Positions 1-64,000 of a stretch of DNA of 64,000 nucleotides are shown here, one piece after another. Each line of letters starts with the position of its first letter. Position 1 is the first letter of the stretch. Origin of the DNA: an uncultured Flavobacteriaceae bacterium (lineage in GTDB: Bacteria; Bacteroidota; Bacteroidia; Flavobacteriales; Flavobacteriaceae); contig CALGLR010000023.1 of the NCBI GenBank assembly GCA_937959395.1, forward strand, positions 40,281-104,280, in the 5' to 3' direction. A program made the position numbers and the translations under genes. The notes under the pieces are model-generated. The model made no database searches, was not told the origin of the DNA, and saw nothing but the letters and a program-made list of their open reading frames with translations.

Positions 1-1
1 A

Positions 2-1612
2 TTAAAAGGAGGCGATTTTAGATCTAGAGAAGCCAATGTGTATCGATTAGCCGAATTATCTGCACCTCTTATTGATCATTACGTGCAGCAAGGCGTTCCT
101 TTTGCAAGAGAATACGGCGGTGTATTGGTAAACAGAAGTTTTGGTGGTGTGCAAGTACAACGAACTTTTTATGCCAGAGGTCAAACTGGTCAGCAATTAT
201 TAATGGCTGCTTATTCACAACTTTATAAAATGATTCGTGCTAAAAAGGTAAAAATGTTTCCTCGTAGTGAGATGATGGATTTGGTAGTGATTGATGGAAA
301 AGCGAAGGGTATTATTGTACGCGATTTAGTTACTGGAGCACTTAAAAGATATGCCGCCGACGCCGTAGTCCTAGCTACAGGCGGTTATTCTAGAGTATTC
401 CGATTATCCACATTAGCGATTGGATGTAACGGAAGTGCACTTTGGAAAGCCCATAAACGTGGGGCATATTTTGCAGCTCCTAGCTTTACACAAATTCACC
501 CTACAGCATTGCCACAATCTAGTGAAGCACAATCTAAATTAACTTTGATGTCTGAATCACTTCGAAATGATGGAAGAATTTGGGTACCCAAACAGAAAGA
601 AGACTCACGAAAAGCTAATGATATTCCCGAAGAAGAAAGAGATTATTATTTAGAGCGTAGGTATCCTAGTTTTGGAAACTTAGCGCCAAGAGATATTGCT
701 TCGAGAGCGGCAAAAGAGCGTATTGACGCAGGTTACGGAGTAGGAAGGCTTAAAAATGCCGTATATCTTGATTTTAAACACGCCATTGAAAGTTTTGGAT
801 TAAAAACCATTAAAGATCGCTACGGTAACCTTTTTACAATGTATAAAAAAATAACGGGGATTGATGCCTATAAAGAACCGATGCAAATCTCGCCAGCGGC
901 ACATTTTTCTATGGGTGGTTTATGGGTAGATTATGAGTTGATGACTACTATTCCTGGACTTTATGCTATTGGGGAATGTAATTTTTCAGACCATGGTGCT
1001 AATAGGTTAGGCGCAAACTCATTGCTTCAAGCTAGTATTGATGGGTATTTCGTATTACCTAATACTATAAATAATTACTTAGCTAGTGTTTTAAAAGAGG
1101 AACACCCTAATACCAATCATCCCGAATTTGCTAAAGTTGAAAACGAAGTGAGAAAGCACATTGAGAATATTATGAATGTGAATGGTACAAAAACGGTAGA
1201 TCATTTCCATAGGGAATTGGGAAAAATAATGTGGAATGAGTGTGCAATGAGTCGCAATAAAGTGGGGTTAGAAGATGCAATTAATAAAATTGAAAAGTTG
1301 AAAGATGAATTCTGGAGTGAAGTAAAAATTACAGGCACAAGCAATGGTATGAACACAGAACTTGAAAAAGCGTATCGTTTAGCAGATTTTATAGAATTGG
1401 GAATTTTAATGTGTACCGATGCTTTACAGCGAGAAGAATCTTGCGGTGCCCATTTTAGGGAAGAATACCAAACCGAAGATGGAGAAGCAGTAAGAATTGA
1501 CGATAAGTACATGTATGTCTCTGCTTGGGGTTATAATGAAGGTAATTTCAAAATGCATAAAGAAACTTTAGAATTTGAAAATGTAAAACCTACAGTTCGC
1601 AGTTATAAATAA
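2..1612 (+). CDS. sdhA: Succinate dehydrogenase/fumarate reductase flavoprotein subunit, 5' partial
   Basis: This is the FAD-bearing catalytic subunit of complex II, which oxidises succinate to fumarate on the cytoplasmic face of the inner membrane. The frame is already open at base 2 ([18 protein letters not shown]...), so the GTG at 38 is an internal Val and the true start lies upstream of the window. I judge that roughly 130-145 N-terminal residues, including the dinucleotide-binding start of the FAD domain, are missing. Visible family marks are the IHPTALPQ substrate-site segment (about nt 490-515), [13 protein letters not shown], and the C-terminal [25 protein letters not shown] region (about nt 955-1030) with the active-site Arg. 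sdhB follows after 7 bp, so the two are co-transcribed. The direction in vivo (Sdh or Frd) cannot be told from sequence alone. Confidence 0.95.
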
Positions 1613-1619
1613 AGAGATT

Positions 1620-2363
1620 ATGAAAGTAACATTTAAAATATGGAAGCAGGATAAGCCTGAAACGAAAGGGGCTTTAAAAACGTATGAAGTAAGCGGTTTA
1701 ACTGAAGACATGTCTTTTTTGGAAGCCTTAGACCATCTTAATGAAGAACTTGTATTAAAAGACGAAGCTGTAATTGCTTATGAATACGATTGTAGAGAAG
1801 GCATATGCGGCCAATGTGGCGTATTTATAAATGGACGAGCACACGGGCCACATGATAACATGACCACATGCCAGTTACACATGCGTAGTTTTAAAGATGG
1901 GGATACAATTGTAGTAGAACCCTGGAGAGCTGCATCTTTTCCAATTATTAAAGATTTAATTGTAGACCGCTCTTCTTTTGATCGTATTATAGAACAAGGT
2001 GCTTACATCACCGCTAAAACAGGTACAGCACCAGAGGCGAATGCTATTTTAATTCCCAAAGAAATTTCAGATCAAGCAATGGATGCTGCTGCTTGTATAG
2101 GTTGTGGAGCATGCGTGGCAACGTGTAAGAATTCATCGGCTGCTTTATTTACATCGGCAAAAATAAATCACCTAAATAAATTACCACAAGGAAAAGCTGA
2201 AGAACACCAACGGGTAAAAGAGATGACCTATCAAATGAAAGAAGAAGGTTTTGGTAGCTGTACATTCACAGGAGCTTGTGAGGTAGAATGTCCAGAAGGG
2301 ATATCTATTACTAATATTGCTGAAATGAATGCAAGGAATTTTAAGGCAAAATTATTTGGATAA
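1620..2363 (+). CDS. sdhB: Succinate dehydrogenase/fumarate reductase iron-sulfur subunit
   Basis: This 247-aa subunit carries electrons from the flavin in SdhA to quinone at the membrane anchor. All three cluster sites can be read: [2Fe-2S] Cys58, Cys63, Cys66 and Cys84 (CREGICGQCG), [4Fe-4S] Cys159, 162, 165 and 169 (CIGCGACVATC), and the third cluster at Cys214, 220 and 224 (CTFTGACEVECPEGI). The third group has the spacing of the [3Fe-4S] site. Length is normal for the Bacteroidota type of SdhB. ATG follows the sdhA stop by 7 bp. The cytochrome b anchor is not downstream, so it is presumably upstream of sdhA outside the window, as in the usual sdhCAB order of this phylum. Confidence 0.96.
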   Translation: MKVTFKIWKQDKPETKGALKTYEVSGLTEDMSFLEALDHLNEELVLKDEAVIAYEYDCREGICGQCGVFINGRAHGPHDNMTTCQLHMRSFKDGDTIVVEPWRAASFPIIKDLIVDRSSFDRIIEQGAYITAKTGTAPEANAILIPKEISDQAMDAAACIGCGACVATCKNSSAALFTSAKINHLNKLPQGKAEEHQRVKEMTYQMKEEGFGSCTFTGACEVECPEGISITNIAEMNARNFKAKLFG

Positions 2364-2379
2364 CATTAATCTTTTAAAA

Positions 2380-3504
2380 ATGAAAAATAGCAAATTTATA
2401 CTTTTAGTATTTTTTTTAATTTTAGTAGTTAACGCGCAAGCGCAAACCCCTGAGCAAAAAGAGAGTAATAATAAAACGAGTTGGATTGAAGGCATAACTT
2501 CTGTTTTAACGCCATATGGAAGCTTACGTATTGGAGCTGGTTTTGCAGAAGAAGGTGAAATAGGAATTGCTAACAATGCGCCGCGAGCAGGTTTAAAATT
2601 AAAGCATGCTTTGAGTAATAAAGAAGACGAAAACTTTAATATTATTGGTCGCGTAGAGTTGGGGTTTAATCTAACTTCAAGAGATGACACAGTAGAGTTT
2701 TCAGTAGATCCAGGAGCGGGTATTGCGCAAGTTGGAGATGCTGTTTTTACGCGATTAGGATTTGTAGGAGTTACCTATAAAGACTTAGAGTTTACTTTCG
2801 GAAAGCAAAATTCAGTATACTATACTTTGGGAGCGAGTCAAGTGGATAAATTTCTAGCCTTTGGAGGTGCAGGAATTGGCGTTTGGAACATTGCAGATGG
2901 TGGGGTTTCAGGCACAGGTCGTGCAAATGAAGTTTTTATCTTAAAATATAGTAATAGCGGATTTACGATTGGAGCACAAGGGCAAGCAAGAAACATTTCA
3001 GAAAATAGCGAAAGCATTGACACCTATGGTTTTGCCGCTAATTATAAAATTGAAGGCTTTACCATTGGTGTTGGTTACAATAAGGTGAACGATGGCGTTG
3101 AAGATCCAGAACCTAATCAGGCAAAAGAGAACGATGAAGCTTTTGTGACTTCTGCTTCTTTTGAAAAAGAACGATTTACCATAGCCGCTTCTTATGCACT
3201 ACTAAAACAACATCAACGATTAGGAGGTGTTTTTTATGATGCTTCGGGTATTGAATTTTATACCCGATATAAATTCTCCAATAATGAAAGATGGCACGCA
3301 GCTTTAGGCTTTAATTATTTAAAACCTGATGATGACGAAGATTTAGGTGATTTTGATAACAAGTTTGGTATTGTAGAAGTGGGCTATAACTTCAAGAAGT
3401 CCAGCCATATTTTTACATCGGCAAAAATAGACCAAAGTGAAAATACTACTGGAGATAAGAGGAATCAAAGTGTATTTGGAATAGGTGTAAAATTTGGATT
3501 TTAA
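2380..3504 (+). CDS. Outer-membrane porin-like beta-barrel protein
   Basis: This predicted 374-aa outer-membrane protein starts at the ATG at 2380. The longer frame from 2329 would overlap sdhB and place 17 residues before a clear signal peptide (MKNSKFILLVFFLILVVNAQAQ, cleavage after AQA-Q). The mature part is a run of alternating amphipathic strands typical of general porins: GSLRIGAGF near the start, FGKQNSVYYTLGASQVDKF, repeated F-T-I-G-x-G-Y strands, and a final strand ending in aromatic Phe (FGIGVKFGF), the usual BAM recognition end. It begins 17 bp after sdhB and 13 bp before the CoA-transferase gene. It is therefore probably in the same transcript and may pass small carboxylates; that substrate is an inference from context. 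Confidence 0.75.
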   Translation: MKNSKFILLVFFLILVVNAQAQTPEQKESNNKTSWIEGITSVLTPYGSLRIGAGFAEEGEIGIANNAPRAGLKLKHALSNKEDENFNIIGRVELGFNLTSRDDTVEFSVDPGAGIAQVGDAVFTRLGFVGVTYKDLEFTFGKQNSVYYTLGASQVDKFLAFGGAGIGVWNIADGGVSGTGRANEVFILKYSNSGFTIGAQGQARNISENSESIDTYGFAANYKIEGFTIGVGYNKVNDGVEDPEPNQAKENDEAFVTSASFEKERFTIAASYALLKQHQRLGGVFYDASGIEFYTRYKFSNNERWHAALGFNYLKPDDDEDLGDFDNKFGIVEVGYNFKKSSHIFTSAKIDQSENTTGDKRNQSVFGIGVKFGF

Positions 3505-3516
3505 CATATAAAACTT

Positions 3517-4788
3517 ATGAAATTAACCTCTTTAGAACAAGCGGTGTCTATTGTATCTTCTGGAGATCGAATATTTCTCCAAGGCGCTGCAATGACTCCA
3601 AATTTACTTATAGATACATTATGTAATCGTTATAAAGAATTAGAAAAGGTTGAGTTCATTTCTATCCACACAGATGGCGAGGCTAAATATTTAGAAGAAC
3701 CATATAGTCGTTCTTTTTCCCTCTCCAGTTGTTTTGTAGGCAGTAATGTACGTAAAGGAGTAAATTCAAGTAGTGGTGATTATATTCCTATTTTTTTAAG
3801 TGAAATACATTGGTTATTTAGAAAGAAAACTTTTCCCTTGGATGTCGCTTTTATTCAAGTTTCTCCTCCAGACAAACATGGTTATTGTTCTCTAGGAGTC
3901 TCTGTAGATATTACTTTACCTGCAATAGAAACAGCATCAAAAGTAATAGCGTTAGTAAATCCGCAAGTGCCTAGAACGCATGGTGATGGAATTATTCATG
4001 AAAGTAATATTGATGTTGCAGTAGAAATAGATACCCCCATTCATGTAGCATATACTTCTGAACCTTCAGAGACTGAAGCTCAAATAGGTAAGCACGTTGC
4101 TGGTCTTATTGAGGATGGCGCTACTTTACAAATGGGCATAGGTAATATTCCTAATGCTGTATTACATAATTTAGCAAGTCATAAAGGATTAGGGATACAT
4201 ACCGAAATGTTTTCTGATGGAGTGCTACCACTTATTGAAAAAGGAGTGATTACTGGTGAAAATAAAAAAGTAAAACCAGGAAAAGTGTTAACTACATTTG
4301 CTGTAGGATCTCAAAAATTATATGATTTTATTGATGACAATCCGTTAGTGCATTTTAAGGAAGCTGCCTATACTAATGAGACTTCTATTATAAAACTCAA
4401 TCCTAAAATGACAGCAATTAATAGTGCTATTGAGATTGATTTAACTGGGCAAATATGTGCAGATACTATAGGGGCATATCAATACTCTGGTGTGGGAGGA
4501 CAAATGGACTTTATAAGAGGGGCATCACTTTCTAAGGGTGGAAAACCAATTATCGCTTTACCCTCGAGAACAAAAAAAGGAATTTCTAAAATTGTGCCCC
4601 AATTAAAAAATGGTGCTGGTGTTACAACGACTCGTGCTCATGCGCATTATATCGCTACAGAATTTGGTGTAGTAGACTTATTTGGTAAGACATTAAAACA
4701 ACGAGCAAAAGCACTTATTAATATTGCACATCCTGATGATAAAGAATCACTAGATAAGGAATTATACAATCGATTTAAAAATTTTTAA
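3517..4788 (+). CDS. Acetyl-CoA hydrolase/transferase family CoA-transferase
   Basis: This 423-aa member of the acetyl-CoA hydrolase/4-hydroxybutyrate CoA-transferase family moves CoA between carboxylates through a glutamyl-CoA thioester. The two family halves are visible: an N-terminal half to about residue 190, then GIGNIPNAVLHNL and LGIHTEMFSDGVLPLIEKG, in which Glu230 is the expected catalytic Glu. YSGVGGQMDFIRGA and ALPSRTKKGISKIVP follow. Length matches the family (about 430 aa). Next to sdhAB, a role in succinyl-CoA/succinate/acetate exchange is attractive, but 4-hydroxybutyrate or another acid is equally possible. The start ATG is 13 bp after the porin stop, consistent with one operon. 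Confidence 0.88.
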   Translation: MKLTSLEQAVSIVSSGDRIFLQGAAMTPNLLIDTLCNRYKELEKVEFISIHTDGEAKYLEEPYSRSFSLSSCFVGSNVRKGVNSSSGDYIPIFLSEIHWLFRKKTFPLDVAFIQVSPPDKHGYCSLGVSVDITLPAIETASKVIALVNPQVPRTHGDGIIHESNIDVAVEIDTPIHVAYTSEPSETEAQIGKHVAGLIEDGATLQMGIGNIPNAVLHNLASHKGLGIHTEMFSDGVLPLIEKGVITGENKKVKPGKVLTTFAVGSQKLYDFIDDNPLVHFKEAAYTNETSIIKLNPKMTAINSAIEIDLTGQICADTIGAYQYSGVGGQMDFIRGASLSKGGKPIIALPSRTKKGISKIVPQLKNGAGVTTTRAHAHYIATEFGVVDLFGKTLKQRAKALINIAHPDDKESLDKELYNRFKNF

Positions 4789-4791
4789 AAA

Positions 4792-5940
4792 ATGAAGTAT
4801 ATTTTAGTTACACTACTATTTTTTTTGTTCCATTTTGAAGTAATGTCTCAAGAGGATAAAGAAAATACTTTAAAAAATCGGTTTAAGTTTTTTGAAGTAA
4901 AATCTCATGGAGGTGCTTTTCTAAAGTCTGATAATGCATTAGGGAATAGTGGGATATTAGATAATGGGTATGGAGGTGTGACTATAAAATTAGGATGGCA
5001 ACCTATAAGTCCCGAAAGTTGGTCTAGCCGCTTCAGTTATCCTTCTTATGGTATTGGTTTATATTCTGGATTTTTGAGCGATGCCGAAGTCTTTGGAAAC
5101 CCAAATGCAGTATATGGTTTTATTAACTTTCCTATTTCTCTTCCAGAAAAAAAGAACGTATTTAGTATTGAAGCATCTTTAGGACTTACTTATAATTTAA
5201 ATCCTTATGATTCAGAAACTAATCCTGTTAATAAAGCAATTGGAGCACGAGCCGCCGTATATTTTAATGTCGATTTTGGTTTTGCCTATAAGTTTACCAG
5301 AGAGCTGGACATATTGTATGGTTTTGATTTTACTCATTTTAGTAATGGTTCAACGTATCAACCTAATAATGGTCTTAATCTCTATGGTCTTAATTTAGGA
5401 TTACGTTATCATTATAATGCTGCGCAGTTTGAAGTTGATAAAGATATTTATACAAATAACTTATTACCTGCTAGGTTTAGAAGACCTCTCAGAGCCGAGC
5501 GTAATAAAAAACCAGAAAGTGCCATAAGTATTTTTGCTGCAGGAGGGTTTTCTCAAAGAAAAAAAGATGCAGGTACAGAAATATTATACGGTACTTTTTC
5601 GAGCGTATTAGATTACGAATATCAGTTTAACGAAATGCATTTGGTAAATGCTGGGGTTGATTTGTTTTTTGATAACCGACTCAGGAGCTTAGATGTTTCT
5701 GAAAGGTTTATAGCAGGAATCCATGCCGGATATGATTTTAACTTTTGGCGTTTTGCTATAAAATTCCAATTGGGGACTTATTTAACAGATGATAGAGGTA
5801 AAGGCACATTTTTTATACGACCTGCTCTAAGGTATCATATTTCAAAAACCGTCTTTGCTCAAGTTGGACTTAAAACATTAGCAGGAGGCGCTGCAGATTA
5901 CATTGAATATGGTATTGGAATTAAAGCTTTTAAATGGTAG
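4792..5940 (+). CDS. Acyloxyacyl hydrolase / PagL-like lipid A 3-O-deacylase family protein
   Basis: This 382-aa outer-membrane beta-barrel protein has a signal peptide (MKYILVTLLFFLFHFEVMSQ). PagL-type enzymes remove the 3-O acyl chain of lipid A with a Ser-His-Glu triad. Here FTHFSNGST carries the family's H-x-S-N signature (His182, Ser184). The N-terminal part, about 1-210, fits the PagL barrel length. The C-terminal 170 residues form a second set of barrel-like strands (FAAGGFSQRKK..., AIKFQLGTYLTDD, ending GIGIKAFKW) that simple PagL proteins lack, as in many Bacteroidota members. It starts 3 bp after the CoA-transferase stop. Substrate in this organism is inferred from the motif only. 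Confidence 0.72.
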   Translation: MKYILVTLLFFLFHFEVMSQEDKENTLKNRFKFFEVKSHGGAFLKSDNALGNSGILDNGYGGVTIKLGWQPISPESWSSRFSYPSYGIGLYSGFLSDAEVFGNPNAVYGFINFPISLPEKKNVFSIEASLGLTYNLNPYDSETNPVNKAIGARAAVYFNVDFGFAYKFTRELDILYGFDFTHFSNGSTYQPNNGLNLYGLNLGLRYHYNAAQFEVDKDIYTNNLLPARFRRPLRAERNKKPESAISIFAAGGFSQRKKDAGTEILYGTFSSVLDYEYQFNEMHLVNAGVDLFFDNRLRSLDVSERFIAGIHAGYDFNFWRFAIKFQLGTYLTDDRGKGTFFIRPALRYHISKTVFAQVGLKTLAGGAADYIEYGIGIKAFKW

Positions 5941-6044
5941 CAACTAATTTACCCATTTATAAATATATACTGTTTGCCTATACCGAGTTTTATTTGGACC
6001 ATTAAATAGGCCTATAAAATGAAGATGTAAACTAAAAAAATACG

Positions 6045-6659
6045 ATGGATTTTTTCGATATTCTTGATATACTAGGCACGATTGCTTTTGCTATCTCTGG
6101 CGCATTAGCGGCAATAAAAAGAGAAATGGATCTCTTTGGCATCTTTATCGTGGCATTTGTTACGGCTTTAGGTGGCGGTATTTTAAGAGATGTCTTTATA
6201 GGAAACACACCAGTTTGGTGGATGGAACATTTCTATGTGATACATTTTATAAGCATCTCTGTTGTTTTGGCCATACTATTTCGAAACAGTATTTTTTTTT
6301 TAACGAAATCTCTTTTTATATTCGATACCATTGGTCTTGCCATATTTACAATTAGCGGTGTGCAAATTGGAGTTTCTGCAAATTTAGATCCAGCGGTAAG
6401 TGTGGTACTTGGAATTATGACCGGATGTTTTGGAGGTGTAATTCGTGATATTTTGTGTAACGAAATTCCAATAATTTTTAGAAAAGAAATTTATGCGCTA
6501 GCATCGCTCGCTGGAGCTATATGTTTTATCATTCTATACTCCTTTAATTTCGATAAAAACATATCTTATATAAGTACAATTGTTATAGTAGCATTAATAC
6601 GAATTTTGGCAATAAGATTTAGTATTTCCTTACCAACTTATACGATCAAAAAGAAATAA
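6045..6659 (+). CDS. TRIC-type cation channel family membrane protein (UPF0126)
   Basis: This 204-aa inner-membrane protein has about seven hydrophobic helices and the duplicated glycine-rich signature of bacterial trimeric intracellular cation channels. The motifs are ISGALAAIKREMDLFG with LGGGILRDVFIGNTPVWW in repeat 1, and IFTISGVQIGVS with TGCFGGVIRDILCNEIP in repeat 2. Family members conduct K+ and other monovalent cations; no partner is evident here. The gene stands alone, about 100 bp after the PagL-like gene, and ends convergently with the minus-strand metallo-hydrolase (7 bp between stops). Length is normal. Confidence 0.9.
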   Translation: MDFFDILDILGTIAFAISGALAAIKREMDLFGIFIVAFVTALGGGILRDVFIGNTPVWWMEHFYVIHFISISVVLAILFRNSIFFLTKSLFIFDTIGLAIFTISGVQIGVSANLDPAVSVVLGIMTGCFGGVIRDILCNEIPIIFRKEIYALASLAGAICFIILYSFNFDKNISYISTIVIVALIRILAIRFSISLPTYTIKKK

Positions 6660-6666
6660 AAACAGT

Positions 6667-7497
6667 CTAGATGGTTACTTCTTGACCCTCTCGGGCTAAA
6701 AAGCAATTTGGAAATCTTTTTTGACAGTCTTTTTCCATTTTACGCAAAAAATCATCATTATGGTCTGGATCATGATGTGAAAGGTACAACCTTTTCACTC
6801 CAGCTAATTCTGCTACTTCAATAGCTTGTTCCCAACTGCTATGTCCCCAACCTTTGTGGGTGAGTAATTCATCTGGAGTATATTGCGAATCGTGTAAGAG
6901 GACATCTGCATCTTTGCAAAAAGCAATCACCTTTTCATCTAAGGTATCTCCATGTTCTATATCGGTGCAGTAAACAAATACCTTTCCATTTTTTTCAAAG
7001 CGATAGGCATAAGCACCTCCAGGGTGTTGATGACTATTTACTGAGATTTTACCATCTTTAAAATCAACATGATCATCTTTAACAACTGTGAATGTAAAAT
7101 TGGCTCCCATATTCTCTAGGGCTATAGGAAAGTAAGTGCTCTCGGTTTGTTTTGCCAATATCTCTTTTAGCTTATCTTTGGAAGGCGCTTCTTTTCCAAT
7201 CAAGAAAAACTCAATTTCTTTAGAAGGATCATAAGCAGGATCAAAAAAAGGAAAACCTTGTATATGGTCCCAATGAAAATGTGAAAACGTAATATAAATT
7301 TTCTTTCCTTCTGGAAAGTTCATTTTATTCAGCTTTTTTCCTAAATTTCTAATGCCTGTACCAGCATCAAAAACGAGTATGCTTTCAGATGCATCATCAC
7401 CGCTAATAGCTACACAAGTCGTATTGCCTCCAAATTCTTGAAAAGTAGGATCGCAAACGGGTATTGAGCCTCTAGTTCCGTAAAATGTAATCGTCAT
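6667..7497 (-). CDS. MBL-fold metallo-hydrolase
   Basis: This 276-aa protein has the metallo-beta-lactamase fold of the RNase Z/phosphodiesterase-like branch. The first metal motif is S-H-F-H-W-D-H at residues 72-78, preceded by the fold's N-terminal GTRGSIPVCDP and FDAGTGIRNLG. Further ligands are likely in NSHQHPGGAY (about 155), YCTDIEHG, LLHDSQYTPDE and the final LSHHDPDHND. There is no signal peptide, so it is cytoplasmic. The sequence resembles the PAS-associated/cAMP phosphodiesterase-type MBL proteins, but the substrate cannot be assigned. It lies 42 bp downstream of the TerB-like gene on the same strand and could share its transcript. Confidence 0.85.
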   Translation of the reverse strand: MTITFYGTRGSIPVCDPTFQEFGGNTTCVAISGDDASESILVFDAGTGIRNLGKKLNKMNFPEGKKIYITFSHFHWDHIQGFPFFDPAYDPSKEIEFFLIGKEAPSKDKLKEILAKQTESTYFPIALENMGANFTFTVVKDDHVDFKDGKISVNSHQHPGGAYAYRFEKNGKVFVYCTDIEHGDTLDEKVIAFCKDADVLLHDSQYTPDELLTHKGWGHSSWEQAIEVAELAGVKRLYLSHHDPDHNDDFLRKMEKDCQKRFPNCFLAREGQEVTI

Positions 7498-7539
7498 AAG
7501 CAGATTATTTTTTTCTAAATAAAAGCTGAAAAGTGATGC

Positions 7540-7950
7540 TTACTGGTTAATATTTTTTATTTCATTTTTATAAGTTTCTAAATCGATGCTTCCTTCTATT
7601 ACATCCAATGATTTTGCAACAATGTATTTTACATTACTTGGAGTAAACCCAACTGCCTTTGCCATACGTTCAAGCCATAGTGTTTGCTTATTCCCAGTTA
7701 TAGTAGCATCATCGGAAATTAATTGCGTTAGTGTGTACATACTCTCCAGTCTTTCATTGTGAGTATTTGTAGGTTCAAGAGGAAAACTGAGGTAGTTTTC
7801 CATTATATAATCATATTCATCACTAGGGATTTCTAGTTTTTTTGCTAAATGATTGAGAAATGTTTTTTCTTCTTGTGAAACGTCTCCGTCTCTAAGTGTT
7901 ATTTTAACCACTGCACCAAATTGATAATGATACTTACTCTTTGATTCCAT
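7540..7950 (-). CDS. TerB-like (DjlA N-terminal-type) domain protein
   Basis: This 136-aa soluble all-alpha protein has the TerB-like pattern of an acidic loop after the first helices (KITLRDGDVSQEEKTFL) and a second one later (LISDDATITGNKQTLW). It is a distant homologue of the TerB-like protein at 39287-39715: both share the D-G-x-x-x-x-x-E signature, a YLSFPLEP/GKYPINPP proline segment and the C-terminal ...IEGSIDLETYKNEI/FKGDFDFEEYQFLI. TerB-domain proteins are linked to envelope and tellurite stress, but the molecular role is not settled. A truncated second copy of its first 34 codons and upstream region is found at 12.02-12.21 kb. Confidence 0.75.
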   Translation of the reverse strand: MESKSKYHYQFGAVVKITLRDGDVSQEEKTFLNHLAKKLEIPSDEYDYIMENYLSFPLEPTNTHNERLESMYTLTQLISDDATITGNKQTLWLERMAKAVGFTPSNVKYIVAKSLDVIEGSIDLETYKNEIKNINQ

Positions 7951-8005
7951 AATATCGTATTAGTATTTGAATAACTTAAAATTACCTATAAGAAAGAACT
8001 TGGTA

Positions 8006-8024
8006 ATTATCTTTTAGGTTCAAC
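8006..8024 (-). promoter_or_regulatory. Shared 19-bp upstream element (recurrent)
   Basis: The sequence ATTATCTTTTAGGTTCAAC lies 56 bp upstream of the minus-strand TerB-like gene. Near-identical copies sit 57, 64 and 56 bp upstream of three other minus-strand starts or former starts (12183-12201, 26424-26442, 28433-28451). Consistent position suggests a promoter or activator element. No match to the standard Bacteroidota -33/-7 boxes was clear. Confidence 0.35.
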
Positions 8025-8046
8025 TAATAAAATTATAAGTATAACT

Positions 8047-8466
8047 ATGAAAATTATTAAAGCATTATTTGTTATCGCCTGCATTTTTTCAATGTCAAGT
8101 GTAAATTCTCAAAATCAAGATCAGACAGAAAAGAAGGACGATAAAGTGCGTCTTTTTACAATGGAAGAGTATTCTAATTTGCACCTATGGGTTGATAAAA
8201 CAATTCAAGAAATAGGGATGAGTAATGAATTAAAAGAAAAATACGAGACCTTATTTGGCTTTCATTTAGACAAAATAGGACGTCTTGAGGAAAATGAGAC
8301 AGAATTAACTGCTTATGAGTATCTTAAAGGAATGAAATTGCAAATTTCTAAATTAAATTCGAGTGTTGCACCTTTATTATCTTCAGATCAAAATAAAAAA
8401 CATTTAGATCTCATGATGGACTTTGAGAGAATTCTTACTAATAAATTAGCTTTAAAGAAATCATAA
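8047..8466 (+). CDS. Small exported protein of unknown function
   Basis: I do not recognise the family. The 139-aa product has a signal peptide (MKIIKALFVIACIFSMSSVNS, cleavage near NSQN) and a mature alpha-helical, charged region with no cysteine or obvious motif. Helices are seen at about residues 40-75 (EEYSNLHLWVDKTIQEIGMS...) and 85-139. It should be periplasmic or loosely envelope-bound. It is divergent from the TerB-like gene (96 bp between starts) and is followed by 237 bp without a gene. Confidence 0.6.
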   Translation: MKIIKALFVIACIFSMSSVNSQNQDQTEKKDDKVRLFTMEEYSNLHLWVDKTIQEIGMSNELKEKYETLFGFHLDKIGRLEENETELTAYEYLKGMKLQISKLNSSVAPLLSSDQNKKHLDLMMDFERILTNKLALKKS

Positions 8467-8703
8467 CTTAAGAACAAGGAATTATTCAATTTTTGCACTA
8501 TTTAAAGTTTAGTCATTATATAAAGGCTAGTTCTGAAAAATGACTGAATTTAAAAATTGATTTTATACAGATAATTGAGGGATCAAATTTGATATTTAAT
8601 ATCCTTAATTATAGAAGTATATAACTCTAATATTTTAGTATAATCAATATTATTTTGATATTCTTTTAACATGAAGTGCTTTCATTTAGTTTAAAGTTAA
8701 TAT

Positions 8704-9897
8704 ATGATTGTAGATGAAAGGGAAACATTAATTCTCGCTGTTCTTGTTTTATTTTTAGGAAAATACGTAAATAAGCGAATTAAATTTTTAAGGACTTACA
8801 ATATTCCAGAACCAGTTACAGGCGGTATTATAGCTTCCATTTTAATTTGTATAACTTTTATTGTGTTTAAAATTAAGGTTAATTTTTCTTTAGATCAAAG
8901 AGATGCGTTGCTTGTTGTTTTCTTTACTTGCGTAGGTTTGTCTTCTCGATTTGAAACCTTACTCAAAGGAGGGAAGCCTCTATTAATGATGCTTTTAATA
9001 GCAATAGGGTATTTATTTATTCAAAATTTTACTGGTATTGGTGTCGCATTTCTAACACGTATAGATACAGCAAACGGTCTTATAGGAGGATCTGTTGCGT
9101 TAAGTGGAGGCCACGGAACGGCAATAGCTTGGGCGCCTACATTTATGAAAGATTATGGAATTACAAATGCTATGGAAATTGGCATTGCTTGTGCCACATT
9201 TGGTCTCGTTTTAGGGGGTGTAGCTGGTGGGCCAATAGCCAATTTTCTTATAAAAAAGCACGATTTAAAGTCTTCCAGCGATAAAGCACTTAGTGTAGGA
9301 ATACGTAATTCCCAAGAAGAAAAAATTAATGTTGATACTATTTATTCCTTTGTTTTAATTCTTTGTATTGCAATAGGAATTGGAATCTATCTACATAAAT
9401 TTTTATTGAGTGTGAATGTGCAATTGCCTTTATTTGTGCCTTGTCTTTTTGGAGGTATTTTATTAACAAATACAGTCCCTCTTATTTGGAAAAATGTTTA
9501 TTGGCCTACAGATAAGCCTGTGATTGGTCTCGTATCAAATTATAGTCTGGGTCTCTTTTTAGCTATGTCGTTAATGAGTCTTCAATTATGGACACTTGTA
9601 GATTTGGCCATTCCAATTATTTCATTACTTATAGCTCAAGTCTTTACAGCGTCATTGTTTACTGTATTTGTAGTCTTTAGAGTATTAGGTAAGACATATG
9701 ATGCAGCCATTATGGCATCTGGTTACGTTGGCTTGGCACTTGGAGCGACACCTACTGCAATTGCAAATATGACAGCCGTAACAAAGAAATATGGTGCATC
9801 ACCTCAGGCATTCATTATCATTCCGCTTATTGGAGCATTTTTTATAGATATAGCTAATGCTGTGATCATAAAGATTATGTTTACTTTAATTGGGTGA
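8704..9897 (+). CDS. gltS: Sodium/glutamate symporter (GltS family)
   Basis: This 397-aa integral membrane protein has about ten to twelve hydrophobic segments and the GltS signatures. The first repeat has NIPEPVTGGIIAS, followed by a pore-loop-like IGGSVALSGGHGTAIAWAPTF; the second repeat has ASGYVGLALGATPTAIANMTAVTKKYGASPQAF. GltS imports glutamate with Na+. Length matches the family (about 400 aa). It is monocistronic, with AT-rich, geneless DNA of 237 bp upstream. Confidence 0.93.
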   Translation: MIVDERETLILAVLVLFLGKYVNKRIKFLRTYNIPEPVTGGIIASILICITFIVFKIKVNFSLDQRDALLVVFFTCVGLSSRFETLLKGGKPLLMMLLIAIGYLFIQNFTGIGVAFLTRIDTANGLIGGSVALSGGHGTAIAWAPTFMKDYGITNAMEIGIACATFGLVLGGVAGGPIANFLIKKHDLKSSSDKALSVGIRNSQEEKINVDTIYSFVLILCIAIGIGIYLHKFLLSVNVQLPLFVPCLFGGILLTNTVPLIWKNVYWPTDKPVIGLVSNYSLGLFLAMSLMSLQLWTLVDLAIPIISLLIAQVFTASLFTVFVVFRVLGKTYDAAIMASGYVGLALGATPTAIANMTAVTKKYGASPQAFIIIPLIGAFFIDIANAVIIKIMFTLIG

Positions 9898-9950
9898 TCT
9901 TATAAATTATCTAAGTGGTAGAAGTTAATTTTAAATAGTTAGTAATAATG

Positions 9951-10256
9951 TTATTTATTGAGTTCCTTAATACAAGACAATTCTACCATTTTACCAGCCA
10001 TACAAATCCCTGCCATATTATCAAGTAAGGTGTAAGTAATTGAAACTTTTACATCATCTTCTTTTTCAATATCAAAACTATCAAGATTAATAGGTATAAT
10101 TTTTTTATTATTATCAAGTTCAATAACCCAAGAACAGCCATCTAGGTTTAAGTTAACTAAAGTTCCGTTTATACCATTTGGACAGCCTTTATCCATTTTA
10201 CAAGATGTTAAAAGGACAGTTGTTGCGATAAATAATAATGTTTTAGCTGATGTCAT
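9951..10256 (-). CDS. Small lipoprotein, unknown function
   Basis: This 101-aa protein has a lipobox (TTVLLTSC, Cys19) after a short hydrophobic signal. The mature part has four more cysteines (C25, C40, C85 and C94) and is mostly predicted beta, so disulfides are possible. I do not recognise the family. It lies 8 bp downstream of the 387-aa gene and is likely co-transcribed with it. Confidence 0.6.
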   Translation of the reverse strand: MTSAKTLLFIATTVLLTSCKMDKGCPNGINGTLVNLNLDGCSWVIELDNNKKIIPINLDSFDIEKEDDVKVSITYTLLDNMAGICMAGKMVELSCIKELNK

Positions 10257-10264
10257 TTTAAAAA

Positions 10265-11428
10265 TTAGTTAAGGTTATCTTTTGTCTTAAATCGCGCTTT
10301 TGCCAAATAGAATCCAGCCAGAAAAGGGATGCTAAAAAGTAATACAATAATAATTATTGCGACTAGTATAACAATCCAAGCAACATCTTTTATAAGTGTA
10401 GCAATGCTTTTTGTACTTGTGTCAATCATTTGCTCTCCTGTTGCATTGACATCGCTTACAAGTAATTTTCGCTGCGCATCGAGATAGAGTTGCATTCTTA
10501 AGCGTTCGTCTGCTAATTTATAGAGAGAAGCATCGAGACCACCATTCAGCTCATTTATTAAGGGCATTAATTCGGTTCGCATATTAGCACTCATATTACC
10601 CAATAGTTCAGGAGAGTTTTCTGCAACATAAGCAAATCGGTCTAACATTAAGTTTATAGAATCTGCTCTGGCAAGAAAATCGTCTGACGGGTTAGCACGG
10701 TCCCATTCTAAAGAAAATCGTTCTTTTTCCCAACCTAATTGTTTTCCCAGAAGCTCACTTGTAATTCCTATTCGATCACCTATGTCACTTAATGCCTCTG
10801 CTCCAGAGCCTATGGTACTTACATAAACGGTATCTGCTACTCCAAGGTGTTTAGATAAAGGAGAGAGAATGTTTGCTCTTGGAAAATCAAAAGAAGTTAC
10901 TGGGTTTTCAGATGCGTATTTATTTACAAAAGATTCTAGCTCTTTATAACGATCTGCTTTTAAAAGTGTTCGAGCTATTTCAGTAATTCTATTTTCGAGT
11001 TGAACCCCTTTTTCTTTTACTAATATATGGTCGCTACCTATAAACTCCTTGCCCAGATTAGATTCCATAACATCTTTAAGCTGCTTGCAAAGTACCCAGG
11101 TGTCTACCAAAGCCAGTTCTGGTACCGCCTGAAAAGCGGTTTTGCCAGAAGCTGCCACAATCCCTTTTTTAAATGCAATTGCATTTAATTTTATGTCAAT
11201 ATCGCTAGTATTAGCAATAATAGTATCAGAGACGGCAATAATATCACTTGAGAATTCCCTCTGAAATGCTCTAACAGCAATACGTGTATTCAATAAATTT
11301 TTAGGAAGTGGCTCTTCCTTAGATTCAATAGTGAATTTTAGTAAAGAGCAACTTGATAATAAAATAAGTAATCCAAAAGTGAGCCCCCTAGATAGGTGTT
11401 TTTCTGCATAATTTATAGATATATTCAT
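10265..11428 (-). CDS. Envelope protein with N-terminal lipobox-like signal and C-terminal TM helix, unknown
   Basis: The 387-aa product is not recognised. It begins with a hydrophobic stretch ending in a lipobox-like ILLSSCSLL (about residues 22-30). The long central part, about 40-340, is largely helical (e.g. DRYKELESFVNKYASEN and DDFLARADSINLMLDRFAYVAEN). A strong transmembrane helix near the C terminus (IVILVAIIIIVLLFSIPFLAG, about 352-376) is followed by a basic tail. Having a lipid anchor at one end and a TM helix at the other is odd. If the lipobox is real, the protein is held in the membrane twice, with the helical domain in the periplasm. Confidence 0.6.
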   Translation of the reverse strand: MNISINYAEKHLSRGLTFGLLILLSSCSLLKFTIESKEEPLPKNLLNTRIAVRAFQREFSSDIIAVSDTIIANTSDIDIKLNAIAFKKGIVAASGKTAFQAVPELALVDTWVLCKQLKDVMESNLGKEFIGSDHILVKEKGVQLENRITEIARTLLKADRYKELESFVNKYASENPVTSFDFPRANILSPLSKHLGVADTVYVSTIGSGAEALSDIGDRIGITSELLGKQLGWEKERFSLEWDRANPSDDFLARADSINLMLDRFAYVAENSPELLGNMSANMRTELMPLINELNGGLDASLYKLADERLRMQLYLDAQRKLLVSDVNATGEQMIDTSTKSIATLIKDVAWIVILVAIIIIVLLFSIPFLAGFYLAKARFKTKDNLN

Positions 11429-11526
11429 TGAATTGAGTTTAATAATTAGAAAATAAGATTCACATCATTCATCGATAGAAAAATTAATTATAATGAACCA
11501 TTTTAAGCATTAAGCTATTCATAAAA

Positions 11527-11997
11527 CTAATCCCCTTTTTTATAAACGAGTAAAACATTTTTATTAGCATCGAGTAACGATAATTCGAGATTCATGATTT
11601 GATAATAATGTGTTTTTTTCAACAATTCTAAATACGTATTTACCGCTCCCATATTTGGGCAGCGCATTTTAGTTCCTCCCATAATACTGAACTCTAATTC
11701 AGAGTTTGTTAAGTTTTCTATTTTTCCAAAAAATTGATTACAACCATCATTTCCTAAGATTTTTTTTTGGGTAACCTGGAATTGAAGTTGGGGTCTTTTT
11801 TGTGTCGTTTCCGAATAAGAAATATCTTCGATTTTATGTAATATCCAGATGTCATGTAAAAGAATAGAGGTTTCAGTGCCTCCCTTTTCTTTTGAGTCTA
11901 TAGTATTTGATTTTGAACCTTTTTGACAGGATATACATAATAATATTATGAGTGCATACTTGTATAAATGAAGGTTTATTCTAAAAAAAATCATCAT
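11527..11997 (-). CDS. META-domain lipoprotein (HslJ-like)
   Basis: This 156-aa lipoprotein has the lipobox IILLCISC. The mature domain matches the META/HslJ fold: a first strand with W-I-L-H-K-I, then LQFQVTQKKILGNDGCNQFFGKIENL (the family's G-x-x-G-C-N-x-x-x-G signature) and SIMGGTKMRCPNM. A C-terminal strand follows. META domains are found in envelope stress proteins; the function is unknown. It stands alone between the 387-aa gene (98 bp) and the decayed TerB-like copy. Confidence 0.8.
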   Translation of the reverse strand: MMIFFRINLHLYKYALIILLCISCQKGSKSNTIDSKEKGGTETSILLHDIWILHKIEDISYSETTQKRPQLQFQVTQKKILGNDGCNQFFGKIENLTNSELEFSIMGGTKMRCPNMGAVNTYLELLKKTHYYQIMNLELSLLDANKNVLLVYKKGD

Positions 11998-12021
11998 AAA
12001 TTCAGCATTTTTTGTTTTTTT

Positions 12022-12126
12022 CTAATTCCATGAGGGAGTTTTGTCTTTTTTGAAAACGTCCCCATTTCTTAGTTTTATTTTAATTACTGCACCAAATTGA
12101 TAACGATTCTTACGCTCTGAATCCAT
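12022..12126 (-). pseudogene. Truncated copy of the 7540-7950 TerB-like gene
   Basis: Read on the minus strand from the CAT at 12124-12126, this gives 34 codons: MDSERKNRYQFGAVIKIKL, then RNGDVFKKDKTPSWN and a TAG. The first 29 or so align with the N terminus of the TerB-like protein at 7540-7950 (MESKSKYHYQFGAVVKITL, then RDGDVSQEEKT). The nucleotide match continues upstream through the non-coding region to about 12212, against 7878-8035. After ...KDKT the sequence is unrelated and runs into a stop, so about 100 C-terminal residues are missing. It is a partial duplication that has decayed, not a working gene. Confidence 0.75.
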
Positions 12127-12212
12127 AATATCGCAGTAGTATTTTGAATAACATAAAATTACAGGTATGGAAGATCTTAGTAATTATCTATTAGGTTCAA
12201 CTAACAAAATTT
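12054..12212. repeat. Diverged duplicate of 7878-8035
   Basis: Roughly 158 bp align with few gaps to the 5' end and upstream region of the TerB-like gene. Shared runs include CTGCACCAAATTGATAA and TTAGGTTCAACTAA. The rest of the 11998-12421 interval (about 12213-12421) holds no gene that I can support; it is AT-rich leader DNA of the efflux operon. Confidence 0.75.
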
Positions 12213-12421
12213 AAAACACCTTTATAATGAACTTTTTCAGACTAAATGCGATTTTGAGGAAAACATGATTTTAAATCTAGTTTTATTTCATTTATAGATA
12301 AAGCATTGAAGTTAAATATGCTACGAAAAACAATTACGATTTGGAAATACAAAAGCGAATGACCTATTTTGGTAAGTCGCATTATATAAACTTTTAACAC
12401 TAATAAATATTTTAATAAAGT

Positions 12422-14755
12422 ATGAAAATCCCTCTTACATTCATATCTATCTTTTTTCTACTTCACTTTAGTTTTGCACAAGACATCACAATAGGAATAG
12501 TAACCGATAAAGATTCTCCCGAAGTTCAGCCTTTATTTGAACAATTGAAAACAGAGATTAGAGCTGTTGTGGGGCAAGGTAAAGTCGTTGAATTTTTAAA
12601 GCCTCTTGAAAATAATTATAATTTAGAAACGGCAAAAGCGAATTACCAATCTTTAATGAATGGTAAAGTAGATATTGTTATATCGTTTGGAGTTATAGAT
12701 AACATTGCATTGTCTCAACAAAAGACATATACAAAGCCAACAATTGTTTTTGGGGCGATAAATTCAGATTTTATAAATCTTTTGCCAGAGCAAAAAACAA
12801 GTCAAATAAATAATATCACATACATTATAACGCCTTTATCTTACAAGAAAGATTTAGAAGCTTTTAAGTCGCTATATGATTATAAGAATATTGGAATAAT
12901 AGTAGATGATTATATGTCGAAAGCGCTGCCATTAAAAACGTTTTTTGATTCGCATTTTACAAATGAAGGGAAGCAATACAAACTCATTACAGTTTCAGAG
13001 GCAGGACTGCAATCTGATACATTTGATGGATTAGATGCTATTTATTTAGCAGGCGGTTTTCAATTAAGCGATACAAAATTTGATAGTTTAGTTGACGTTA
13101 TAAATGAAAAAAAACTGCCTTCGTTTTCGGCTAGTAGAATAGAAGATGTAGCGCGTGGTATTTTAGCCACCAACCAACCTAAGACCAACTTAGAGCAATT
13201 TTTTAGACGTATTGCCTTGAATGTTGAAGCGATTTCTAGCGGGACAAATGCATCAGAATTACCACTGTTTTTGGAGTATAAAAACAAGATGACCATAAAC
13301 GTTAATACAGCAAAACAAATTGGCTTCCCTTTACGCTATGCCATGTTGGGTTCTGCCGATTTTATTGGAGGAAACGCAAAGCCAAGTACTCAAAACGCAC
13401 TGTCTATTTTAGATATTATGAATGGCGTTTTAGATAAAAATCTAGGCTTATCATCTGCTAGAAAAGGTGTGGATTTAACCCAACAGGATGTTAAAATTGC
13501 AAAAAGTGGCTACTTGCCCAACGTAACCGCTAATGTTTACGGTATTTATTTAGACCCTAGAGTTGCTGAAATTTCTAATGGTACAAATCCTGAATTTTCA
13601 ACATCAGGAGCTATTGTTGCAGAACAACTCATTTACTCTGAAAGTGCATCAGCCAACATCGACATTCAGAAAGAACTACAAAAAGCACAACAAGCAACCT
13701 ATAATGCCAGTGAGTTAGATGCTTTATTAAATGCCTCAGTAGCCTATTTTAACACTTTAATTTTAAAGACAAACGCTACGATTCAAAACCAAAACCTTCA
13801 GCTTACCAAGCGTAATTTAGAATTGGCAGAACAAAATTTTGAAGGAGGTGCTTCTGGTAAGTCAGATGTGTTGCGTTTTAGAAGCCAATTGGCTCAAAAT
13901 ACACAAAATCTTATAGATGCAGGAAATCAATTAAAGCAAGGTTTTTTCACCATTAATCAGTTAATGAATATTTCCATTAATAAGGAGATAGATATTGAGG
14001 ATGCGGTATTATCTGAAGGGGTATTTAAAAATTATAAGTATGAAGACTTCTATGTTATTTTAGATAATCCAAGATTACAACCAGCGCTTATTGATTTTTT
14101 AGTAGAAGAAGCTAAAAAAAATGCACCAGAATTAAAAAATATAGATTATAATTTAAATGTCACTGAGCGTAATTTTAGATTAAATGATTTTGGACGTTTC
14201 ATTCCAACAGTCGCTTTACAAGGTCAATATAATTTAGCGCTTTCACAGTCTGGAAAAGGATCTACTCTTCCTGCAGGTTTCCCAAATGCTCCAGACGGTA
14301 CTTACAATGTAGGTTTAAATGCGTCATTACCTATTTTTAGTCAGAATCAAAGAAATATAAACCGCCAGACAGCCAAAATTCAAAAAGAACAACTGGGATT
14401 TGAGAAAGAAAATATTGAATTAAATATTGAAAAGAATGTCAACGATATCATTCTAGACTTAATTAGCGAGATTGCTAATATTGAAATTTCTAAAATCGCA
14501 GAAGATACGGCGAAAGAAAGTTTAGACTTAACGCAAAACGCCTATAAACAAGGAGCTGTGCCTGTAATACAGCTTATAGATGCACAAACCAATTACTTAC
14601 AAGCACAATTAGGAAGAGCAACTGCTAACTATAATTATTTACTAACATCAATGCAGTTAGAGCGTGCTATTGGGTATTTCTTTTTAGTACATACCGAAGC
14701 TGAAAATCAACAATTTATCCAAAATGTTAACGCTTATATTTTAAGCAGAAACTAA
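12422..14755 (+). CDS. TolC-family outer-membrane efflux protein with N-terminal periplasmic-binding-like domain
   Basis: The 777-aa product joins two modules. After a signal peptide (cleavage near SFAQ-D), residues 20 to about 330 resemble ABC-type periplasmic substrate-binding proteins of the ABC_sub_bind class: ITIGIVTDKDSPEVQPLFEQL, then VDIVISFGVIDNIALSQQ, TIVFGAIN and DAIYLAGGFQLSDTKFD. Residues 340-760 are a TolC/OEP channel with two long helical repeats (ALSILDIMNGVLDKNLGLSSARKG..., GFEKENIELNIEKNVNDIILDLI) and the usual periplasmic helices. It is 300 residues longer than an ordinary TolC. It begins an operon with the adaptor (12 bp) and the RND pump, so it is the outer-membrane exit of that pump. 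The role of the extra domain is unknown. Confidence 0.85.
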   Translation: MKIPLTFISIFFLLHFSFAQDITIGIVTDKDSPEVQPLFEQLKTEIRAVVGQGKVVEFLKPLENNYNLETAKANYQSLMNGKVDIVISFGVIDNIALSQQKTYTKPTIVFGAINSDFINLLPEQKTSQINNITYIITPLSYKKDLEAFKSLYDYKNIGIIVDDYMSKALPLKTFFDSHFTNEGKQYKLITVSEAGLQSDTFDGLDAIYLAGGFQLSDTKFDSLVDVINEKKLPSFSASRIEDVARGILATNQPKTNLEQFFRRIALNVEAISSGTNASELPLFLEYKNKMTINVNTAKQIGFPLRYAMLGSADFIGGNAKPSTQNALSILDIMNGVLDKNLGLSSARKGVDLTQQDVKIAKSGYLPNVTANVYGIYLDPRVAEISNGTNPEFSTSGAIVAEQLIYSESASANIDIQKELQKAQQATYNASELDALLNASVAYFNTLILKTNATIQNQNLQLTKRNLELAEQNFEGGASGKSDVLRFRSQLAQNTQNLIDAGNQLKQGFFTINQLMNISINKEIDIEDAVLSEGVFKNYKYEDFYVILDNPRLQPALIDFLVEEAKKNAPELKNIDYNLNVTERNFRLNDFGRFIPTVALQGQYNLALSQSGKGSTLPAGFPNAPDGTYNVGLNASLPIFSQNQRNINRQTAKIQKEQLGFEKENIELNIEKNVNDIILDLISEIANIEISKIAEDTAKESLDLTQNAYKQGAVPVIQLIDAQTNYLQAQLGRATANYNYLLTSMQLERAIGYFFLVHTEAENQQFIQNVNAYILSRN

Positions 14756-14767
14756 TTCATCATTATT

Positions 14768-15859
14768 ATGAAAGTTAAAAATTATACATTAATTACACTA
14801 TTAAGTTTAATCGCTTTTGTGTCTTGTAAAGAAGAAGTAAAAGAGAAAGAAACGGTATTAAGACCAGTTAAGTTTGCTGTTGTTGGAGATGTAAATACTC
14901 AAAAAATAAGAACCTTTAGTGGTGTTGCTAAAGCAGGTGATGAAATCGAATTGAGTTTTAGAGGTAGTGGGGTGATCACTAAAGTAAACGTGGGTAAAGG
15001 TCAAAAAGTAAAAAAGGGAGACCTTATTGCAAAACTAGATAATGTAGAAGCGAGTTTGGCATATGAGCAAAGCGTATCGGCTTTAAAAAGTGCGCAATCT
15101 TCAATGAACACTTCTAAGTCTAACTTAAACCGCGTGAAGTCTTTATATGAAAAAGGAAGCAACTCGCTAAGTGATTATGAAAGTGCTAAAAATTCGTATC
15201 AAACGGCTTTAGATCAATACGAATCAGCAAAGCGTAACAAAAGTATTCAAGCAACACAGCTTAGTTATGGTGTAATTAGAGCACCAAAAGCGGGGTTAAT
15301 TGCAGATACCGATGGTGGTGTTGGGGAGCGTGTTGCTGCTGGTCATAAATTTGCGATTCTAAATGCAGGGAAAGAAATAAAAATTGAAGTAGGCTTACCT
15401 GAAACAGTGGTTAATAAAGTCGTTGTAGGCATGAAAACGAAACTACAATTTTCTGCTTTAGAGGGAAAAGAATTAACAGGTACGGTTACCGAGGTCGCAC
15501 CAATTATAGATGCAGATGCTGCAACTTATAAAACTTCTATAAGTGTGGATACGCCTTTAAATGCTATTAAACCAGGAATGGCCTCTAGTGTTACCTTTGA
15601 TTTTACAGATGCAAACGCAACTGCAGATAAGTCATTAATCATACCCCTAAAAGCAGTTGGTGAAGATGGAAAGGGGCGTTTTGTATTTATCATCACCACT
15701 AAAAATGAAACTACTGGAACTGTCAATAAACGTTACGTTGAATTAGGAGAACTTACGACTGATGGTTTTAAAGTAAAAAAGGGATTAGCAAATGGTGATA
15801 AAATTGCAACTGCTGGGCTACAAACTTTACTTAACGGTCAAGACGTAAGATTAAAATAA
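14768..15859 (+). CDS. RND efflux periplasmic adaptor (membrane fusion protein)
   Basis: This 363-aa lipoprotein adaptor has the lipobox LIAFVSC, Cys21. The order is typical of HlyD/AcrA adaptors: a first lipoyl half (KAGDEIELSFRGSGVITKVNVGKGQKVKKGDLIAKLD, about 55-95), an alpha hairpin (about 97-155), a second lipoyl half (YGVIRAPKAGLIADTDGGVGERVAAGHKF), then beta-barrel and membrane-proximal domains. It links the inner-membrane pump to the TolC protein upstream. It sits 12 bp after that gene and 24 bp before the pump gene. Confidence 0.93.
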   Translation: MKVKNYTLITLLSLIAFVSCKEEVKEKETVLRPVKFAVVGDVNTQKIRTFSGVAKAGDEIELSFRGSGVITKVNVGKGQKVKKGDLIAKLDNVEASLAYEQSVSALKSAQSSMNTSKSNLNRVKSLYEKGSNSLSDYESAKNSYQTALDQYESAKRNKSIQATQLSYGVIRAPKAGLIADTDGGVGERVAAGHKFAILNAGKEIKIEVGLPETVVNKVVVGMKTKLQFSALEGKELTGTVTEVAPIIDADAATYKTSISVDTPLNAIKPGMASSVTFDFTDANATADKSLIIPLKAVGEDGKGRFVFIITTKNETTGTVNKRYVELGELTTDGFKVKKGLANGDKIATAGLQTLLNGQDVRLK

Positions 15860-15883
15860 TAACGATCAACCAAAATAGTAACT

Positions 15884-18800
15884 ATGAATCTTACCGAATT
15901 TTCAATAAATCGTAATCGTGTTGTTTTAAGTATTCTAACTGTAGTTATGGTTATGGGTGCTCTGTTTTATACCTCACTATCTAGAGATAGTATGCCGCCT
16001 TATACGATTAGGGTAGCTTCAATTGTATCTTCATTTCCTGGAGCCAGTCCAGAACGTGTTGAAGAATTAGTTAGTGATAAAATTGAAAAAGTAGCGCAAG
16101 AATTACCAGAATTAAAAGTGGTAAAAAGCACCTCTCGTACAGGACTTTCTGTAGTTCAAGTTGAACTTAAAATGGAAGTTTCACCAGAAGAATTACAACC
16201 GGTTTGGGATCGTTTACGTCGTAAATTAAGTTCAGTAGAAGGCTTGCCTAATAATGTACACCCTCAGTTAAAAGATGATGGTATTGGTGAAGTTTTTGGT
16301 ATTGCAGTTGGTCTAATTTCTGATGGGTTCGCTTATACCGAAATGAAAGATTACGCAGATGATTTAAGAGATGATTTAATTAAATTAGAAGATGCTGCAA
16401 AAGTAGAGTTAAATGGTGAACAGAGTGAACGTGTTTTCGTAGAGTTTGAAAATACCAGACTAAAAACATATGGATTAACAGCTAATAGATTACAAAACCT
16501 CATAGCCAGTACTAATATTCTAAGTTCTGGAGGAACAATTAATGTAGAGACAGAACGTATTATTTTAGAACCAACTGGAAACTTTAACGATGTAGAATCT
16601 ATTCGCGAAATGTTGATTCCCGTTGGTCAAAGCGGGCAAGTGGTAGCACTTAAAGATATTACGAGTATAAAAAAAGGATACATTAATCCTCCAACACAAA
16701 AAGTGCGTATTAATGGTAAGGATGCCATTTCGTTACACGTATCTCTTAAAGATGGCGCTAATATTATCAAACTAGGTGAGGAAATTGATGTGGTGTTAGA
16801 AGCTTGGAAAGAAAAATTACCTGTAGGTTTAGAATTGTCTAGGTTAGCATCAATAGATCAATACATCGATTTAAAAATTAGCGATTTTATTGGTAATTTA
16901 TTGCAGGCAATAGCCATTGTATTGGCAGTGATGTTATTCTTTTTAGGATTAAGAACGGGGTTAGTCATCGCCAGTTTAATTCCAATTGTAACCATTACTA
17001 CTATAATGATTATGGGATTAATTGATGTTGGATTGAATCAAATTTCTCTAGCCGCATTAATTATGGCATTGGGTATGATGGTAGATAACGCCATTGTGGT
17101 TGCCGAATCGGTTATGGTAAAAATGGAAGCGGGTATTCCTGTTAAGAAAGCTGCGATAGATTCTTGTTCAGAATTATTTACCCCTTTATTAATTTCAACA
17201 TTAACAACATCGGCAGCGTTTTTAGCATTCTTTATGGCAGAGTCTGTTATGGGTGATATTATGGGACCAATTTTCGTGGTAATTACCATTGCTTTGTTAT
17301 CTTCTTGGGTTATTGCTCTAAGTATCGTTACGCTATTTTGTGTGTTTTTCTTAAAAGTGAAACCTAAAGAAGAAGGAAAAGTTAATTTTTTAGATAAACT
17401 TATAAACGGGCTAAAAAACAAGTATAAAGACCTTATTTTAATAGCTTTATCTTGGAAGAAATCGGTTTTAGTCTTAATTGTTTTCATGTTCTTTTTATCC
17501 ATTTTTGGTTTTGGGCTGTTAAGCTTTGTGTTCTTTCCAGATAGTGATCGTAATATGATTACTGTAGATGTTAATTTGCCAGAAGGTACCAATATTGAAA
17601 GTACTACGGCCGTTGTAAAGTCCCTTGAAAAATTTATGCTTACTGAGTTAAAAGTAACAAGCGATAAACCAGACGGTATCGTAGATTGGTCGGCATATAT
17701 CGGTGAAGGTCCTTCGGCTTATGATTTAGGATATAATGCAGACGAAGCAAATTCAAATTATGCGCACATCTTAATAAATACCTCTTCTTTCTTAGTGAAT
17801 AACCAGATGATTGAGAAATTAGATGCCTTTGGTTTTGAAAATTTTCCAAATGCAGATATTAAAGTAGGATTACTTGGTTCTGGCGGCGGCGGGACACCTG
17901 TAGAGATTGAAATTTCTGGAGATGATCCAGATCAATTAGCAAGTATCGCTGCGGCCATTAAAGCCCAATTATTTACCATTTCTGGTACAAAAAACATTAA
18001 AGACGATTGGGGCCCAAAGGGCAAGAAATTTGTTATTGATATAGACCCAAACAAAGCGCAAACTGCGGGCGTTACTAATCAAGATATTGCGACGTCTCTG
18101 CAAACTGTTTTAGATGGTTTTCAAGCAGGGGAGTATAGAGAAGGTGATAAATCTATTCCTATTGTAATGAAGAGCGACCAAAGTAAACAGCAATCGTTAT
18201 CTTCATTAGAAACTTTAAATATTTATGCACAAAATTCTGGGAAAAGTGTGCCGTTATTACAAGTGGCTTCAATTATTCCAGAATGGCAATATTCTAAAAT
18301 TAAGCGTGTTGATTTAACGCGAACGATTAAAGTGTCAAGTGAATTAACAACTAACGGAAATGCTTCAGAAGTCACACAAGCCATTACGCCTTGGTTAGAA
18401 ACACAAAAAGAAACTTGGGGAAAAGAATATAGTTACGAATTAGGAGGCGATGCTAAAACTTCAGCAGAAAACATGGGAGCAGTGGGTAAATATCTACCAC
18501 TTTCGGCTTTTATCATTGTGATGTTGCTAATCATTCAATTTAATTCGTTTAGAAAAATGGTCATGATCGTTTGTACAATTCCGTTAGGCGTTATTGGTAT
18601 GGTAATAGGCTTATTATTATTTGGTGTCCCATTCGGGTTTATGGCGTTCTTAGGTGTGATTTCATTAGCAGGAATTGTAATAAATAATGCAATTGTACTT
18701 ATTGATAGGGTTGAAGTAGAAGAAAATGAGTTGAAACGTTCACCTCAAGATGCTGTTATTCTTGCTTGCTTACAGCGTTTTAGACCTATTTTGCTAGCTA

Positions 18801-18994
18801 CTTTTACTACGGTTTTAGGGCTTGTTCCTCTATACTTAGGAGGAGGAGCCATTTGGGAGCCTATGGCTGTAACCATAATGGTCGGTTTACTTTTTGGTAC
18901 TGTAATTACACTATTGTTTATCCCTTGTTTTTATAGTGTGTTGTACAAAGTAGACTACAAGAATTACAAATTTAACAACGAACTTTTAGATTAA
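15884..18994 (+). CDS. RND-family efflux transporter permease
   Basis: This 1036-aa inner-membrane proton-driven pump of the AcrB/HAE-1-like superfamily has the standard plan: TM1 (about 12-30), a large periplasmic loop, TM2-6, a second periplasmic loop, and TM8-12. TM4 has the proton-relay region MALGMMVDNAIVVAESV; the second Asp of the canonical pair is replaced by an Asn here, as in other non-HAE1 branches. LFGVPFGFMAFLGVISLAGIVINNAIVLIDR is the matching TM10 segment. Substrates cannot be deduced. Expression is likely shared with the whole 12.4-20.4 kb + strand run. Confidence 0.94.
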   Translation: MNLTEFSINRNRVVLSILTVVMVMGALFYTSLSRDSMPPYTIRVASIVSSFPGASPERVEELVSDKIEKVAQELPELKVVKSTSRTGLSVVQVELKMEVSPEELQPVWDRLRRKLSSVEGLPNNVHPQLKDDGIGEVFGIAVGLISDGFAYTEMKDYADDLRDDLIKLEDAAKVELNGEQSERVFVEFENTRLKTYGLTANRLQNLIASTNILSSGGTINVETERIILEPTGNFNDVESIREMLIPVGQSGQVVALKDITSIKKGYINPPTQKVRINGKDAISLHVSLKDGANIIKLGEEIDVVLEAWKEKLPVGLELSRLASIDQYIDLKISDFIGNLLQAIAIVLAVMLFFLGLRTGLVIASLIPIVTITTIMIMGLIDVGLNQISLAALIMALGMMVDNAIVVAESVMVKMEAGIPVKKAAIDSCSELFTPLLISTLTTSAAFLAFFMAESVMGDIMGPIFVVITIALLSSWVIALSIVTLFCVFFLKVKPKEEGKVNFLDKLINGLKNKYKDLILIALSWKKSVLVLIVFMFFLSIFGFGLLSFVFFPDSDRNMITVDVNLPEGTNIESTTAVVKSLEKFMLTELKVTSDKPDGIVDWSAYIGEGPSAYDLGYNADEANSNYAHILINTSSFLVNNQMIEKLDAFGFENFPNADIKVGLLGSGGGGTPVEIEISGDDPDQLASIAAAIKAQLFTISGTKNIKDDWGPKGKKFVIDIDPNKAQTAGVTNQDIATSLQTVLDGFQAGEYREGDKSIPIVMKSDQSKQQSLSSLETLNIYAQNSGKSVPLLQVASIIPEWQYSKIKRVDLTRTIKVSSELTTNGNASEVTQAITPWLETQKETWGKEYSYELGGDAKTSAENMGAVGKYLPLSAFIIVMLLIIQFNSFRKMVMIVCTIPLGVIGMVIGLLLFGVPFGFMAFLGVISLAGIVINNAIVLIDRVEVEENELKRSPQDAVILACLQRFRPILLATFTTVLGLVPLYLGGGAIWEPMAVTIMVGLLFGTVITLLFIPCFYSVLYKVDYKNYKFNNELLD

Positions 18995-19015
18995 TTAAAA
19001 CCATTACTTATTATT

Positions 19016-19675
19016 TTGAATTATACAAAAAACATAACATTTTTTATTTTATTAGTATCTGTTTTTGGATGCAAAACCATTAAAGTAGAAAAAGATTGGC
19101 AATCTGATGACTTTCAACAAATAAAAACGAAGACGATTTTGGTAGCCGCTAAAAGCCAAAATATTAAGACAAGAAAGGCTTACGAATCTGCTATTGCAAA
19201 AAATCTCGAAGACAATGGGATTAAAGCTGTTCTGGCTAATGAGAAATTTCCTAATTTACAAGATAAGGCGTATACTGAAGCAGAAACTAAAGCACTTATA
19301 GCTTCTTTTGAGAAGGAAGGAATTCAAGGGATATTGGTGACATCTTTAAAAAACACTATGGTTCGCACCAATAGAAATGAACAGTCAAAAATTGAAGATA
19401 TTCCTTTTGATTATAGCCGTAGAGGCGTTTTTACTTTTATTGGGTATAACGAGCTTAAAAACTTACCTCCAGTAGATCCTCAAGATTATGAAAAAAAACC
19501 TTTTACAGAATTAGAATCTACGGTTTATGTTTTAGAAGCCATGTTATATGATATTAGCTTAGAGAAAGACAAACAATTAATTAGTATACAAACTGTAGAA
19601 GTAACAGATCCTACTTCCGGAAATCAGGTCTTACAGAAATTTTCCAAATTGATTACAAAGCAATTCAAAAAATAA
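19016..19675 (+). CDS. Lipoprotein of unknown function
   Basis: This 219-aa lipoprotein begins at TTG 19016 (no ATG comes before the signal). The lipobox is LVSVFGC, Cys19. The mature part contains KTIKVEKDWQSDDFQQIKTKTILVAAKS and a QEGIQGILVTSL-like segment, recalling the DUF4136-type lipoproteins, but I cannot assign it firmly. It is 22 bp downstream of the RND pump and 4 bp upstream of the K+ channel, so it is in the efflux operon. Confidence 0.65.
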   Translation: MNYTKNITFFILLVSVFGCKTIKVEKDWQSDDFQQIKTKTILVAAKSQNIKTRKAYESAIAKNLEDNGIKAVLANEKFPNLQDKAYTEAETKALIASFEKEGIQGILVTSLKNTMVRTNRNEQSKIEDIPFDYSRRGVFTFIGYNELKNLPPVDPQDYEKKPFTELESTVYVLEAMLYDISLEKDKQLISIQTVEVTDPTSGNQVLQKFSKLITKQFKK

Positions 19676-19679
19676 AAAC

Positions 19680-20351
19680 ATGCTTAAAAAAGCATACCCA
19701 TACCGTTTCGAACTTTTTTTATTTAGTCAGGTTGCTATTCTTTTTGGGTCTTTAATTATTCCTCCAGTAATTTTTGAAACCATTATTTCTCCAATTTTAT
19801 TTTTGGTGAATCAGTTGGCAGGTATTGTCCTTATTTCTAAAAAGAAAAAGTTAATGTGGTTTTTTGTATTGCTTCTAGTCGTCTCTGGAATTGTCTTTGG
19901 AGCTGAGTTATTGGATGATTCTAAACACAGGTCGCTAGCGTTACTTAATATGGGAATTTCATTCTTGTTCTATTCTATAGTAACATTTGAGATCGTACAG
20001 CAAGTATGGCAAAGTAAGATTGTAAATAAGAACGTTATTTTTGGATTAATAAGTGGGTATATTTCCTTAGGACTCATTAGTTTTTTCATTTGCCTTAGCA
20101 TCGAGATGGTTTTTCCTGGTTCTTTTAAAGGGTTGGGAGTTACTATAGAAACCCCTAAGCTATTTACAGAGCGCTTAATGTATTACAGTTACATTACGTT
20201 AATGACCATTGGTTATGGAGAAATTGTACCTATTACGTCCTTGTCACAGAAAGCGGCCATACTTATTGGTTTGATGGGCCAATTTTATTTAGTAGTTTTA
20301 ACTGCTATCGTTGTAGGTAAATACGTAAGTAATGCTAAATTAAGAGCGTAA
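19680..20351 (+). CDS. Two-TM-type potassium channel family protein
   Basis: This 223-aa membrane protein has six hydrophobic segments, the last two flanking a pore loop. SYITLMTIGYGEIVPIT (about residues 175-191) is a K+ selectivity filter: T-I-G-Y-G-E in place of the usual T-V-G-Y-G-D. There is no cytosolic RCK/TrkA-N domain, and the protein ends 20 residues after the last helix. It is tucked between the efflux lipoprotein and the histidine kinase, an unusual place for an ion channel. This suggests that membrane potential or K+ flow is part of the same response. Confidence 0.8.
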   Translation: MLKKAYPYRFELFLFSQVAILFGSLIIPPVIFETIISPILFLVNQLAGIVLISKKKKLMWFFVLLLVVSGIVFGAELLDDSKHRSLALLNMGISFLFYSIVTFEIVQQVWQSKIVNKNVIFGLISGYISLGLISFFICLSIEMVFPGSFKGLGVTIETPKLFTERLMYYSYITLMTIGYGEIVPITSLSQKAAILIGLMGQFYLVVLTAIVVGKYVSNAKLRA

Positions 20352-20375
20352 TTTAATTAATAGAACTAAACAAGA

Positions 20376-21401
20376 TTGGAGCATTTAAAAATTAAAAATG
20401 GGATACTTTTATTGGTGTCCTCAGGTATTTCTTTTCTAATTAATACAAATAGATTTCTATCTATAGTTTATCCTAAGTTAGCCTATTTTGATGATGTAGA
20501 AGGCGATTCTATTACCGTTTTTATATTTCGATTAGTGGTGTTTACAATCTATTGTTGGTCGATTTTACATCTAATCGTGGGAAGTCCATATCGTTTTCTT
20601 TCTCAATTTAATAGAGCGATTAGATTTTTTATTTTCATTTTCATTATTACAATAGCTGCTAAGTTGTTTTACCACTTATTTTTGTGGGCACACGGTTTAC
20701 TGTTATTTGAAATTATTGAACCAGAACTATCGGGGATAACTTATGTATGGGTGGTTATGGGAATTATCTCTGTGCTTATAGGTTGGTTGTTGCAATTTCA
20801 ACAAAAACAGAAAATAAGTGCCATAGAAAAAGAGCGATTGATTCGAGCAAATATTCAAAGTGAATTATTGGCACTCAATAACCAAATCAATCCACATTTT
20901 TTATTCAATTCTTTGAATACTCTTAAATATATTATTCAGGAAAATGTAAACGATTCCATAAATTTTGTAGATGAATTAGCTTCTTTATATCGCTATATTC
21001 TTCAAAGCAGTGATAAAGGGCTGGTTACTTTACAAGAAGAATTAGAGTTTTTAAATACTTATGTTTATTTGATAAAAGCACGATTTGAGAACAATTTTAT
21101 TATAAATATTGACCTAAAATGCCCTGCAGAAACGACGATGATTCCAATATTATCATTGCAATTACTTATAGAGAACGTGATTAAGCACAATGAAATTTCA
21201 GAAGAAAACCCATTAATTGTAAGCATCTATGATACTAAGGATGCCATTATTGTAGAAAATAAGATACAACTTAAGGTAGGATTTACGCAAAGTACTAATA
21301 AAGGACTTAACAATCTTTCTAGGCGTTATCAATTATTGAAAAAGAAAGACATCATGATTGAAAAAAACAATAATTTTAAAGTAAGCCTTCCATTAAATTG
21401 A
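20376..21401 (+). CDS. LytS/YehU-type sensor histidine kinase
   Basis: This 341-aa protein has four TM segments (about 8-25, 48-66, 84-105 and 122-141) and a His_kinase (LytS-type) domain. The phospho-acceptor is His174 in NNQINPHFLFNSLNTLKY. The ATP-binding part has LLIENVIKHNEIS (N box) and a C-terminal glycine segment, STNKGLNNLSRRYQLL. The start is TTG 20376; no ATG lies nearby in frame. It forms a pair with the LytTR regulator 100 bp downstream. Position at the end of the efflux operon suggests that it controls the pump. Confidence 0.88.
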   Translation: MEHLKIKNGILLLVSSGISFLINTNRFLSIVYPKLAYFDDVEGDSITVFIFRLVVFTIYCWSILHLIVGSPYRFLSQFNRAIRFFIFIFIITIAAKLFYHLFLWAHGLLLFEIIEPELSGITYVWVVMGIISVLIGWLLQFQQKQKISAIEKERLIRANIQSELLALNNQINPHFLFNSLNTLKYIIQENVNDSINFVDELASLYRYILQSSDKGLVTLQEELEFLNTYVYLIKARFENNFIINIDLKCPAETTMIPILSLQLLIENVIKHNEISEENPLIVSIYDTKDAIIVENKIQLKVGFTQSTNKGLNNLSRRYQLLKKKDIMIEKNNNFKVSLPLN

Positions 21402-21501
21402 TATAAGCTTTATTCATAATTACACATAAATATAATATTGGTTTTAAGTATCATATCTGTATATTTTCATTATTTTTAACTATCCTTTAAATAAAATCAT
21501 T

Positions 21502-22269
21502 TTGCGTGTTATAATTATAGAAGACGAAATTGTGGCTACTAAGTACCTATCTAAGATTTTAAATAAGATGGATCAGGAGGTAGAGGTGGTAAAAACTCTT
21601 GATAGTGTAAAGTCTTCTATTAAATATCTTAAAAAATACAAGGGCTTTGAGCTTATTTTTGCAGATGTACAATTGGGAGATGGTATTTGCTTTGAAATAT
21701 TTAAAGAAGTTGCTATATCTGTTCCTGTTGTTTTTACAACTGCTTATGACGAATATGCTATAAAAGCATTTAAGTTGAATAGTATTGATTATATTCTTAA
21801 GCCCTTAAAGCAAGAGGATATTGAGTTTGCTATTGAGAAATATAAACAGGGTAAAATGAATTCTCAGAGTGCCTTAGACCAAATTACTTCTCTTATAAAG
21901 GTTCCTGAATCTAAACCTCTAAGGTGTATTAACACACTTTTGATACAAAGTAGAAGTGGCCTTGTCCCTGTTAAAGTGAATAAATTTTCGTTTTTCTATT
22001 TAGAATCAAATATTGTTAGAGGTGTTACCGCTTCAAATAAAAGCTATGTTATTGATAAAACAATTAGCGAATTAGAAGAAGGATTAAGCCCTGAGCTGTT
22101 TTATAGAGCTAATCGACAATTATTAGTGCACCATGATGCTGTAGACAGAGTCTATCATTATTATCATGGAAAACTTCGTATTTCGGTAGAACCTAATTTC
22201 GATGATACTATTATTATTAGTAAAGCCAAATCAAAAGACTTCAAAAACTGGCTAACTTCGTCATATTAG
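21502..22269 (+). CDS. LytTR-family response regulator
   Basis: This 255-aa regulator has a receiver domain (1-120; phospho-acceptor Asp55 in LIFADVQLGDG, Lys in SIDYILKPLK) and a C-terminal LytTR DNA-binding domain from about 150 (NTLLIQSRSGLVPVKVNKFSFFYLESNIVRG..., LFYRANRQLLVHHDAVDRVY). The start is TTG 21502 (M-R-V-I-I-I-E-D-E-I). It is the partner of the LytS-type kinase upstream. Direct target sites could not be picked out with confidence. Confidence 0.9.
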   Translation: MRVIIIEDEIVATKYLSKILNKMDQEVEVVKTLDSVKSSIKYLKKYKGFELIFADVQLGDGICFEIFKEVAISVPVVFTTAYDEYAIKAFKLNSIDYILKPLKQEDIEFAIEKYKQGKMNSQSALDQITSLIKVPESKPLRCINTLLIQSRSGLVPVKVNKFSFFYLESNIVRGVTASNKSYVIDKTISELEEGLSPELFYRANRQLLVHHDAVDRVYHYYHGKLRISVEPNFDDTIIISKAKSKDFKNWLTSSY

Positions 22270-22394
22270 TTAAAAAACCGTTTCAAACTAGCATAAAGGC
22301 ACTTCACTTTATGATATCGTCACTTCAATAAGGTTTTTTTTTAATCCAAACGAACGTACTATAATTTTAAAGAGGAAATTAAATTTTCTATCCC

Positions 22395-22463
22395 TTTTAA
22401 TTAATCAATTAATGCGTTATAAAATTAGCTAAGAGTAGGTTTAGGTTTTTAATTAATCAATTA
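22395..22463. repeat. 17-bp direct repeat pair upstream of the AraC gene
   Basis: TTTTAATTAATCAATTA occurs exactly at 22395-22411 and 22447-22463. The copies are 52 bp apart start to start, about five helical turns, and the second ends 42 bp before the AraC-family ATG. Same-face spacing and position fit a regulator binding site, perhaps autoregulation. Low complexity is a caution. Confidence 0.5.
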
Positions 22464-22505
22464 TTAGCGAATTCCATCTGACCATTAATAAAATCGTTAT
22501 GACAA

Positions 22506-23534
22506 ATGAAACAGGATTTTTTTGTTTATCGGGTGTCCTTTTTACGTCCATTACTTAATTCATTAAAAAATAACAAAGTCAATCTTACTGCATTAATTCG
22601 AAGATGCGAAATTCGTTACTTTGACCTTACATTTGATAATAATTGTATCCCTTCTTTTGTGGTATATGAGTTTCTGCACGAGTTAAAAAAAAATATAGAT
22701 CTTAAACTTTTATTTGAATCGACTTGTTATAACAAAGGATTTTATTATCAAAGCGACTTTGGCAATTATATACGAAATTGTCCAAATTTAAAAAAAGCAT
22801 TGATGGACTTCACAGTTCTTAGTAAAATACGACAAACTAATTTGAGAAGTACTTTGAAAGTTGGGGGTGCGAATTCAACATTTACTTTTGAATTTATAGA
22901 TAGAGCTTATATTGGGAAAAAAATAGCTGAGTTAACTACCTTAACTCAACTTTTGAATGTTTTTGAACGTTACTGTGAAATAGTTTTGAGTAGTCTCATT
23001 CTTTATGTTCCAGAAGAAAATATAGGTATTGTATCTGGAGTAGTAAGTAGAACGATTACTGTAATTGGGCATAGCGATTCTGTGTATCGTTTAGTTTTCT
23101 CTAATTCGTTACTTGTCGCGAGTAGCAAAATAGATTCGACTTTTACAGAGAACAAAAAGCTTAATTTTAAGTTAACGGACACAGTCACCATTGTAACAAA
23201 AGTAGTAGAAAGTTATGAATCTGGATATTTGCCCTCATTACAGGAGTTATCAAAGCATTTTAATATTTCAAGAAGTACGATGCGAAGAGTATTATTGACA
23301 GAGAAAACCCAATTTTCAAAAATCTTAGAAGACGTTCTTTTTATGAAGGCAGTCAGGCTACTTTCGGCATCCAATATGAATATCATTTTGATAAGCGAAT
23401 ATTTAGGATACAGTGAAAGTGCAAACTTTATTCGTTCATTCAAGAAATGGACAGGAATAACACCTGGAGAATATCGTGAAAGTAAGGTTTCAATACTTGA
23501 AACAAGTTATGAGAATTCGCTAATTACAGGCTAA
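22506..23534 (+). CDS. AraC-family transcriptional regulator
   Basis: This 342-aa protein has a C-terminal AraC-type double helix-turn-helix, residues about 235-330. It is visible as LQELSKHFNISRSTMRRVLLTEKTQFSKIL, then LISEYLGYSESANFIRSFKKWTGITPGEYRES. The N-terminal 220 residues resemble the OruR/ArgR-like arabinose-binding-type domain of longer AraC members. It stands alone. Its end lies 12 bp from the convergent Omp85-like gene. Confidence 0.9.
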   Translation: MKQDFFVYRVSFLRPLLNSLKNNKVNLTALIRRCEIRYFDLTFDNNCIPSFVVYEFLHELKKNIDLKLLFESTCYNKGFYYQSDFGNYIRNCPNLKKALMDFTVLSKIRQTNLRSTLKVGGANSTFTFEFIDRAYIGKKIAELTTLTQLLNVFERYCEIVLSSLILYVPEENIGIVSGVVSRTITVIGHSDSVYRLVFSNSLLVASSKIDSTFTENKKLNFKLTDTVTIVTKVVESYESGYLPSLQELSKHFNISRSTMRRVLLTEKTQFSKILEDVLFMKAVRLLSASNMNIILISEYLGYSESANFIRSFKKWTGITPGEYRESKVSILETSYENSLITG

Positions 23535-23546
23535 AAAGTGCTAACA

Positions 23547-24662
23547 TCAAAACGCTTCGTTAATTCCAAAATAAAAGCCATTATTGCCATCAATTCCAGA
23601 ACCAATATCTAAACGTAACCAAGTGTCTTTATCTTTAAATATTTTGTAGCGCACTCCTGCACCTAAACTTGGCTTGATGTTGTTGATGCTAAAGAAATCT
23701 GCAGGTTCTTCAGCGACTTCTCCAGCTAATGCAAAAGCAGCCATAGTCCATCTGGGTTTAAAACGCCAACGGTATTCCGTCTGCGTCACGTACATCTGTT
23801 TATCAATAAAACGACCAAAAAAGTAACCTCTAGCTCGAGAGCCACCACCATAACTTGCTAAAGCTTGAAACGGAATGTCACCAAAATTACTTTCAGAATA
23901 TAATTGAAAGGCTAATAAACTGTTTTTGCCAATAGGTAAGTATTCTCTTAGGTCTAGAATGAACTTGTTAAAGCCTTGTGTCGCTCCAAAAATCTCACTT
24001 GAAAATTGTGCTTTAGCTTGGTAGTAAAAGCCCTTATTTGGAGAACCAATATTATCCCGTGTATCATAATTAAAAAGAGCTCCCAATCCAGCGACAACGG
24101 TTCGCTTATTGCCAATAATGTTTTGAGTATCCAAAATACCACCGTCTTCTATTTCTTTAATTTCATGATTTTTAAATATAAACTGAAAACCAAAACTTAA
24201 GTCAGGAGGTAAACGCTTCATAAATGAAATATTTAAGGCGTGTGTTGTTTGATTGTAAGTTTCTTCGTTACTATCTGGCGTATTATTTCCAATACCCCAA
24301 AAAGAGTTTGGGTAGATTTCTAACAAATAATGAGCATCTATAAAATAGTTGCCTTCGCCTAAATAAATTTGCGGTGTCACTTCAAAAATAAGTTGTTTGT
24401 TTAATGTGTAAATACCACTAAATAAAATATTTGATAATCTGTTTTTGAACGTGTTTTCTTTTTTTAAGAAGAATAGTTGTCCGCCGCCGCCAAACCCAAA
24501 GCCTGTTTCGGGTGTGAAAAATGCAATTGGAATGGCAATAAGTTGGTAATCTTTGGTACTAGAAATAGTATCAGTTTTAATGACATTATTTTCATCTTTT
24601 CTTTGACTAAAAGAAGAAAAAGTAATGAGAAATAAACAATTGTACAAAAATATTTTTTTCAT
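23547..24662 (-). CDS. Omp85/BamA-type outer-membrane protein (barrel only)
   Basis: This 371-aa exported protein has a signal peptide (MKKIFLYNCLFLITFSSFSQ). It lacks POTRA repeats and looks like the C-terminal surface-antigen barrel of the Omp85 superfamily. GFGFGGGGQLFFLKKEN, a YDTRDNIGSPNKGFYYQAKAQFS strand pair and YGGGSRARGYFFGRFIDKQMYVTQTEYRWRF are present, the last carrying the R-G-Y/F loop motif. The start directly abuts the stop of the upstream barrel gene. With the protease further upstream, it forms an envelope operon. Confidence 0.82.
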   Translation of the reverse strand: MKKIFLYNCLFLITFSSFSQRKDENNVIKTDTISSTKDYQLIAIPIAFFTPETGFGFGGGGQLFFLKKENTFKNRLSNILFSGIYTLNKQLIFEVTPQIYLGEGNYFIDAHYLLEIYPNSFWGIGNNTPDSNEETYNQTTHALNISFMKRLPPDLSFGFQFIFKNHEIKEIEDGGILDTQNIIGNKRTVVAGLGALFNYDTRDNIGSPNKGFYYQAKAQFSSEIFGATQGFNKFILDLREYLPIGKNSLLAFQLYSESNFGDIPFQALASYGGGSRARGYFFGRFIDKQMYVTQTEYRWRFKPRWTMAAFALAGEVAEEPADFFSINNIKPSLGAGVRYKIFKDKDTWLRLDIGSGIDGNNGFYFGINEAF

Positions 24663-25322
24663 CTAAAAAAAGAAATCATCAAGAATAACATTAAACCCAA
24701 AAGAAAACGAAACATCATTTGAGTTAATACTTGAGTTAGTAATAGTTTGACTTGGCAAAGATTCTTGTTCAACACTAACCCAAAATAAGTTCACATTTAA
24801 ACCTAAATCAAAAGCAACAAAATCATTAACAGCATAGGAGTAACCCACTCCAAGAATGACACCTATGCCACCACCTTCCCCATTTTCTTGAATGGATTGT
24901 ATGGTCGTTTTATCTAGATACCTCACATAACCTGAAGCAGCAGTTGCAAAAAGAGAACCTGTACGATTATCATTTAAATAGTAATTAATAAACGGGCCAA
25001 TGAAAAATGTTTCAGTAGTTCTTTCTACACTTCCGCTAGTACTATTTTTATTAGCTAGAAATTTACCGCCTAAAAGAAATCGATTTTTAACAAACCGACC
25101 TGTTTCTATATTAATACCGTAATTATTTGAGGTACTTTTAAAACTAGCATTTTTTACTTCGGTTGTGGTTGAACTAATGGTTCCAGATAATCCGGTAAGC
25201 CATCTTCCTTTGCGAAAAGGAGTTGTTATAGAATCATTTTTTGAATCCTGGCAGTAAATGGTACTAGTAAATAGAACCCCAATAAGCAGAATTACTATTT
25301 TAATACGATGAGTGTACTTCAT
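24663..25322 (-). CDS. Outer-membrane beta-barrel protein, unknown function
   Basis: This 219-aa protein has a signal peptide (HRIKIVILLIGVLFTSTIYCQ) and eight or so predicted amphipathic strands of the small OmpA/OmpX-like barrel type (SGTISSTTTEVKNASFKS, FLLGGKFLANKNS, FFIGPFINYYL, GVGYSYAVNDFVAFDLGLNVNLFW, last strand FGFNVILDDFFF). It is translationally adjacent to the Omp85-like gene downstream and 27 bp after the protease stop. Confidence 0.7.
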   Translation of the reverse strand: MKYTHRIKIVILLIGVLFTSTIYCQDSKNDSITTPFRKGRWLTGLSGTISSTTTEVKNASFKSTSNNYGINIETGRFVKNRFLLGGKFLANKNSTSGSVERTTETFFIGPFINYYLNDNRTGSLFATAASGYVRYLDKTTIQSIQENGEGGGIGVILGVGYSYAVNDFVAFDLGLNVNLFWVSVEQESLPSQTITNSSINSNDVSFSFGFNVILDDFFF

Positions 25323-25349
25323 TTATGGGTGTTTGTTTATAATACTAGA

Positions 25350-26360
25350 TTATCGTTTAAGCTTAAGGATTCTACCATCACGTAGTATTTTTATTTCAAA
25401 TGGGTCGTTCGGTTTTAAATGCTTGCCTAATGCTACTAACTTTAATAATGACGAATCTGTAAGTTCAAAATCGATGCCATTAAAAGCTAATATGATATCG
25501 CCACCAATAATCAGTTTTTGGGTATCAATAACCACTTCAGTATCACCTCCTTTTAACCCCATTTTGTGCAAAATAGAACCTGAAACCACATGTTGAACCA
25601 GCAATCCATATTCTTGAGGGACATTGAAAATTCTTTTTGTTTTTCCAGTTAATGGGTAGCCATCGAAACCTAACCAAGGTGTTCGACTATTTAGCATTAG
25701 ATTTTTTGTAATATTAGAAGTAGCAGCAAACCCAATACCCTCGAAACCGCCAGATTTTGTTAAAATATTACTTACTACGCCAATAACTTCTCCTTTCATA
25801 TTAAATATAGGACCTCCAGAATTACCTGTATTAATAGCGGCATCGGTTTGAATAAATTCTGCTTGAGTAAAAGGGTTATTACCTCCTTTCTTTTTTACTA
25901 TACCACTCACATAGCCTGATGAAAGAGAATGACCGTAACCAAAAGGAGCTCCAACAATAAAAATTTGCTCGCCAATTTTTACCAAATCAGAATCTCCGAA
26001 GGAAACTGGAACTACATTTTTTTTTGGTGCATCCAATTTTATGAGCGCGACATCTGCAGTTTTGAAAGTGGTAATCACTTTAGCTGTAATAGTTTCACCA
26101 TCTAGAAAGCGAACTTTTAAATGTTCCGCAGCATCCACAACATGAGAAGCTGTAATAATTTCAGTATCCGAAACCATAAATCCAGACCCTAAACTTCCAG
26201 TTTTAACCATTTTTGTTATTCCAGAGCTTGATTCTAATTTTGATTCTTGGGTGAGTATAACTACAACGGCAGGGTTTACCTTTTCATATAGTGCAGAGAG
26301 GTCTTGTGAGTAAATATTTAGACCGAAAAGACAAATAATTAGTATTATAATAGACTTCAT
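25350..26360 (-). CDS. Trypsin-like serine protease with C-terminal PDZ (HtrA-like)
   Basis: This 336-aa exported protease has a signal peptide (MKSIIILIICLFGLNIYS). The catalytic triad reads His73 (TASHVVDAA), Asp103 (TADVALIKLD) and Ser181 (NTGNSGGPIFN). A PDZ-like domain occupies about 230-335 (EYGLLVQHVVSGSILHKMGLKGGD). It is shorter than DegP, with one PDZ instead of two. It probably acts in periplasmic protein quality control together with the two barrel proteins of the operon. A copy of the recurrent 19-bp element lies 64 bp upstream. Confidence 0.9.
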   Translation of the reverse strand: MKSIIILIICLFGLNIYSQDLSALYEKVNPAVVVILTQESKLESSSGITKMVKTGSLGSGFMVSDTEIITASHVVDAAEHLKVRFLDGETITAKVITTFKTADVALIKLDAPKKNVVPVSFGDSDLVKIGEQIFIVGAPFGYGHSLSSGYVSGIVKKKGGNNPFTQAEFIQTDAAINTGNSGGPIFNMKGEVIGVVSNILTKSGGFEGIGFAATSNITKNLMLNSRTPWLGFDGYPLTGKTKRIFNVPQEYGLLVQHVVSGSILHKMGLKGGDTEVVIDTQKLIIGGDIILAFNGIDFELTDSSLLKLVALGKHLKPNDPFEIKILRDGRILKLKR

Positions 26361-26423
26361 GGGAAGTATGATTTTATAACAATTTAGTTCGGTTTAAAAT
26401 TATGCTTCTATTGAAATATTCTC

Positions 26424-26442
26424 ATTATCAATTAGGTTCAAC
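26424..26442 (-). promoter_or_regulatory. Recurrent 19-bp upstream element, protease gene
   Basis: ATTATCAATTAGGTTCAAC lies 64 bp before the protease start and differs at two positions from the copy before the TerB-like gene. A weaker copy (ATTATCAATTAAGGTCAAG, 28433-28451) precedes the CPBP gene. Confidence 0.35.
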
Positions 26443-26624
26443 ATAATCTAAAACTGAGGATTGAAGAAATTGATCAATTGGAGCAAATTGATAGTTATTT
26501 TATAATTAGATATGATCATTTTTGTTAATATCTGATTTTGTAATACCAGATGTTGCACATTTATCTTTTTAAGTATTAACAATTACTGTATTGGGATACT
26601 ATATTAACCATACATCAATAAAAA

Positions 26625-27071
26625 ATGAAAAAAATTGACTCAAGAGTTTTAAGTATTGTAGAGAAAATAGAAAAAGTAATTATTATTGTTTTGTTGTTTT
26701 CATTACTGCTTGTTGTAGTTTATACAGCCATTGTTTTTCTTGGTTTACTGTTTACAGGAATATTAGGAGGTATAGAAAACTCGTTTACGAATGATAATAA
26801 TATTTTGACACATCTTCATTCTGTATTTGGAGGTTTTTTATCAGTTCTTATAGGTATAGAACTACTGCATACTATTAAAATGTATTTAAAGGAGGATGTT
26901 GTTCATGTTGAAATCGTTTTATTAGTGGCTTTAATTGGAGTGTCTAGACATGTTATAGATTTAGATATAGTGCATTTAAAACCAATGACACTTTTTGGAA
27001 TTAGTTCATTAATAATTGTGCTTTCTGGTGGGTATTTTTTAATAAAAAAAGGAATGAGACAGAGGAAATGA
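26625..27071 (+). CDS. PsiE-family membrane protein
   Basis: This 148-aa inner-membrane protein has four TM helices. The middle motif LHSVFGGFLSVLIGIELLHTIKMYL and the loop LIGVSRHVIDLDIVHLKPMTLFGISSLIIVLSGGYF match the phosphate-starvation-inducible PsiE family. The biochemical role is unknown. It lies 45 bp before the YcxB-like gene on the same strand. Confidence 0.8.
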   Translation: MKKIDSRVLSIVEKIEKVIIIVLLFSLLLVVVYTAIVFLGLLFTGILGGIENSFTNDNNILTHLHSVFGGFLSVLIGIELLHTIKMYLKEDVVHVEIVLLVALIGVSRHVIDLDIVHLKPMTLFGISSLIIVLSGGYFLIKKGMRQRK

Positions 27072-27116
27072 TTGGTGTCGTTTTTTTAAGGTTTCAAAAA
27101 ATAAAAAGAAAATATC

Positions 27117-27641
27117 ATGAAAATAGAAATAAATTTTGATCCTACTCTTTTTAAAAGAGAATACATGTTAAACTTTGATATGTTATGGAAAATCAAAAAT
27201 CAATTCAATTTCATTGTAATTTTTTGGGGAATAATATCGATTGTTTTGGGCTGGGCAGTTTTATCAGGAGGAAGTGAAATGGGGTATTTAATAATTGCTT
27301 TGTCTTTTATTATAATTATAGTAGCACTGGTTCTAGTTATAAAAAACAGGAGATTGAAGTCGCGATACTTATTAGGTATTCAGAAAGAATTATCAAGATT
27401 TGCTAACAGCAATGATAAAAGAATTTTATTTGAATTTTCAGACGATTATTTTCGATATAAAGACTACCGAATGGATGTAAAATATGCTTTTAAAGAAATG
27501 CAGGGGTTTCGTTTGGTAAAGGATTGTATACTAATAGATGTTTCAAGAGAGCGTTACATTACTTTTGCTCTGGATAAAAAACAATTAGATGTTACCACTC
27601 AAAATGAACTCATTGATTTGCTTAAAAGGGTTTTTAGGTAG
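27117..27641 (+). CDS. YcxB-like membrane protein
   Basis: This 174-aa protein has two TM helices (about 30-48 and 55-75) in an N-terminal half, followed by a cytosolic alpha/beta tail with the YcxB C-terminal pattern FSDDYFRYKDYRMDVKYAFKEMQGFRLVKDCILI. The role is unknown. The assignment is by pattern, not by a catalytic motif. Confidence 0.6.
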   Translation: MKIEINFDPTLFKREYMLNFDMLWKIKNQFNFIVIFWGIISIVLGWAVLSGGSEMGYLIIALSFIIIIVALVLVIKNRRLKSRYLLGIQKELSRFANSNDKRILFEFSDDYFRYKDYRMDVKYAFKEMQGFRLVKDCILIDVSRERYITFALDKKQLDVTTQNELIDLLKRVFR

Positions 27642-27696
27642 TAGTTGAATTATTAGTTACTATTTTAGTAAATATGGAGTATTCTAAATTATCAAA

Positions 27697-28377
27697 TTAG
27701 AGACCTAAATCCCATAGGATGTCCCAATAATATTCATTTAGACTTGTAAAAAGTATAGTAAAAGCAACAAGGTTATAAGTAGAATGTAATAAAATACATA
27801 GTACAATATTGCGATTGTATTTCAAATAGATTATTGAACAAAGAATCCCTAAACCTGTTATTGATATTTGCCCTAAAACCCCTTGCTCAGTATGCAAATA
27901 ACCAAATAAAGCACTAGATATAACTATAGAAATTAATATTCCGATTTTGTTATTAATAAGATTGTAAATTCCTTCAAATAAAAATCTTCTAAAGATAATT
28001 TCTTCTATTATTGGAGCCCAAATAATCCCATAAATAAAGAAGAGATAAGAATAAAAATCATTTAAGTATAAATCAAAAACATAAGGGTCAATTTCTTCTT
28101 GAAATAGAAAACTTAAGATTGGAATGATTATTAAGAAAAAAGAGAGGGAGGCAACTAAACCAAACCAGAAAGCTATTTTAAATTGTTTTGTAGTAAACTT
28201 CTTTATTCCTAATTGTTTAATTAGGTCTTTTCCATTGAATAAATACAAAAATAACGTTATGATTAGACTTGTAAATATGGCGATATAGCTTGGAAGTAAT
28301 ACTAAGTTGATTAGAATTATAAATAAGATAATTGTTTTATCTTGATTTGTAAATACTTTTTGAATTGTCTTTTCCAT
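27697..28377 (-). CDS. CPBP-family intramembrane glutamic endopeptidase
   Basis: This 226-aa polytopic membrane protein has the CPBP (CAAX protease/bacteriocin-processing) motifs: motif 1 IIEEIIFRRFLFEG with Glu125-Glu126 and Arg130, and motif 2 LFGYLHTEQG with His162. A last motif lies near YNLVAF. Bacterial members cleave peptides within the membrane or serve as immunity proteins. It stands alone and is the last gene before the mobile element begins. Confidence 0.88.
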   Translation of the reverse strand: MEKTIQKVFTNQDKTIILFIILINLVLLPSYIAIFTSLIITLFLYLFNGKDLIKQLGIKKFTTKQFKIAFWFGLVASLSFFLIIIPILSFLFQEEIDPYVFDLYLNDFYSYLFFIYGIIWAPIIEEIIFRRFLFEGIYNLINNKIGILISIVISSALFGYLHTEQGVLGQISITGLGILCSIIYLKYNRNIVLCILLHSTYNLVAFTILFTSLNEYYWDILWDLGL

Positions 28378-28831
28378 TTTGACAAACCTGTTAAGGAATG
28401 TCTCAAAACTATGATTCCTAATTCATTGTATCATTATCAATTAAGGTCAAGACTGAAATAATTAATTTAATTCAGCACATTACCACTTCATTCCGTTGCT
28501 CTTCATTTCGGGCAAAGAGCTTCATTCACAAAAAATCTTGAACACAATCCTCACTTTTGACTTTTCATTGCGTTAATCCTTTCCGCTAGGCTGGAATGAA
28601 ACACTTCATTCTCAAGTAAAAAGCGTGAATTACGTTCGCTTAATAGGAAAAATGTATTTGCATTTTGTTCTACTTCCTGTGTTTTTGTATTTCACAAGAG
28701 ATTTAGACTCACATCCCAAGCCATCACCGTTATACCTTTTTTTGACAGCAAAATAACAACATTCAGCTTTGACCGACAGCATAACCAGGCTCATGCTTCA
28801 CTCTTTTTATATGTCTAAACAAACCTAAATA
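28378..28831. other. Gene-free interval at the left side of the mobile element
   Basis: I see no supportable coding region in these 454 bp. It holds several copies of CTTCATT(C/T) between about 28485 and 28615 and a small inverted repeat (GCTCTT...AAGAGC, about 28499-28521). I looked for the missing part of the asparaginase gene here and for a tRNA end and found neither. The left end of the element probably lies in this interval. Confidence 0.4.
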
Positions 28832-28993
28832 TTGAACAGCACTAAGCAACAAAAAGAAGGTAACAGTGACGGCTCTATGGGAAGTAAATCTAAAATAAAT
28901 CTTATGAAATCTTACAAAATCAATAAAAAGGAAGCAGAACAAAAGTTAAAAAAACAACAAAAGGAAAACGCTCTGGATATAATAAGTAAATGA
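28832..28993 (+). CDS. Small lysine-rich protein at the element's edge
   Basis: This possible 53-aa frame starts at TTG 28832, or 38 aa from ATG 28877. The composition is extremely polar (MNSTKQQKEGNSDGS..., KEAEQKLKKQQKENALDI). No known family is recognised. It sits 61 bp before ssb on the same strand. Real status is uncertain; basic small proteins are common next to mobilisation modules. Confidence 0.35.
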   Translation: MNSTKQQKEGNSDGSMGSKSKINLMKSYKINKKEAEQKLKKQQKENALDIISK

Positions 28994-29054
28994 ATAACAA
29001 AGCCTTTCTGAATGGTTCAGATAGGTAAATATTAATCTTTAAAATTTTTAAATT

Positions 29055-29417
29055 ATGAGTACTCTAAAAAACAAAGTACAGTTAATCGGTAACGTGGGAA
29101 ACGCACCAGAAATCACGAACTTAGAAAGCGGAAAAAAAGTCGCTAAATTCTCAATTGCTACTAATGAGTTTTATAAAAACTCGGAAGGAGAGAAGCAACA
29201 GGACACACAATGGCATAATGTTGTGGCTTGGGGAAAAATTGCTGAAATAGTAGAGAAATATGTTGGGAAAGGGAAAGAAGTTGCTTTAGAAGGTAAATTA
29301 ACGTCACGGTCTTATGAAACCAAAGAAGGAGAAAAAAAATATGTTACCGAAGTGGTGGTAAATGAAATTTTGCTTCTAGGAATTAAAAGTGATGATAATA
29401 GCGATGCTACTGAATAA
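29055..29417 (+). CDS. ssb: Single-stranded DNA-binding protein (element-encoded)
   Basis: This 120-aa OB-fold SSB begins MSTLKNKVQLIGNVGNAPEI and carries FSIATNEFYKN and DTQWHNVVAWGKIAEIVEKYVGKGK, the core SSB signature. The C terminus (...DDNSDATE) is acidic but lacks the D-D-I-P-F tip of chromosomal SSB, as is usual for plasmid and transposon copies. It coats single strands during transfer or replication of the element. It is followed at once by a strong terminator. Confidence 0.9.
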   Translation: MSTLKNKVQLIGNVGNAPEITNLESGKKVAKFSIATNEFYKNSEGEKQQDTQWHNVVAWGKIAEIVEKYVGKGKEVALEGKLTSRSYETKEGEKKYVTEVVVNEILLLGIKSDDNSDATE

Positions 29418-29426
29418 TTAAAATTA

Positions 29427-29466
29427 AAAGAGGGTGTTCCTGTGGAAAGATGCACCCTCTTTTTCA
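29427..29466 (+). terminator. Rho-independent terminator after ssb
   Basis: AAGAGGGTG and CACCCTCTT form a perfect arm pair around a 16-nt loop, with a run of T at 29460-29464. It lies 9 bp after the ssb stop and rules out the GTG at 29434 as the start of the next gene. Confidence 0.8.
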
Positions 29467-29493
29467 TTATTAACTTCTAAAAAGAAAATTACA

Positions 29494-29943
29494 ATGAATG
29501 ATAAAGTTAATGAAATAAAAATTAGTTACAGAAGTGGAATAAAATCGAAACATTGGGTGCGGATTTCAAATTCGTCCGATGCTGCTGAAATCCTATTTGA
29601 AAATTGGGATAAACAAACAATGGAACTACAAGAATCTTTTAAAATGGTGCTCTTAAATAACAGTAATAAAGTGAAAGGTATTTGTCAAATTTCAAAAGGT
29701 GGATTAACTGGCACATTAGTAGATTTACGTATCCTTTTTGCAACGGTTTTGAAGTCACTTTCGGTGGGATTGATTTTAGCTCATAATCATCCAAGCGGAA
29801 AATTAGAGCCAAGTAAAAATGATATTCAGCTTACCGAAAAAATTAAGAAAGCAGCATCTCTTTTTGACATCAAATTATTGGATCATTTAATCTTTGCTCC
29901 CGATGGTGATTACTACAGTTTTGCAGATTGTGGAATGTTATAA
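29494..29943 (+). CDS. RadC-like JAB-domain protein
   Basis: This 149-aa protein starts at ATG 29494, since the longer frame begins inside the terminator hairpin. It has the JAMM/MPN+ signature: an upstream Glu in ELQESFKMVLL, then AHNHPSGKLEPSKND with His97, His99 and Asp110, and LLDHLIFAPDGDYYSFAD. RadC-like proteins are common on Bacteroidota mobile elements; their substrate is unknown. Compared with chromosomal RadC it lacks the N-terminal helix-hairpin-helix part. Confidence 0.9.
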   Translation: MNDKVNEIKISYRSGIKSKHWVRISNSSDAAEILFENWDKQTMELQESFKMVLLNNSNKVKGICQISKGGLTGTLVDLRILFATVLKSLSVGLILAHNHPSGKLEPSKNDIQLTEKIKKAASLFDIKLLDHLIFAPDGDYYSFADCGML

Positions 29944-29953
29944 TAAAAGAGAT

Positions 29954-30151
29954 ATGGTATATCTAAATTACACCAATCTCGATGAAGAGACACAGCAAAA
30001 ATTATTATCCGATTCTAAACAAGATGTAGAGCATAAATTTGGAAGTGATTTGAAGAAGTACGCCAAAGAAAATTATGTGAATTACGACATTCTTTTGGAG
30101 GAAGAAGCAATGAGAAATTTATACAACTATAAATATGTGTTCAATATTTAG
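29954..30151 (+). CDS. Small protein of unknown function on the element
   Basis: The 65-aa product starts at ATG 29954 (MVYLNYTNLDEETQQ), 10 bp after the RadC-like stop. It is acidic and helical, with no known motif. A terminator follows, so it closes the RadC-like transcript. Confidence 0.5.
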   Translation: MVYLNYTNLDEETQQKLLSDSKQDVEHKFGSDLKKYAKENYVNYDILLEEEAMRNLYNYKYVFNI

Positions 30152-30171
30152 GAACTCAAATTTATTTAACT

Positions 30172-30199
30172 AGACCTTCGGTTTTCGAGGGTCTTTTTT
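30172..30199 (+). terminator. Rho-independent terminator
   Basis: AGACC and GGTCT arms, extended by TCG/CGA, close on a short T-rich loop and are followed by a run of seven T. It lies 20 bp after the 65-aa gene. Confidence 0.75.
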
Positions 30200-30314
30200 T
30201 GTGACTCGTTTTTTGCAATTCGCAGTGAAAATAACATTCTATTGAGAAAAGGTTTAAAATTCATTTTTTTCAGTCTTAAAAATCAGCATTTACTTTTTAA
30301 GGATTTTAAAAGCT

Positions 30315-30404
30315 ATTACATTTTTGATGTAATGGTATTTTTTTTGTCACGCTAAAGCGTGACGAAAAGGAATAGCAAGAGGGTAACACGCTGGCGCGAT
30401 GTTA
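30315..30404. other. Cluster of inverted repeats, candidate oriT
   Basis: Three inverted repeats lie in 90 bp: ATTACAT/ATGTAAT (30315-30333), the perfect GTCACGCTAAAGCGTGAC (30346-30363), and TAACA/TGTTA around a GC-rich core (30384-30404). They precede the mobilisation genes by 140-230 bp, the usual place for an origin of transfer. No nic site can be proven from sequence. The whole 30200-30542 interval has no gene. Confidence 0.5.
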
Positions 30405-30486
30405 CGATATTTATTTTTTTCAAAACACCAGTAAAATCAATAGCTAACAGCGCTTGATTGTTTTTAGTTTTGAGCTTATGATGTTG

Positions 30487-30543
30487 TTTTTTCAGAAAAA
30501 AAGCCAGCGGCCCACTAAAATCAATAAATTTTTTCTGAAAAAA
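30487..30543 (+). promoter_or_regulatory. Long hairpin ending at the bfmA-like start codon
   Basis: TTTTTTCAGAAAAAA (30487-30501) is the inverse complement of TTTTTTCTGAAAAAA (30529-30543). The second arm touches the ATG and covers the ribosome-binding area. Pairing would hide the start, so translation of the mobilisation gene may be controlled by this structure. Confidence 0.45.
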
Positions 30544-30941
30544 TGGATAAAGGATATGAAAAAGAACGGTTTGAGAAATTAGGAATTAAGGTGTCTGTGG
30601 CTATTAAATTTCGAAAATTTTGTAAAAAGATGTCACAATCACAATCGATGACATTGCTCTTAATGATTGATTTTTTTGAAGAAAATGGTATTTCTCCAGA
30701 TGAATCTATAGGCCCGAAAATGCAAACATTAGAGTCACTAATTAAGAAACGAATTAATGGTGTGATTGCCATAATGAAAGACATTGAAAAACACCAAACG
30801 AAACCAACTGTAGCGATGATGCAATCTCTTTTTCAAGAAGCAGAACCTTCCAAGAAAGAACTGCTTTTAGAAAAGGAAATTCCCAAACAGAATAACGAGA
30901 TACGCTTTAGAGAGAAGCTAGAAAATGATAACGAATTATAA
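30543..30941 (+). CDS. BfmA/BtgA-family mobilisation protein
   Basis: This 132-aa basic helical protein has the N-terminal region of the Bacteroidota BfmA/BtgA accessory family (KLGIKVSVAIKFRKFCKKMSQSQSMTLLLMIDFFEENGISP). These proteins bind near oriT and help the relaxase form the nicking complex. The gene is 9 bp before the relaxase-like gene, and its start lies in a hairpin. Confidence 0.85.
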   Translation: MDKGYEKERFEKLGIKVSVAIKFRKFCKKMSQSQSMTLLLMIDFFEENGISPDESIGPKMQTLESLIKKRINGVIAIMKDIEKHQTKPTVAMMQSLFQEAEPSKKELLLEKEIPKQNNEIRFREKLENDNEL

Positions 30942-30950
30942 AATATAGCT

Positions 30951-31979
30951 ATGTATATCACGATAACGGCACAGAAACTAGGAGGTCAATATTCGCAAAG
31001 CTCGGGTGATTTTGTCGCGTATTTAGAGAAAGAAAATCAAGGTATAGAACATGAAGATATGGAGCACTTTTTTAATCAATATGGAGATGAATATAGCGCT
31101 TCAGAAGTTGTTAAAGAGATAGATAATAATACATCAAAACTTAAGAAAAAAGAACCTAAATTTTATTCAATTACAGTAAGTCCAAGTAAATACGAATTAA
31201 AGAAATTACAAAATAGTCGTGAAGATTTAAAACAATATACAAGAGCAATTATGAAAGATTATGCAAGCTCATTTAATCGAGAAATAAACGGACGCGCTGT
31301 GACTGTAGATGATATAAAATATTATGCAAAAATTGAACATAACAGAACCTTTAAAGGAACAGATAAACAGGTGAAAGAGAATCAACCATTTGCTACTAAA
31401 ATACTAGAACTGAAACACCAAATACGAAGAATTGAAAATGGTCAAGACCTTGGAAATATTAAAAAATTAAAAGCAAAAGTTAGCAAACTAGAAATTGGTG
31501 CACCTCACCAACAAAATGGAAAACGGATTGTTCAAGGGATGCAAAAGGATGGAAATCAGAGTCACATACATATCATTGTAAGTCGAAAAGATATATCTGA
31601 TTCGGTAAGTCTTTCACCTGGTAGTAAGTACAAAGCTTCTAATGTGATGATGAATGGAAAAGAAGTAAAGCGTGGTTTCAATCGGGATGCATTTTTCACT
31701 AACGCAGAGAAAACATTTGATACGACTTTTAATTATAAACGTAACTACGCCGAATCTTACAAATCCAAAAAGGACTTTATTAAAAATCCTAAACTGTATT
31801 TCTCCATTTTAATAGGTTTACCAACCAATGAAAAAGCGATCGCTTTTAAAATTTTGGGTAAGGCAGGTGTGCCATTAAATAGCATCCCAACGAGCCAAGT
31901 TCAGTTGGCATTAAAGACCATTAAATATTTAAAGCGAGGCTTAGATATCGCCATTAAATCAGGCTCAATAGGTATATGA
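30951..31979 (+). CDS. Mobilisation protein, relaxase-like (DUF5712/MobB type)
   Basis: This 342-aa protein is predicted to nick and carry the element's DNA. SHIHIIVSRKD (about 206-216) is a relaxase-like His-hydrophobic-His signature, and MYITITAQKLGGQYSQSSGDFVAYLEKE is typical of the DUF5712 N terminus. A tyrosine-rich N-terminal half could supply the nucleophile, but I cannot say which one. It is flanked by BfmA-like and TraG-like genes with gaps of 9 and 1 bp, so the three form a MOB operon. Confidence 0.8.
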   Translation: MYITITAQKLGGQYSQSSGDFVAYLEKENQGIEHEDMEHFFNQYGDEYSASEVVKEIDNNTSKLKKKEPKFYSITVSPSKYELKKLQNSREDLKQYTRAIMKDYASSFNREINGRAVTVDDIKYYAKIEHNRTFKGTDKQVKENQPFATKILELKHQIRRIENGQDLGNIKKLKAKVSKLEIGAPHQQNGKRIVQGMQKDGNQSHIHIIVSRKDISDSVSLSPGSKYKASNVMMNGKEVKRGFNRDAFFTNAEKTFDTTFNYKRNYAESYKSKKDFIKNPKLYFSILIGLPTNEKAIAFKILGKAGVPLNSIPTSQVQLALKTIKYLKRGLDIAIKSGSIGI

Positions 31980-31980
31980 T

Positions 31981-33576
31981 ATGGAATTACAAGGCATCAC
32001 TTTTATTATAGGCATGTTGATTGGAATGGGTTTGGTGTTTTCAAGCGTATTTAAGTTGACGCGATATGCTTTTGTGATAAACTTTGCTCTTATCGTTGGC
32101 TGCCTTTTTATGCTTTTTAGATCCAGCGATTATTTGGTGCAATGGATTAAACAGATCCTTTATTTAGGTTGTCCGCTTATACTAATTAATACCGTATTGT
32201 ATGTTTTTCTTCATAAAGACACTGAAATTTATGATGCCAACAATAGATATCAAGTGCAATTTAAAGTGCAGCGAGGAAGCTTTAAAATAGATAACATCAA
32301 ACGAGGAGCATCTGTTATAGGATCAGCAGGAAGTGGAAAAACTGAAAGTGTCGTTTTTAACTTTCTGAGTCATTTTAGTAAACATCAATTTTGTGGTGTA
32401 ATCCATGATTATAAGCATTTTGAAATCACCGAAATGGCTTACCCATTGTTTGAAAAGAATGGTATTGATTTTCGAGTGATTTCCTTCGATGATATTTTTC
32501 ATCGCGTAAATCCAATTGCACCCAGGTACATGCAAAATGAGGAAAGTGTAAATGAAGTTGCCCGGGTACTTATTGAAAACCTATTGGAACAACGAGAATC
32601 GGGAAGTACAGGTGCGAGTAAATTTTTCAACGATGCTGCTGAAGGTTTAATTGGTGGATTAATTTGGAAACTGCGAACTACATATCCTAATTATTGTACC
32701 CTACCACATCTTATTGCTATTTATCAATTACTCGACACTAAAAGTCTTATTGCATTTTTGAGTACTAATACGACTTCGAGAGCGATGGCAGATGCTTTTA
32801 TTAGTGGCAAAGATTCAGACCGACAAACAGCTGGAGTAAAAAGCACCCTGGCCAATGCGCTTAAGAAAATTAGTACGCAGCGTATCTTTATGGTGCTTTC
32901 TGCAGATGAGGTGCCTTTAGATATTAATAGCCAGGAACAGCCCTCAATAATCTCTGTAGTGAATAACCCCAAATATGAAACCGCTTACTCTCCAATTATA
33001 GCCACTATTATACACACAATTACTAAACAAATGAGTGTTCGAAATTCCAAACATTCTTTTTTATTGATGGAGGAAGCGCCAACGATTCGCTTATTAAATA
33101 TGCATCGTATTCCTGCGACTTTGAGAAGTTACGACATCACCACTGTTTATGTAATGCAGGATAAAATCCAAAATGATATGATGTATGGTGACAAGGCGAG
33201 TAGGGCGATATTGAGTAATTTATCTTATCAATTCTTCGGAAAAGTAAATGACCCAGACACCGCTAAATACTACGAACGGTTTTTTGAGATCATAAAAAGT
33301 GAAACCACAAGCGTCAACAGAGGTTATAATCTAAATTTCGATACTCGTATTACCACTGGAGAACGTGAAGTTGCAAAAATAAGAGCTGATGTTTTTTTTA
33401 GATTGAAACAGGGTGAGTTTATTACTTTTGCAGATGGTGTGGATAAGAAGGTTCAGTTTAAGTTGTCTAAGATTGAGAAGCGATTGCCTAGGCAAGAGAA
33501 GGTTTATAATGATGTTGACTTACAGGCTAATTTTGATAGGATTTATAAAGAGGTTAGGACTCTTTTTGAAAATTGA
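31981..33576 (+). CDS. VirD4/TraG-family coupling protein
   Basis: This 531-aa type IV coupling ATPase has two TM helices at the N terminus (about 5-45 and 57-77). Walker A is GSAGSGKTES with Lys120, and Walker B is HSFLLMEEAPTIRLLN. LANALKKISTQRIFMVLS and VMQDKIQNDMMYGDKASRAILSNLSYQFFGKVND are further TraG features. It would hand the relaxase-DNA complex to a conjugation pore. No pore genes are present, so the element is mobilisable, not self-transmissible. Its end overlaps the convergent minus-strand nuclease-like gene by 23 bp. Confidence 0.9.
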   Translation: MELQGITFIIGMLIGMGLVFSSVFKLTRYAFVINFALIVGCLFMLFRSSDYLVQWIKQILYLGCPLILINTVLYVFLHKDTEIYDANNRYQVQFKVQRGSFKIDNIKRGASVIGSAGSGKTESVVFNFLSHFSKHQFCGVIHDYKHFEITEMAYPLFEKNGIDFRVISFDDIFHRVNPIAPRYMQNEESVNEVARVLIENLLEQRESGSTGASKFFNDAAEGLIGGLIWKLRTTYPNYCTLPHLIAIYQLLDTKSLIAFLSTNTTSRAMADAFISGKDSDRQTAGVKSTLANALKKISTQRIFMVLSADEVPLDINSQEQPSIISVVNNPKYETAYSPIIATIIHTITKQMSVRNSKHSFLLMEEAPTIRLLNMHRIPATLRSYDITTVYVMQDKIQNDMMYGDKASRAILSNLSYQFFGKVNDPDTAKYYERFFEIIKSETTSVNRGYNLNFDTRITTGEREVAKIRADVFFRLKQGEFITFADGVDKKVQFKLSKIEKRLPRQEKVYNDVDLQANFDRIYKEVRTLFEN

Positions 33577-34048
33577 ATGGTCCAAATTCAACTTTACAAT
33601 TATCTCTATTTTCATCTAGTTCTATGTATACACCAAAAGCATATCCTAATTGATTCATGTACTCATCTATCTTTTCGTAATCAAACGTTTTCTTTTTATT
33701 TTTCCAAGCCATCTTGATTTCAATTTCTAAAAGATTATTGTCTGTGTCTCTTTTGTGGACTATGATATCAGGATAAACATGACTGGAACCTTCTCCCGAT
33801 TCCTCCCAATTTAATTTCTTTCCCATTAAGTTGCCTACAGCATCCACATCATAATCTCCTCTCATTCTATTATATTCAACATCTACATCATAACCTAGTT
33901 TTGAAAAATGAGATTCTAAATATATAGCAAGTTTATGAGATACGGCTCTTTCATTTATATCATAATTTCGTGATAGTAAAAATGAATCCCTTTCAAAAAG
34001 TATGTCAATAGATGCGATGATAATTTGGTTGATTTTTTCTTTTGTCAT
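33554..34048 (-). CDS. PD-(D/E)XK nuclease-like protein
   Basis: This 164-aa protein begins with ASIDILFERDSFLLSRNYDINERAVSHKLAIYL, the family's N-terminal N-E-R-x-x-x-H-K/R-L segment, and DVEYNR. It then has VYPDIIVHKR with Asp94 and NLLEIEIKMAWKNK with Glu110 and Lys112: the D...E-x-K order of PD-(D/E)XK enzymes. Such proteins are widespread as cargo next to restriction and defence genes. It is the last gene of the four-gene minus-strand cassette (2 bp after the 117-aa gene). A DNA- or RNA-cutting role is an inference. Confidence 0.65.
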   Translation of the reverse strand: MTKEKINQIIIASIDILFERDSFLLSRNYDINERAVSHKLAIYLESHFSKLGYDVDVEYNRMRGDYDVDAVGNLMGKKLNWEESGEGSSHVYPDIIVHKRDTDNNLLEIEIKMAWKNKKKTFDYEKIDEYMNQLGYAFGVYIELDENRDNCKVEFGPFNFQKES

Positions 34049-34050
34049 GA

Positions 34051-34404
34051 TTATATTATCGCGAAGCTAAAGCCACAATTGGTTTCTAAATTTGTAAGCT
34101 TATTGATTTTTTCTAACTCTAAAGGCTCTTCAATTGGATAAAAAGTCTGTATTCTTAAATACTCTTTGCGAATCCCTCCAGCTTCATCTCTCCTAAATGG
34201 TCTAAACCAAATGGCGTATGGATTACTATTGAATTTTAAAAAAATTTTTCTTCCATCAAAACTTTTACTTTCAGGTTGTGATTTATAGCATTCTATGGTT
34301 TTTGATAAAAAATCAGGTACTTCCTTGAAACCAATATTACTATCAAAATGATATGATTTTCCCTGTTGATGTTGCTTTATATGAGCCGAATAATGTCTGA
34401 ACAT
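34051..34404 (-). CDS. Small protein of the defence-like cassette, unknown
   Basis: The 117-aa product is not recognised. It is basic and aromatic-rich (GKSYHFDSNIGFKEVPDFLSKTIECY, NPYAIWFRPFRRDEAGGIRKEYLRIQTFYP) with a mixed alpha/beta prediction and no signal or TM helix. It lies 34 bp after the Cap4-like gene and 2 bp before the nuclease-like gene, so it is co-transcribed with both. Confidence 0.55.
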   Translation of the reverse strand: MFRHYSAHIKQHQQGKSYHFDSNIGFKEVPDFLSKTIECYKSQPESKSFDGRKIFLKFNSNPYAIWFRPFRRDEAGGIRKEYLRIQTFYPIEEPLELEKINKLTNLETNCGFSFAII

Positions 34405-34438
34405 AGTATGTACATATGTAAAAGCATCAATAAGTATT

Positions 34439-35440
34439 TCAGACTGGAACTTCTAGAGAGGAAAAATTTGGAGGTAGATTTAAATATTTTGGTATATGTT
34501 TTTGAGGTTTTTGAACCTCTTTTTTTAGTAAACCTATTTCATTAGAATGGATTTTTTGAGTTTCCCGAAGAGTTTCAACATTAAGTTTTAGTGAATCAAT
34601 TTCAATTTTAAATAATCTAATCAATCCACTATTCACAGATTGGGATAACTCATCATCAGTTTGCTTAATGATATTGATTAAGATTTTATTGTTTAGTTCT
34701 CTACTTGAACTATTTGTTTTTTGTGAGCTTCTATAAATTTCAGAAATTAGCACCTTAAAGAGTAGTGAATTAGGCTTGCCATTGAATTTTTTATGTTCTA
34801 AGAGCCTATGAATTTCTTTTGTAAGTAACTCAACACCTTCTTCAGGAGAAAGGTCATTAAATTTCCATATGATACTTTTCACAAAAGGTTCAATGCTATT
34901 TTTTTCTAAGGAGTTTTTAAAGTCATTACTCACTTTATTTATGTTCTCTTTTTCAACCAGTGAGAGTCTTTTTTGTAAAAGTCTAATTCTTCTGTCCTTT
35001 ACTTCTTTGACAAGAATCTCTTTTACTTTTTTAATGCATAAACTTAGAAGCTCATCATTGCTTAAGCCTATATTTTGAGTCCATTGAAATAGTAATTTTT
35101 CTCTTTTAGCTATCTGTGAGTTTGTAGAAAAGCAAAAAGATAATTTTTCATTTAGTTTCCTGTATTTTAAATGGAGGATGAAAAAATTAAAAAGAGATTT
35201 CTTTATTTCTTTTGAATTTAGGCTAAAAGAAGAAGTATAACATTTGACTTGGGTAAATATAATCTCATCACCAACTTCTTTGATATCTTCCTCAACTTCT
35301 GTAAAGGTGACGACATCTAAGTCATCAATATAATTTGTAATCCATTTTTTAAGAACTAATAGGTATTGATAATAGAAACCTCTATTAGTTGCAATAGCAT
35401 CAGTATTTACATCAAATAGTTTAATTATTTCTTTATTCAT
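34439..35440 (-). CDS. Cap4/DUF4297-like dsDNA nuclease-domain protein with C-terminal coiled coil
   Basis: The N terminus of this 333-aa protein carries NRGFYYQYLLVLKKWI (Gln25), TEVEEDIKEVGDEIIFTQVKCY with Glu/Asp at 50-52 and Gln64-x-Lys66. This is the G-F-x-x-Q ... E/D ... Q-x-K pattern of the Cap4/DUF4297 nuclease family that acts in several anti-phage systems. The middle is helical. The last 60 residues form a coiled coil (LKIDSLKLNVETLRETQK...) ending in a proline-rich tail, rather than the SAVED nucleotide sensor of true Cap4. It sits 15 bp after the helicase. A defence role is an inference from domain and company. Confidence 0.65.
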   Translation of the reverse strand: MNKEIIKLFDVNTDAIATNRGFYYQYLLVLKKWITNYIDDLDVVTFTEVEEDIKEVGDEIIFTQVKCYTSSFSLNSKEIKKSLFNFFILHLKYRKLNEKLSFCFSTNSQIAKREKLLFQWTQNIGLSNDELLSLCIKKVKEILVKEVKDRRIRLLQKRLSLVEKENINKVSNDFKNSLEKNSIEPFVKSIIWKFNDLSPEEGVELLTKEIHRLLEHKKFNGKPNSLLFKVLISEIYRSSQKTNSSSRELNNKILINIIKQTDDELSQSVNSGLIRLFKIEIDSLKLNVETLRETQKIHSNEIGLLKKEVQKPQKHIPKYLNLPPNFSSLEVPV

Positions 35441-35455
35441 TTAACCTATTAGGTA

Positions 35456-36607
35456 TTATATTATTTCAACTCCTAACTTTACCAGTTTAGCCTTTGTATT
35501 TAGGGTTATTGTTTCTAGACAAGCAATACATAGAATCTTTCTAGCCCGACTAAACGCAACATAGCCTAGTCTAGGATAATCACTTGTTGCTTTATCATTA
35601 TGAGCATCACGTACTGAGGTATCTGTTTCTAACCATAAGTTGAGTTCCTTTTCTGTTTTTGCTACAGCTAAAACAGCATCTACTTCTAAACCTTTAAACC
35701 TATGTATATTCGATACCATTATTGCATTGGTACTTCGTTGAGCTTCAATACTCATTCTCAAATTATCTATTTTGAAAGGAATACGATTCTTAACCTCCAG
35801 ATTTAGAGTTTCTGTAACAAACTTCACAAAAGTATTTTCATTATTAATTTCGCCTTTTCTGATAGACCGAATAATTTGGATGCATTTAACACGCAAATCA
35901 AAAGAAGTCTCGTTATGGGTCTCGCAATATTGTGACTGATTTGTATCTAATACAGATAATAAAGTATCTCGAATCTCATTAATAGGAGAAACATTTATGG
36001 ACCTGTCGGGAGATAATACGTTCCCTTTCAAAGCGGCAATAGCTTTGTTAACGACATCGTTTTTTTTAGCAATTATCCCTCTTTCTATATGAGGAATATT
36101 ATGTCTCTCACAGATTTCAAAAAATGAAGGTAACATTGATGTTATATCCGAGGGCTTGTTAATAAACTTCACATTTTCACCAATCATAGAGTTTATCCTT
36201 TGTTGCTCAAATGTTTCAGAACCATATTGCCTTTGACTGAAATGGTTTAAAAAATTCACAATAGGTTCTGCAGATCTTCTGTTCGACTTATTAAAAGTGG
36301 TTAAGTATTGAGAGCTTCTTGAGGCTTTTAAAATGGGAAGGTTATCGAAGTTTCTTATCGAAGAATCAAAACTCTGGATATATTGCTCTGGGTCTCCTAC
36401 GCAATATATAATTGTTTTCTTCTGTTTTCTTAAATCTTCAATGACACCGTATATTTTATTGTTAGTGTCTTGAAATTCGTCTACAAAAAGATATTGAATA
36501 CGGTTAGCTGTAATTTCTTTTATTCGTTTATTGTTAAAACACTCTTCCGCAAGTGCAAGAGTTTGGTCATATGTTATATAACCATCTTTAAGAAGAGCAC
36601 GTTTCAC
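35456..36607 (-). pseudogene. 5'-truncated UvrD/GajB-like helicase
   Basis: What remains (383 codons from GTG 36607) is the C-terminal part of a superfamily 1 helicase: motif II LFVDEFQDTNN (Asp43, Glu44), motif III region YCVGDPEQYIQSF, motif V SNIHRFKGLEVDAVLAVAK and motif VI LGYVAFSRARKILCIA. Motif I, the Walker A Gly-Lys-Thr that such enzymes need, is missing. The open frame ends at a stop just upstream (36668-36670), where the sequence becomes the start of an asparaginase gene on the same strand. Roughly 130 N-terminal residues are therefore gone, by the usual GajB/UvrD length. The truncated protein should not hydrolyse ATP. Confidence 0.75.
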
Positions 36608-36624
36608 TTTGCCTCTGATAGCAC

Positions 36625-36675
36625 TTATCGCTCTATACCTCCAATAGTTCCTCCCGTTGTGAAAATTTTAATCAT
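36625..36675 (-). pseudogene. First 16 codons of a truncated L-asparaginase-like gene
   Basis: Read from the CAT at 36673, this encodes MIKIFTTGGTIGGIER followed by a stop. I-F-T-T-G-G-T-I-G fits the N-terminal asparaginase signature exactly ([LIVM]-x2-T-G-G-T-[IV]-[AGS]), where the Thr is the nucleophile. After ...IER the sequence switches to the helicase. This is thus a junction: the asparaginase gene was cut by whatever brought, or deleted part of, the helicase cassette. The rest of asparaginase was not found in the window. Confidence 0.6.
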
Positions 36676-36952
36676 ATTAACTGAAACTTGAAAAGTATTA
36701 TTTACTTGAGGTGACTGGGGAAGATCTCTAATAATACTCTAATGTACTAAATTTTAGATAAATAGGGTGGTTTTGAGATTTCATTCTGATTAATCTAAAT
36801 ATTAAACGAAGTGAAAAAGTAATTTATTGAAGAGATAGGAGTGGAGAGGTAGTTTTATTTGCTTTAAAAATATAGATTATGGTCATTTAATGGAATTTGA
36901 ACGTATATTTAAAAAAAGCAGAAATGTTTTAGCTATGTTTTAGCAAAATAAA

Positions 36953-36979
36953 AAAGTCAAGAAATTTTTTCTTGACTTT
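36953..36979 (-). terminator. Terminator downstream of the tRNA remnant
   Basis: AAAGTCAAG and CTTGACTTT pair perfectly around a 9-nt A/T loop. On the minus strand it is followed by a run of T. It lies 12-38 bp after the 3' end of the tRNA remnant, just where a native tRNA terminator would be. The 36676-36952 interval between it and the asparaginase start has no gene. Confidence 0.65.
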
Positions 36980-36990
36980 CTATAAATTAC

Positions 36991-37037
36991 TAGTAGCGAG
37001 AGGGGGGCACGATCCCCCGACCTCCGGGTTATGAACC
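36991..37037 (-). pseudogene. 3' half of tRNA-Met(CAU), probable attachment-site remnant
   Basis: The minus strand reads GGTTCATAACCCGGAGGTC, then a T-arm GGGGG/CCCCC with loop ATCGTGC, then TCTCGCTACTA. This is anticodon loop (CAT), 3' anticodon stem, variable loop, T-arm and the 3' acceptor strand of a tRNA-Met. The 5' half (D-arm, 5' acceptor) is absent: at 37038 the sequence becomes unrelated. The T loop is off consensus (A for the first T), as expected in an unselected remnant. Its own terminator still follows, so this is the displaced native 3' end of a tRNA gene that was an integration target. Confidence 0.65.
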
Positions 37038-37089
37038 TAAGTATGCTATTGTATTGTAGCCTTATAATCAGTGTTTTAAAATTTTTAGG

Positions 37090-37318
37090 AAAACCAAAAG
37101 TGTGCATAAGTATACATAACAGTACTTTAAAACAGTACTTTTTGGGTTTTGATATTTCATATTTTAAAAAAGTACTTTTTTTAGCCTGGATAGTTGATTT
37201 ATACCCTAAACCAACTATTATTTTAGTGTTTGTTTTCAGTATGTTATAAATTTATAGAAAATCAAAAAATGCGCATAACTATAGCAAACTAGTACATTAA
37301 AACAGTGCTTTTTTTTAA
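37090..37318. repeat. Imperfect direct repeats beside the tRNA remnant
   Basis: About 55 bp at 37090-37144 (AAAACCAAAAGTGTGCATAA ... TTAAAACAGTACTTTTT) recur at 37257-37314 (AAAATCAAAAAATGCGCATAA ... TTAAAACAGTGCTTTTTT). They differ at roughly one base in four and are 167 bp apart. Lying 55-280 bp from a probable att core, they could be arm-type recombinase sites. A 72-codon frame through 37031-37249 crosses both the tRNA piece and the repeat, and I do not accept it as a gene. Confidence 0.45.
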
Positions 37319-37453
37319 CATATGAACTAATTTTTTATATAAAATCAAACAGAATATCTACTTTAAAAGTAAACTATATAAAAGAGATTTCAAAGCTGAA
37401 ATTAATAGAGTTCGAGAACAAAAGAATTGAACAAATTAAAAAATCTGATACTA

Positions 37454-37645
37454 ATGGAGAACTCGGATTCTCGACAAGACTTAAAAGAATACTTAAAGCA
37501 AGAAACATTTTCATTGATTGGAATGAAAGAAAAAACACTCTCAAAAGAAATAGAACAGCGATGGAATGCTTTAGAAAGGGGACTTATAAAAACTGGAATT
37601 AAGGCAGATGAATTCGTTAAAAAAATGGAGCGAAATATAAATTAA
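37454..37645 (+). CDS. Small protein of unknown function
   Basis: A possible 63-aa acidic helical protein starts at ATG 37454 (MENSDSRQDLKEYLKQETF). No family is recognised. It lies in mobile-element debris between the direct repeats and two transposase fragments. It may be a passenger remnant or chance frame. Confidence 0.3.
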   Translation: MENSDSRQDLKEYLKQETFSLIGMKEKTLSKEIEQRWNALERGLIKTGIKADEFVKKMERNIN

Positions 37646-37670
37646 TTACCAGGAACATGTCTTGTACTGA

Positions 37671-37844
37671 AATAGGTTTACACAAAAGTGTAAAAAAAAG
37701 GAAAGATATTCAAAGAATTCATCATCAAAATTTCAAAATAGATATAGTGAAGATTTTAAACAATTTGTTTGCAGTGAATTTTTGAAAGGAACATTACCTC
37801 GACAAACAATTGAAAAGAAATATAACATTTGTCGTGGTGTATAG
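37671..37844 (+). pseudogene. Fragment of an IS3-type OrfA / helix-turn-helix transposase
   Basis: The open frame without a start codon gives NRFTQKCKKKERYSKN... and then NRYSEDFKQFVCSEFLKGT, LPRQTIEKKYNICRG and a stop. R-Y-S-E-D-F-K...V-S-E-F-L-K-G...Y-x-I is the N-terminal DNA-binding segment of Bacteroidota IS3-like OrfA. It breaks off where IS66 similarity begins, about 37832, so one element has been cut by, or joined to, the other. Confidence 0.5.
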
Positions 37845-38320
37845 CCCATGCCAGACGTAAATTTCATGAGGCACTAGATAGTGACAAAAAGAGAGCACAA
37901 ATAGCTTTAGCTCTTTTTAGAAAAATGTACAAGCAAGAAAGAGCTATTAAAGAAGAAACGCCAAATGATTTTCTGAAAAGAAAGTTAGTAGGAGACCAGA
38001 AAATCAAACCGATATTGGAGCAAATCAAAACATGGATCGAAGCGGAACAGTTTAATGTATTGCCAAAAAGCCCTATCTGGAAGGCAACGACCTATTATGT
38101 TAATCAATATTCTAAACTCCAAGCCATATTTAGTGATGCACGTATAGAACTCGATAACAATCTAATCGAAAACGCCATCTTCCCAATGTTTATTGGTAGA
38201 AAAAATTATCTCTTCTGCGGATCTCACAAAGCAGCACAAAGTGCAGCTATGCTGTATTCTTTCTTTGGGACTTGTAAAATGCAAAACATAAACCCTAGAG
38301 AATGGCTAATAGCATACTAA
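37832..38320 (+). pseudogene. C-terminal fragment of an IS66-family transposase
   Basis: The frame reads WCIAHARRKFHEALDSDKK... and ends with LDNNLIENAIFPMFIGRKN and YLFCGSHKAAQSAAMLYSFF, then GTCKMQNINPREWL. These are the third part of the IS66 catalytic region (N-x-x-E-N-x-I-R-P-x-x-x-G-R-K-N-Y-L-F-x-G-S) and its tail. The R-P of that signature is F-P here. The first 250 or more residues are missing, so this cannot be an active transposase. It marks the edge of the mobile-element scar. Confidence 0.8.
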
Positions 38321-38426
38321 AATTAGAAGAGCTATTGGCTAGCAAAAATATTTAGATGTACTTGCTCGGACGCATACTAATCAACTAACTATCTTTTAAT
38401 CGAAATCAGGTTACTAGGTTGTTTTT

Positions 38427-39269
38427 TTATGAATCCTCCGTTTTATACTTAAATAAAAGTGTAGGTGTTTCTAATTTTAGTATCAAATTCAATGCAGTAC
38501 TAGGATCTATTAGTCTTTCCCAGAAATTACGCTTTCTAGTCCTTAGAGTTATCAAATCAAATTCTGGAGTTAAGGTAGAAGCTTCTCGTCTTACGAAGTC
38601 CTCAATATCTTCCTGTTTAATCTCATAGCTTAGTGAGGACTCACCAAACTCTGACTTTAAATAGTTAATTGTTTTCTGGTTTTCAATGGAAGCTACGTCT
38701 TCTGAAAAATGGAGAACATTAATCTTGGTATCTGAAAAAAGAGAACGTATCTTTTCTATATTACCGTAATCATCCCCTTTTAAAGTGGTCAAATAAGCTG
38801 TTTTTTCAAATGATTTGTATGACTGGTTACTAGGAATAATTAAAGTAGGTAGTTCAGATACATTTAATAATAATTGTCTAAAAACACCTTTCTCCTCCAA
38901 ATCGGCACTTTTAAATACGGACTGACCGACCAGAATCATATCAATTCTCTCTTGATTAATAAACGTATTTAAACAATGCTCTACGTTTCCCTTTACTATC
39001 TTACTCGATAACCAGTCAGAATCTATTAGGTTCTTAGTGGCACTTAAAACAAAGGTTTCTAAGTCTTTTTTCTTATCAAAAAACTCTTTACTAGCTATAA
39101 ATCCCATCTTATTAAAATAGTATGGAGATGAAAGAAAAACTGGCTCCGTGTTTTTTTCTATTTGGAGTACGTGTAAACGCAAATCTTGGTCGTTACAAAA
39201 TCTTGCTGCGTAACGTAATAACTGTTCATCACGTCCGTCTATATTGGCTATTAAAAGAATATGTTTCAT
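38427..39269 (-). CDS. Universal stress protein (UspA family), two-domain
   Basis: This 280-aa soluble protein begins MKHILLIANIDGRDEQLLRYAARFC, the start of a UspA alpha/beta domain. The first domain is about 1-145 (ERIDMILVGQSVF, ELPTLIIPSNQ), and a second, more diverged one about 150-280. The classic ATP-binding G-x-x-G-x9-G-S/T is not obvious, so it may be of the non-nucleotide-binding type. It lies 17 bp after the TerB-like gene and shares its promoter site at 39747-39775. Confidence 0.85.
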   Translation of the reverse strand: MKHILLIANIDGRDEQLLRYAARFCNDQDLRLHVLQIEKNTEPVFLSSPYYFNKMGFIASKEFFDKKKDLETFVLSATKNLIDSDWLSSKIVKGNVEHCLNTFINQERIDMILVGQSVFKSADLEEKGVFRQLLLNVSELPTLIIPSNQSYKSFEKTAYLTTLKGDDYGNIEKIRSLFSDTKINVLHFSEDVASIENQKTINYLKSEFGESSLSYEIKQEDIEDFVRREASTLTPEFDLITLRTRKRNFWERLIDPSTALNLILKLETPTLLFKYKTEDS

Positions 39270-39286
39270 CTTTTGATTACTGTAGT

Positions 39287-39715
39287 TTAGTCAAGCTTAT
39301 TAATTAGAAATTGATACTCTTCAAAATCGAAATCACCCTTAAATATCTTAATAGACTTTTTTATCACTTCTTTTGCATTATCTGGTGAACAACCAAGTCC
39401 TATTGCATAACGGTGTATAAGCTTCATTTCTGGCTCATCTATTTCGTGATCTGCAAATATCATTTTAAAGAGATCGTATAAATATTCTAATCGTCCTGCC
39501 GTTGTGCTTGGTGGGTTTATAGGATATTTTCCAGGATTCTTTATTACTTCAGCAAATGTTTCAGATGAAATATCTAGTTTATTTGCAAATTTTAGAAGCA
39601 ATGCTTTTTCTTGGTCGTTAGACTCTCCATCTACAATAGCTATGTTTGCAATAGCTGCAAAATGAGCTATATTATTCTTTTGAGTACCTGACTCGTATAG
39701 TTCTGAAATTGACAT
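39287..39715 (-). CDS. TerB-like domain protein
   Basis: This 142-aa helical protein is a distant homologue of the 136-aa protein at 7540-7950. The first acidic loop is NIAIVDGESNDQEKALLLKFANKLDISS, and the second is MIFADHEIDEPEMKLIHRYAIGLGCSPDNAKEVIKKS. It is the first gene of a two-gene unit with the universal stress protein. Start ATG 39715 lies 36-40 bp after the -10-like box of the ECF-type promoter. Confidence 0.8.
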   Translation of the reverse strand: MSISELYESGTQKNNIAHFAAIANIAIVDGESNDQEKALLLKFANKLDISSETFAEVIKNPGKYPINPPSTTAGRLEYLYDLFKMIFADHEIDEPEMKLIHRYAIGLGCSPDNAKEVIKKSIKIFKGDFDFEEYQFLINKLD

Positions 39716-39746
39716 TGTTTATTGTTTTTTTTTAAGTTGTTATTAT

Positions 39747-39775
39747 TTATGACACAAGTTTTAAATCTAAGTCAC
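39747..39775 (-). promoter_or_regulatory. ECF-type promoter motif 1 (TerB-like/USP)
   Basis: The minus strand reads GTGAC-TT...N15...GTGTC-ATAA. GTCAC sits at 39771-39775 and GACAC at 39751-39755 on the + strand. The distance to the TerB-like ATG is about 36 bp. It is one of eleven such sites. Confidence 0.75.
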
Positions 39776-39779
39776 TTTA

Positions 39780-39822
39780 AAAAAAAAACAGCAGTGACAT
39801 AAAATCAATACTGCTTTTTGAA
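39780..39822 (-). terminator. Terminator after the MscS gene
   Basis: AGCAGT and ACTGCT arms, extended by A/T pairs, close on a 14-nt loop. On the minus strand a run of T follows. It separates the MscS transcript from the TerB-like/USP transcript, whose promoter motif begins only a few bases further on. Confidence 0.65.
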
Positions 39823-39844
39823 CTACTTTATTTTTTAGAACTAA

Positions 39845-40675
39845 CTATTTTTCAATAATTTCTACTCTAGACTCCACAATATCTTTTATTGGTATGACAA
39901 CTTTACCTTTAGTTGTAGAAAGTGTCAAACAAATATTATCAATGGACTCAACAGTTCCTTCTAAATCATCAACTTTAATAGTATCACCCGCTTCGAAATT
40001 TTTCCTCGTATAAAAAGTACGAAGCAAATCAGCTATTATTTCGCGTGATCCTAGACCAAAACCTATAGCGATAGCAAGTAAGAACGCGCCTAAAATTACC
40101 GTCACATTATTTGTTATTACCCTTGTGTTTATACCAGCTTGATTCAAAGCTGTAATTGTGATGATAATTGCTATAATGTAAAATACAAGAGTGCTGATGA
40201 TTTTCGATCCTGCTAAATCGAAAGAATCGTAAAAACCTTGAATAGCCTTTTTAACAAATTTCGCAATGTATATACCCACCATAAAAAGGGCGATAGCACT
40301 AAATAATCTTGGTAAGTATCTTAATAAATTACCTATTTCTTTCGACACTATTTCCCAGTTCATTATATCTGAAGCTATAATCAAGAAAACAAGCATCATT
40401 ACCCATTTAACGAAAATGGTAATTACCTTGGTAATGCTAAATTTTATTTTTGAATCTCCAAAAACCTTTAACTCATTTAATTTTTGAGTTAGTTTATCAA
40501 CTTTAGCAAACTTTAATATTTTCCTCAATAAATAGATTACAAATTTGGTTATTAACCAACCTACTATTAAAACAACAATTGCTCCTAATAAGTTTTGTAA
40601 GGTGGGCACAAGTTTTTCTGTCCAACCAGATAGTGATTCCAAAGTTTTATTAGACATCTGTGATACTTTATCCAT
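39845..40675 (-). CDS. Mechanosensitive ion channel, MscS family
   Basis: This 276-aa inner-membrane protein has five or so TM helices. The pore-lining helix and beta domain read VTVILGAFLLAIAIGFGLGSREIIADLLRTFYTRKNFEAGDTIKVDDLEGTVESIDNICLTL, ending at VVIPIKDIVES. It is a short MscS without the large alpha/beta cytosolic C terminus and opens under membrane tension. It is 10 bp after the 63-aa gene, and the two are transcribed from the site at 40900-40928. Confidence 0.9.
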   Translation of the reverse strand: MDKVSQMSNKTLESLSGWTEKLVPTLQNLLGAIVVLIVGWLITKFVIYLLRKILKFAKVDKLTQKLNELKVFGDSKIKFSITKVITIFVKWVMMLVFLIIASDIMNWEIVSKEIGNLLRYLPRLFSAIALFMVGIYIAKFVKKAIQGFYDSFDLAGSKIISTLVFYIIAIIITITALNQAGINTRVITNNVTVILGAFLLAIAIGFGLGSREIIADLLRTFYTRKNFEAGDTIKVDDLEGTVESIDNICLTLSTTKGKVVIPIKDIVESRVEIIEK

Positions 40676-40685
40676 AATATATTAT

Positions 40686-40877
40686 TTAATCGGTTTTATT
40701 TATCTTTTTTGTTAAGAACATACTTGACAATGTTAATTTATAGTTTTTGGTAAATAAAGAAGCCATATCCATTAATAACTTAGCAGTTGAAACGTCTTTA
40801 ATAACCCTACTTCTTAATGTTTCTGGCACCTCTTTTGGAGGGTAGCCTATCATTTTAAACGGGTTTTCTTTTCTCAT
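40686..40877 (-). CDS. 63-aa protein, paralogue of the one at 40936-41127
   Basis: MRKENPFKMIGYPPKEVPETL, then RSRVIKDVSTAKLLMDMASLFTKNYKLTLSSMFLTKKI. It aligns along its length with the neighbouring 63-aa protein: the shared frame is K-E-V-P-x-x-L-(K/R)-x-(K/R)-V-x-x-(D/E)-(I/V)...D-(I/M)-A-(D/S)-L-F-T. A proline-containing lead is followed by an amphipathic helix that could bind a protein or the membrane surface. It is not in any family I know. It has its own ECF-type promoter site and is co-transcribed with the MscS gene. Confidence 0.7.
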   Translation of the reverse strand: MRKENPFKMIGYPPKEVPETLRSRVIKDVSTAKLLMDMASLFTKNYKLTLSSMFLTKKINKTD

Positions 40878-40899
40878 AAAAAGTACTTTTAATTAAAAT

Positions 40900-40928
40900 T
40901 TAAGACACAGATTAATCAAATAAGTCAC
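40900..40928 (-). promoter_or_regulatory. ECF-type promoter motif 2 (63-aa protein/MscS)
   Basis: The minus strand reads GTGAC-TT, 15 bp between boxes, then GTGTC-TTAA. GTCAC is at 40924-40928 and GACAC at 40904-40908 on the + strand. The distance from the second box to the ATG is about 27-31 bp. Confidence 0.75.
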
Positions 40929-40935
40929 TTATGCT

Positions 40936-41127
40936 CTAGTTTTCTTTATTTCGATCTCTCTTTTTTGATAAGAATACCTCCTCTAATAAAGTGGCAAACT
41001 TTACAGTAAAAAGATCTGCTATATCGCCAACTAAATCTATAGAAGCTATTTCTCCCATTACCTTCTTTTTTAATTCAGAAGGCACTTCTTTATTTGTTGA
41101 GATTTCTTTAAATGTATTCTTTTTCAA
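40936..41127 (-). CDS. 63-aa protein directly downstream of the sigma factor
   Basis: MKKNTFKEISTNKEVPSEL, then KKKVMGEIASIDLVGDIADLFTVKFATLLEEVFLSKKR. It begins 1 bp after the sigma-factor stop on the same strand, so it is translationally linked to it. It is a paralogue of the next 63-aa gene. A small protein always made with an ECF sigma factor is a natural candidate for a modulator or anti-sigma, but it has no zinc site or TM helix of known anti-sigma families. That role is only inferred from position. Confidence 0.7.
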   Translation of the reverse strand: MKKNTFKEISTNKEVPSELKKKVMGEIASIDLVGDIADLFTVKFATLLEEVFLSKKRDRNKEN

Positions 41128-41128
41128 A

Positions 41129-41764
41129 CTACTTTATTTTATCATGTTCTTCTATAACCCGAATTCGTGCTCTTTTTAATCGCATTTTTACAGCACTCTC
41201 ACCAACTTTTAATACTGCTTGTAACTCTTTTACAGAAACATCATCCTGGTATTTTAATAATAAGATTGCTTTATCTTCTGGATCAATATTATCCAATGCT
41301 TTTTCTAATTTTGATGCTTTTAATTCAAATAAATCTTCATCGTCTATATCTTCCATATTAGACAAACGATAATGGTGATCGTCCATAGAATCTGATTCAT
41401 CATTCATCTTACGTCCCTTATCCCTATTCACATAATTTGTACAAAAATTATAAGTAAAAGAATATAGCCAAGTTGAAAATTTAGCTTTTCCTTTAAAAGT
41501 ACTCAATTTAGTGAAAAGTTTTAAAAATACATCTTGAGTGAGGTCTTTTGCTTCATCTTCATTTCGGGCAAAACTGTAACACTTATTATATACTTTCTTG
41601 CTATAGCGATCGTAAAGTGTGCTAAAAAGTAAAGTGTTGTTTGTCGATACAATTTGATCCACCAATTCTTCATCAGATAATACTTTAGATTTACCTAAAA
41701 GACTATTGCTGGCACTGAAGAGGACTATAAAAATTTTATTTAAAAAGCTCATTTTAAGGGTCAC
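41129..41764 (-). CDS. ECF-subfamily RNA polymerase sigma factor (paralogue 1)
   Basis: This 211-aa sigma factor has region 2 at about 45-115 (FSTLYDRYSKKVYNKCYSFARNEDEAKDLTQDVFLKLFTKL, KFSTWLYSFTYNFCTNYV) and region 4 at about 150-205 (LLLKYQDDVSVKELQAVLKVGESAVKMRLKRARIRV). Region 3 is absent, as in ECF factors. It is closely related to the second sigma factor at 45302-45922, with near-identical region 2. It is the likely reader of the GTGAC-N15-GTGTC sites. No such site lies upstream of its own start, so it may not autoregulate. Confidence 0.93.
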   Translation of the reverse strand: MTLKMSFLNKIFIVLFSASNSLLGKSKVLSDEELVDQIVSTNNTLLFSTLYDRYSKKVYNKCYSFARNEDEAKDLTQDVFLKLFTKLSTFKGKAKFSTWLYSFTYNFCTNYVNRDKGRKMNDESDSMDDHHYRLSNMEDIDDEDLFELKASKLEKALDNIDPEDKAILLLKYQDDVSVKELQAVLKVGESAVKMRLKRARIRVIEEHDKIK

Positions 41765-41914
41765 AAAAATAAATTTATTAAAGTCTGTAAAGGTAAAATT
41801 TTATATGCCTTAAAACAGTAAAATTAACTAATACTTCTAATAATTAGTTTTTAACTCCTATTAAACCGAGGTATAGTTGAAAATAGCAAAACGAATTATT
41901 TAAAAAATGAACAG

Positions 41915-41943
41915 TGACTTAAATTAATATTTAGTGTCTAAAC
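41915..41943 (+). promoter_or_regulatory. ECF-type promoter motif 3 (decayed gene)
   Basis: GTGAC at 41915-41919 and GTGTC-TAAA at 41935-41943 are separated by 15 bp. The second box is 35 bp before an ATG at 41970 that now opens only a 42-codon frame. The bestrophin start is too far away (about 370 bp) to be the obvious partner unless read through. Confidence 0.7.
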
Positions 41944-41969
41944 TATTAATTATTGAAAATAATAAAACA

Positions 41970-42259
41970 ATGAAATTTTGGAACTTATTTAAAGTGGGGA
42001 AAAACAAGAGTATTAAAAAACTTCTTGGGCATAATAAAGTTACAACCACTATAGAGTCTTACTTAAAATATGCTTTCGAAAGGAGCACAATATATTAAAT
42101 ATTGAAGTCATTTTAGATAAACTTATTGATAACGCAGAAATGGTCTACAATACGAAATAGAAATTACTTCATAGCACAAATTATAATGCAAGTGAATACT
42201 CTAATAAAGAAGATCAACCTGCCAGCTTCGCACACCTCGCTATGTTTGACGCTTATTAA
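41970..42259 (+). pseudogene. Decayed small gene (frameshifted)
   Basis: From ATG 41970: MKFWNLFKVGKNKSIKKLLG, then HNKVTTTIESYLKYAFE and a stop at 42096. One frame over, just before that stop, the reading continues as KEHNILNIEVILDKLIDNAEMVYNTK, a stop at about 42158-42160, then KLLHSTNYNASEYSNKEDQ...AMFDAY. The pattern suggests one gene damaged by a frameshift and a nonsense change. KLLGHNKVTTT recalls the C-terminal box of tyrosine recombinases, but the match is short. No function is claimed. The promoter motif upstream is intact. Confidence 0.4.
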
Positions 42260-42304
42260 GACATTAGCAATATTAACGATACAAACTTTATAATTTTTTT
42301 TAAA

Positions 42305-43195
42305 ATGATTACTAATAAAAGAATTCCTTTGTCATACCCATTCCAACTTATAAAATGGGATTTATTATTTACAATTCTGTTTTCTATAACCATTCATTTT
42401 CTTACGAAGTATGTTTTTGAGATTAAAATCCCTATTGCTATTGGAGCATTTTTAGGTACTGCCATTGCATTAATTTTATCTTTTAAGTTAAGCCAGTCCT
42501 ATGACAGATGGTGGGAAGCTAGAAAAGTTTGGGGTTCTATTGTAAACGATTCTAGAACGCTTGTAATGCAAATTAAAAATTTTACATTAAACAAATCTTC
42601 AACGCCTTTGATAAAACAAATTGGATATCGGCAAATTGCTTGGTGCTATAGCCTTGGGCAAGAATTGAGAAAAATAGAAGCTATTTCTATAATCAATCCC
42701 TTTATTAGTGATAATGAACTTGAAAATTTACGATCTAAAAGATCTGTATCAATGCATTTATTAGATACACAATTAGTTGATATTAGAAGGTTGCATAAAG
42801 AAGAATTTATAAATGACTTCCAACATATCCAATTAGACTCAACGATAATGAGATTATGTGCATCTATGGGAATGTCAGAGCGAATTAAAAACACTAATTT
42901 CCCTAAACCATATAGACTCACTTTACATTTCTTTATTTATCTATTCTTAATTATTCTTTCTTTATCATTAACAGAATTAGAAAGTTACATTAGTATACCT
43001 GTTCTTATCTTAATATCGCTTCCATTCTTTCTGTTAGAGAAAATAGCGTTAAAAATGCAAGATCCTTTTGAAAATGAACCTACAGATACTGCTGTAACTA
43101 CTATTGCTAGAAATATTGAAATAAACATTAAAGAACTACTCAATGACCAGGACATTCCTGATCCATTAAAGTCTAATACTTTCTATAGTTTATAG
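42305..43195 (+). CDS. Bestrophin-family ion channel
   Basis: This 296-aa inner-membrane protein of the bestrophin/UPF0187 family has the diagnostic AIGAFLGTAIALILSFKLSQSYDRWWEARKVWGSIVNDSRTL (R-W-x-E-A-R-x-x-W). Four TM helices lie in two hairpins (about 18-50 and 200-245). The C-terminal EKIALKMQDPFENEPTDTA(V)TTIARNIEIN also fits. Bacterial bestrophins are cation- or anion-selective pentamers. It lies between the two sigma factors. Confidence 0.92.
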   Translation: MITNKRIPLSYPFQLIKWDLLFTILFSITIHFLTKYVFEIKIPIAIGAFLGTAIALILSFKLSQSYDRWWEARKVWGSIVNDSRTLVMQIKNFTLNKSSTPLIKQIGYRQIAWCYSLGQELRKIEAISIINPFISDNELENLRSKRSVSMHLLDTQLVDIRRLHKEEFINDFQHIQLDSTIMRLCASMGMSERIKNTNFPKPYRLTLHFFIYLFLIILSLSLTELESYISIPVLILISLPFFLLEKIALKMQDPFENEPTDTAVTTIARNIEINIKELLNDQDIPDPLKSNTFYSL

Positions 43196-43239
43196 ACACT
43201 TTTATGTTTTTGCAAAAACATAATTATTTACTAAAAAAA

Positions 43240-43268
43240 GTGACCTATTTAGTTATTACGGGTCTTAA
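43240..43268 (+). promoter_or_regulatory. ECF-type promoter motif 4 (DUF2807 gene)
   Basis: GTGAC-CT at 43240-43246 and GGGTC-TTAA at 43260-43268 have 15 bp between boxes and one mismatch in the second box. The second box lies 55 bp before the ATG at 43315. Confidence 0.6.
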
Positions 43269-43314
43269 CTAATGAAACAACTTAAAGAGGGGACATTAAA
43301 ACAAATCAAAATCG

Positions 43315-44142
43315 ATGAAAAAATTAATTCTATTTACAATAGCTATTGTATTAACAGTATCTTCTTATGCACAAAAAAAATCTAAAATAAAAGGAGACAA
43401 AAATGTGGTAACAACAGCTAACAATGTTCCCGATGGCTTTAACTTTCTAGAAATTGATGATGCACTAGAAATTACTATAAGCCAAAGTTCTAAGAATGCT
43501 TACACATTAACTACGGATAAAAACCTTCAAGATATTATTCAGTTTACAGTAAAAGATAGTGTTCTAAAAATATATACATCTCATAAAATTACGAGTAATA
43601 AAAAACTTGAAATAAGTCTAAATTTTATTAATCTAGAACACATTACCCTAAAAAATGATGCTAAGATTGAAAGCAAAGGACAGGTTGAGTCCAAGGTCTT
43701 ATACATAAATACATACAACTCTAGTAGGTTTGAAATAGATGCTAAGACAGAAGAATTAATAGTTACAATGCAACGTAATTCAGGCGGTAAATTAAAAGCA
43801 ACATCTACAAACACAACAATTATTATGAATGATAAAACAGATCTTAAAGCTAGCATAATTGCAGAAAAAACTACCGTAACCTTAACAAAAACTGCACAGC
43901 TAAATCTTGAAGGAAATTCTAATAACGTAGCTTTTAATTTAAAAGATTTTGCAGCGCTTGATGCTAAGAAAATGAAAGTATCATCTGTAGATTTATACAC
44001 ATCAAACAATGCAGATGTATATGTATATGCTGGGAAGAATTTAGAATTATATGCACAAGGTAATAGTAATATTTATGTATATGGAGATCCTAAAATAGAG
44101 ATAAAAGGATTAACAGATAAATCTAAAATCATAAAAAAATAG
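43315..44142 (+). CDS. Exported GIN-domain (DUF2807) protein
   Basis: This 275-aa protein has a signal peptide (LFTIAIVLTVSSYAQ) and a right-handed-helix-like repeat region typical of DUF2807 (head GIN domain). Strand runs such as GFNFLEIDDALEITISQSS, LEISLNFINLEHITLKNDAKIESKG and ADVYVYAGKNLELYAQGNSNIYVYGDPKIE are visible. It is probably located in the outer leaflet or periplasm; the function is unknown. A strong terminator follows. Confidence 0.8.
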   Translation: MKKLILFTIAIVLTVSSYAQKKSKIKGDKNVVTTANNVPDGFNFLEIDDALEITISQSSKNAYTLTTDKNLQDIIQFTVKDSVLKIYTSHKITSNKKLEISLNFINLEHITLKNDAKIESKGQVESKVLYINTYNSSRFEIDAKTEELIVTMQRNSGGKLKATSTNTTIIMNDKTDLKASIIAEKTTVTLTKTAQLNLEGNSNNVAFNLKDFAALDAKKMKVSSVDLYTSNNADVYVYAGKNLELYAQGNSNIYVYGDPKIEIKGLTDKSKIIKK

Positions 44143-44184
44143 AAGTAGGTATCTTTAGTCATTCTCAAAGTATATCTCTTCGGG

Positions 44185-44212
44185 AGCCTTCAAATATGAA
44201 GGCTTTTTTTTA
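44185..44212 (+). terminator. Rho-independent terminator after the DUF2807 gene
   Basis: AGCCTTC-AAATAT-GAAGGCT, perfect 7-bp stem followed by eight T. Confidence 0.88.
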
Positions 44213-44324
44213 ATTTAAAAATTAGGTAATGCTCCTAAACGTTAAAAAATTCATTGAGAAATAACTAACTTGTAGCCAAAATTCATATTAAGGTTTATAT
44301 GAAAAAAACACAACCCCTATTATA

Positions 44325-45029
44325 ATGATTAAAGAAACCAATGAATTTGAATATTGTAAAACCATACTACAAGAGAATGCTATATTTTCAAATTTAACCA
44401 AAGATGTTCTAAACTCTTTTTTAGAAGGGCTAAAACTAAAAAAATGGAAAAAGGACACAGAGTTCTTTACTACTAATGATGTAAATGAAAACTTTTATAT
44501 TATTCTATCTGGCAGGGTAAAAATATTTCAGATTAATCAAGAAACTGGGAGAGAATTCACAGTGTTTTTATTAAAAAAGCACGATGTTTTTGACATCATT
44601 TCTCTTTTAGACCAGAAAAAAAGAAGCACTAATTTTAAGACTATAGATAACACAGAAATTTTGAGTGCGCCTATGAACGTTGTAAGAGGTTGGATAGATA
44701 GTTTTCCCGAAATAAACAAGACACTACTACCGTATTTAGGACAACGTATGCGAATGCTTGAAGAAAGCCTCACAGATAATGCCCTTACAGATATCCCAAC
44801 ACGTTTAGCAAGACTTATCGCTAGAAATATAGACCAATCTTCAAACGAGTTACAACTTATAAATGATTTGTCACATAACGAAATTGCAAGTATGATTGGG
44901 TCTACAAGAGCAGTGGTAAATAGACATATTCAAAACTTTAAAAAAGCTGGAATTCTAGCAACAACACATAAAAAAACCAGAATTATCAATCTAGAAAAAT
45001 TACTAGACAAAATAGAATCTGACCTCTAA
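44325..45029 (+). CDS. Crp/Fnr-family transcriptional regulator
   Basis: This 234-aa protein has an N-terminal cyclic-nucleotide-binding-fold beta roll (FTTNDVNENFYIILSGRVKIFQINQETGREFTVFLLKKHDVFDIISLLD, about 40-105). A dimer helix follows, and then a C-terminal winged HTH (LSHNEIASMIGSTRAVVNRHIQNFKKAGIL, about 185-215). It has no N-terminal cysteine set for an FNR iron-sulfur cluster, and the cAMP-binding R-x-S is not evident, so the signal is unknown. It sits between the two sigma factors and is closed by its own hairpin terminator. Confidence 0.9.
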   Translation: MIKETNEFEYCKTILQENAIFSNLTKDVLNSFLEGLKLKKWKKDTEFFTTNDVNENFYIILSGRVKIFQINQETGREFTVFLLKKHDVFDIISLLDQKKRSTNFKTIDNTEILSAPMNVVRGWIDSFPEINKTLLPYLGQRMRMLEESLTDNALTDIPTRLARLIARNIDQSSNELQLINDLSHNEIASMIGSTRAVVNRHIQNFKKAGILATTHKKTRIINLEKLLDKIESDL

Positions 45030-45053
45030 AATTACGTTGTCATAAACCTTTCT

Positions 45054-45085
45054 AACTGCTACCTAAGTAGCAGTTATTGTTTTAT
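45054..45085 (+). terminator. Terminator after the Crp/Fnr gene
   Basis: AACTGCTAC-CTAA-GTAGCAGTT, perfect 9-bp stem followed by ATTGTTTTAT. The rest of the interval to 45301 holds no gene that I see. Confidence 0.78.
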
Positions 45086-45301
45086 ATCTAAGCTAACTTT
45101 ACATCAAAGTATTTGGGACTCTAAAATGTATGGAAATAGGCCTAGTTAAATATAAATTAACAATGATAAATTCTTTAGAAAAGAATTATTGTTAAAAAAC
45201 ACGTACCTATTTTATAAGTAATATTTATCCATTTTAAAGCATATTATAACCAATACTGTCTGTCTAAATAGAGATAGAAAATTGAATAATATAATTTTAA
45301 A

Positions 45302-45922
45302 ATGCAATTGTATAAACCTGTAACCTTAGTTTCTAAATTTGATAAAGAAGAGTCGCTCTATACATATTCTGATGAAGAATTAATTGAACAAATTCAACTT
45401 TCCGATACCACACTTCCTTTTTCTATTTTGTACGATAGGTATTCAAAAAAAATATATAATAAGTGTTACAGTTTTTCTAATAATCAATCGGAGGCAGAAG
45501 ATCTTACTCAAGATGTGTTTCTAAAACTTTTTACTAAACTACATACTTTTAAAGGGCAATCTAAATTTTCAACTTGGCTATATTCGTTTACTTATAACTT
45601 TTGCGTTAATTACGTGAATAGAGATAAAGGAAGAAAGCAATCTTTTATGACAGATTCTATAGACAATCACAAATATCGTTTGAGCGTTATGGAAGATATA
45701 AAAGATGAAGATCTTTTTGAATTACAGGTTAGCTTCCTTAAAAAAGCATTAGACAAAATAGCTCCAAAAGAAAAAGCTATTTTACTTTTAAAATACCAAG
45801 ATGATGTTTCTATAAAAGAATTGGAAGCACTCTTAGAAATTAACGAAAGTGCAGTAAAAATGCGCTTAAAAAGAGCACGAATTAAAGTTATGGAAGCTTA
45901 TGATAATCTCGAAGAAGATTAA
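45302..45922 (+). CDS. ECF-subfamily RNA polymerase sigma factor (paralogue 2)
   Basis: This 206-aa factor is closely related to the one at 41129-41764. Region 2 is almost the same (ILYDRYSKKIYNKCYSF, EDLTQDVFLKLFTKLHTFKGQSKFSTWLYSFTYNFCVNYVNRDKGRK). Region 4, LLLKYQDDVSIKELEALLEINESAVKMRLKRARIKV, is shared but less strictly. The N terminus is different. TGTCTGTCTAAAT at about 45256-45268 resembles half of the regulon motif, but no GTGAC box stands 20 bp before it. With such a like region 2 and 4 both paralogues probably read the same or overlapping promoters. Confidence 0.93.
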   Translation: MQLYKPVTLVSKFDKEESLYTYSDEELIEQIQLSDTTLPFSILYDRYSKKIYNKCYSFSNNQSEAEDLTQDVFLKLFTKLHTFKGQSKFSTWLYSFTYNFCVNYVNRDKGRKQSFMTDSIDNHKYRLSVMEDIKDEDLFELQVSFLKKALDKIAPKEKAILLLKYQDDVSIKELEALLEINESAVKMRLKRARIKVMEAYDNLEED

Positions 45923-45926
45923 TTGT

Positions 45927-46451
45927 TTAATCGTGATGTTCTTCTTCTCTGCTTTCGATTTTATCTAAAATCTCAATTCCTTTTTGCATTATTAAAGAGG
46001 TTGGTATTGTAATATTTTTTCCAGCATCTGTCTTCATAAATAAAAAGAAACTTGTTATATCAACTATAACTCCTGTGTAATCATAATCTTTGTCAATAAT
46101 GTTTATTCTATCACCAATACGAATAGGATGGTTAAAAAAGAGAATGGCACTCGCAGTTAAATTAGAGAGAATAGACCATTGGGCAAAAAAACCAACACCC
46201 AAAACGGCTAATACAGAAGACAATGCAAACAGTATTTGTTTGAAATCAAAACCCCAAATAATAGCAAGTATAGAACTAGCTAGAAGATAGATTACTAAAT
46301 AACTTAGGTAATAAATAACCTTTCTTCTGTTAACTTCAATAGATCGAATAAGACCAAATCTCTTAATAGCTTTTTTAATTATTAACATCACAACAATTAC
46401 TGCAACAATAAGTATTGCAGTGAATATCAATTTTTCGTTATAAAGGCTCAT
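45927..46451 (-). CDS. Short MscS-type mechanosensitive channel
   Basis: This 174-aa protein has three TM helices and the MscS pore and beta-domain core: VLAVLGVGFFAQWSILSNLTASAILFFNHPIRIGDRINIIDKDYDYTGVIVDITSFFLFMKTDAGKNITIPTSLIMQKG. It is near the minimum length for the family. It ends 4 bp from the convergent second sigma factor. It has no regulon motif on its own side. Confidence 0.88.
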   Translation of the reverse strand: MSLYNEKLIFTAILIVAVIVVMLIIKKAIKRFGLIRSIEVNRRKVIYYLSYLVIYLLASSILAIIWGFDFKQILFALSSVLAVLGVGFFAQWSILSNLTASAILFFNHPIRIGDRINIIDKDYDYTGVIVDITSFFLFMKTDAGKNITIPTSLIMQKGIEILDKIESREEEHHD

Positions 46452-46533
46452 TCTCTAACTAGTTATTATTTTTATGCAAAGCTATTTTTTAATTCAATAC
46501 CAATACCTGTTTTTAATTAAAAATATTATGATT

Positions 46534-46561
46534 GTGACTTTTTAAAAAAAGTGTGTCTTAA
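46534..46561 (+). promoter_or_regulatory. ECF-type promoter motif 5 (ion-homeostasis operon)
   Basis: GTGAC-TT at 46534-46540, 14 bp between boxes, GTGTC-TTAA at 46553-46561. The second box is 59 bp before the ATG at 46612. Confidence 0.78.
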
Positions 46562-46611
46562 TTTTTGATACTTTTATTTTTAAAAACGGTTGCCATAATT
46601 TAATCAATCAT

Positions 46612-48981
46612 ATGCAAAAAAATCAATCATTAGCAGTAAGTGATTTGTTTACTTCAAAAATGTTTCTCAAACAGCTTGAAGAATATTTAGAGACATTATC
46701 TACTCTTGATTCTAGAGAAGGGCTGAAAAAACATATTAGAGAAGATTTTATTGGGCTTTCTAATTATTATATAGCCATAGGAAATCAAGAATTTGAACGA
46801 GTAGACGATTCTCTTAATATTGACGAAGTCTATTTATTACATTTTGCATTTCCAGAAACATTTAAAGATGTTTTCTTATTACATAGAGATGTGATACTGC
46901 AATTACAAATAGCAGTTGCTAAAGAACTTGAAGGCAATACAGATGGAGCTTCTGCTAAAAATCATTTGGACCATTCTATTAAAATGTTAATTGAAGCAAC
47001 ACAATATTCTATAAACCATGTGAATGAAGAGCGACGAGCTATTTATAATTCTGAAAAAGGGAACAAGAAATTATTGAATAGTATCAAACATAAAGATAAT
47101 GCTTGGCCAATTTATAAGAAACAATTTAAAGACATAGCAATTCAAATTAAGGAAATTAATGAGAGCCATTCATCCGTAAATAGAACAATTAAATCTCTTA
47201 AAAGCATTAATTTACATACTATAGATACGGTTTTCGTAAATACAAACGCATCTCAAACGATTATAAAACGACTAGGAGAAACCATCAAGTCTATTAACAA
47301 GATGGAATCTACAAATGATATTACAAAATTAATTACTTGGATAGATTGTAACATTATTGAGAGTTCTAATGATCAAGAACAGTCCGATTTCACTAAGATT
47401 CTAGAAGAAAAAGTAAAAACACTTACGGCTACAAACATCCCAGTAGATACTGAAAACGGAATTTTACTCGCTAGACAAATAGACTTTAATAAGGCAGTTA
47501 AGAAATGGTTTGATTTTGAAATCATCCCATTATTTATTGACTTATGGGAACAAATAAAAACTATGGAAACGTTTTTTAACCACAGTTTATTAAATCTAAA
47601 AAGCAGCTTGCTAGTTGAGAAGAGTAATGATACCCTAGATGCTTTGCCTTCTCAGTTACAAACACTTAAAAGTGTGCATCAAACGCTCACTAAAAGTGAT
47701 GAAGTACTACATAAAATAGCAAAAGAAATAGTTTCTAAAATAGAGCAAAAACTTCAAGCATCTCAAATTTATAGCAATAAGGAATTTTTAGAAGTTTCTA
47801 TACAATCCTCATTATATCAATTTGCTAATAATCAAGGAAATATTTTTACTAATGCTAAAAATAAAATCACGAAAAAAATTACTTCTATAAATTCTAAGTA
47901 TGAAAATGGCGCATTATTTTCTAACCTGAGTAAGGTAGATCAATCTATTTCTTGTATTTCACATAGAATGTTTAAAGAAGTAAATGCCCATTATGACACT
48001 TTATTTCTGAATAAGAATTTCATAGGTGATCTATTTCTTATACCAAGAAAATTACAGAAATTCGCTTTCGCGAAAGCGAAAACCGATTGGGATAATGGTT
48101 TTAATAAAGCGGTTATTATAAACGGAGCGCCTTTAAGCGGAACTTCTACATTTTTACAAACAGTTGCCCAAGAGTACTTTAAAAAAAACACTGTTTTCTT
48201 AACAGTAGATACTGTTATTCCTTTTGAAGGGAGAAAAATACAAACAACGAGAAATTTAAACGATGCGCTTAAAGACATAAAAAAAAATCTTTCGGGATCG
48301 AAGCCATTATTGGTGATTGATACATTAGAGTTATGGCAAGATGAAAAACAGTCATTATTGGAAAACACAAGAGCTTTATTACGTTTTATAGAATCTGAAT
48401 CAGACAATGTAATGGTGGTTGTTAGTATATCGAGGCAAATGCAAAAACAATTAGACCGGCGTATACGTTTTACTGATGGTTTCAGTACCACTATTACCTT
48501 AGACAAAGCTTCTTTTGAAGAAATTTACAAGGGATTTTTAATGAGGCACGGTGCATCACATAAGATACTTGTTTCAGAAAAAAAAGAAATACTTTCTAAT
48601 AAACGAATAGAATCAAATCTATTAAAACTGGCTAGAGATTGCCAATATAACATAGGTGAAGTATTACAATCTTGGACATATGGCACTACAATTATCGAAA
48701 ACAACCAAGTTATTTATGAGTACAAAAGATTATCGTTCAAGGACTTCTTTATTGCTGAAGAGCTCATTATTCTAAAATTTGTTTTTCTCAATAAAGAAAC
48801 AAATGAATTAAGGTTAATAACTTATTTTGGGACGCAATTTGAAACTAAGTACAAATCGAGTCTTAAACGAATGATAAATCTTAAAGTGTTACTTAGAAAT
48901 CAACAAGCTAAATTATACATTAATCCTGTAGTAATAAATGACATCAAAGATATTTTAATCTATAGAGGCACACTAAGCTAA
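46612..48981 (+). CDS. Large P-loop NTPase-like protein with degenerate Walker A
   Basis: I do not recognise the family of this 789-aa protein. Residues 1-480 are helical with charged coiled-coil-like stretches and no TM helix. A P-loop NTPase-like domain begins at about 495: NGAPLSGTSTFLQTVAQ (505-521) in the place of Walker A, where the invariant Lys is Thr511, then PLLVIDTLELWQD (Asp570) as Walker B and VMVVVSISRQ as a sensor strand. The C-terminal 180 residues look like winged-helix/STAND-type tail (LKLARDCQYNIGEVLQSWTYGTTII). Without the Lys it may bind but not cleave ATP. It overlaps the next gene by 1 bp and leads an operon of four whose other members are all channels or transporters. 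A 20-bp palindrome lies within codons 484-490. Confidence 0.75.
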   Translation: MQKNQSLAVSDLFTSKMFLKQLEEYLETLSTLDSREGLKKHIREDFIGLSNYYIAIGNQEFERVDDSLNIDEVYLLHFAFPETFKDVFLLHRDVILQLQIAVAKELEGNTDGASAKNHLDHSIKMLIEATQYSINHVNEERRAIYNSEKGNKKLLNSIKHKDNAWPIYKKQFKDIAIQIKEINESHSSVNRTIKSLKSINLHTIDTVFVNTNASQTIIKRLGETIKSINKMESTNDITKLITWIDCNIIESSNDQEQSDFTKILEEKVKTLTATNIPVDTENGILLARQIDFNKAVKKWFDFEIIPLFIDLWEQIKTMETFFNHSLLNLKSSLLVEKSNDTLDALPSQLQTLKSVHQTLTKSDEVLHKIAKEIVSKIEQKLQASQIYSNKEFLEVSIQSSLYQFANNQGNIFTNAKNKITKKITSINSKYENGALFSNLSKVDQSISCISHRMFKEVNAHYDTLFLNKNFIGDLFLIPRKLQKFAFAKAKTDWDNGFNKAVIINGAPLSGTSTFLQTVAQEYFKKNTVFLTVDTVIPFEGRKIQTTRNLNDALKDIKKNLSGSKPLLVIDTLELWQDEKQSLLENTRALLRFIESESDNVMVVVSISRQMQKQLDRRIRFTDGFSTTITLDKASFEEIYKGFLMRHGASHKILVSEKKEILSNKRIESNLLKLARDCQYNIGEVLQSWTYGTTIIENNQVIYEYKRLSFKDFFIAEELIILKFVFLNKETNELRLITYFGTQFETKYKSSLKRMINLKVLLRNQQAKLYINPVVINDIKDILIYRGTLS
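48061..48080. repeat. Perfect 20-bp palindrome, copy 1
   Basis: TTCGCTTTCG followed by its exact inverse. The 14-bp core GCTTTCGCGAAAGC is the same as at 57819-57838. Here it encodes F-A-F-A-K-A-K inside the P-loop protein. Confidence 0.9.
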
Positions 48982-49697
48982 TGGAAACAATAGAAAATAT
49001 ACATACCTGGAAAGGTTTTTTAGCATTACTTATTCTACTAATAGCTTTTTATTGGCTACTAAAAGTCCTTGTATATGCTACGGAACGTTTTATAAAAAAA
49101 AACGTAACTAATAGAAAAATTTTAAATCGACTAAATAAGATAGTTTTATTTTTCAAGCCTTTTTCGGTTGTATTACTGTTACTTGATTTTATCTCTATTA
49201 ATCCTGTAAATCATGGTATTTTTCTTATTGTGATAGGTGTATTTGGCTTCAAGCATATCAATAATTATGTCAATGGTATAGTATTAAAGGTAAACCCTTT
49301 AATTAAAGAACGTGCTATTATAGAATCCAATACATTTCAAGGAGAAATAAAGCAAATGTTACCATTTGGTTTGGTTATAAATAATGAAGCAGGAGAACGG
49401 TACATTAACTATTCGAAAATTGAGCAAAAAGGATTCTCTATTAAATCTAATGAGCATAGTCTTTTAAGGCAAACCTTGTATATAAAATCTCAATTATCTA
49501 AAGATGCGATTCTAGATATGTTGTTTGATAATCCCATATTAAATAACCAAGATTTTCCAACTGTAGAGTCCTCAGATCAAGACCAAGTCTTTAAACTTAA
49601 GTATTCATTAGAAAACGGAGCTTCTTCAGAAGATTTAGTTGCTTTCCTAAAAGAAAAAAACATCACTACTAACAAAACACTCAACACAATTAACTAA
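48981..49697 (+). CDS. Divergent MscS-like membrane protein
   Basis: This 238-aa protein has three TM helices (about 13-35, 52-72 and 76-96), then a small beta domain (INNYVNGIVLKVNPLIKERAIIESNTFQGEIKQMLPFGLVINNEAGERYINYSKIEQKG) in the position of the MscS beta domain. The glycine/alanine pore helix pattern of MscS is weak. The C-terminal tail is alpha-helical (DAILDMLFDNPIL, then a coiled segment). It overlaps the P-loop gene (TAATG) and the antiporter gene (TAATG) at its two ends, so all three are translationally coupled. Confidence 0.65.
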   Translation: METIENIHTWKGFLALLILLIAFYWLLKVLVYATERFIKKNVTNRKILNRLNKIVLFFKPFSVVLLLLDFISINPVNHGIFLIVIGVFGFKHINNYVNGIVLKVNPLIKERAIIESNTFQGEIKQMLPFGLVINNEAGERYINYSKIEQKGFSIKSNEHSLLRQTLYIKSQLSKDAILDMLFDNPILNNQDFPTVESSDQDQVFKLKYSLENGASSEDLVAFLKEKNITTNKTLNTIN

Positions 49698-50965
49698 TGG
49701 AAATATTAAATTCATATAACATCATTATTGCAGTATCTGTTATTATTATTGTATCATTTTTATTCAATAGTCTTTCGAAAAAAACAAATGTTCCCGCGGT
49801 ACTTATGCTTATTGTTTTTGGAGTTGGTCTTCAATACCTATTAAAGCATTTTAATACTGGAGAAATGAAATTTCTACCTATTCTGGAAGTGCTTGGCATT
49901 GTAGGATTAATAATGATTGTACTAGAAGCTGCATTAGAGTTAGAACTTAAACGCGAGAAATTAATACCTATTTTAAAATCGTTTGCAATAGCTATTATAG
50001 GTCTAATTGCTTCGGCTTGGATTGCAGCAATAATTCTCTATAATTTCATTCCAGAAATGACAATGCCATCCGCTTGGCTATATGCCACACCGTTATCAAT
50101 ACTTTCCAGTGCTATTATTATACCAAGTGTAAGTGGATTAAAAGCGTATAAGAAAGAATTTCATATTTACGAAAGCACCTTTTCAGATATTGTAGGCATT
50201 ATGATGTTTTACTTCCTCACAGGTAGGTTAAATCCAGCTGAAGACTCTGGAGTTATAGGGTTCACAGGCAATATTATATTAACGATTATAATTTCATTAG
50301 TAGCCAGTTACGCTTTGATTCTAATATTTCAGAAAATAAAAAGTCAGGTTAAATTATTCCTTTTAATCGCAGTATTACTTTTACTATACGCATTAGGTAA
50401 AAAAATGCACCTATCTTCTCTTATTATAATCTTAATTTTCGGGTTAGTTATTGCAAATATGAAGTTGTTTTTTGCAGGAAAACTAAGTAAATTTTTACAT
50501 TTTGAAAAAGCGCATCACATATACCACGAACTGCATACGATCACAGCAGAAACTGCTTTTGTAGTGCGCACTTTTTTCTTCGTAGTTTTTGGTATTACAA
50601 TAGTGGTCTCATCGTTATTTAATATAGAAGTAGCCATAATAAGTACTTTAATTATCGCATCTATTTATGTGATTAGATTTGTTGTTTTAAGAATATTTGT
50701 TGGAAAAGATATTCTCCCTCAGCTTTTCATTGCTCCTAGAGGCTTAATTACAGTACTCTTGTTTTATGCTATTCCAGCAGAAGCTCAAATAGCCACTTTT
50801 GAACCAGGTATATTACTGTTTGTCATCATTGGAACTAGTTTGATTATGACAGGCGCAATGATATATGACAAAAAGCGTAGTTCAAAGGCTATAAATATAG
50901 CTAATAAAAACCAAGTAAAGACTGTGAAGTGGAAAGCTCCGGGGATTGAGGAAAACAACAACTAA
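49697..50965 (+). CDS. CPA-type cation/proton antiporter
   Basis: This 422-aa integral membrane protein of the monovalent cation:proton antiporter superfamily has about twelve TM helices. Membrane helices with conserved features include VLGIVGLIMIVLEAALELEL (charged mid-helix), ESTFSDIVGIMMFYFL (S-D-I in the ion site) and FIAPRGLITVLLFYAIPAE (R-G-L-I-T-V, the conserved P-R-G of the last helices). There is no TrkA-N tail. It exchanges Na+ or K+ for H+. It is coupled to both neighbours. Confidence 0.88.
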   Translation: MEILNSYNIIIAVSVIIIVSFLFNSLSKKTNVPAVLMLIVFGVGLQYLLKHFNTGEMKFLPILEVLGIVGLIMIVLEAALELELKREKLIPILKSFAIAIIGLIASAWIAAIILYNFIPEMTMPSAWLYATPLSILSSAIIIPSVSGLKAYKKEFHIYESTFSDIVGIMMFYFLTGRLNPAEDSGVIGFTGNIILTIIISLVASYALILIFQKIKSQVKLFLLIAVLLLLYALGKKMHLSSLIIILIFGLVIANMKLFFAGKLSKFLHFEKAHHIYHELHTITAETAFVVRTFFFVVFGITIVVSSLFNIEVAIISTLIIASIYVIRFVVLRIFVGKDILPQLFIAPRGLITVLLFYAIPAEAQIATFEPGILLFVIIGTSLIMTGAMIYDKKRSSKAINIANKNQVKTVKWKAPGIEENNN

Positions 50966-50970
50966 TTTCT

Positions 50971-51804
50971 ATGGAAACAGCACCTAAAAAACATTCTTGG
51001 AAAGTAAAACTATACAGTGTTGTCCATTCAACTAATACAAAGCAAGGAAAGGTTTTTAACCTTTTCTTGTTTGTCCTTATTATTATCAGTGTCATTTATG
51101 TATTACTAGAAAGTGTAGATACTATTGATAAAAAATACCACCCATATATGGTGACAGCAGAATGGATAATAACCATTTTATTTTCAATAGAATACATTTT
51201 AAAAGTCATAAGCATTGATAAACCTAAGCGCTATATTTTTAGTTTTTATGGGATCATAGATCTACTCTCTACATTGCCATTATATTTATCATATTTCTTT
51301 TCAGGAGGCTCTACTTTTCTTGCGCTACGAGCATTACGATTATTTCGAGTATTTAGAATTTTAAAACTTGTAAAGTATATGGGTGAAGCAAATACTTTAT
51401 CTAAAGCATTAGTAGCGTCTCGTCTTAAAATAAGTATCTTTATTTACATCGTTCTTATTATGTGCGTTATAATGGGGTCTATTATGTACATCGTAGAAGA
51501 GGATGCAAATTCTGGTTTTAGTAGTATTCCTAAAAGTATTTATTGGACTATTGTAACCATTACAACTGTAGGCTACGGAGATATTGCACCAGCAACAAAT
51601 TTAGGACAAGCAATTGCAAGTTTTATAATGATATTAGGGTACGGTATCATTGCAATCCCTACAGGTATTGTTACTTCTGAAATGGCAAAAACAAGAGTAG
51701 ATAAAAACTCAGTAAAATCGCATGTTTGTAATAAATGTGGTGCAACTAATCATCCTGTCGATGCTAAGTATTGTCACGGTTGTACTTCAATACTTCCACA
51801 CTGA
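50971..51804 (+). CDS. Voltage-gated-like potassium channel with C-terminal zinc ribbon
   Basis: This 277-aa six-TM channel has an S4-like helix LRALRLFRVFRILKLVKYM with regularly spaced Arg/Lys. The pore is YWTIVTITTVGYGDIAPATNLGQ (T-V-G-Y-G-D filter), followed by S6 (FIMILGYGIIAIPTGIV). The last 25 residues hold CNKCGATNHPVDAKYCHGC, a Cys4-type zinc-ribbon knuckle that is uncommon on Kv channels. It may sense redox or zinc. It starts 5 bp after the antiporter stop and ends the operon. Confidence 0.92.
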   Translation: METAPKKHSWKVKLYSVVHSTNTKQGKVFNLFLFVLIIISVIYVLLESVDTIDKKYHPYMVTAEWIITILFSIEYILKVISIDKPKRYIFSFYGIIDLLSTLPLYLSYFFSGGSTFLALRALRLFRVFRILKLVKYMGEANTLSKALVASRLKISIFIYIVLIMCVIMGSIMYIVEEDANSGFSSIPKSIYWTIVTITTVGYGDIAPATNLGQAIASFIMILGYGIIAIPTGIVTSEMAKTRVDKNSVKSHVCNKCGATNHPVDAKYCHGCTSILPH

Positions 51805-51821
51805 TTTTTTTTTAAAAATAT

Positions 51822-51849
51822 GTGACTTAAAAAAATAAATGTGTCATAA
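51822..51849 (+). promoter_or_regulatory. ECF-type promoter motif 6 (serine hydrolase)
   Basis: GTGAC-TT at 51822-51828, 14 bp between boxes, GTGTC-ATAA at 51841-51849. It lies inside the longer reading frame from TTG 51850, which supports ATG 51877 as the real start. Confidence 0.78.
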
Positions 51850-51876
51850 TTGAGTATTAATAAAACATATTTTTTA

Positions 51877-52761
51877 ATGAAAAAAACACCCCTTTTCGTT
51901 TCTATGTTGCTTTTTTGTCAGCTACTATTAGCTCAAGATTTGCCGCTTTCTATTCCCAATCACACAATTCCATTACGTCAATTAATTGATAGTACACTTC
52001 AGAACAAATTAACGATAATAATCAACAAAAATCCAAAATGGAAAAAACTGGTCGATAGTAAAAAAATGGCTCTCGGTATTGTTGATTTATCAGACGTAAA
52101 CAATATACGATTTGCCGGAATTAACGGTAACAATATGATGTATGCCGCTAGTTTACCTAAAATAGCTGTACTCTTAGCTGCTATGGATGCTATTGAAAAA
52201 GGTGAAATGATAGAAACTTCTGAGATTAAAAAGGATATGAAGTTAATGATTAGTAAATCTGATAATCAAGCGACCACAAGAATGATAGATCGTTTAGGGT
52301 ATGATAAAATAGAAGCCGTTTTAACGAGTGACCGTTATAATCTTTATGATGAAGAACTTGGCGGAGGGCTTTGGGTAGGAAAACGTTATGGCTCTGGTGG
52401 TGGCACTAACAGAGAGCCATTAAAAAACCTTAGTCACGCAGCAACAACAACACAAGTATGCCGTTTCTATTACTTGTTAGCTCAAGGCAAACTAGTAACG
52501 GAAAAACGCTCTCAACAAATGTTAGATATAATGGAAGATCCGGCATTACATCACAAGTTTGTTAATACACTGGATAAAATAGCACCCAATGCACGATTAT
52601 TTAGAAAATCTGGTTCTTGGCGCACCTATCATTCAGATTCAATACTTGTATGGGGAAAACCTTCGAGACGCTATATTCTTGTTGCGCTTATAAATGATAA
52701 AAATGGAGAGCAAATTATTAGAAATCTTGTAAAACCTATAGAAAACACTCTTAGGAATTAA
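51877..52761 (+). CDS. Class A beta-lactamase-fold serine hydrolase
   Basis: This 294-aa exported protein has a signal peptide (MKKTPLFVSMLLFCQLLLAQ). The active-site marks are S-L-P-K at 92-95 (nucleophile Ser92, Lys95), S-D-N at 128-130 and K-S-G in RLFRKSGSWRTY in the K-T-G place. There is a Glu-containing loop but no clear E-x-E-L-N omega loop. It may therefore be a peptidoglycan-acting or esterase-type relative instead of a true drug-inactivating enzyme. The start is chosen by the promoter motif and signal peptide. Confidence 0.85.
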   Translation: MKKTPLFVSMLLFCQLLLAQDLPLSIPNHTIPLRQLIDSTLQNKLTIIINKNPKWKKLVDSKKMALGIVDLSDVNNIRFAGINGNNMMYAASLPKIAVLLAAMDAIEKGEMIETSEIKKDMKLMISKSDNQATTRMIDRLGYDKIEAVLTSDRYNLYDEELGGGLWVGKRYGSGGGTNREPLKNLSHAATTTQVCRFYYLLAQGKLVTEKRSQQMLDIMEDPALHHKFVNTLDKIAPNARLFRKSGSWRTYHSDSILVWGKPSRRYILVALINDKNGEQIIRNLVKPIENTLRN

Positions 52762-52769
52762 AATACTTA

Positions 52770-52798
52770 GTGACCTCTTACAAAAAGAGGTGTCCTAA
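52770..52798 (+). promoter_or_regulatory. ECF-type promoter motif 7 (CNNM/transporter), with internal hairpin
   Basis: GTGAC-CT at 52770-52776, 15 bp between boxes, GTGTC-CTAA at 52790-52798. The second box lies 33 bp before the ATG at 52823. The interval between the boxes holds an inverted repeat (ACCTCTT/AAGAGGT), 9 bp after the serine-hydrolase stop. Confidence 0.75.
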
Positions 52799-52822
52799 TA
52801 AGTCTAAGATACATAGTTTAAA

Positions 52823-53833
52823 ATGCAATATATAATAGTAACAGGCTTAATTATTTTATCTGCTTGTTTTAGTGGATTGACATTGGGCTTTTTTAGCCTT
52901 AATGTAACGTCTTTACAACGTAAGATAAAATTAGGCGATGCCAGAGCGGCAAAGGTTTACCCTATTCGTAAACGAGGTAATTTATTACTGTGCACCTTAC
53001 TTGTAGGCAATGTAGCAGTAAATGCGACTGCCGCCATATTTCTTGGAGAGATTGCAAGCGGCTTAATAGCTGGTATAGTCTCTACAATACTCATTGTCAT
53101 ATTTGGAGAAATCTTACCTCAAGCCTTTTTCTCACGGCACGCCTTAACTCTGGGAGCTAAATCGGTTTGGTTAGTAAAGACTTTTATATTCTTAATGTAC
53201 CCAATCGCATACCCCTTGTCTTTAGCATTAGATAAATTGCTAGGAGAAGAAATGCAAACGATCTGGAGTAAAAAAGAAATCAAAGAAATAATTAAACACC
53301 ACGAAAACAATGAAGGTTCTGATATTGACAAAGATGAAGAACGTATTTTATTAGGAGCACTTTCTTTTTCTGAAGTTAATGTTAAAAAAGTGATGACGCC
53401 CAAACCTGTTTTATACACTTTAGAAAAAAGCACACTCTTAACCCAAGAAAGGCTACTTGAGATTCGTGATAAAGGGTTTACAAGAATTCCAATCTATAAA
53501 GATACTGAAGACAACTTGATTGGTACACTTTATTCTAAAGACCTCATTGGAATTATTGATAAAAACAAAACGGTAGAAGACTTTTTAAGTAAAAAAAAGC
53601 CAATTACCATAAAAGACACAATGTTACTAGATGGGTTAATGAATCATTTTATAACTAAAAAAATACATATTGCCTTTGTATATGATATGTACAGTACGTT
53701 TATTGGTATTGTGACACTTGAAGATATTATTGAAGAAATACTAAAAGTCGAAATCGTTGATGAAGGTGATGTTGTTGAAGATATGCAACATCTGGCCATC
53801 GAAAAATCGTTAAAAAACCTACTAGACGAATAA
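52823..53833 (+). CDS. CNNM/DUF21 membrane protein with two CBS domains
   Basis: This 336-aa protein has three or four TM helices of the CNNM (DUF21) domain (about 1-145, with LGFFSLNVTSLQRKIKLGDARAAKVYPIR and GNVAVNATAAIFLGEIASG), and FGEILPQAFFSRHAL. A CBS pair follows (about 190-310: VMTPKPVLYTLEKS, FVYDMYSTFIGIVTLEDIIEEIL). Homologues move Mg2+ or act as Co2+/Mg2+ efflux. The C-terminal CorC_HlyC domain is missing, so this is the short CNNM form. It lies 5 bp before the transporter/HEAT gene. Confidence 0.9.
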   Translation: MQYIIVTGLIILSACFSGLTLGFFSLNVTSLQRKIKLGDARAAKVYPIRKRGNLLLCTLLVGNVAVNATAAIFLGEIASGLIAGIVSTILIVIFGEILPQAFFSRHALTLGAKSVWLVKTFIFLMYPIAYPLSLALDKLLGEEMQTIWSKKEIKEIIKHHENNEGSDIDKDEERILLGALSFSEVNVKKVMTPKPVLYTLEKSTLLTQERLLEIRDKGFTRIPIYKDTEDNLIGTLYSKDLIGIIDKNKTVEDFLSKKKPITIKDTMLLDGLMNHFITKKIHIAFVYDMYSTFIGIVTLEDIIEEILKVEIVDEGDVVEDMQHLAIEKSLKNLLDE

Positions 53834-53838
53834 ATTAA

Positions 53839-56658
53839 ATGCTGAAAAATACTATAAAAAGGATTTTTGATATCAGAGAGGGAGAGCTTAAAGTTGCTTT
53901 CTTAATGCAGGCATACATCTTTTTAATTATCGCTACTTTACTTATTATTAAACCAACGATTAACGCCTTATTTATTTCAGAATTAGGAGCAGAAAGTCTT
54001 CCGTATGCCTATCTTTTTGTTGCTATTATAGCAGTAATCACTTCATATCTCTATTCGAGAACTACTGAGCGTTTTTCTATACTTACTATTTTAAGGTTTA
54101 CACTTTTATTTTCAGCTATTTCTCTAGTGGTATTGGCAACACTTTTACACTTAAACTTAATTAAAGGCTGGGTATTATATGTCTTTTACGTTGGTGTTGC
54201 TATTTATGCAGTATTAGCCACTTCACAGTTTTGGGTGTTGGCAAATGTAGTTTTTAATGTACGTGAGGCAAAGCGATTATTCGGTTTTATAGGTGCTGGA
54301 GCTATTACTGGAGGCATTTTTGGAGGCTATCTTACATCACTTTTGGCACCAACTATAGGCAACGAGAATATTATTTATATTGGTGCATTTTTATTGTTAT
54401 TGTGCTTTCCCATATTATCTAAATTATGGAAAACTCGTGTATCACAACTCAATATTTTTAAGAAAAAGAAACGTACTGATGTCCCTTTAGACAATCCTTT
54501 AAAATTAATAAAAAGCTCAAAGCATCTAACTTATTTAGCAGCCATTATGGCTATAGGCGTTCTAATTGCTAAATTAGTAGATTACCAATTCAGCTTTATA
54601 GCTGCTAAAAAAATAACAGACAGTGATGAGTTAACTGCATTTTTTGGTTTCTGGTTATCTAGCTTTAATGTGATTTCCTTGTTACTGCAATTATTCTTAA
54701 CTCGAAAAATAGTTGGGGTTTGGGGTGTTGGCTTTTCTCTATTGTTATTACCTATTCTTATTTTTATAGGAGGGCTATTGTTTTTTGTATTCCCAGAACT
54801 TTGGGTGGTCATTATATTAAAGGCGACAGATGGTAGTTTAAAGCAGTCTGTTCATAAATCGGCAATAGAGTTGATAGCCCTGCCATTGCCGCTTCAGCTT
54901 AAGAAAAAAACAAAATCGTTTATAGATGTTGTCGTAGACAGTATAGCAACTGGTATTGCTGGTTGTATTCTTATTTTCTTAATCAAAGGATTAGATGTTT
55001 CAGAAGAGTATATTATAGGATTCATTATTCTTCTAACAATAATATGGACCTACTTTATATTAAAAGTTAGAAAAGAATACTTCTTAACTTTTAGACGCAA
55101 CTTAGATCATTTAGAAACTGCTAAAAATAGAAAAATAAAGAAGGTTACTAAAGATTCTTTTTTAGCAGGAATGGAACGTGTTTTTCGAGAAGGTGAAGAA
55201 AATGAAATACTTTTTATGCTTAATAAAGCAAAAGAAGTTAATGATAAAAGACTTACCGAGCCAATTATAGCATTGTTAAAACATCCTTCAAATGCTGTAA
55301 AAACGGCAGTGTTAAAAAATTTATTTTATCTTAATGAAGGCAGTATGGCTATTGAAGCCCATCAGCTTTTAAAAACTCATGACGATGGTGTCGTTATGGC
55401 GGCTTTAGAGTATTTATTGCTCCATGCCGATAGAGAGGAATCTATTATTTTCGACAATTATCTGGATGACCCTAATGACTATATATCTGGAGCATCTCTT
55501 ATGTGCTTGGCCAAAGAATCAAGAGATAATCCAATACTTAGAGCTAAGTACGAGTTATACAACCGAATAGAGCGCAAAGCGATTCATATAGAAAATTTAA
55601 CTGAAGACCATAATGAAAAAGAACGCATTGAACTTATTGAAATTATTGGTCTAGCTGATTATAAAAAGCGCTATAAAGATATTCTTAAAGCAATGTCCCA
55701 CTCTAATATATTACTAAAAAACACAGCAATAAAGGCTGCAGGGAATACGCTCAATGAGTTTTTTATTAAGCATTTGTTAGAACTACTACTGGACAGAGCA
55801 CATAGGTCGAATGCACAAGAGGCTCTGGTTAATTATGGACCGTCAATACTTCAATTATTATATATAAAACAAGAAAATAAAGATGCCCCTATTGAATTAC
55901 GACGCGCAATACCTCAAACTATGGCTTTGTTTGGCTCGCAATTGGCAGTAAAAACTTTATTTGATGTCTTTATTAATTCTGAAGATCTTACGATTCGACT
56001 AGAGAGTGTGACAGGATTACTAAAATTGAAATACGATAATCCAAAATTACATTTTGACAAGAATAAATTAGCACAACTCATTCTTGACGAGTGCAAAATA
56101 TATGATCACACTCTTATTGCGATGCATACTCAAATTATTGTGCATTACTTGAAGCGAAAAAAACTCAAACAATCTATTTCAGATAAAGAACTTGATGCAC
56201 GTGATAGCTTAATGGAGCTATTAGAACGCCGGTTAGATTCTGGTTTGCAACGCATTTTCAAGCTTTTAGAACTCAAGTATTCTGAAAAAGATATACAGAT
56301 GGCCTATAAAGGTATTTTAAGTGATAATCAAGAAAAGCGAACTAATGCGATAGAATTCTTGGACATTATGCTAAACCCTAATCTCAAGAACGCATTAATT
56401 CCTATTATAGAATCTACTATTTTGGATACGTCTTCAGAAGAAGTGATCGCATCAATAAGTAAAAATAGATACACAGAGTTTGAGTGCTTTGACACCATTT
56501 TAAAAGGCAAAGATTTAAGGCTTAAATTAGCTGTGTTGTTCTTAATAGAGCAATTAGCTGATGGCTCATATTTACAGCTTGTCGAAAGATTATTAAACGA
56601 TGACAATGAAAAAATAAAAAGCTTTGCGAAAAACGCATTTCAAGCGATACTATCATAG
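53839..56658 (+). CDS. Nucleotide-transporter-like (NTT/Npt) membrane domain fused to HEAT repeats
   Basis: The 939-aa product is a fusion. Residues 1-410 have twelve TM helices of the ADP/ATP (Npt1/Npt2-type, MFS-like) transporter family: LIIKPTINALFISELGAESLPYAYLFVAIIAV at the start, FGFIGAGAITGGIFGGYLTS, then FIAAKKITDSDELTAFFGFWLS and ATDGSLKQSVHKSAIELIALPLPLQLKKKTKSFIDVV. Residues about 430-939 are at least nine HEAT-like repeats with pairs of 15-20-residue helices. The family transports nucleotides in parasites, but free-living bacteria have forms with HEAT tails of unknown substrate. It is the second gene of the CNNM operon and is closed by a long bidirectional terminator. Confidence 0.82.
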   Translation: MLKNTIKRIFDIREGELKVAFLMQAYIFLIIATLLIIKPTINALFISELGAESLPYAYLFVAIIAVITSYLYSRTTERFSILTILRFTLLFSAISLVVLATLLHLNLIKGWVLYVFYVGVAIYAVLATSQFWVLANVVFNVREAKRLFGFIGAGAITGGIFGGYLTSLLAPTIGNENIIYIGAFLLLLCFPILSKLWKTRVSQLNIFKKKKRTDVPLDNPLKLIKSSKHLTYLAAIMAIGVLIAKLVDYQFSFIAAKKITDSDELTAFFGFWLSSFNVISLLLQLFLTRKIVGVWGVGFSLLLLPILIFIGGLLFFVFPELWVVIILKATDGSLKQSVHKSAIELIALPLPLQLKKKTKSFIDVVVDSIATGIAGCILIFLIKGLDVSEEYIIGFIILLTIIWTYFILKVRKEYFLTFRRNLDHLETAKNRKIKKVTKDSFLAGMERVFREGEENEILFMLNKAKEVNDKRLTEPIIALLKHPSNAVKTAVLKNLFYLNEGSMAIEAHQLLKTHDDGVVMAALEYLLLHADREESIIFDNYLDDPNDYISGASLMCLAKESRDNPILRAKYELYNRIERKAIHIENLTEDHNEKERIELIEIIGLADYKKRYKDILKAMSHSNILLKNTAIKAAGNTLNEFFIKHLLELLLDRAHRSNAQEALVNYGPSILQLLYIKQENKDAPIELRRAIPQTMALFGSQLAVKTLFDVFINSEDLTIRLESVTGLLKLKYDNPKLHFDKNKLAQLILDECKIYDHTLIAMHTQIIVHYLKRKKLKQSISDKELDARDSLMELLERRLDSGLQRIFKLLELKYSEKDIQMAYKGILSDNQEKRTNAIEFLDIMLNPNLKNALIPIIESTILDTSSEEVIASISKNRYTEFECFDTILKGKDLRLKLAVLFLIEQLADGSYLQLVERLLNDDNEKIKSFAKNAFQAILS

Positions 56659-56670
56659 CTCATATACATC

Positions 56671-56713
56671 TAAAAAAAGGTCATTAATTCAAATGAATTA
56701 ATGACCTTTTTTT
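56671..56713. terminator. Bidirectional terminator between converging operons
   Basis: AAAAAAAGGTCATTAATTCA and its inverse close on a loop of two or so bases, with A and T runs outside on both sides. It serves both the HEAT gene (+) and the serine hydrolase gene (-). Confidence 0.9.
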
Positions 56714-56778
56714 AGAAATAACCTTTTAAGCACACTTAAAAATTTTAGTTCTACTTATAAAATCTAAACTACTATACT

Positions 56779-58044
56779 TTAGTTTCGTATAGCTTTATCA
56801 ATCCTGCTCGCTAAGGCTAAATGATCTCCTGCTGAGTTTTTACGCAACACATTAGTCATTAAACAAACCATATATTTTGCGCCATCTGGATGTTCTACAA
56901 TCGCTACGGAATTCATGTAATTAAAGACATTACCTTTGTATTTACCACATTCTTCACCTTTGCTTTTATCACATTTATAGAGACTACCTGATTTAAAATA
57001 TACTGCTGCATCTCGCAAATCTGGTGCTTGAGCATAGCGTATTCTCCTATCTGTCATATACATTAAACGCTTTATTTCTAGACTCGATTTTTCATCTACA
57101 ATCTTACCTTGCTCTAATTGCAACATCCATTTCATTAACCCTAATGGAGAGCCTATACTACCACCTTTACTACCCACATACGAATTTACACCTCTTGTGA
57201 AAAAAGTACCTAATCGCCACTCATCTTCCGTAATACCCAAATCTCTCAAAGGTTGATTTACAATAGTAATCGCCAAATCTGTAATCTCATTTTTAGGTCC
57301 AGACTTAAAGTAAGCATCGGCATCTTCTTGAGTCATTGTCGGATATTTTTCACCAAAAGCAGCCATTAACAAAGCTTCTCTCCATACCACACTTGCGGCT
57401 CCATTATTACTTACAGATAAAGCGTGATCTGCCCACTCAAAGAGTGAAAATACATCACTTGCAACAGCTTGACGTTTTACCAATTTATTAGTTTCTATAT
57501 TAAATACAGGAATAGTATGCTCATCCGTTAATACCCAATTTCCGCCTTTTACTATTTTTGTTTTTAATAGTTCTATTCGCTTGTTGTAATCATTAGGATA
57601 TATTTTTGCCAATTGATCAAATAAAGCAGTAACGACTACCAATTTACCAACACTTCCTGGCTGATAGCCTCTGCTTTCATTTTGTTGTGCATAACGCAAA
57701 TTCTCAGGCTGAGAAATATCTAAAACTGCTACAGAATAGCTTTTGTCTAAACGAGGAAATAGTGCATCAATTTTATTTTGCAACGCTACATTTTCTACTA
57801 AAATATCTTGTGTTGTGTTTTGCTTTCGCGAAAGCAAATTCAATCTAATATCATTAATGCTTTTATAAGCACCAGCTGGTAACTTAGCATTTGGCAAGTC
57901 ACCTGAAATAGTAAGCTGTAAATGCTTTAAACGTTTGATTCCTGAATATTGATAACCATCAATAGGGTATATCGTGTCGTTTGCAGGAATCGTAAAAGCC
58001 ATGCTAGCAATGGCAAGTAGACCTATTTTTAATGTTTTTATCAT
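56779..58044 (-). CDS. Exported serine hydrolase of the penicillin-binding/beta-lactamase fold
   Basis: This 421-aa protein has a signal peptide (LKIGLLAIASMAFTIPAND). The catalytic triad of motifs is S131-V-G-K134 (YQPGSVGKLVVVTALF), S-N-N in LSVSNNGAASVVW (about 213) and K-S-G in YFKSGSLYKC. The order and spacing fit class A beta-lactamase-fold hydrolases, with a large insert around 140-210. It has two Cys close together (KCDKSKGEECGKYKGN). It is 4 bp after the PEP-synthase-like gene, so the two proteins are made together. A perfect palindrome lies in its N-terminal part. Confidence 0.8.
   Translation of the reverse strand: MIKTLKIGLLAIASMAFTIPANDTIYPIDGYQYSGIKRLKHLQLTISGDLPNAKLPAGAYKSINDIRLNLLSRKQNTTQDILVENVALQNKIDALFPRLDKSYSVAVLDISQPENLRYAQQNESRGYQPGSVGKLVVVTALFDQLAKIYPNDYNKRIELLKTKIVKGGNWVLTDEHTIPVFNIETNKLVKRQAVASDVFSLFEWADHALSVSNNGAASVVWREALLMAAFGEKYPTMTQEDADAYFKSGPKNEITDLAITIVNQPLRDLGITEDEWRLGTFFTRGVNSYVGSKGGSIGSPLGLMKWMLQLEQGKIVDEKSSLEIKRLMYMTDRRIRYAQAPDLRDAAVYFKSGSLYKCDKSKGEECGKYKGNVFNYMNSVAIVEHPDGAKYMVCLMTNVLRKNSAGDHLALASRIDKAIRN
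57819..57838. repeat. Perfect 20-bp palindrome, copy 2
   Basis: TTTGCTTTCG followed by its exact inverse. It shares the 14-bp core GCTTTCGCGAAAGC with the copy at 48061-48080 but differs in the outer bases, and encodes L-L-S-R-K-Q on the minus strand. Confidence 0.9.
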
Positions 58045-58048
58045 TGTC

Positions 58049-60955
58049 TTATAATGTTGTGTTTAATGAAATTTCTTTTTGAGTATTTACATTTGGTGTA
58101 ATAGATTTTAAATACTCTGAGCCTAATGCATTCTTATTTTCTACAAAAGGACGAATCTGGAATAACCATAGTTTATTATCCTTAAAACCAAGTTCTACAT
58201 CGTAAGCACCTTTGTAATCTGACTTTGTCTTTTTTGCCAAGGTTTTTCTAATGGTTGTTGCAAGTTCGCTTATTTCTGAAATATTCTGCGTATTCAAAAT
58301 TGATTTTTCAAATGTTGCCACTTTCTTACCAGTTCCGCCTGTTGTAGGTAAGGTGTTATGAAACGCCTCACGAGCAGGAGATATAAGTATCGCCTTTCCA
58401 TCTGTATTTATAGTGTAAGCCTCAGCAGACTGACCATCTACCGCACCACCAGCACCACGACTAAAAGCAACCGTAAGATCATTATCATTTCCAGAAGAAA
58501 TACCTTTTGTAATTAAAACTCCAGAGTAATCTACATCTACCGAAGGAATAACCAGAATGGATGGAAATACATTCTCTGGATTCAGTAAATATTTCTGTCT
58601 CCATTTAAAGCTTCTTTCTGTGTAAGGCGATGCCCAAACATCTTTAATGCCTTGCAATATCTTCTCTTTTTCAACCGCATTAAAAATGGATAAATTTAGT
58701 CCCGCTCCTGTAAAATCTTTCAAATCTTCCATATTAGTATCACTTCGTAAAAACACAGGTACATTCCCTAAAGGTTTACCAAGTATGGTTTGAAATGACG
58801 TTGAGATTTCAGCTGTGAAACTGGCTTTTAAAGGCATTACTTTTATAGCGGCACGTAAAGTCTCTAGTTGTCTTAGTTGAAAGCTCTCTACTTCGGCTTC
58901 AGAAATACCTTGATTTCTTTTATTCTCTACCTCTGCGAACATCGCATTTAAAAATTCCCAATAAGACTTGCCTTGATTAGGCATAGCCTGATCCATATGT
59001 GTTCTAAAAATTCCAAACGGAATCACAAATCCTTCTACCACTTTTTCAGGAAACATTGCTTTTAATTGGCCAAGGTTCGCAGCCTTTGGTCCACATAGTT
59101 TTCCAGAGTCTTTTGCATCTACATCGCGTAAGTTTAAAATCTTTGTTTGGTCTAAACGAATCTCTTTTACAGGTACAACAATCTTATCTTCTTTACGAAC
59201 CTTTTTAGCAAATAGTGCTTTTTCGTCAGTAGTCATTTTTGCTTCTTCTTGTAAAATAACAGTACCACGATTGGATACAGCATAGAATACTTTTTTTCCA
59301 TTAAAAGCCATTAAGTCTTGTAAATTCTGGTCAGACAAAGCCGCATTTGGAATTCCCAAATTACGTGCTAGTAACTGTACGTGAGATACCAAATTTCCTT
59401 CAGCTACCGTAGCAATCCCTGCCACAGGTTTTAAATCTGCAGGAGCACGCTCAAAAATATAAATTTTATTGCTTGACACCTCTATAGCATCTGGATTACC
59501 ATTAACAACAACTAGTTCTCCAAAAGCGTAACCAGGATTTAAACCGCGTACACTACTTTGGTTAGATAGATTCATTACTTTATTAGATAATGAAGATTCT
59601 TTAGCAATAAAAGCACCCAAATCACCTACAGTCTTTCCTAATTGTAAGGCTACAGAGGAACGAATACGATCATCTATAAAGCTATACGCTTTAGGTTCGA
59701 AAGCATTGTATTTATTGACTACATCTTGATAGTTAGCCTTTACCATTGCAGAACTCCATTCTACAACACCGCGAGCTGTCTCTAATTTTTTTGTCAATGC
59801 TCCTAATGTTGCATTTGTAGACATACTAGGTTTTAAGGTTTCTGCTACTTCCTCCCATTCCCATAATTCTATAGCTCCTGTTCCAGTTATAGCCATTGTT
59901 AACGCATTAACTTTATCTAATTGTTCTCCTACTGTTTTAGGATTCCATTCTCCTGCTTTTTTAAAGACAATACTTTCTAGCTTATTTGCAATATCTAGTA
60001 ATTGTAAACGCTGCGTACTGCCTTTTTCCTTCAGAATGTTTTTACGAATATCTAATAGAGCAATAGCAGTCTCTTTCGTTAGTGATGCAGCAGTTGTATT
60101 CCCACTATTTGTAGTAACATACTTTTTTAAACTTGCTTTTAATCCAGCTTCTCCTTGTAATTTATTGATCTGTTTAGATAGCGCTTCTAGACTTACAGGT
60201 TTATGGAATTTCTGCATTGTTGTAACCAATTCATCTATTTTTTTGCTGAGAGAAACCGTAAGCTTTGAAGCATTTTCTTTCTTAAATTGAAGTGTTTTTT
60301 CAATATCAGAAGGTTCTGGGTTACTGTGTATTTTTACACGTAAATCCATAAACTTACCATACTGATCTGAAATCACTTTAGATTGTGCCCGCATAAGTTG
60401 TGATAGATCATCATCTCCTTGATGTGGAATATCTTTTAGTGATTGTAGTACTAAATAATAATCTTTTAACAATACATCGTCTTTAATTAAGAGCCACTTA
60501 TAAAACGTCATGCCCCAAGCTTCTTCATCTTCTATCTGAATGGAACCGCGGTAAAATTGCCCTTTTCTATTAATCCATCCATTATCCACTCGCGCTAAAT
60601 ATCTTCCCAATTGGTATTGCTTTAAACGTGAATGATTTTTTGAAGCATCCCAAAAATCGGCTTTATCTGTATATGCTAAGATCTGACCTAAAAAAATATG
60701 ATTACTTTTTCCCAAAGCAATCACTTCATCTTTATAAGTTGCGTGTTGGATCCCACCTATGGAATCTGGACAAGGGTCTTTAGCAGCTCTTAAAGTATTA
60801 TCGTCACAAAACCATTGAATGCTTTTGTAGGGACCACGGATATCATTTTTGTAAAGTAAAACTTGCTCTTCAATTTTAATTTCTTTTAGCTCTTGAGCTT
60901 GCAGATTAAAAGTAAATGATGCGAATGCTAGTAGTAGGAATTGTGTTTTTCTCAT
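58049..60955 (-). CDS. PEP-synthase/PPDK-like protein with a signal peptide
   Basis: This 968-aa protein begins with a clear Sec signal (MRKTQFLLLAFASFTFNLQAQ). The middle part, around residue 527, has GNLVSHVQLLARNLGIPNA, the phosphohistidine swivel motif of PEP-utilising enzymes (G-x-x-S-H-x-x-x-x-A-R-x-x-G-I-P). Residues about 620-950 form the ATP-grasp (PPDK_N) domain: CGPKAANLGQLKAMFPEKVVEGFVIP, FLRSDTNMEDLKDFTGAGLN, and GAYDVELGFKDNKLWLFQIRP. The PEP/pyruvate-binding TIM barrel is lacking, and the order of swivel and ATP-grasp domains is reversed against PpsA. The first 500 residues are helical and not assigned. An ATP-using fold in the periplasm or outside is unexpected. It has a regulon promoter 30 bp upstream. 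Confidence 0.82.
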   Translation of the reverse strand: MRKTQFLLLAFASFTFNLQAQELKEIKIEEQVLLYKNDIRGPYKSIQWFCDDNTLRAAKDPCPDSIGGIQHATYKDEVIALGKSNHIFLGQILAYTDKADFWDASKNHSRLKQYQLGRYLARVDNGWINRKGQFYRGSIQIEDEEAWGMTFYKWLLIKDDVLLKDYYLVLQSLKDIPHQGDDDLSQLMRAQSKVISDQYGKFMDLRVKIHSNPEPSDIEKTLQFKKENASKLTVSLSKKIDELVTTMQKFHKPVSLEALSKQINKLQGEAGLKASLKKYVTTNSGNTTAASLTKETAIALLDIRKNILKEKGSTQRLQLLDIANKLESIVFKKAGEWNPKTVGEQLDKVNALTMAITGTGAIELWEWEEVAETLKPSMSTNATLGALTKKLETARGVVEWSSAMVKANYQDVVNKYNAFEPKAYSFIDDRIRSSVALQLGKTVGDLGAFIAKESSLSNKVMNLSNQSSVRGLNPGYAFGELVVVNGNPDAIEVSSNKIYIFERAPADLKPVAGIATVAEGNLVSHVQLLARNLGIPNAALSDQNLQDLMAFNGKKVFYAVSNRGTVILQEEAKMTTDEKALFAKKVRKEDKIVVPVKEIRLDQTKILNLRDVDAKDSGKLCGPKAANLGQLKAMFPEKVVEGFVIPFGIFRTHMDQAMPNQGKSYWEFLNAMFAEVENKRNQGISEAEVESFQLRQLETLRAAIKVMPLKASFTAEISTSFQTILGKPLGNVPVFLRSDTNMEDLKDFTGAGLNLSIFNAVEKEKILQGIKDVWASPYTERSFKWRQKYLLNPENVFPSILVIPSVDVDYSGVLITKGISSGNDNDLTVAFSRGAGGAVDGQSAEAYTINTDGKAILISPAREAFHNTLPTTGGTGKKVATFEKSILNTQNISEISELATTIRKTLAKKTKSDYKGAYDVELGFKDNKLWLFQIRPFVENKNALGSEYLKSITPNVNTQKEISLNTTL

Positions 60956-60976
60956 TTAGATACTTGTTTTCTGTTA

Positions 60977-61005
60977 TTGAGACACTATTCCTTTATTGAG
61001 GTCAC
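60977..61005 (-). promoter_or_regulatory. ECF-type promoter motif 8 (PEP-synthase-like operon)
   Basis: The minus strand reads GTGAC-CT, 15 bp between boxes, GTGTC-TCAA. On the + strand GTCAC is at 61001-61005 and GACAC at 60981-60985. The second box lies about 26-30 bp before the start. Confidence 0.75.
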
Positions 61006-61138
61006 ATTGTTTTAGATATATTTTGTGCATTTAGCTTTTCAACTAAGTATAATAGACTTCTCAAAATACTATAAAAACAAGAACTAACAGATTTTAAATC
61101 AATTATAGTAAGGGTAAAAACATTTTAAGTAGAAAGAA

Positions 61139-61167
61139 GTGACCTTTTAAAAATAGTTGTGTCTAAA
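61139..61167 (+). promoter_or_regulatory. ECF-type promoter motif 9 (97-aa protein)
   Basis: GTGAC-CT at 61139-61145, 15 bp between boxes, GTGTC-TAAA at 61159-61167. The second box lies 35 bp before the ATG at 61194. The divergent motif 8 is 134 bp to the left. Confidence 0.77.
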
Positions 61168-61193
61168 TTATTATGTAATAGTTAATCATTAAA

Positions 61194-61487
61194 ATGAATC
61201 TTCAAAATTTTAAAAGCACGGCCAAAAAAAACATTGATGAAATTGATGAAAAAATAAGTGTTCTTAGAAATACAATAGAATATAATTTTAATGGAGACTA
61301 TTTTCAATTACAGTTAGAACTTAATGAGTGTGAACTTAAAAAAGATGACCTAATTAGAAAATATTACAAATTCACAGTAAGCAAAAATTCTGAATATGAG
61401 AAACAAGTACGTTCATTTAAAAGTAGTCAAGATTTGTTGAAAGACAAATTATTAAGAATAGAGGATAGTATCTTTTATGATTCATAA
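61194..61487 (+). CDS. 97-aa coiled-coil protein, unknown
   Basis: MNLQNFKSTAKKNIDEIDEKI, then helical heptads (EYNFNGDYFQLQLELNECELKKDDLIRKYY, SKNSEYEKQVRSFKSSQDLLKDKLLRI). There is no signal or TM helix, so it is cytosolic. The family is not recognised. The promoter motif just upstream argues that it is a real gene of the regulon. Confidence 0.65.
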   Translation: MNLQNFKSTAKKNIDEIDEKISVLRNTIEYNFNGDYFQLQLELNECELKKDDLIRKYYKFTVSKNSEYEKQVRSFKSSQDLLKDKLLRIEDSIFYDS

Positions 61488-61528
61488 CACGAACTAGACT
61501 TTATTTAAAAATACTTTTCAAATTAGGA

Positions 61529-61557
61529 GCGACTTATAAATCTATACCTTGTCTTAA
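61529..61557 (+). promoter_or_regulatory. Weaker ECF-type promoter motif 10 (RimK-like operon)
   Basis: GCGAC-TT at 61529-61535, 15 bp between boxes, TTGTC-TTAA at 61549-61557. Each box has one mismatch against the rest. The second box lies 125 bp before the ATG at 61674, further than the others. Confidence 0.45.
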
Positions 61558-61673
61558 ATACTTATAAAGCATTAATAAAATGCTCTCATAGCTTACATCA
61601 CTTAATAGCTTTAATTATCTCCAATAGTGTTATACAGAACCTACAGTTTTTTTAACAATTAAACAATTTAAAT

Positions 61674-62549
61674 ATGAAATTAGTAGTACTATCAGCAAAT
61701 CCCAATCTGTATTCTACCAAAAGATTGGTAGAGGCTGGTGAAAAAAAAGGCCACGAAATGTTGGTCATTGACCATACTAAATGTGATTTGGTCATCGAAA
61801 AAAAGAAACCAGCTATTATTTATAAAGGAACTGAAATTACGGGTGTTGATGGCGTAATACCAAGAATTGGAGCCTCTGTTACATTTTTTGGGACAGCCGT
61901 GGTAAGACAATTTGAGATGATGAAGGTTTTTAGTGCCACAGAATCACAAGCATTGGTAAGATCTAGAGACAAGCTTAGAAGTTTGCAAATTTTGTCGAGA
62001 GCTGGTTTGGATTTACCTAAAACCGTTTTTAGTAACTATTCAAAAGATGTAAGTAGTGTTGTTGAAAAGGCAGGCGGGGCACCTTTGGTGATTAAGCTTT
62101 TAGAAGGAACACAAGGTATTGGTGTTGTTTTGGTAGATACTAATAATTCTGCAGAATCAATACTGGAAGCATTTAATGGTTTACAAGCTCGTGTGATTGT
62201 TCAGGAATTTATTAAAGAAGCAAAAGGCGCTGACTTAAGAGTGTTTATTGTAGATGGTGTTGTCGTTGGAGCAATGAAGAGGCAAGGAAAAGAAGGAGAA
62301 TTTAGGTCAAATTTACACCGAGGGGGATCTGCCGACATTATTGAACTTTCAGACGCGGAAGAAAACGCTGCATTAAAAGCTGCAAGAGTTATGGGACTTG
62401 GTATTGCTGGCGTAGATATGTTACAATCTGAGCGAGGCCCTTTAATATTAGAAGTTAACTCTTCGCCAGGATTAGAAGGGATTGAGACGGCCACTGGTAA
62501 AGATATTGCAAGTCAAATAATTAAATATATGGAGAGAAATGCAGAGTAA
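61674..62549 (+). CDS. RimK-family ATP-grasp (alpha-L-glutamate ligase type)
   Basis: This 291-aa protein has the RimK-type N-terminal pre-ATP-grasp domain (about 1-90, with [24 protein letters not shown]). An ATP-grasp domain follows: [22 protein letters not shown] (Lys in the A-strand), [21 protein letters not shown], and [27 protein letters not shown] with the Glu/Asn metal ligands. RimK ligases add Glu to a C terminus or to small molecules. It overlaps the following gene by 11 bp, and the pair is known in many bacteria. Confidence 0.93.
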
Positions 62550-63510
62550 GGATATTGAAGTTTTAGGGCAATCCATTTCTATGGGAAAAGGGTTACAAAT
62601 TAAACTAGATATTGCCAAACTGCATACCCGTACCAAAATTGAAGTACCCGTTATTATTGAACGTGCAAAAGAACCTGGACCAACTATTTTAATTACTGCT
62701 GGCATTCATGGTGATGAAGTAAATGGGGTCGAAATTGTAAGACAAATAATAGCTAAAGGCTATAATAAACCTCAAAAAGGGATGGTGATTTGCATACCAG
62801 TGGTTAACGTTTTTGGCTTTTTAAGTCTGCGGCGAGAATTTCCTGATGGAAGAGACTTAAATCGTGTATTTCCAGGATCTAAAGGAGGTTCTTTGGCAAG
62901 CATTTTTGCGTATCATTTAATGAAAGAAATTGTACCTCTAGCCGATTATTGTTTAGATTTTCATACCGGAGGCGCAAATCGATTTAATGCAGCACAAATA
63001 AGAATCAATGAAGGAGATGCCGAAAGTTTAGAATTAGCAAAAACTTTTGGAGCTCCATTTATTATGCAATCAAAACAACGAGAGAAATCGTATCGAGAAT
63101 CGGCCATTAAACTAGGCAAAAAAGTCTTGCTTTTTGAAGGAGGGAAATCTCTTGATATTAACAGGTCTATAACTCGCAGTGGTGTTCACGGAGCGCTAAA
63201 AATAATGCATAGTTTAGGTATAAGAGATTTTCAAAAAGAGCTAAAAAAAGGATCTAAAAAAGAGGTGCCACCTATAATTATAGAAAAATCACGTTGGATA
63301 AGAGCAAGACATTCTGGTATGTTTCGTACTAATGCTGTACTTGGTAAATTATATAATAAAGGAGATAAAATTGGTAGCATTTCAGATCCATTTGGATATT
63401 TTGAAAGAGACATAAAGGCTCCGAATTCCGGCTATATATTTTGTATAAATCATACACCAATAGTTAATAAAGGTGATGCTATCATACATATAACCAAAGA
63501 TAAAGATTAA
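62539..63510 (+). CDS. Succinylglutamate desuccinylase/aspartoacylase-family metallocarboxypeptidase
   Basis: This 323-aa zinc enzyme of the M14-like AstE/ASPA branch has the metal sites [11 protein letters not shown] (His57, Glu60) and LDFHTGG (about 148-154), plus [15 protein letters not shown] before the second. A catalytic Glu lies near [13 protein letters not shown]. Its start overlaps the ATP-grasp stop by 11 bp, so the two are coupled. A likely role is to remove what the ligase adds, or to process a related N-acyl amino acid, but this is an inference. Confidence 0.92.
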
Positions 63511-63570
63511 TGATATTTCTTATTTCAAGCATTAAAAGCCTTTTTCGAAATTCCTAAAATTATAACAACT

Positions 63571-63599
63571 GTGACTTTTGCAAAAATGGTGTGTCTTAA
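63571..63599 (+). promoter_or_regulatory. ECF-type promoter motif 11 (LapA-like gene)
   Basis: GTGAC-TT at 63571-63577, 15 bp between boxes, GTGTC-TTAA at 63591-63599. The second box lies 51 bp before the ATG at 63642. The context is almost identical to motif 5. Confidence 0.78.
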
Positions 63600-63641
63600 T
63601 TATAGTGATTTATCATTTTTACTTATTATAATACCGAAACA

Positions 63642-63842
63642 ATGAAATTTAAAACCATCGTTGCTTTTTTCGTAGTAGCACTCATAGTCGTCTTTTCAAT
63701 TCAGAATTCTGAAATAACAGAATTAGAACTATTCATTTGGAAAATTTCAATGTCCAGAGCACTCATCATTCTGGGGAGTTTTGCTATAGGAGTACTAGTA
63801 GGTATTCTTATTTCTATGAAAAAGAAAAGAATCAATTATTAA
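63642..63842 (+). CDS. LapA-domain (DUF1049) small membrane protein
   Basis: This 66-aa protein has two TM helices (about 4-20 and 38-58) and the LapA frame KTIVAFFVVALIVVFSIQNSE, then ELELFIWKISMSRALIILGSFAIGVLVGILISM. It ends in a Lys/Arg cluster. LapA helps regulate lipopolysaccharide synthesis in E. coli; here only the domain is known. Confidence 0.85.
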   Translation: MKFKTIVAFFVVALIVVFSIQNSEITELELFIWKISMSRALIILGSFAIGVLVGILISMKKKRINY

Positions 63843-63941
63843 ACTTTATTATTATGGCCAAAATCACTAGCATCCGAAAGTCAAAATTTAAAAAAGCCTG
63901 AGAATCCCGTATTTTAGTTTTGCGAACAAAAAATACAATTT

Positions 63942-64000
63942 ATGGGACTCTTCAAGCGCACTAAAAATACGAACAAGCCATTAATCCGCCAAATCTTAGA
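63942..64000 (+). CDS. Start of a gene cut by the window end, perhaps transposase
   Basis: Only 19 residues are visible (MGLFKRTKNTNKPLIRQIL). The opening N-K-P-L-I-R-Q-I-L recalls the N terminus of IS4-family (DUF4372-type) transposases, but the piece is too short for certainty. If it is an insertion sequence, this end of the stress region is also flanked by mobile DNA. The stretch 63843-63941 holds no gene that I accept. Confidence 0.3.
   Translation, partial: MGLFKRTKNTNKPLIRQIL

Follow-up and report, generated by a model that had tools for sequence, protein, structure and literature searches.

A repeated two-box element, probably the promoter of a widespread ECF sigma factor family, marks a putative stress island in a Flavobacteriaceae genome

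ECF sigma factors of the RpoE, SigW and SigX types act at promoters with a -35/-10 layout, and in EcfG-NepR-PhyR, the general stress response of alphaproteobacteria, an ECF sigma factor for stress genes has a partner protein of about 60 amino acids. CnrH, in turn, is paired with the class II anti-sigma factor CnrY, a very short helical protein (PMC7406223). In one survey a class I anti-sigma domain was encoded close to 6% of Bacteroidetes ECF factors, compared with 32% overall, and further classes of anti-sigma factor were suggested (PMC7406223). For the SM6 ECF regulon of Flavobacterium psychrophilum an ECF-type motif is available from mapped transcription starts (PMC9723704); the main text of that paper contains none of the terms GTGAC, GTGTC, mechanosensitive, aquaporin, LysM or dodecin. 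No literature on the motif, regulon or partner described below was found in the library searched, as judged by the titles and abstract openings listed.

Within the 64,000-nucleotide stretch of DNA analysed here (the window), a pattern scan finds nine exact GTGAC-N14/15-GTGTC pairs, all within 39751-63595, and none in the first 39 kb, in keeping with the first-pass annotation, which had seen no such pair in the first 37 kb. It is highly probable that this element is the -35/-10 promoter of an ECF sigma family widespread in Flavobacteriaceae and that the island is switched on through it as one stress regulon. The sites, with their weight-matrix scores, are as follows.

39751..39775, minus strand: promoter element ahead of the TerB-like/USP genes; exact, 24.0 bits
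40904..40928, minus strand: promoter element ahead of a ~60-aa protein and MscS; exact, 30.5 bits
41914..41938, plus strand: promoter element ahead of a decayed gene; exact, 22.1 bits
43240..43264, plus strand: promoter element with GGGTC as second box, ahead of the DUF2807 gene; one mismatch, 21.4 bits
46534..46557, plus strand: promoter element ahead of the P-loop/p238/CPA/Kv operon; exact, 32.2 bits
51822..51845, plus strand: promoter element ahead of a serine-hydrolase (Beta-lactamase2) gene; exact, 26.1 bits
52770..52794, plus strand: promoter element ahead of the CNNM and TLC/HEAT transporter genes; exact, 27.1 bits
60981..61005, minus strand: promoter element ahead of an exported PPDK_N protein and a second serine hydrolase; exact, 26.2 bits
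61139..61163, plus strand: promoter element ahead of a 97-aa protein (possibly also RimK/AspA); exact, 30.8 bits
61529..61553, plus strand: degenerate candidate GCGAC-N15-TTGTC ahead of the RimK-like gene; two mismatches, excluded from the count
63571..63595, plus strand: promoter element ahead of the LapA-like gene at the contig end; exact, 28.7 bits

The matrix was built from 141 sites in 34 other genomes and is independent of the window. Applied to the whole 64 kb, it returns ten sites, each scoring at least 21.4 bits, with no others above 14 bits, and six first-order Markov shuffles reach at most 8.8 bits. Shuffled window sequence has a mean of 0.08 exact pairs (largest count 1) against nine in the window. 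The first-pass annotation had claimed eleven elements: nine stand as exact pairs and a tenth, at 43240-43264, differs by the single mismatch of its GGGTC box, whereas the eleventh, at 61529-61553, which has two mismatches, stays below 14 bits and lies 120 nt from the listed start, was dropped. The RimK-like gene may instead be transcribed by read-through of the 97-aa gene from the site at 61139. Box starts lie 19-20 bp apart, and the interval from GAC to GTC is 16-17 bp. The distance from second box to start, earlier given as 30-60 bp (125 bp for the eleventh), is 25-54 nt to the next listed start at eight of the ten sites; of the other two, 51822 has a TTG start listed 4 nt off, but an ATG lies at 31 nt, and at 41914 the ATG of the decayed gene lies at 31 nt and the next intact gene at 366 nt. 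An Rfam scan of window positions 36500-64000 found nothing reaching gathering scores.

Among the genes behind these sites are the following.

39287..39715, minus strand: TerB-like protein (Pfam TerB, 4e-8)
39845..40675, minus strand: MscS channel (MS_channel domains)
43315..44142, plus strand: DUF2807 protein (Pfam, 1e-29)
46612..51804, plus strand: putative operon, judged from spacing, for a 789-aa protein (AAA_14 match weak and below cut-off), a 238-aa protein, a Na+/H+ exchanger and an ion channel
52823..56658, plus strand: CNNM/CBS protein and TLC/HEAT transporter (Pfam)

Genome-wide there are 15 exact sites, against none for the reversed pattern: nine in the window, five in a second island on another contig (C44:24490-41493), which the first-pass annotation did not cover, and one inside argS (C16:49917). 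The last was rejected as regulatory, lying within coding sequence, and is taken as chance; a site in genome G153 likewise falls inside a long ORF resembling argS. The intergenic exact sites of the source genome are thus confined to two islands. Allowing one mismatch adds eight sites, the tenth of the window being one of them, against ten for the reversed pattern, and this class is therefore at background level. Of the genome's twelve MscS genes, six fall within the window island and C44:24.8-47.2 kb. The LysM/BON gene, in other genomes the most frequent target, lacks the element in the source genome. A flanking mobile element common to the C44 island and Aquimarina latercula was sought and discarded, there being no homology at E 1e-5.

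What, then, reads the element? As the first-pass annotation had it, the region encodes two closely related ECF sigma factors, 72% identical over residues 21-204.

41129..41764, minus strand: ECF sigma factor A, sigma1-type clade (Sigma70_r2 and r4_2; tree)
45302..45922, plus strand: ECF sigma factor B, sigma1-type clade, with no ~60-aa partner gene (Sigma70_r2 and r4_2; 72% to A; tree)

Both match only the Pfam region 2 and region 4 models, region 3 being missing, as in ECF factors, and both, at 94.7 and 95.6 bits, clear the 42.9-bit cut-off of the ECF superfamily model. They stay under the 126.4-bit cut-off of the Bacteroidetes FecI-type family (Sig70_bacteroi1, TIGR02985; 79.4 and 83.6 bits) and, among the best 25 curated models listed, under every cut-off except that of the superfamily. 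Clades were read from a tree of 44 hand-picked rows. With two genes of this family inside it, the island would respond as one stress regulon.

The placement of the element was followed in the 34 sigma-bearing genomes that head the listing, where 140 regions were fetched out of at least 142 sites listed and gave 144 site readings, three of them repeats from overlapping regions (141 distinct). Outside ORFs of at least 100 aa lie 138 of the 144 readings, against 851 of 2800 random positions, and a same-strand start follows 15-120 nt downstream in 112, compared with 35 on the opposite side. The element has two boxes at fixed spacing, stands upstream of starts and is tied to a sigma gene, as would be expected of an ECF promoter. 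Target genes, assigned mechanically and in some cases wrongly (8 of the 141 sites have none) and classified by Pfam from one member per family cluster, include the LysM/BON protein, the sigma factor itself, the primary sigma factor RpoD, dodecin, MscS, AqpZ and MscL. In six genomes the element stands ahead of the primary sigma gene, which suggests a global rather than a local response. This family-wide core regulon was also absent from the first-pass annotation.

The link between element and sigma factor draws on their co-occurrence across 299 Flavobacteriaceae genomes, about a third of which carry the sigma gene. The element is found in 95 of the 99 genomes with a sigma ortholog (431 sites, against 39 for the reversed control) and is missing from four, and it occurs in 33 of the 200 others (42 sites, against 74), where it is thus at background. 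At least three sites are held by 66 of the 99 sigma genomes and 2 of the 200 others; these two exceptions are assemblies 76 and 82% complete whose genus-mates have the sigma. The sigma set, fixed after the results were known, comprises 97 genomes at E <1e-40 and two at 1e-32 to 1e-34, the best genome outside it reaching 2e-27. Per-genome counts were transferred by hand, and their 128 genomes with an element agree with the original count. Phylogeny is controlled in the within-genus pairs alone, the other counts ignoring kinship: in the 11 genera whose two sampled genomes differ in the sigma, the sigma genome is richer in ten, six of them by a single site, and one is a tie.

The same counts bear on whether the element might be a transcription-factor site, with GTGA-like half-sites spaced by some two helical turns, as for the Crp/Fnr-type protein encoded at 44325-45029. 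That gene does sit between the two sigma genes of the window, and both boxes contain GTG-C with starts 19-20 bp apart. The element, however, is directional, pointing at starts; its presence tracks the sigma gene over the 299 genomes; the near-invariant A at the third base after the second box (136 of 141 sites) counts against such a site; and a search for the Crp/Fnr protein in loci L295-L306, mostly element-bearing Aquimarina and Arenibacter islands, gave no match at E 1e-10. We consider a transcription-factor site extremely unlikely.

A promoter it may be and still be read mainly by another ECF sigma of the source genome, the island sigmas being co-inherited passengers. The genome does hold 16 further, distant sigma-like matches, and the element is missing upstream of both island sigma genes, a circumstance that the first-pass annotation did not mention. 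Those matches are each at most 29% identical, however, and genomes with no close ortholog are at background, many despite a more distant sigma-like match; in other clades, moreover, the element precedes sigma genes of this very family. Such a reading is very unlikely, and we infer that the sigma recognises the element directly.

Self-regulation of the sigma is limited to some clades. Of 120 distinct regions upstream of sigma genes, 28 show a clear element, 10 contain coding coincidences, one is ambiguous and 81 have none, in a sample skewed both ways (80 loci are those nearest to sigma B, and some others were fetched for holding a site). The element lies 24-113 nt ahead of a sigma gene in 17 of the 34 genomes, and 483 nt ahead in one further genome. 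The ten Maribacter/Eudoraea-type matches before the sigma core were set aside, as were the GTTTC variants of Allomuricauda relatives, both being in frame and encoding MTFLxxLC or similar. Where the fetched locus carries a sigma1-type gene, sites lie near that gene too, three in Arenibacter and three and two in Kordia.

The islands of Aquimarina complete the comparison. In A. latercula 22 of 23 sites fall within two islands, several at promoters of counterparts of window genes. Exact sites precede one of the two closest TerB genes, both DUF2807 counterparts, the counterpart of the P-loop/p238/CPA/Kv operon in island 1 and the CNNM counterparts in both islands; a gene similar, by eye, to the LapA-like gene has a GGGTC-type site, and the A. 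muelleri counterpart of the exported PPDK_N protein has an exact one. The sigma link, at first a guess from position, thereby gains the support of the 299-genome co-occurrence, the within-genus pairs, the element before sigma genes in some clades and these islands.

The system has a further component that the first-pass annotation did not include, a small protein present twice in the window.

40686..40877, minus strand: second ~60-aa partner, behind site 40928 (profile match 1.9e-23, the profile including its own sequence)
40936..41127, minus strand: ~60-aa partner directly after sigma A, TTG start (six-frame profile match 1.9e-20, the profile including its own sequence)

A partner immediately follows 131 of 134 sigma genes, a figure in which some genomes are entered twice with different names, and two of the three misses are cut by the locus end. 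It is present in 96 of 97 sigma genomes and none of 202 others, and was not detected for sigma B, for sigma genome G123 or for the diverged sigma genomes G046 and G268. Adjacency and co-inheritance are what a sigma/anti-sigma pair displays, and we propose that the partner is the cognate soluble anti-sigma factor. It also appears to be new, belonging to no known family: there is no match in Pfam or NCBIfam at E 0.001, and among PDB sequences nothing except fibrinogen at E 0.35. Neither a known class I anti-sigma domain nor a zinc motif is present, Cys occurring in 12 of 131 copies, and there is no similarity to NepR or class II members; a Pfam scan of 28 partner sequences at E 10 did not list NepR. 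Hydropathy makes it not clearly transmembrane. The predicted fold is one helix at residues 19-59 (mean pLDDT 79, pTM 0.40), and the alignment takes in a hand-picked 26 of the 114 distinct copies together with both window copies. A fused-chain model of sigma and partner, from an in-frame read of both genes, gave no interface (pTM 0.36), so that the case for an anti-sigma role comes from gene order and co-occurrence.

There is a good possibility, somewhat below an even chance, that the protein is a helper, such as a co-activator, sigma stabiliser or membrane link, rather than an anti-sigma factor. The missing similarity to Pfam, NCBIfam and PDB sequences would suit such a role, as would the Kordia copies that lack the C-terminal half, whereas a sigma gene followed by a small overlapping or abutting partner is the usual sigma/anti-sigma gene order.

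With the partner as anti-sigma factor, it would hold the sigma inactive until a signal releases it, most likely osmotic, ionic or membrane stress, given that the family's targets include MscS, MscL, AqpZ, cation exchangers and channels. Where the element stands before the sigma-partner pair, release would feed back on the sigma itself. The A. latercula counterpart of the 40686..40877 partner is preceded by a sigma2 gene that is absent in the source genome, where this self-regulated sigma2 would have been lost from its usual slot, leaving the element, the ~60-aa gene and MscS; a second sigma1-type copy stands alone at 45302. The broadest reading, close to an even chance, is of a general or osmotic stress sigma system for Flavobacteriaceae, in which an ECF sigma is kept in check by soluble ~60-aa anti-sigma factors of a new class, amplifies itself in some clades and drives channels, a K+-binding-type LysM/BON protein, RpoD and small RNAs, with dedicated stress islands in Aquimarina-type genomes.

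What is offered, then, is a sigma factor together with its probable promoter, a set of targets and a partner candidate, relevant to how Bacteroidetes ECF sigma factors are controlled and amenable to tests in culturable strains. With the RpoE, SigW and SigX types the system shares a sigma confined to regions 2 and 4, a pair of short boxes, a downstream partner gene and, in some clades, self-regulation, but here the partner is without a known anti-sigma domain and the regulon is island-borne. EcfG-NepR-PhyR is alike in its ECF sigma for stress genes and ~60-aa partner, and unlike in that NepR is not among the partner's Pfam matches. CnrH likewise has a very short helical partner in CnrY (PMC7406223), whereas the partner here has no PDB match beyond fibrinogen and is not clearly transmembrane. 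The SM6 motif is also of ECF type and from Flavobacteriaceae, but it contains a CGT box, and the genes under its control are those for type IX secretion and Band-7 proteins (PMC9723704).

The window contains nine exact GTGAC-N14/15-GTGTC pairs, where shuffled sequence gives a mean of 0.08, and all lie within 39751-63595, in keeping with an earlier first-pass annotation that had seen none in the first 37 kb. A weight matrix built from 141 sites in 34 other genomes only, with the window genome excluded, recovers ten window sites, the tenth having GGGTC as its second box, and finds no further site above 14 bits across the 64 kb. Of the eleven sites originally claimed, nine exact copies and the GGGTC variant therefore stand, but the eleventh (61529-61553) is a sequence with two mismatches and was left out of the site count. 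The claimed placing of second boxes 30-60 bp before start codons holds approximately for the ten: the next listed start is 25-54 nt away in eight, and an ATG lies 31 nt away in the other two.

Across the 4.3 Mb genome there are 15 exact sites and none for the reversed control pattern, with one-mismatch matches at background level. One exact site falls within argS, and five lie between 24490 and 41493 on a second contig, C44. The window itself spans C23:40281-104280, its right end being the end of that contig. The C44 stretch around these sites encodes four MscS channels together with, by eye, CorA-, Dps-, TerC-, USP-, RimK-, CPA2- and arginine-decarboxylase-like proteins; for the majority, homologs occur in the islands of Aquimarina latercula or A. 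muelleri. The window island and C44:24.8-47.2 kb, jointly about 1% of the genome, hold six of its twelve MscS genes, one of which sits outside the outermost C44 site. Next to this second island (L016 1-5000, C44:18-23 kb) several small proteins are encoded in succession (membrane, peptidoglycan-binding and peptidase-like types); they look phage-like by eye and show no homology at E 1e-5 to the A. latercula flank.

The sites resemble promoters in their surroundings. In 34 genomes (141 distinct sites), 138 of 144 site readings fall outside ORFs of at least 100 aa; for random positions, 1949 of 2800 fall inside such ORFs. A same-strand ORF starts 15-120 nt downstream in 112 of the 144 readings and on the other side in 35, and the third base after GTGTC is A in 136 of the 141 sites. 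From general knowledge of ECF promoters, we take the two boxes to be the -35 and -10 elements.

Two ECF sigma genes are encoded within the island:
41129-41764 (-), sigma A
45302-45922 (+), sigma B
Their close relationship, noted at first pass, is borne out by 72% identity over residues 21-204, while the 16 other sigma matches in the genome reach at most 29%. The tie between these factors and the element, at first a guess, is now supported by comparative counts. The sampled family is taken as Flavobacteriaceae because its members G164 and G176 share their site coordinates with Croceivirga and Croceitalea genomes. An ortholog is present in 99 of its 299 genomes, and 95 of these 99 carry the element (431 sites, where the reversed control gives 39), compared with 33 of the 200 genomes lacking the ortholog, where the sites represent background because 42 are found against 74 for the control. 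At least three sites occur in 66 of the 99 and in two of the 200. Phylogenetic control of this cross-table is limited to eleven genera with a sampled pair differing in the sigma factor: in ten, the member with the sigma carries more sites (a single site more in six of these), and one pair is tied; the window genome has 15 and its sigma-less genus-mate none. Counting against the link are the four sigma genomes in which the element is absent.

Also counting against it, of 120 distinct regions upstream of sigma genes 28 contain a clear element, and those of the window's own sigma genes do not. The sample is skewed to relatives of Allomuricauda/Maribacter, in which what looks like a match is coding sequence, and it also includes loci picked for their sites.

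A protein of 38-72 aa begins -20 to +12 nt from the sigma gene end in 131 of 134 cases, and two of the three sigma genes without this partner are truncated by the locus end. The partner has a conserved core, NPF...VPxELKxKVMxDI, and occurs in 96 of 97 close-sigma genomes and in none of 202 others. Phylum-wide it is found in 11 of 345 genomes (eight Flavobacteriaceae, three from other families), and at the two loci examined outside Flavobacteriaceae it likewise comes after a sigma gene of related sequence (45 and 39% identity). At E 0.001 it matches 806 proteins, of which the 120 listed show no Pfam domain and, where named, are hypothetical or uncharacterised; no Pfam or NCBIfam family is matched at that threshold. 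Weak Pfam matches include HAAS (0.014, in 3 of 28 members), and the PDB returns fibrinogen alone, at 0.35. Hydropathy exceeds 1.6 in 20 of 131 copies, with no clear membrane span. From gene order and co-occurrence we infer that the partner is an anti-sigma factor; a model of sigma and partner fused into one chain (pTM 0.36) gave no interface between them.

Counterparts of the islands occur in Aquimarina. Of 23 exact sites in A. latercula, 14 lie in C1:1033961-1081492, eight in C4:97118-132137 and one elsewhere. In the examined loci, mostly the A. latercula and A. muelleri islands, 38 of 45 window and C44 proteins find a match at E 1e-10; those without are the window USP, Crp/Fnr and 97-aa proteins and C44 p91, p121, OMP and OmpA. 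In A. latercula the element lies upstream of genes corresponding to TerB (in one copy), DUF2807, the P-loop operon, CNNM and one MscS of C44, and in A. muelleri upstream of the PPDK_N counterpart; the LapA counterpart, identified by eye, has the GGGTC variant. In A. latercula, sigma1 and its partner are followed by the element, then by sigma2 with a partner and MscS; in the window the order is sigma A, partner, element, partner, MscS. Sigma2 appears to have been lost from its slot in the window, because sigma A and sigma B both fall in the sigma1 clade (support 97/89).

Several further features were recorded. The window island's left edge holds what by eye looks like a tRNA 3' half with a CAT anticodon (36990-37045), no intact tRNA being found, and beside that edge is an apparent transposase remnant, IS66-like by eye (37829-38320). 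The second A. latercula island has a tRNA-Arg(ACG) immediately to its left (L298 4542-4616). Where the TLC/HEAT and serine-hydrolase genes converge, a perfect 23-bp inverted repeat with a 2-nt spacer (56669-56716) lies between them and is likely a bidirectional terminator.

The first gene was assigned for 133 of the 141 sites and clustered, with Pfam run on one member per cluster. The largest assignments are a LysM/BON cluster, presumably Kbp (20 sites, 17 genomes; in the member checked LysM matched and BON was slightly below cut-off), and the sigma gene (in 18 genomes, at a distance of no more than 113 nt in 17 and of 483 nt in the other). Others are DUF2853 (7), a primary sigma factor (6), M48 peptidase (6), OmpA (5), dodecin (5), DUF937, DUF4197 and DUF1508 (2 each), and channels: MscS (3, plus an MscS-like singleton by eye), aquaporin (2) and MscL (1). 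The window genome's two LysM/BON relatives have no element before them.

Nine sites in eight other genomes have no evident gene (L167, L177, L194, L198, L211, L244, L247, L249, L282) and are followed by a predicted 50-80-nt RNA with GCUAUU near its start and an intrinsic terminator at its end; none reaches an Rfam gathering score. Early terminators follow 27 of 214 sites and 82 of 1400 random positions. One genome, G113, has nine tandem copies (L305 3260-4621, minus strand), of which eight are exact and one is the GGGTC variant. No ORF was detected after them, and a terminator is scored 70-127 nt downstream of eight, so this is possibly a sigma-driven array of small RNAs.

Among titles and abstract openings, no treatment of this regulon was found. 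For Bacteroidetes ECFs, one survey describes few class I anti-sigma neighbours (PMC7406223). The ECF motif mapped in Flavobacterium psychrophilum, SM6, has a CGT box and targets unlike those found here (PMC9723704).
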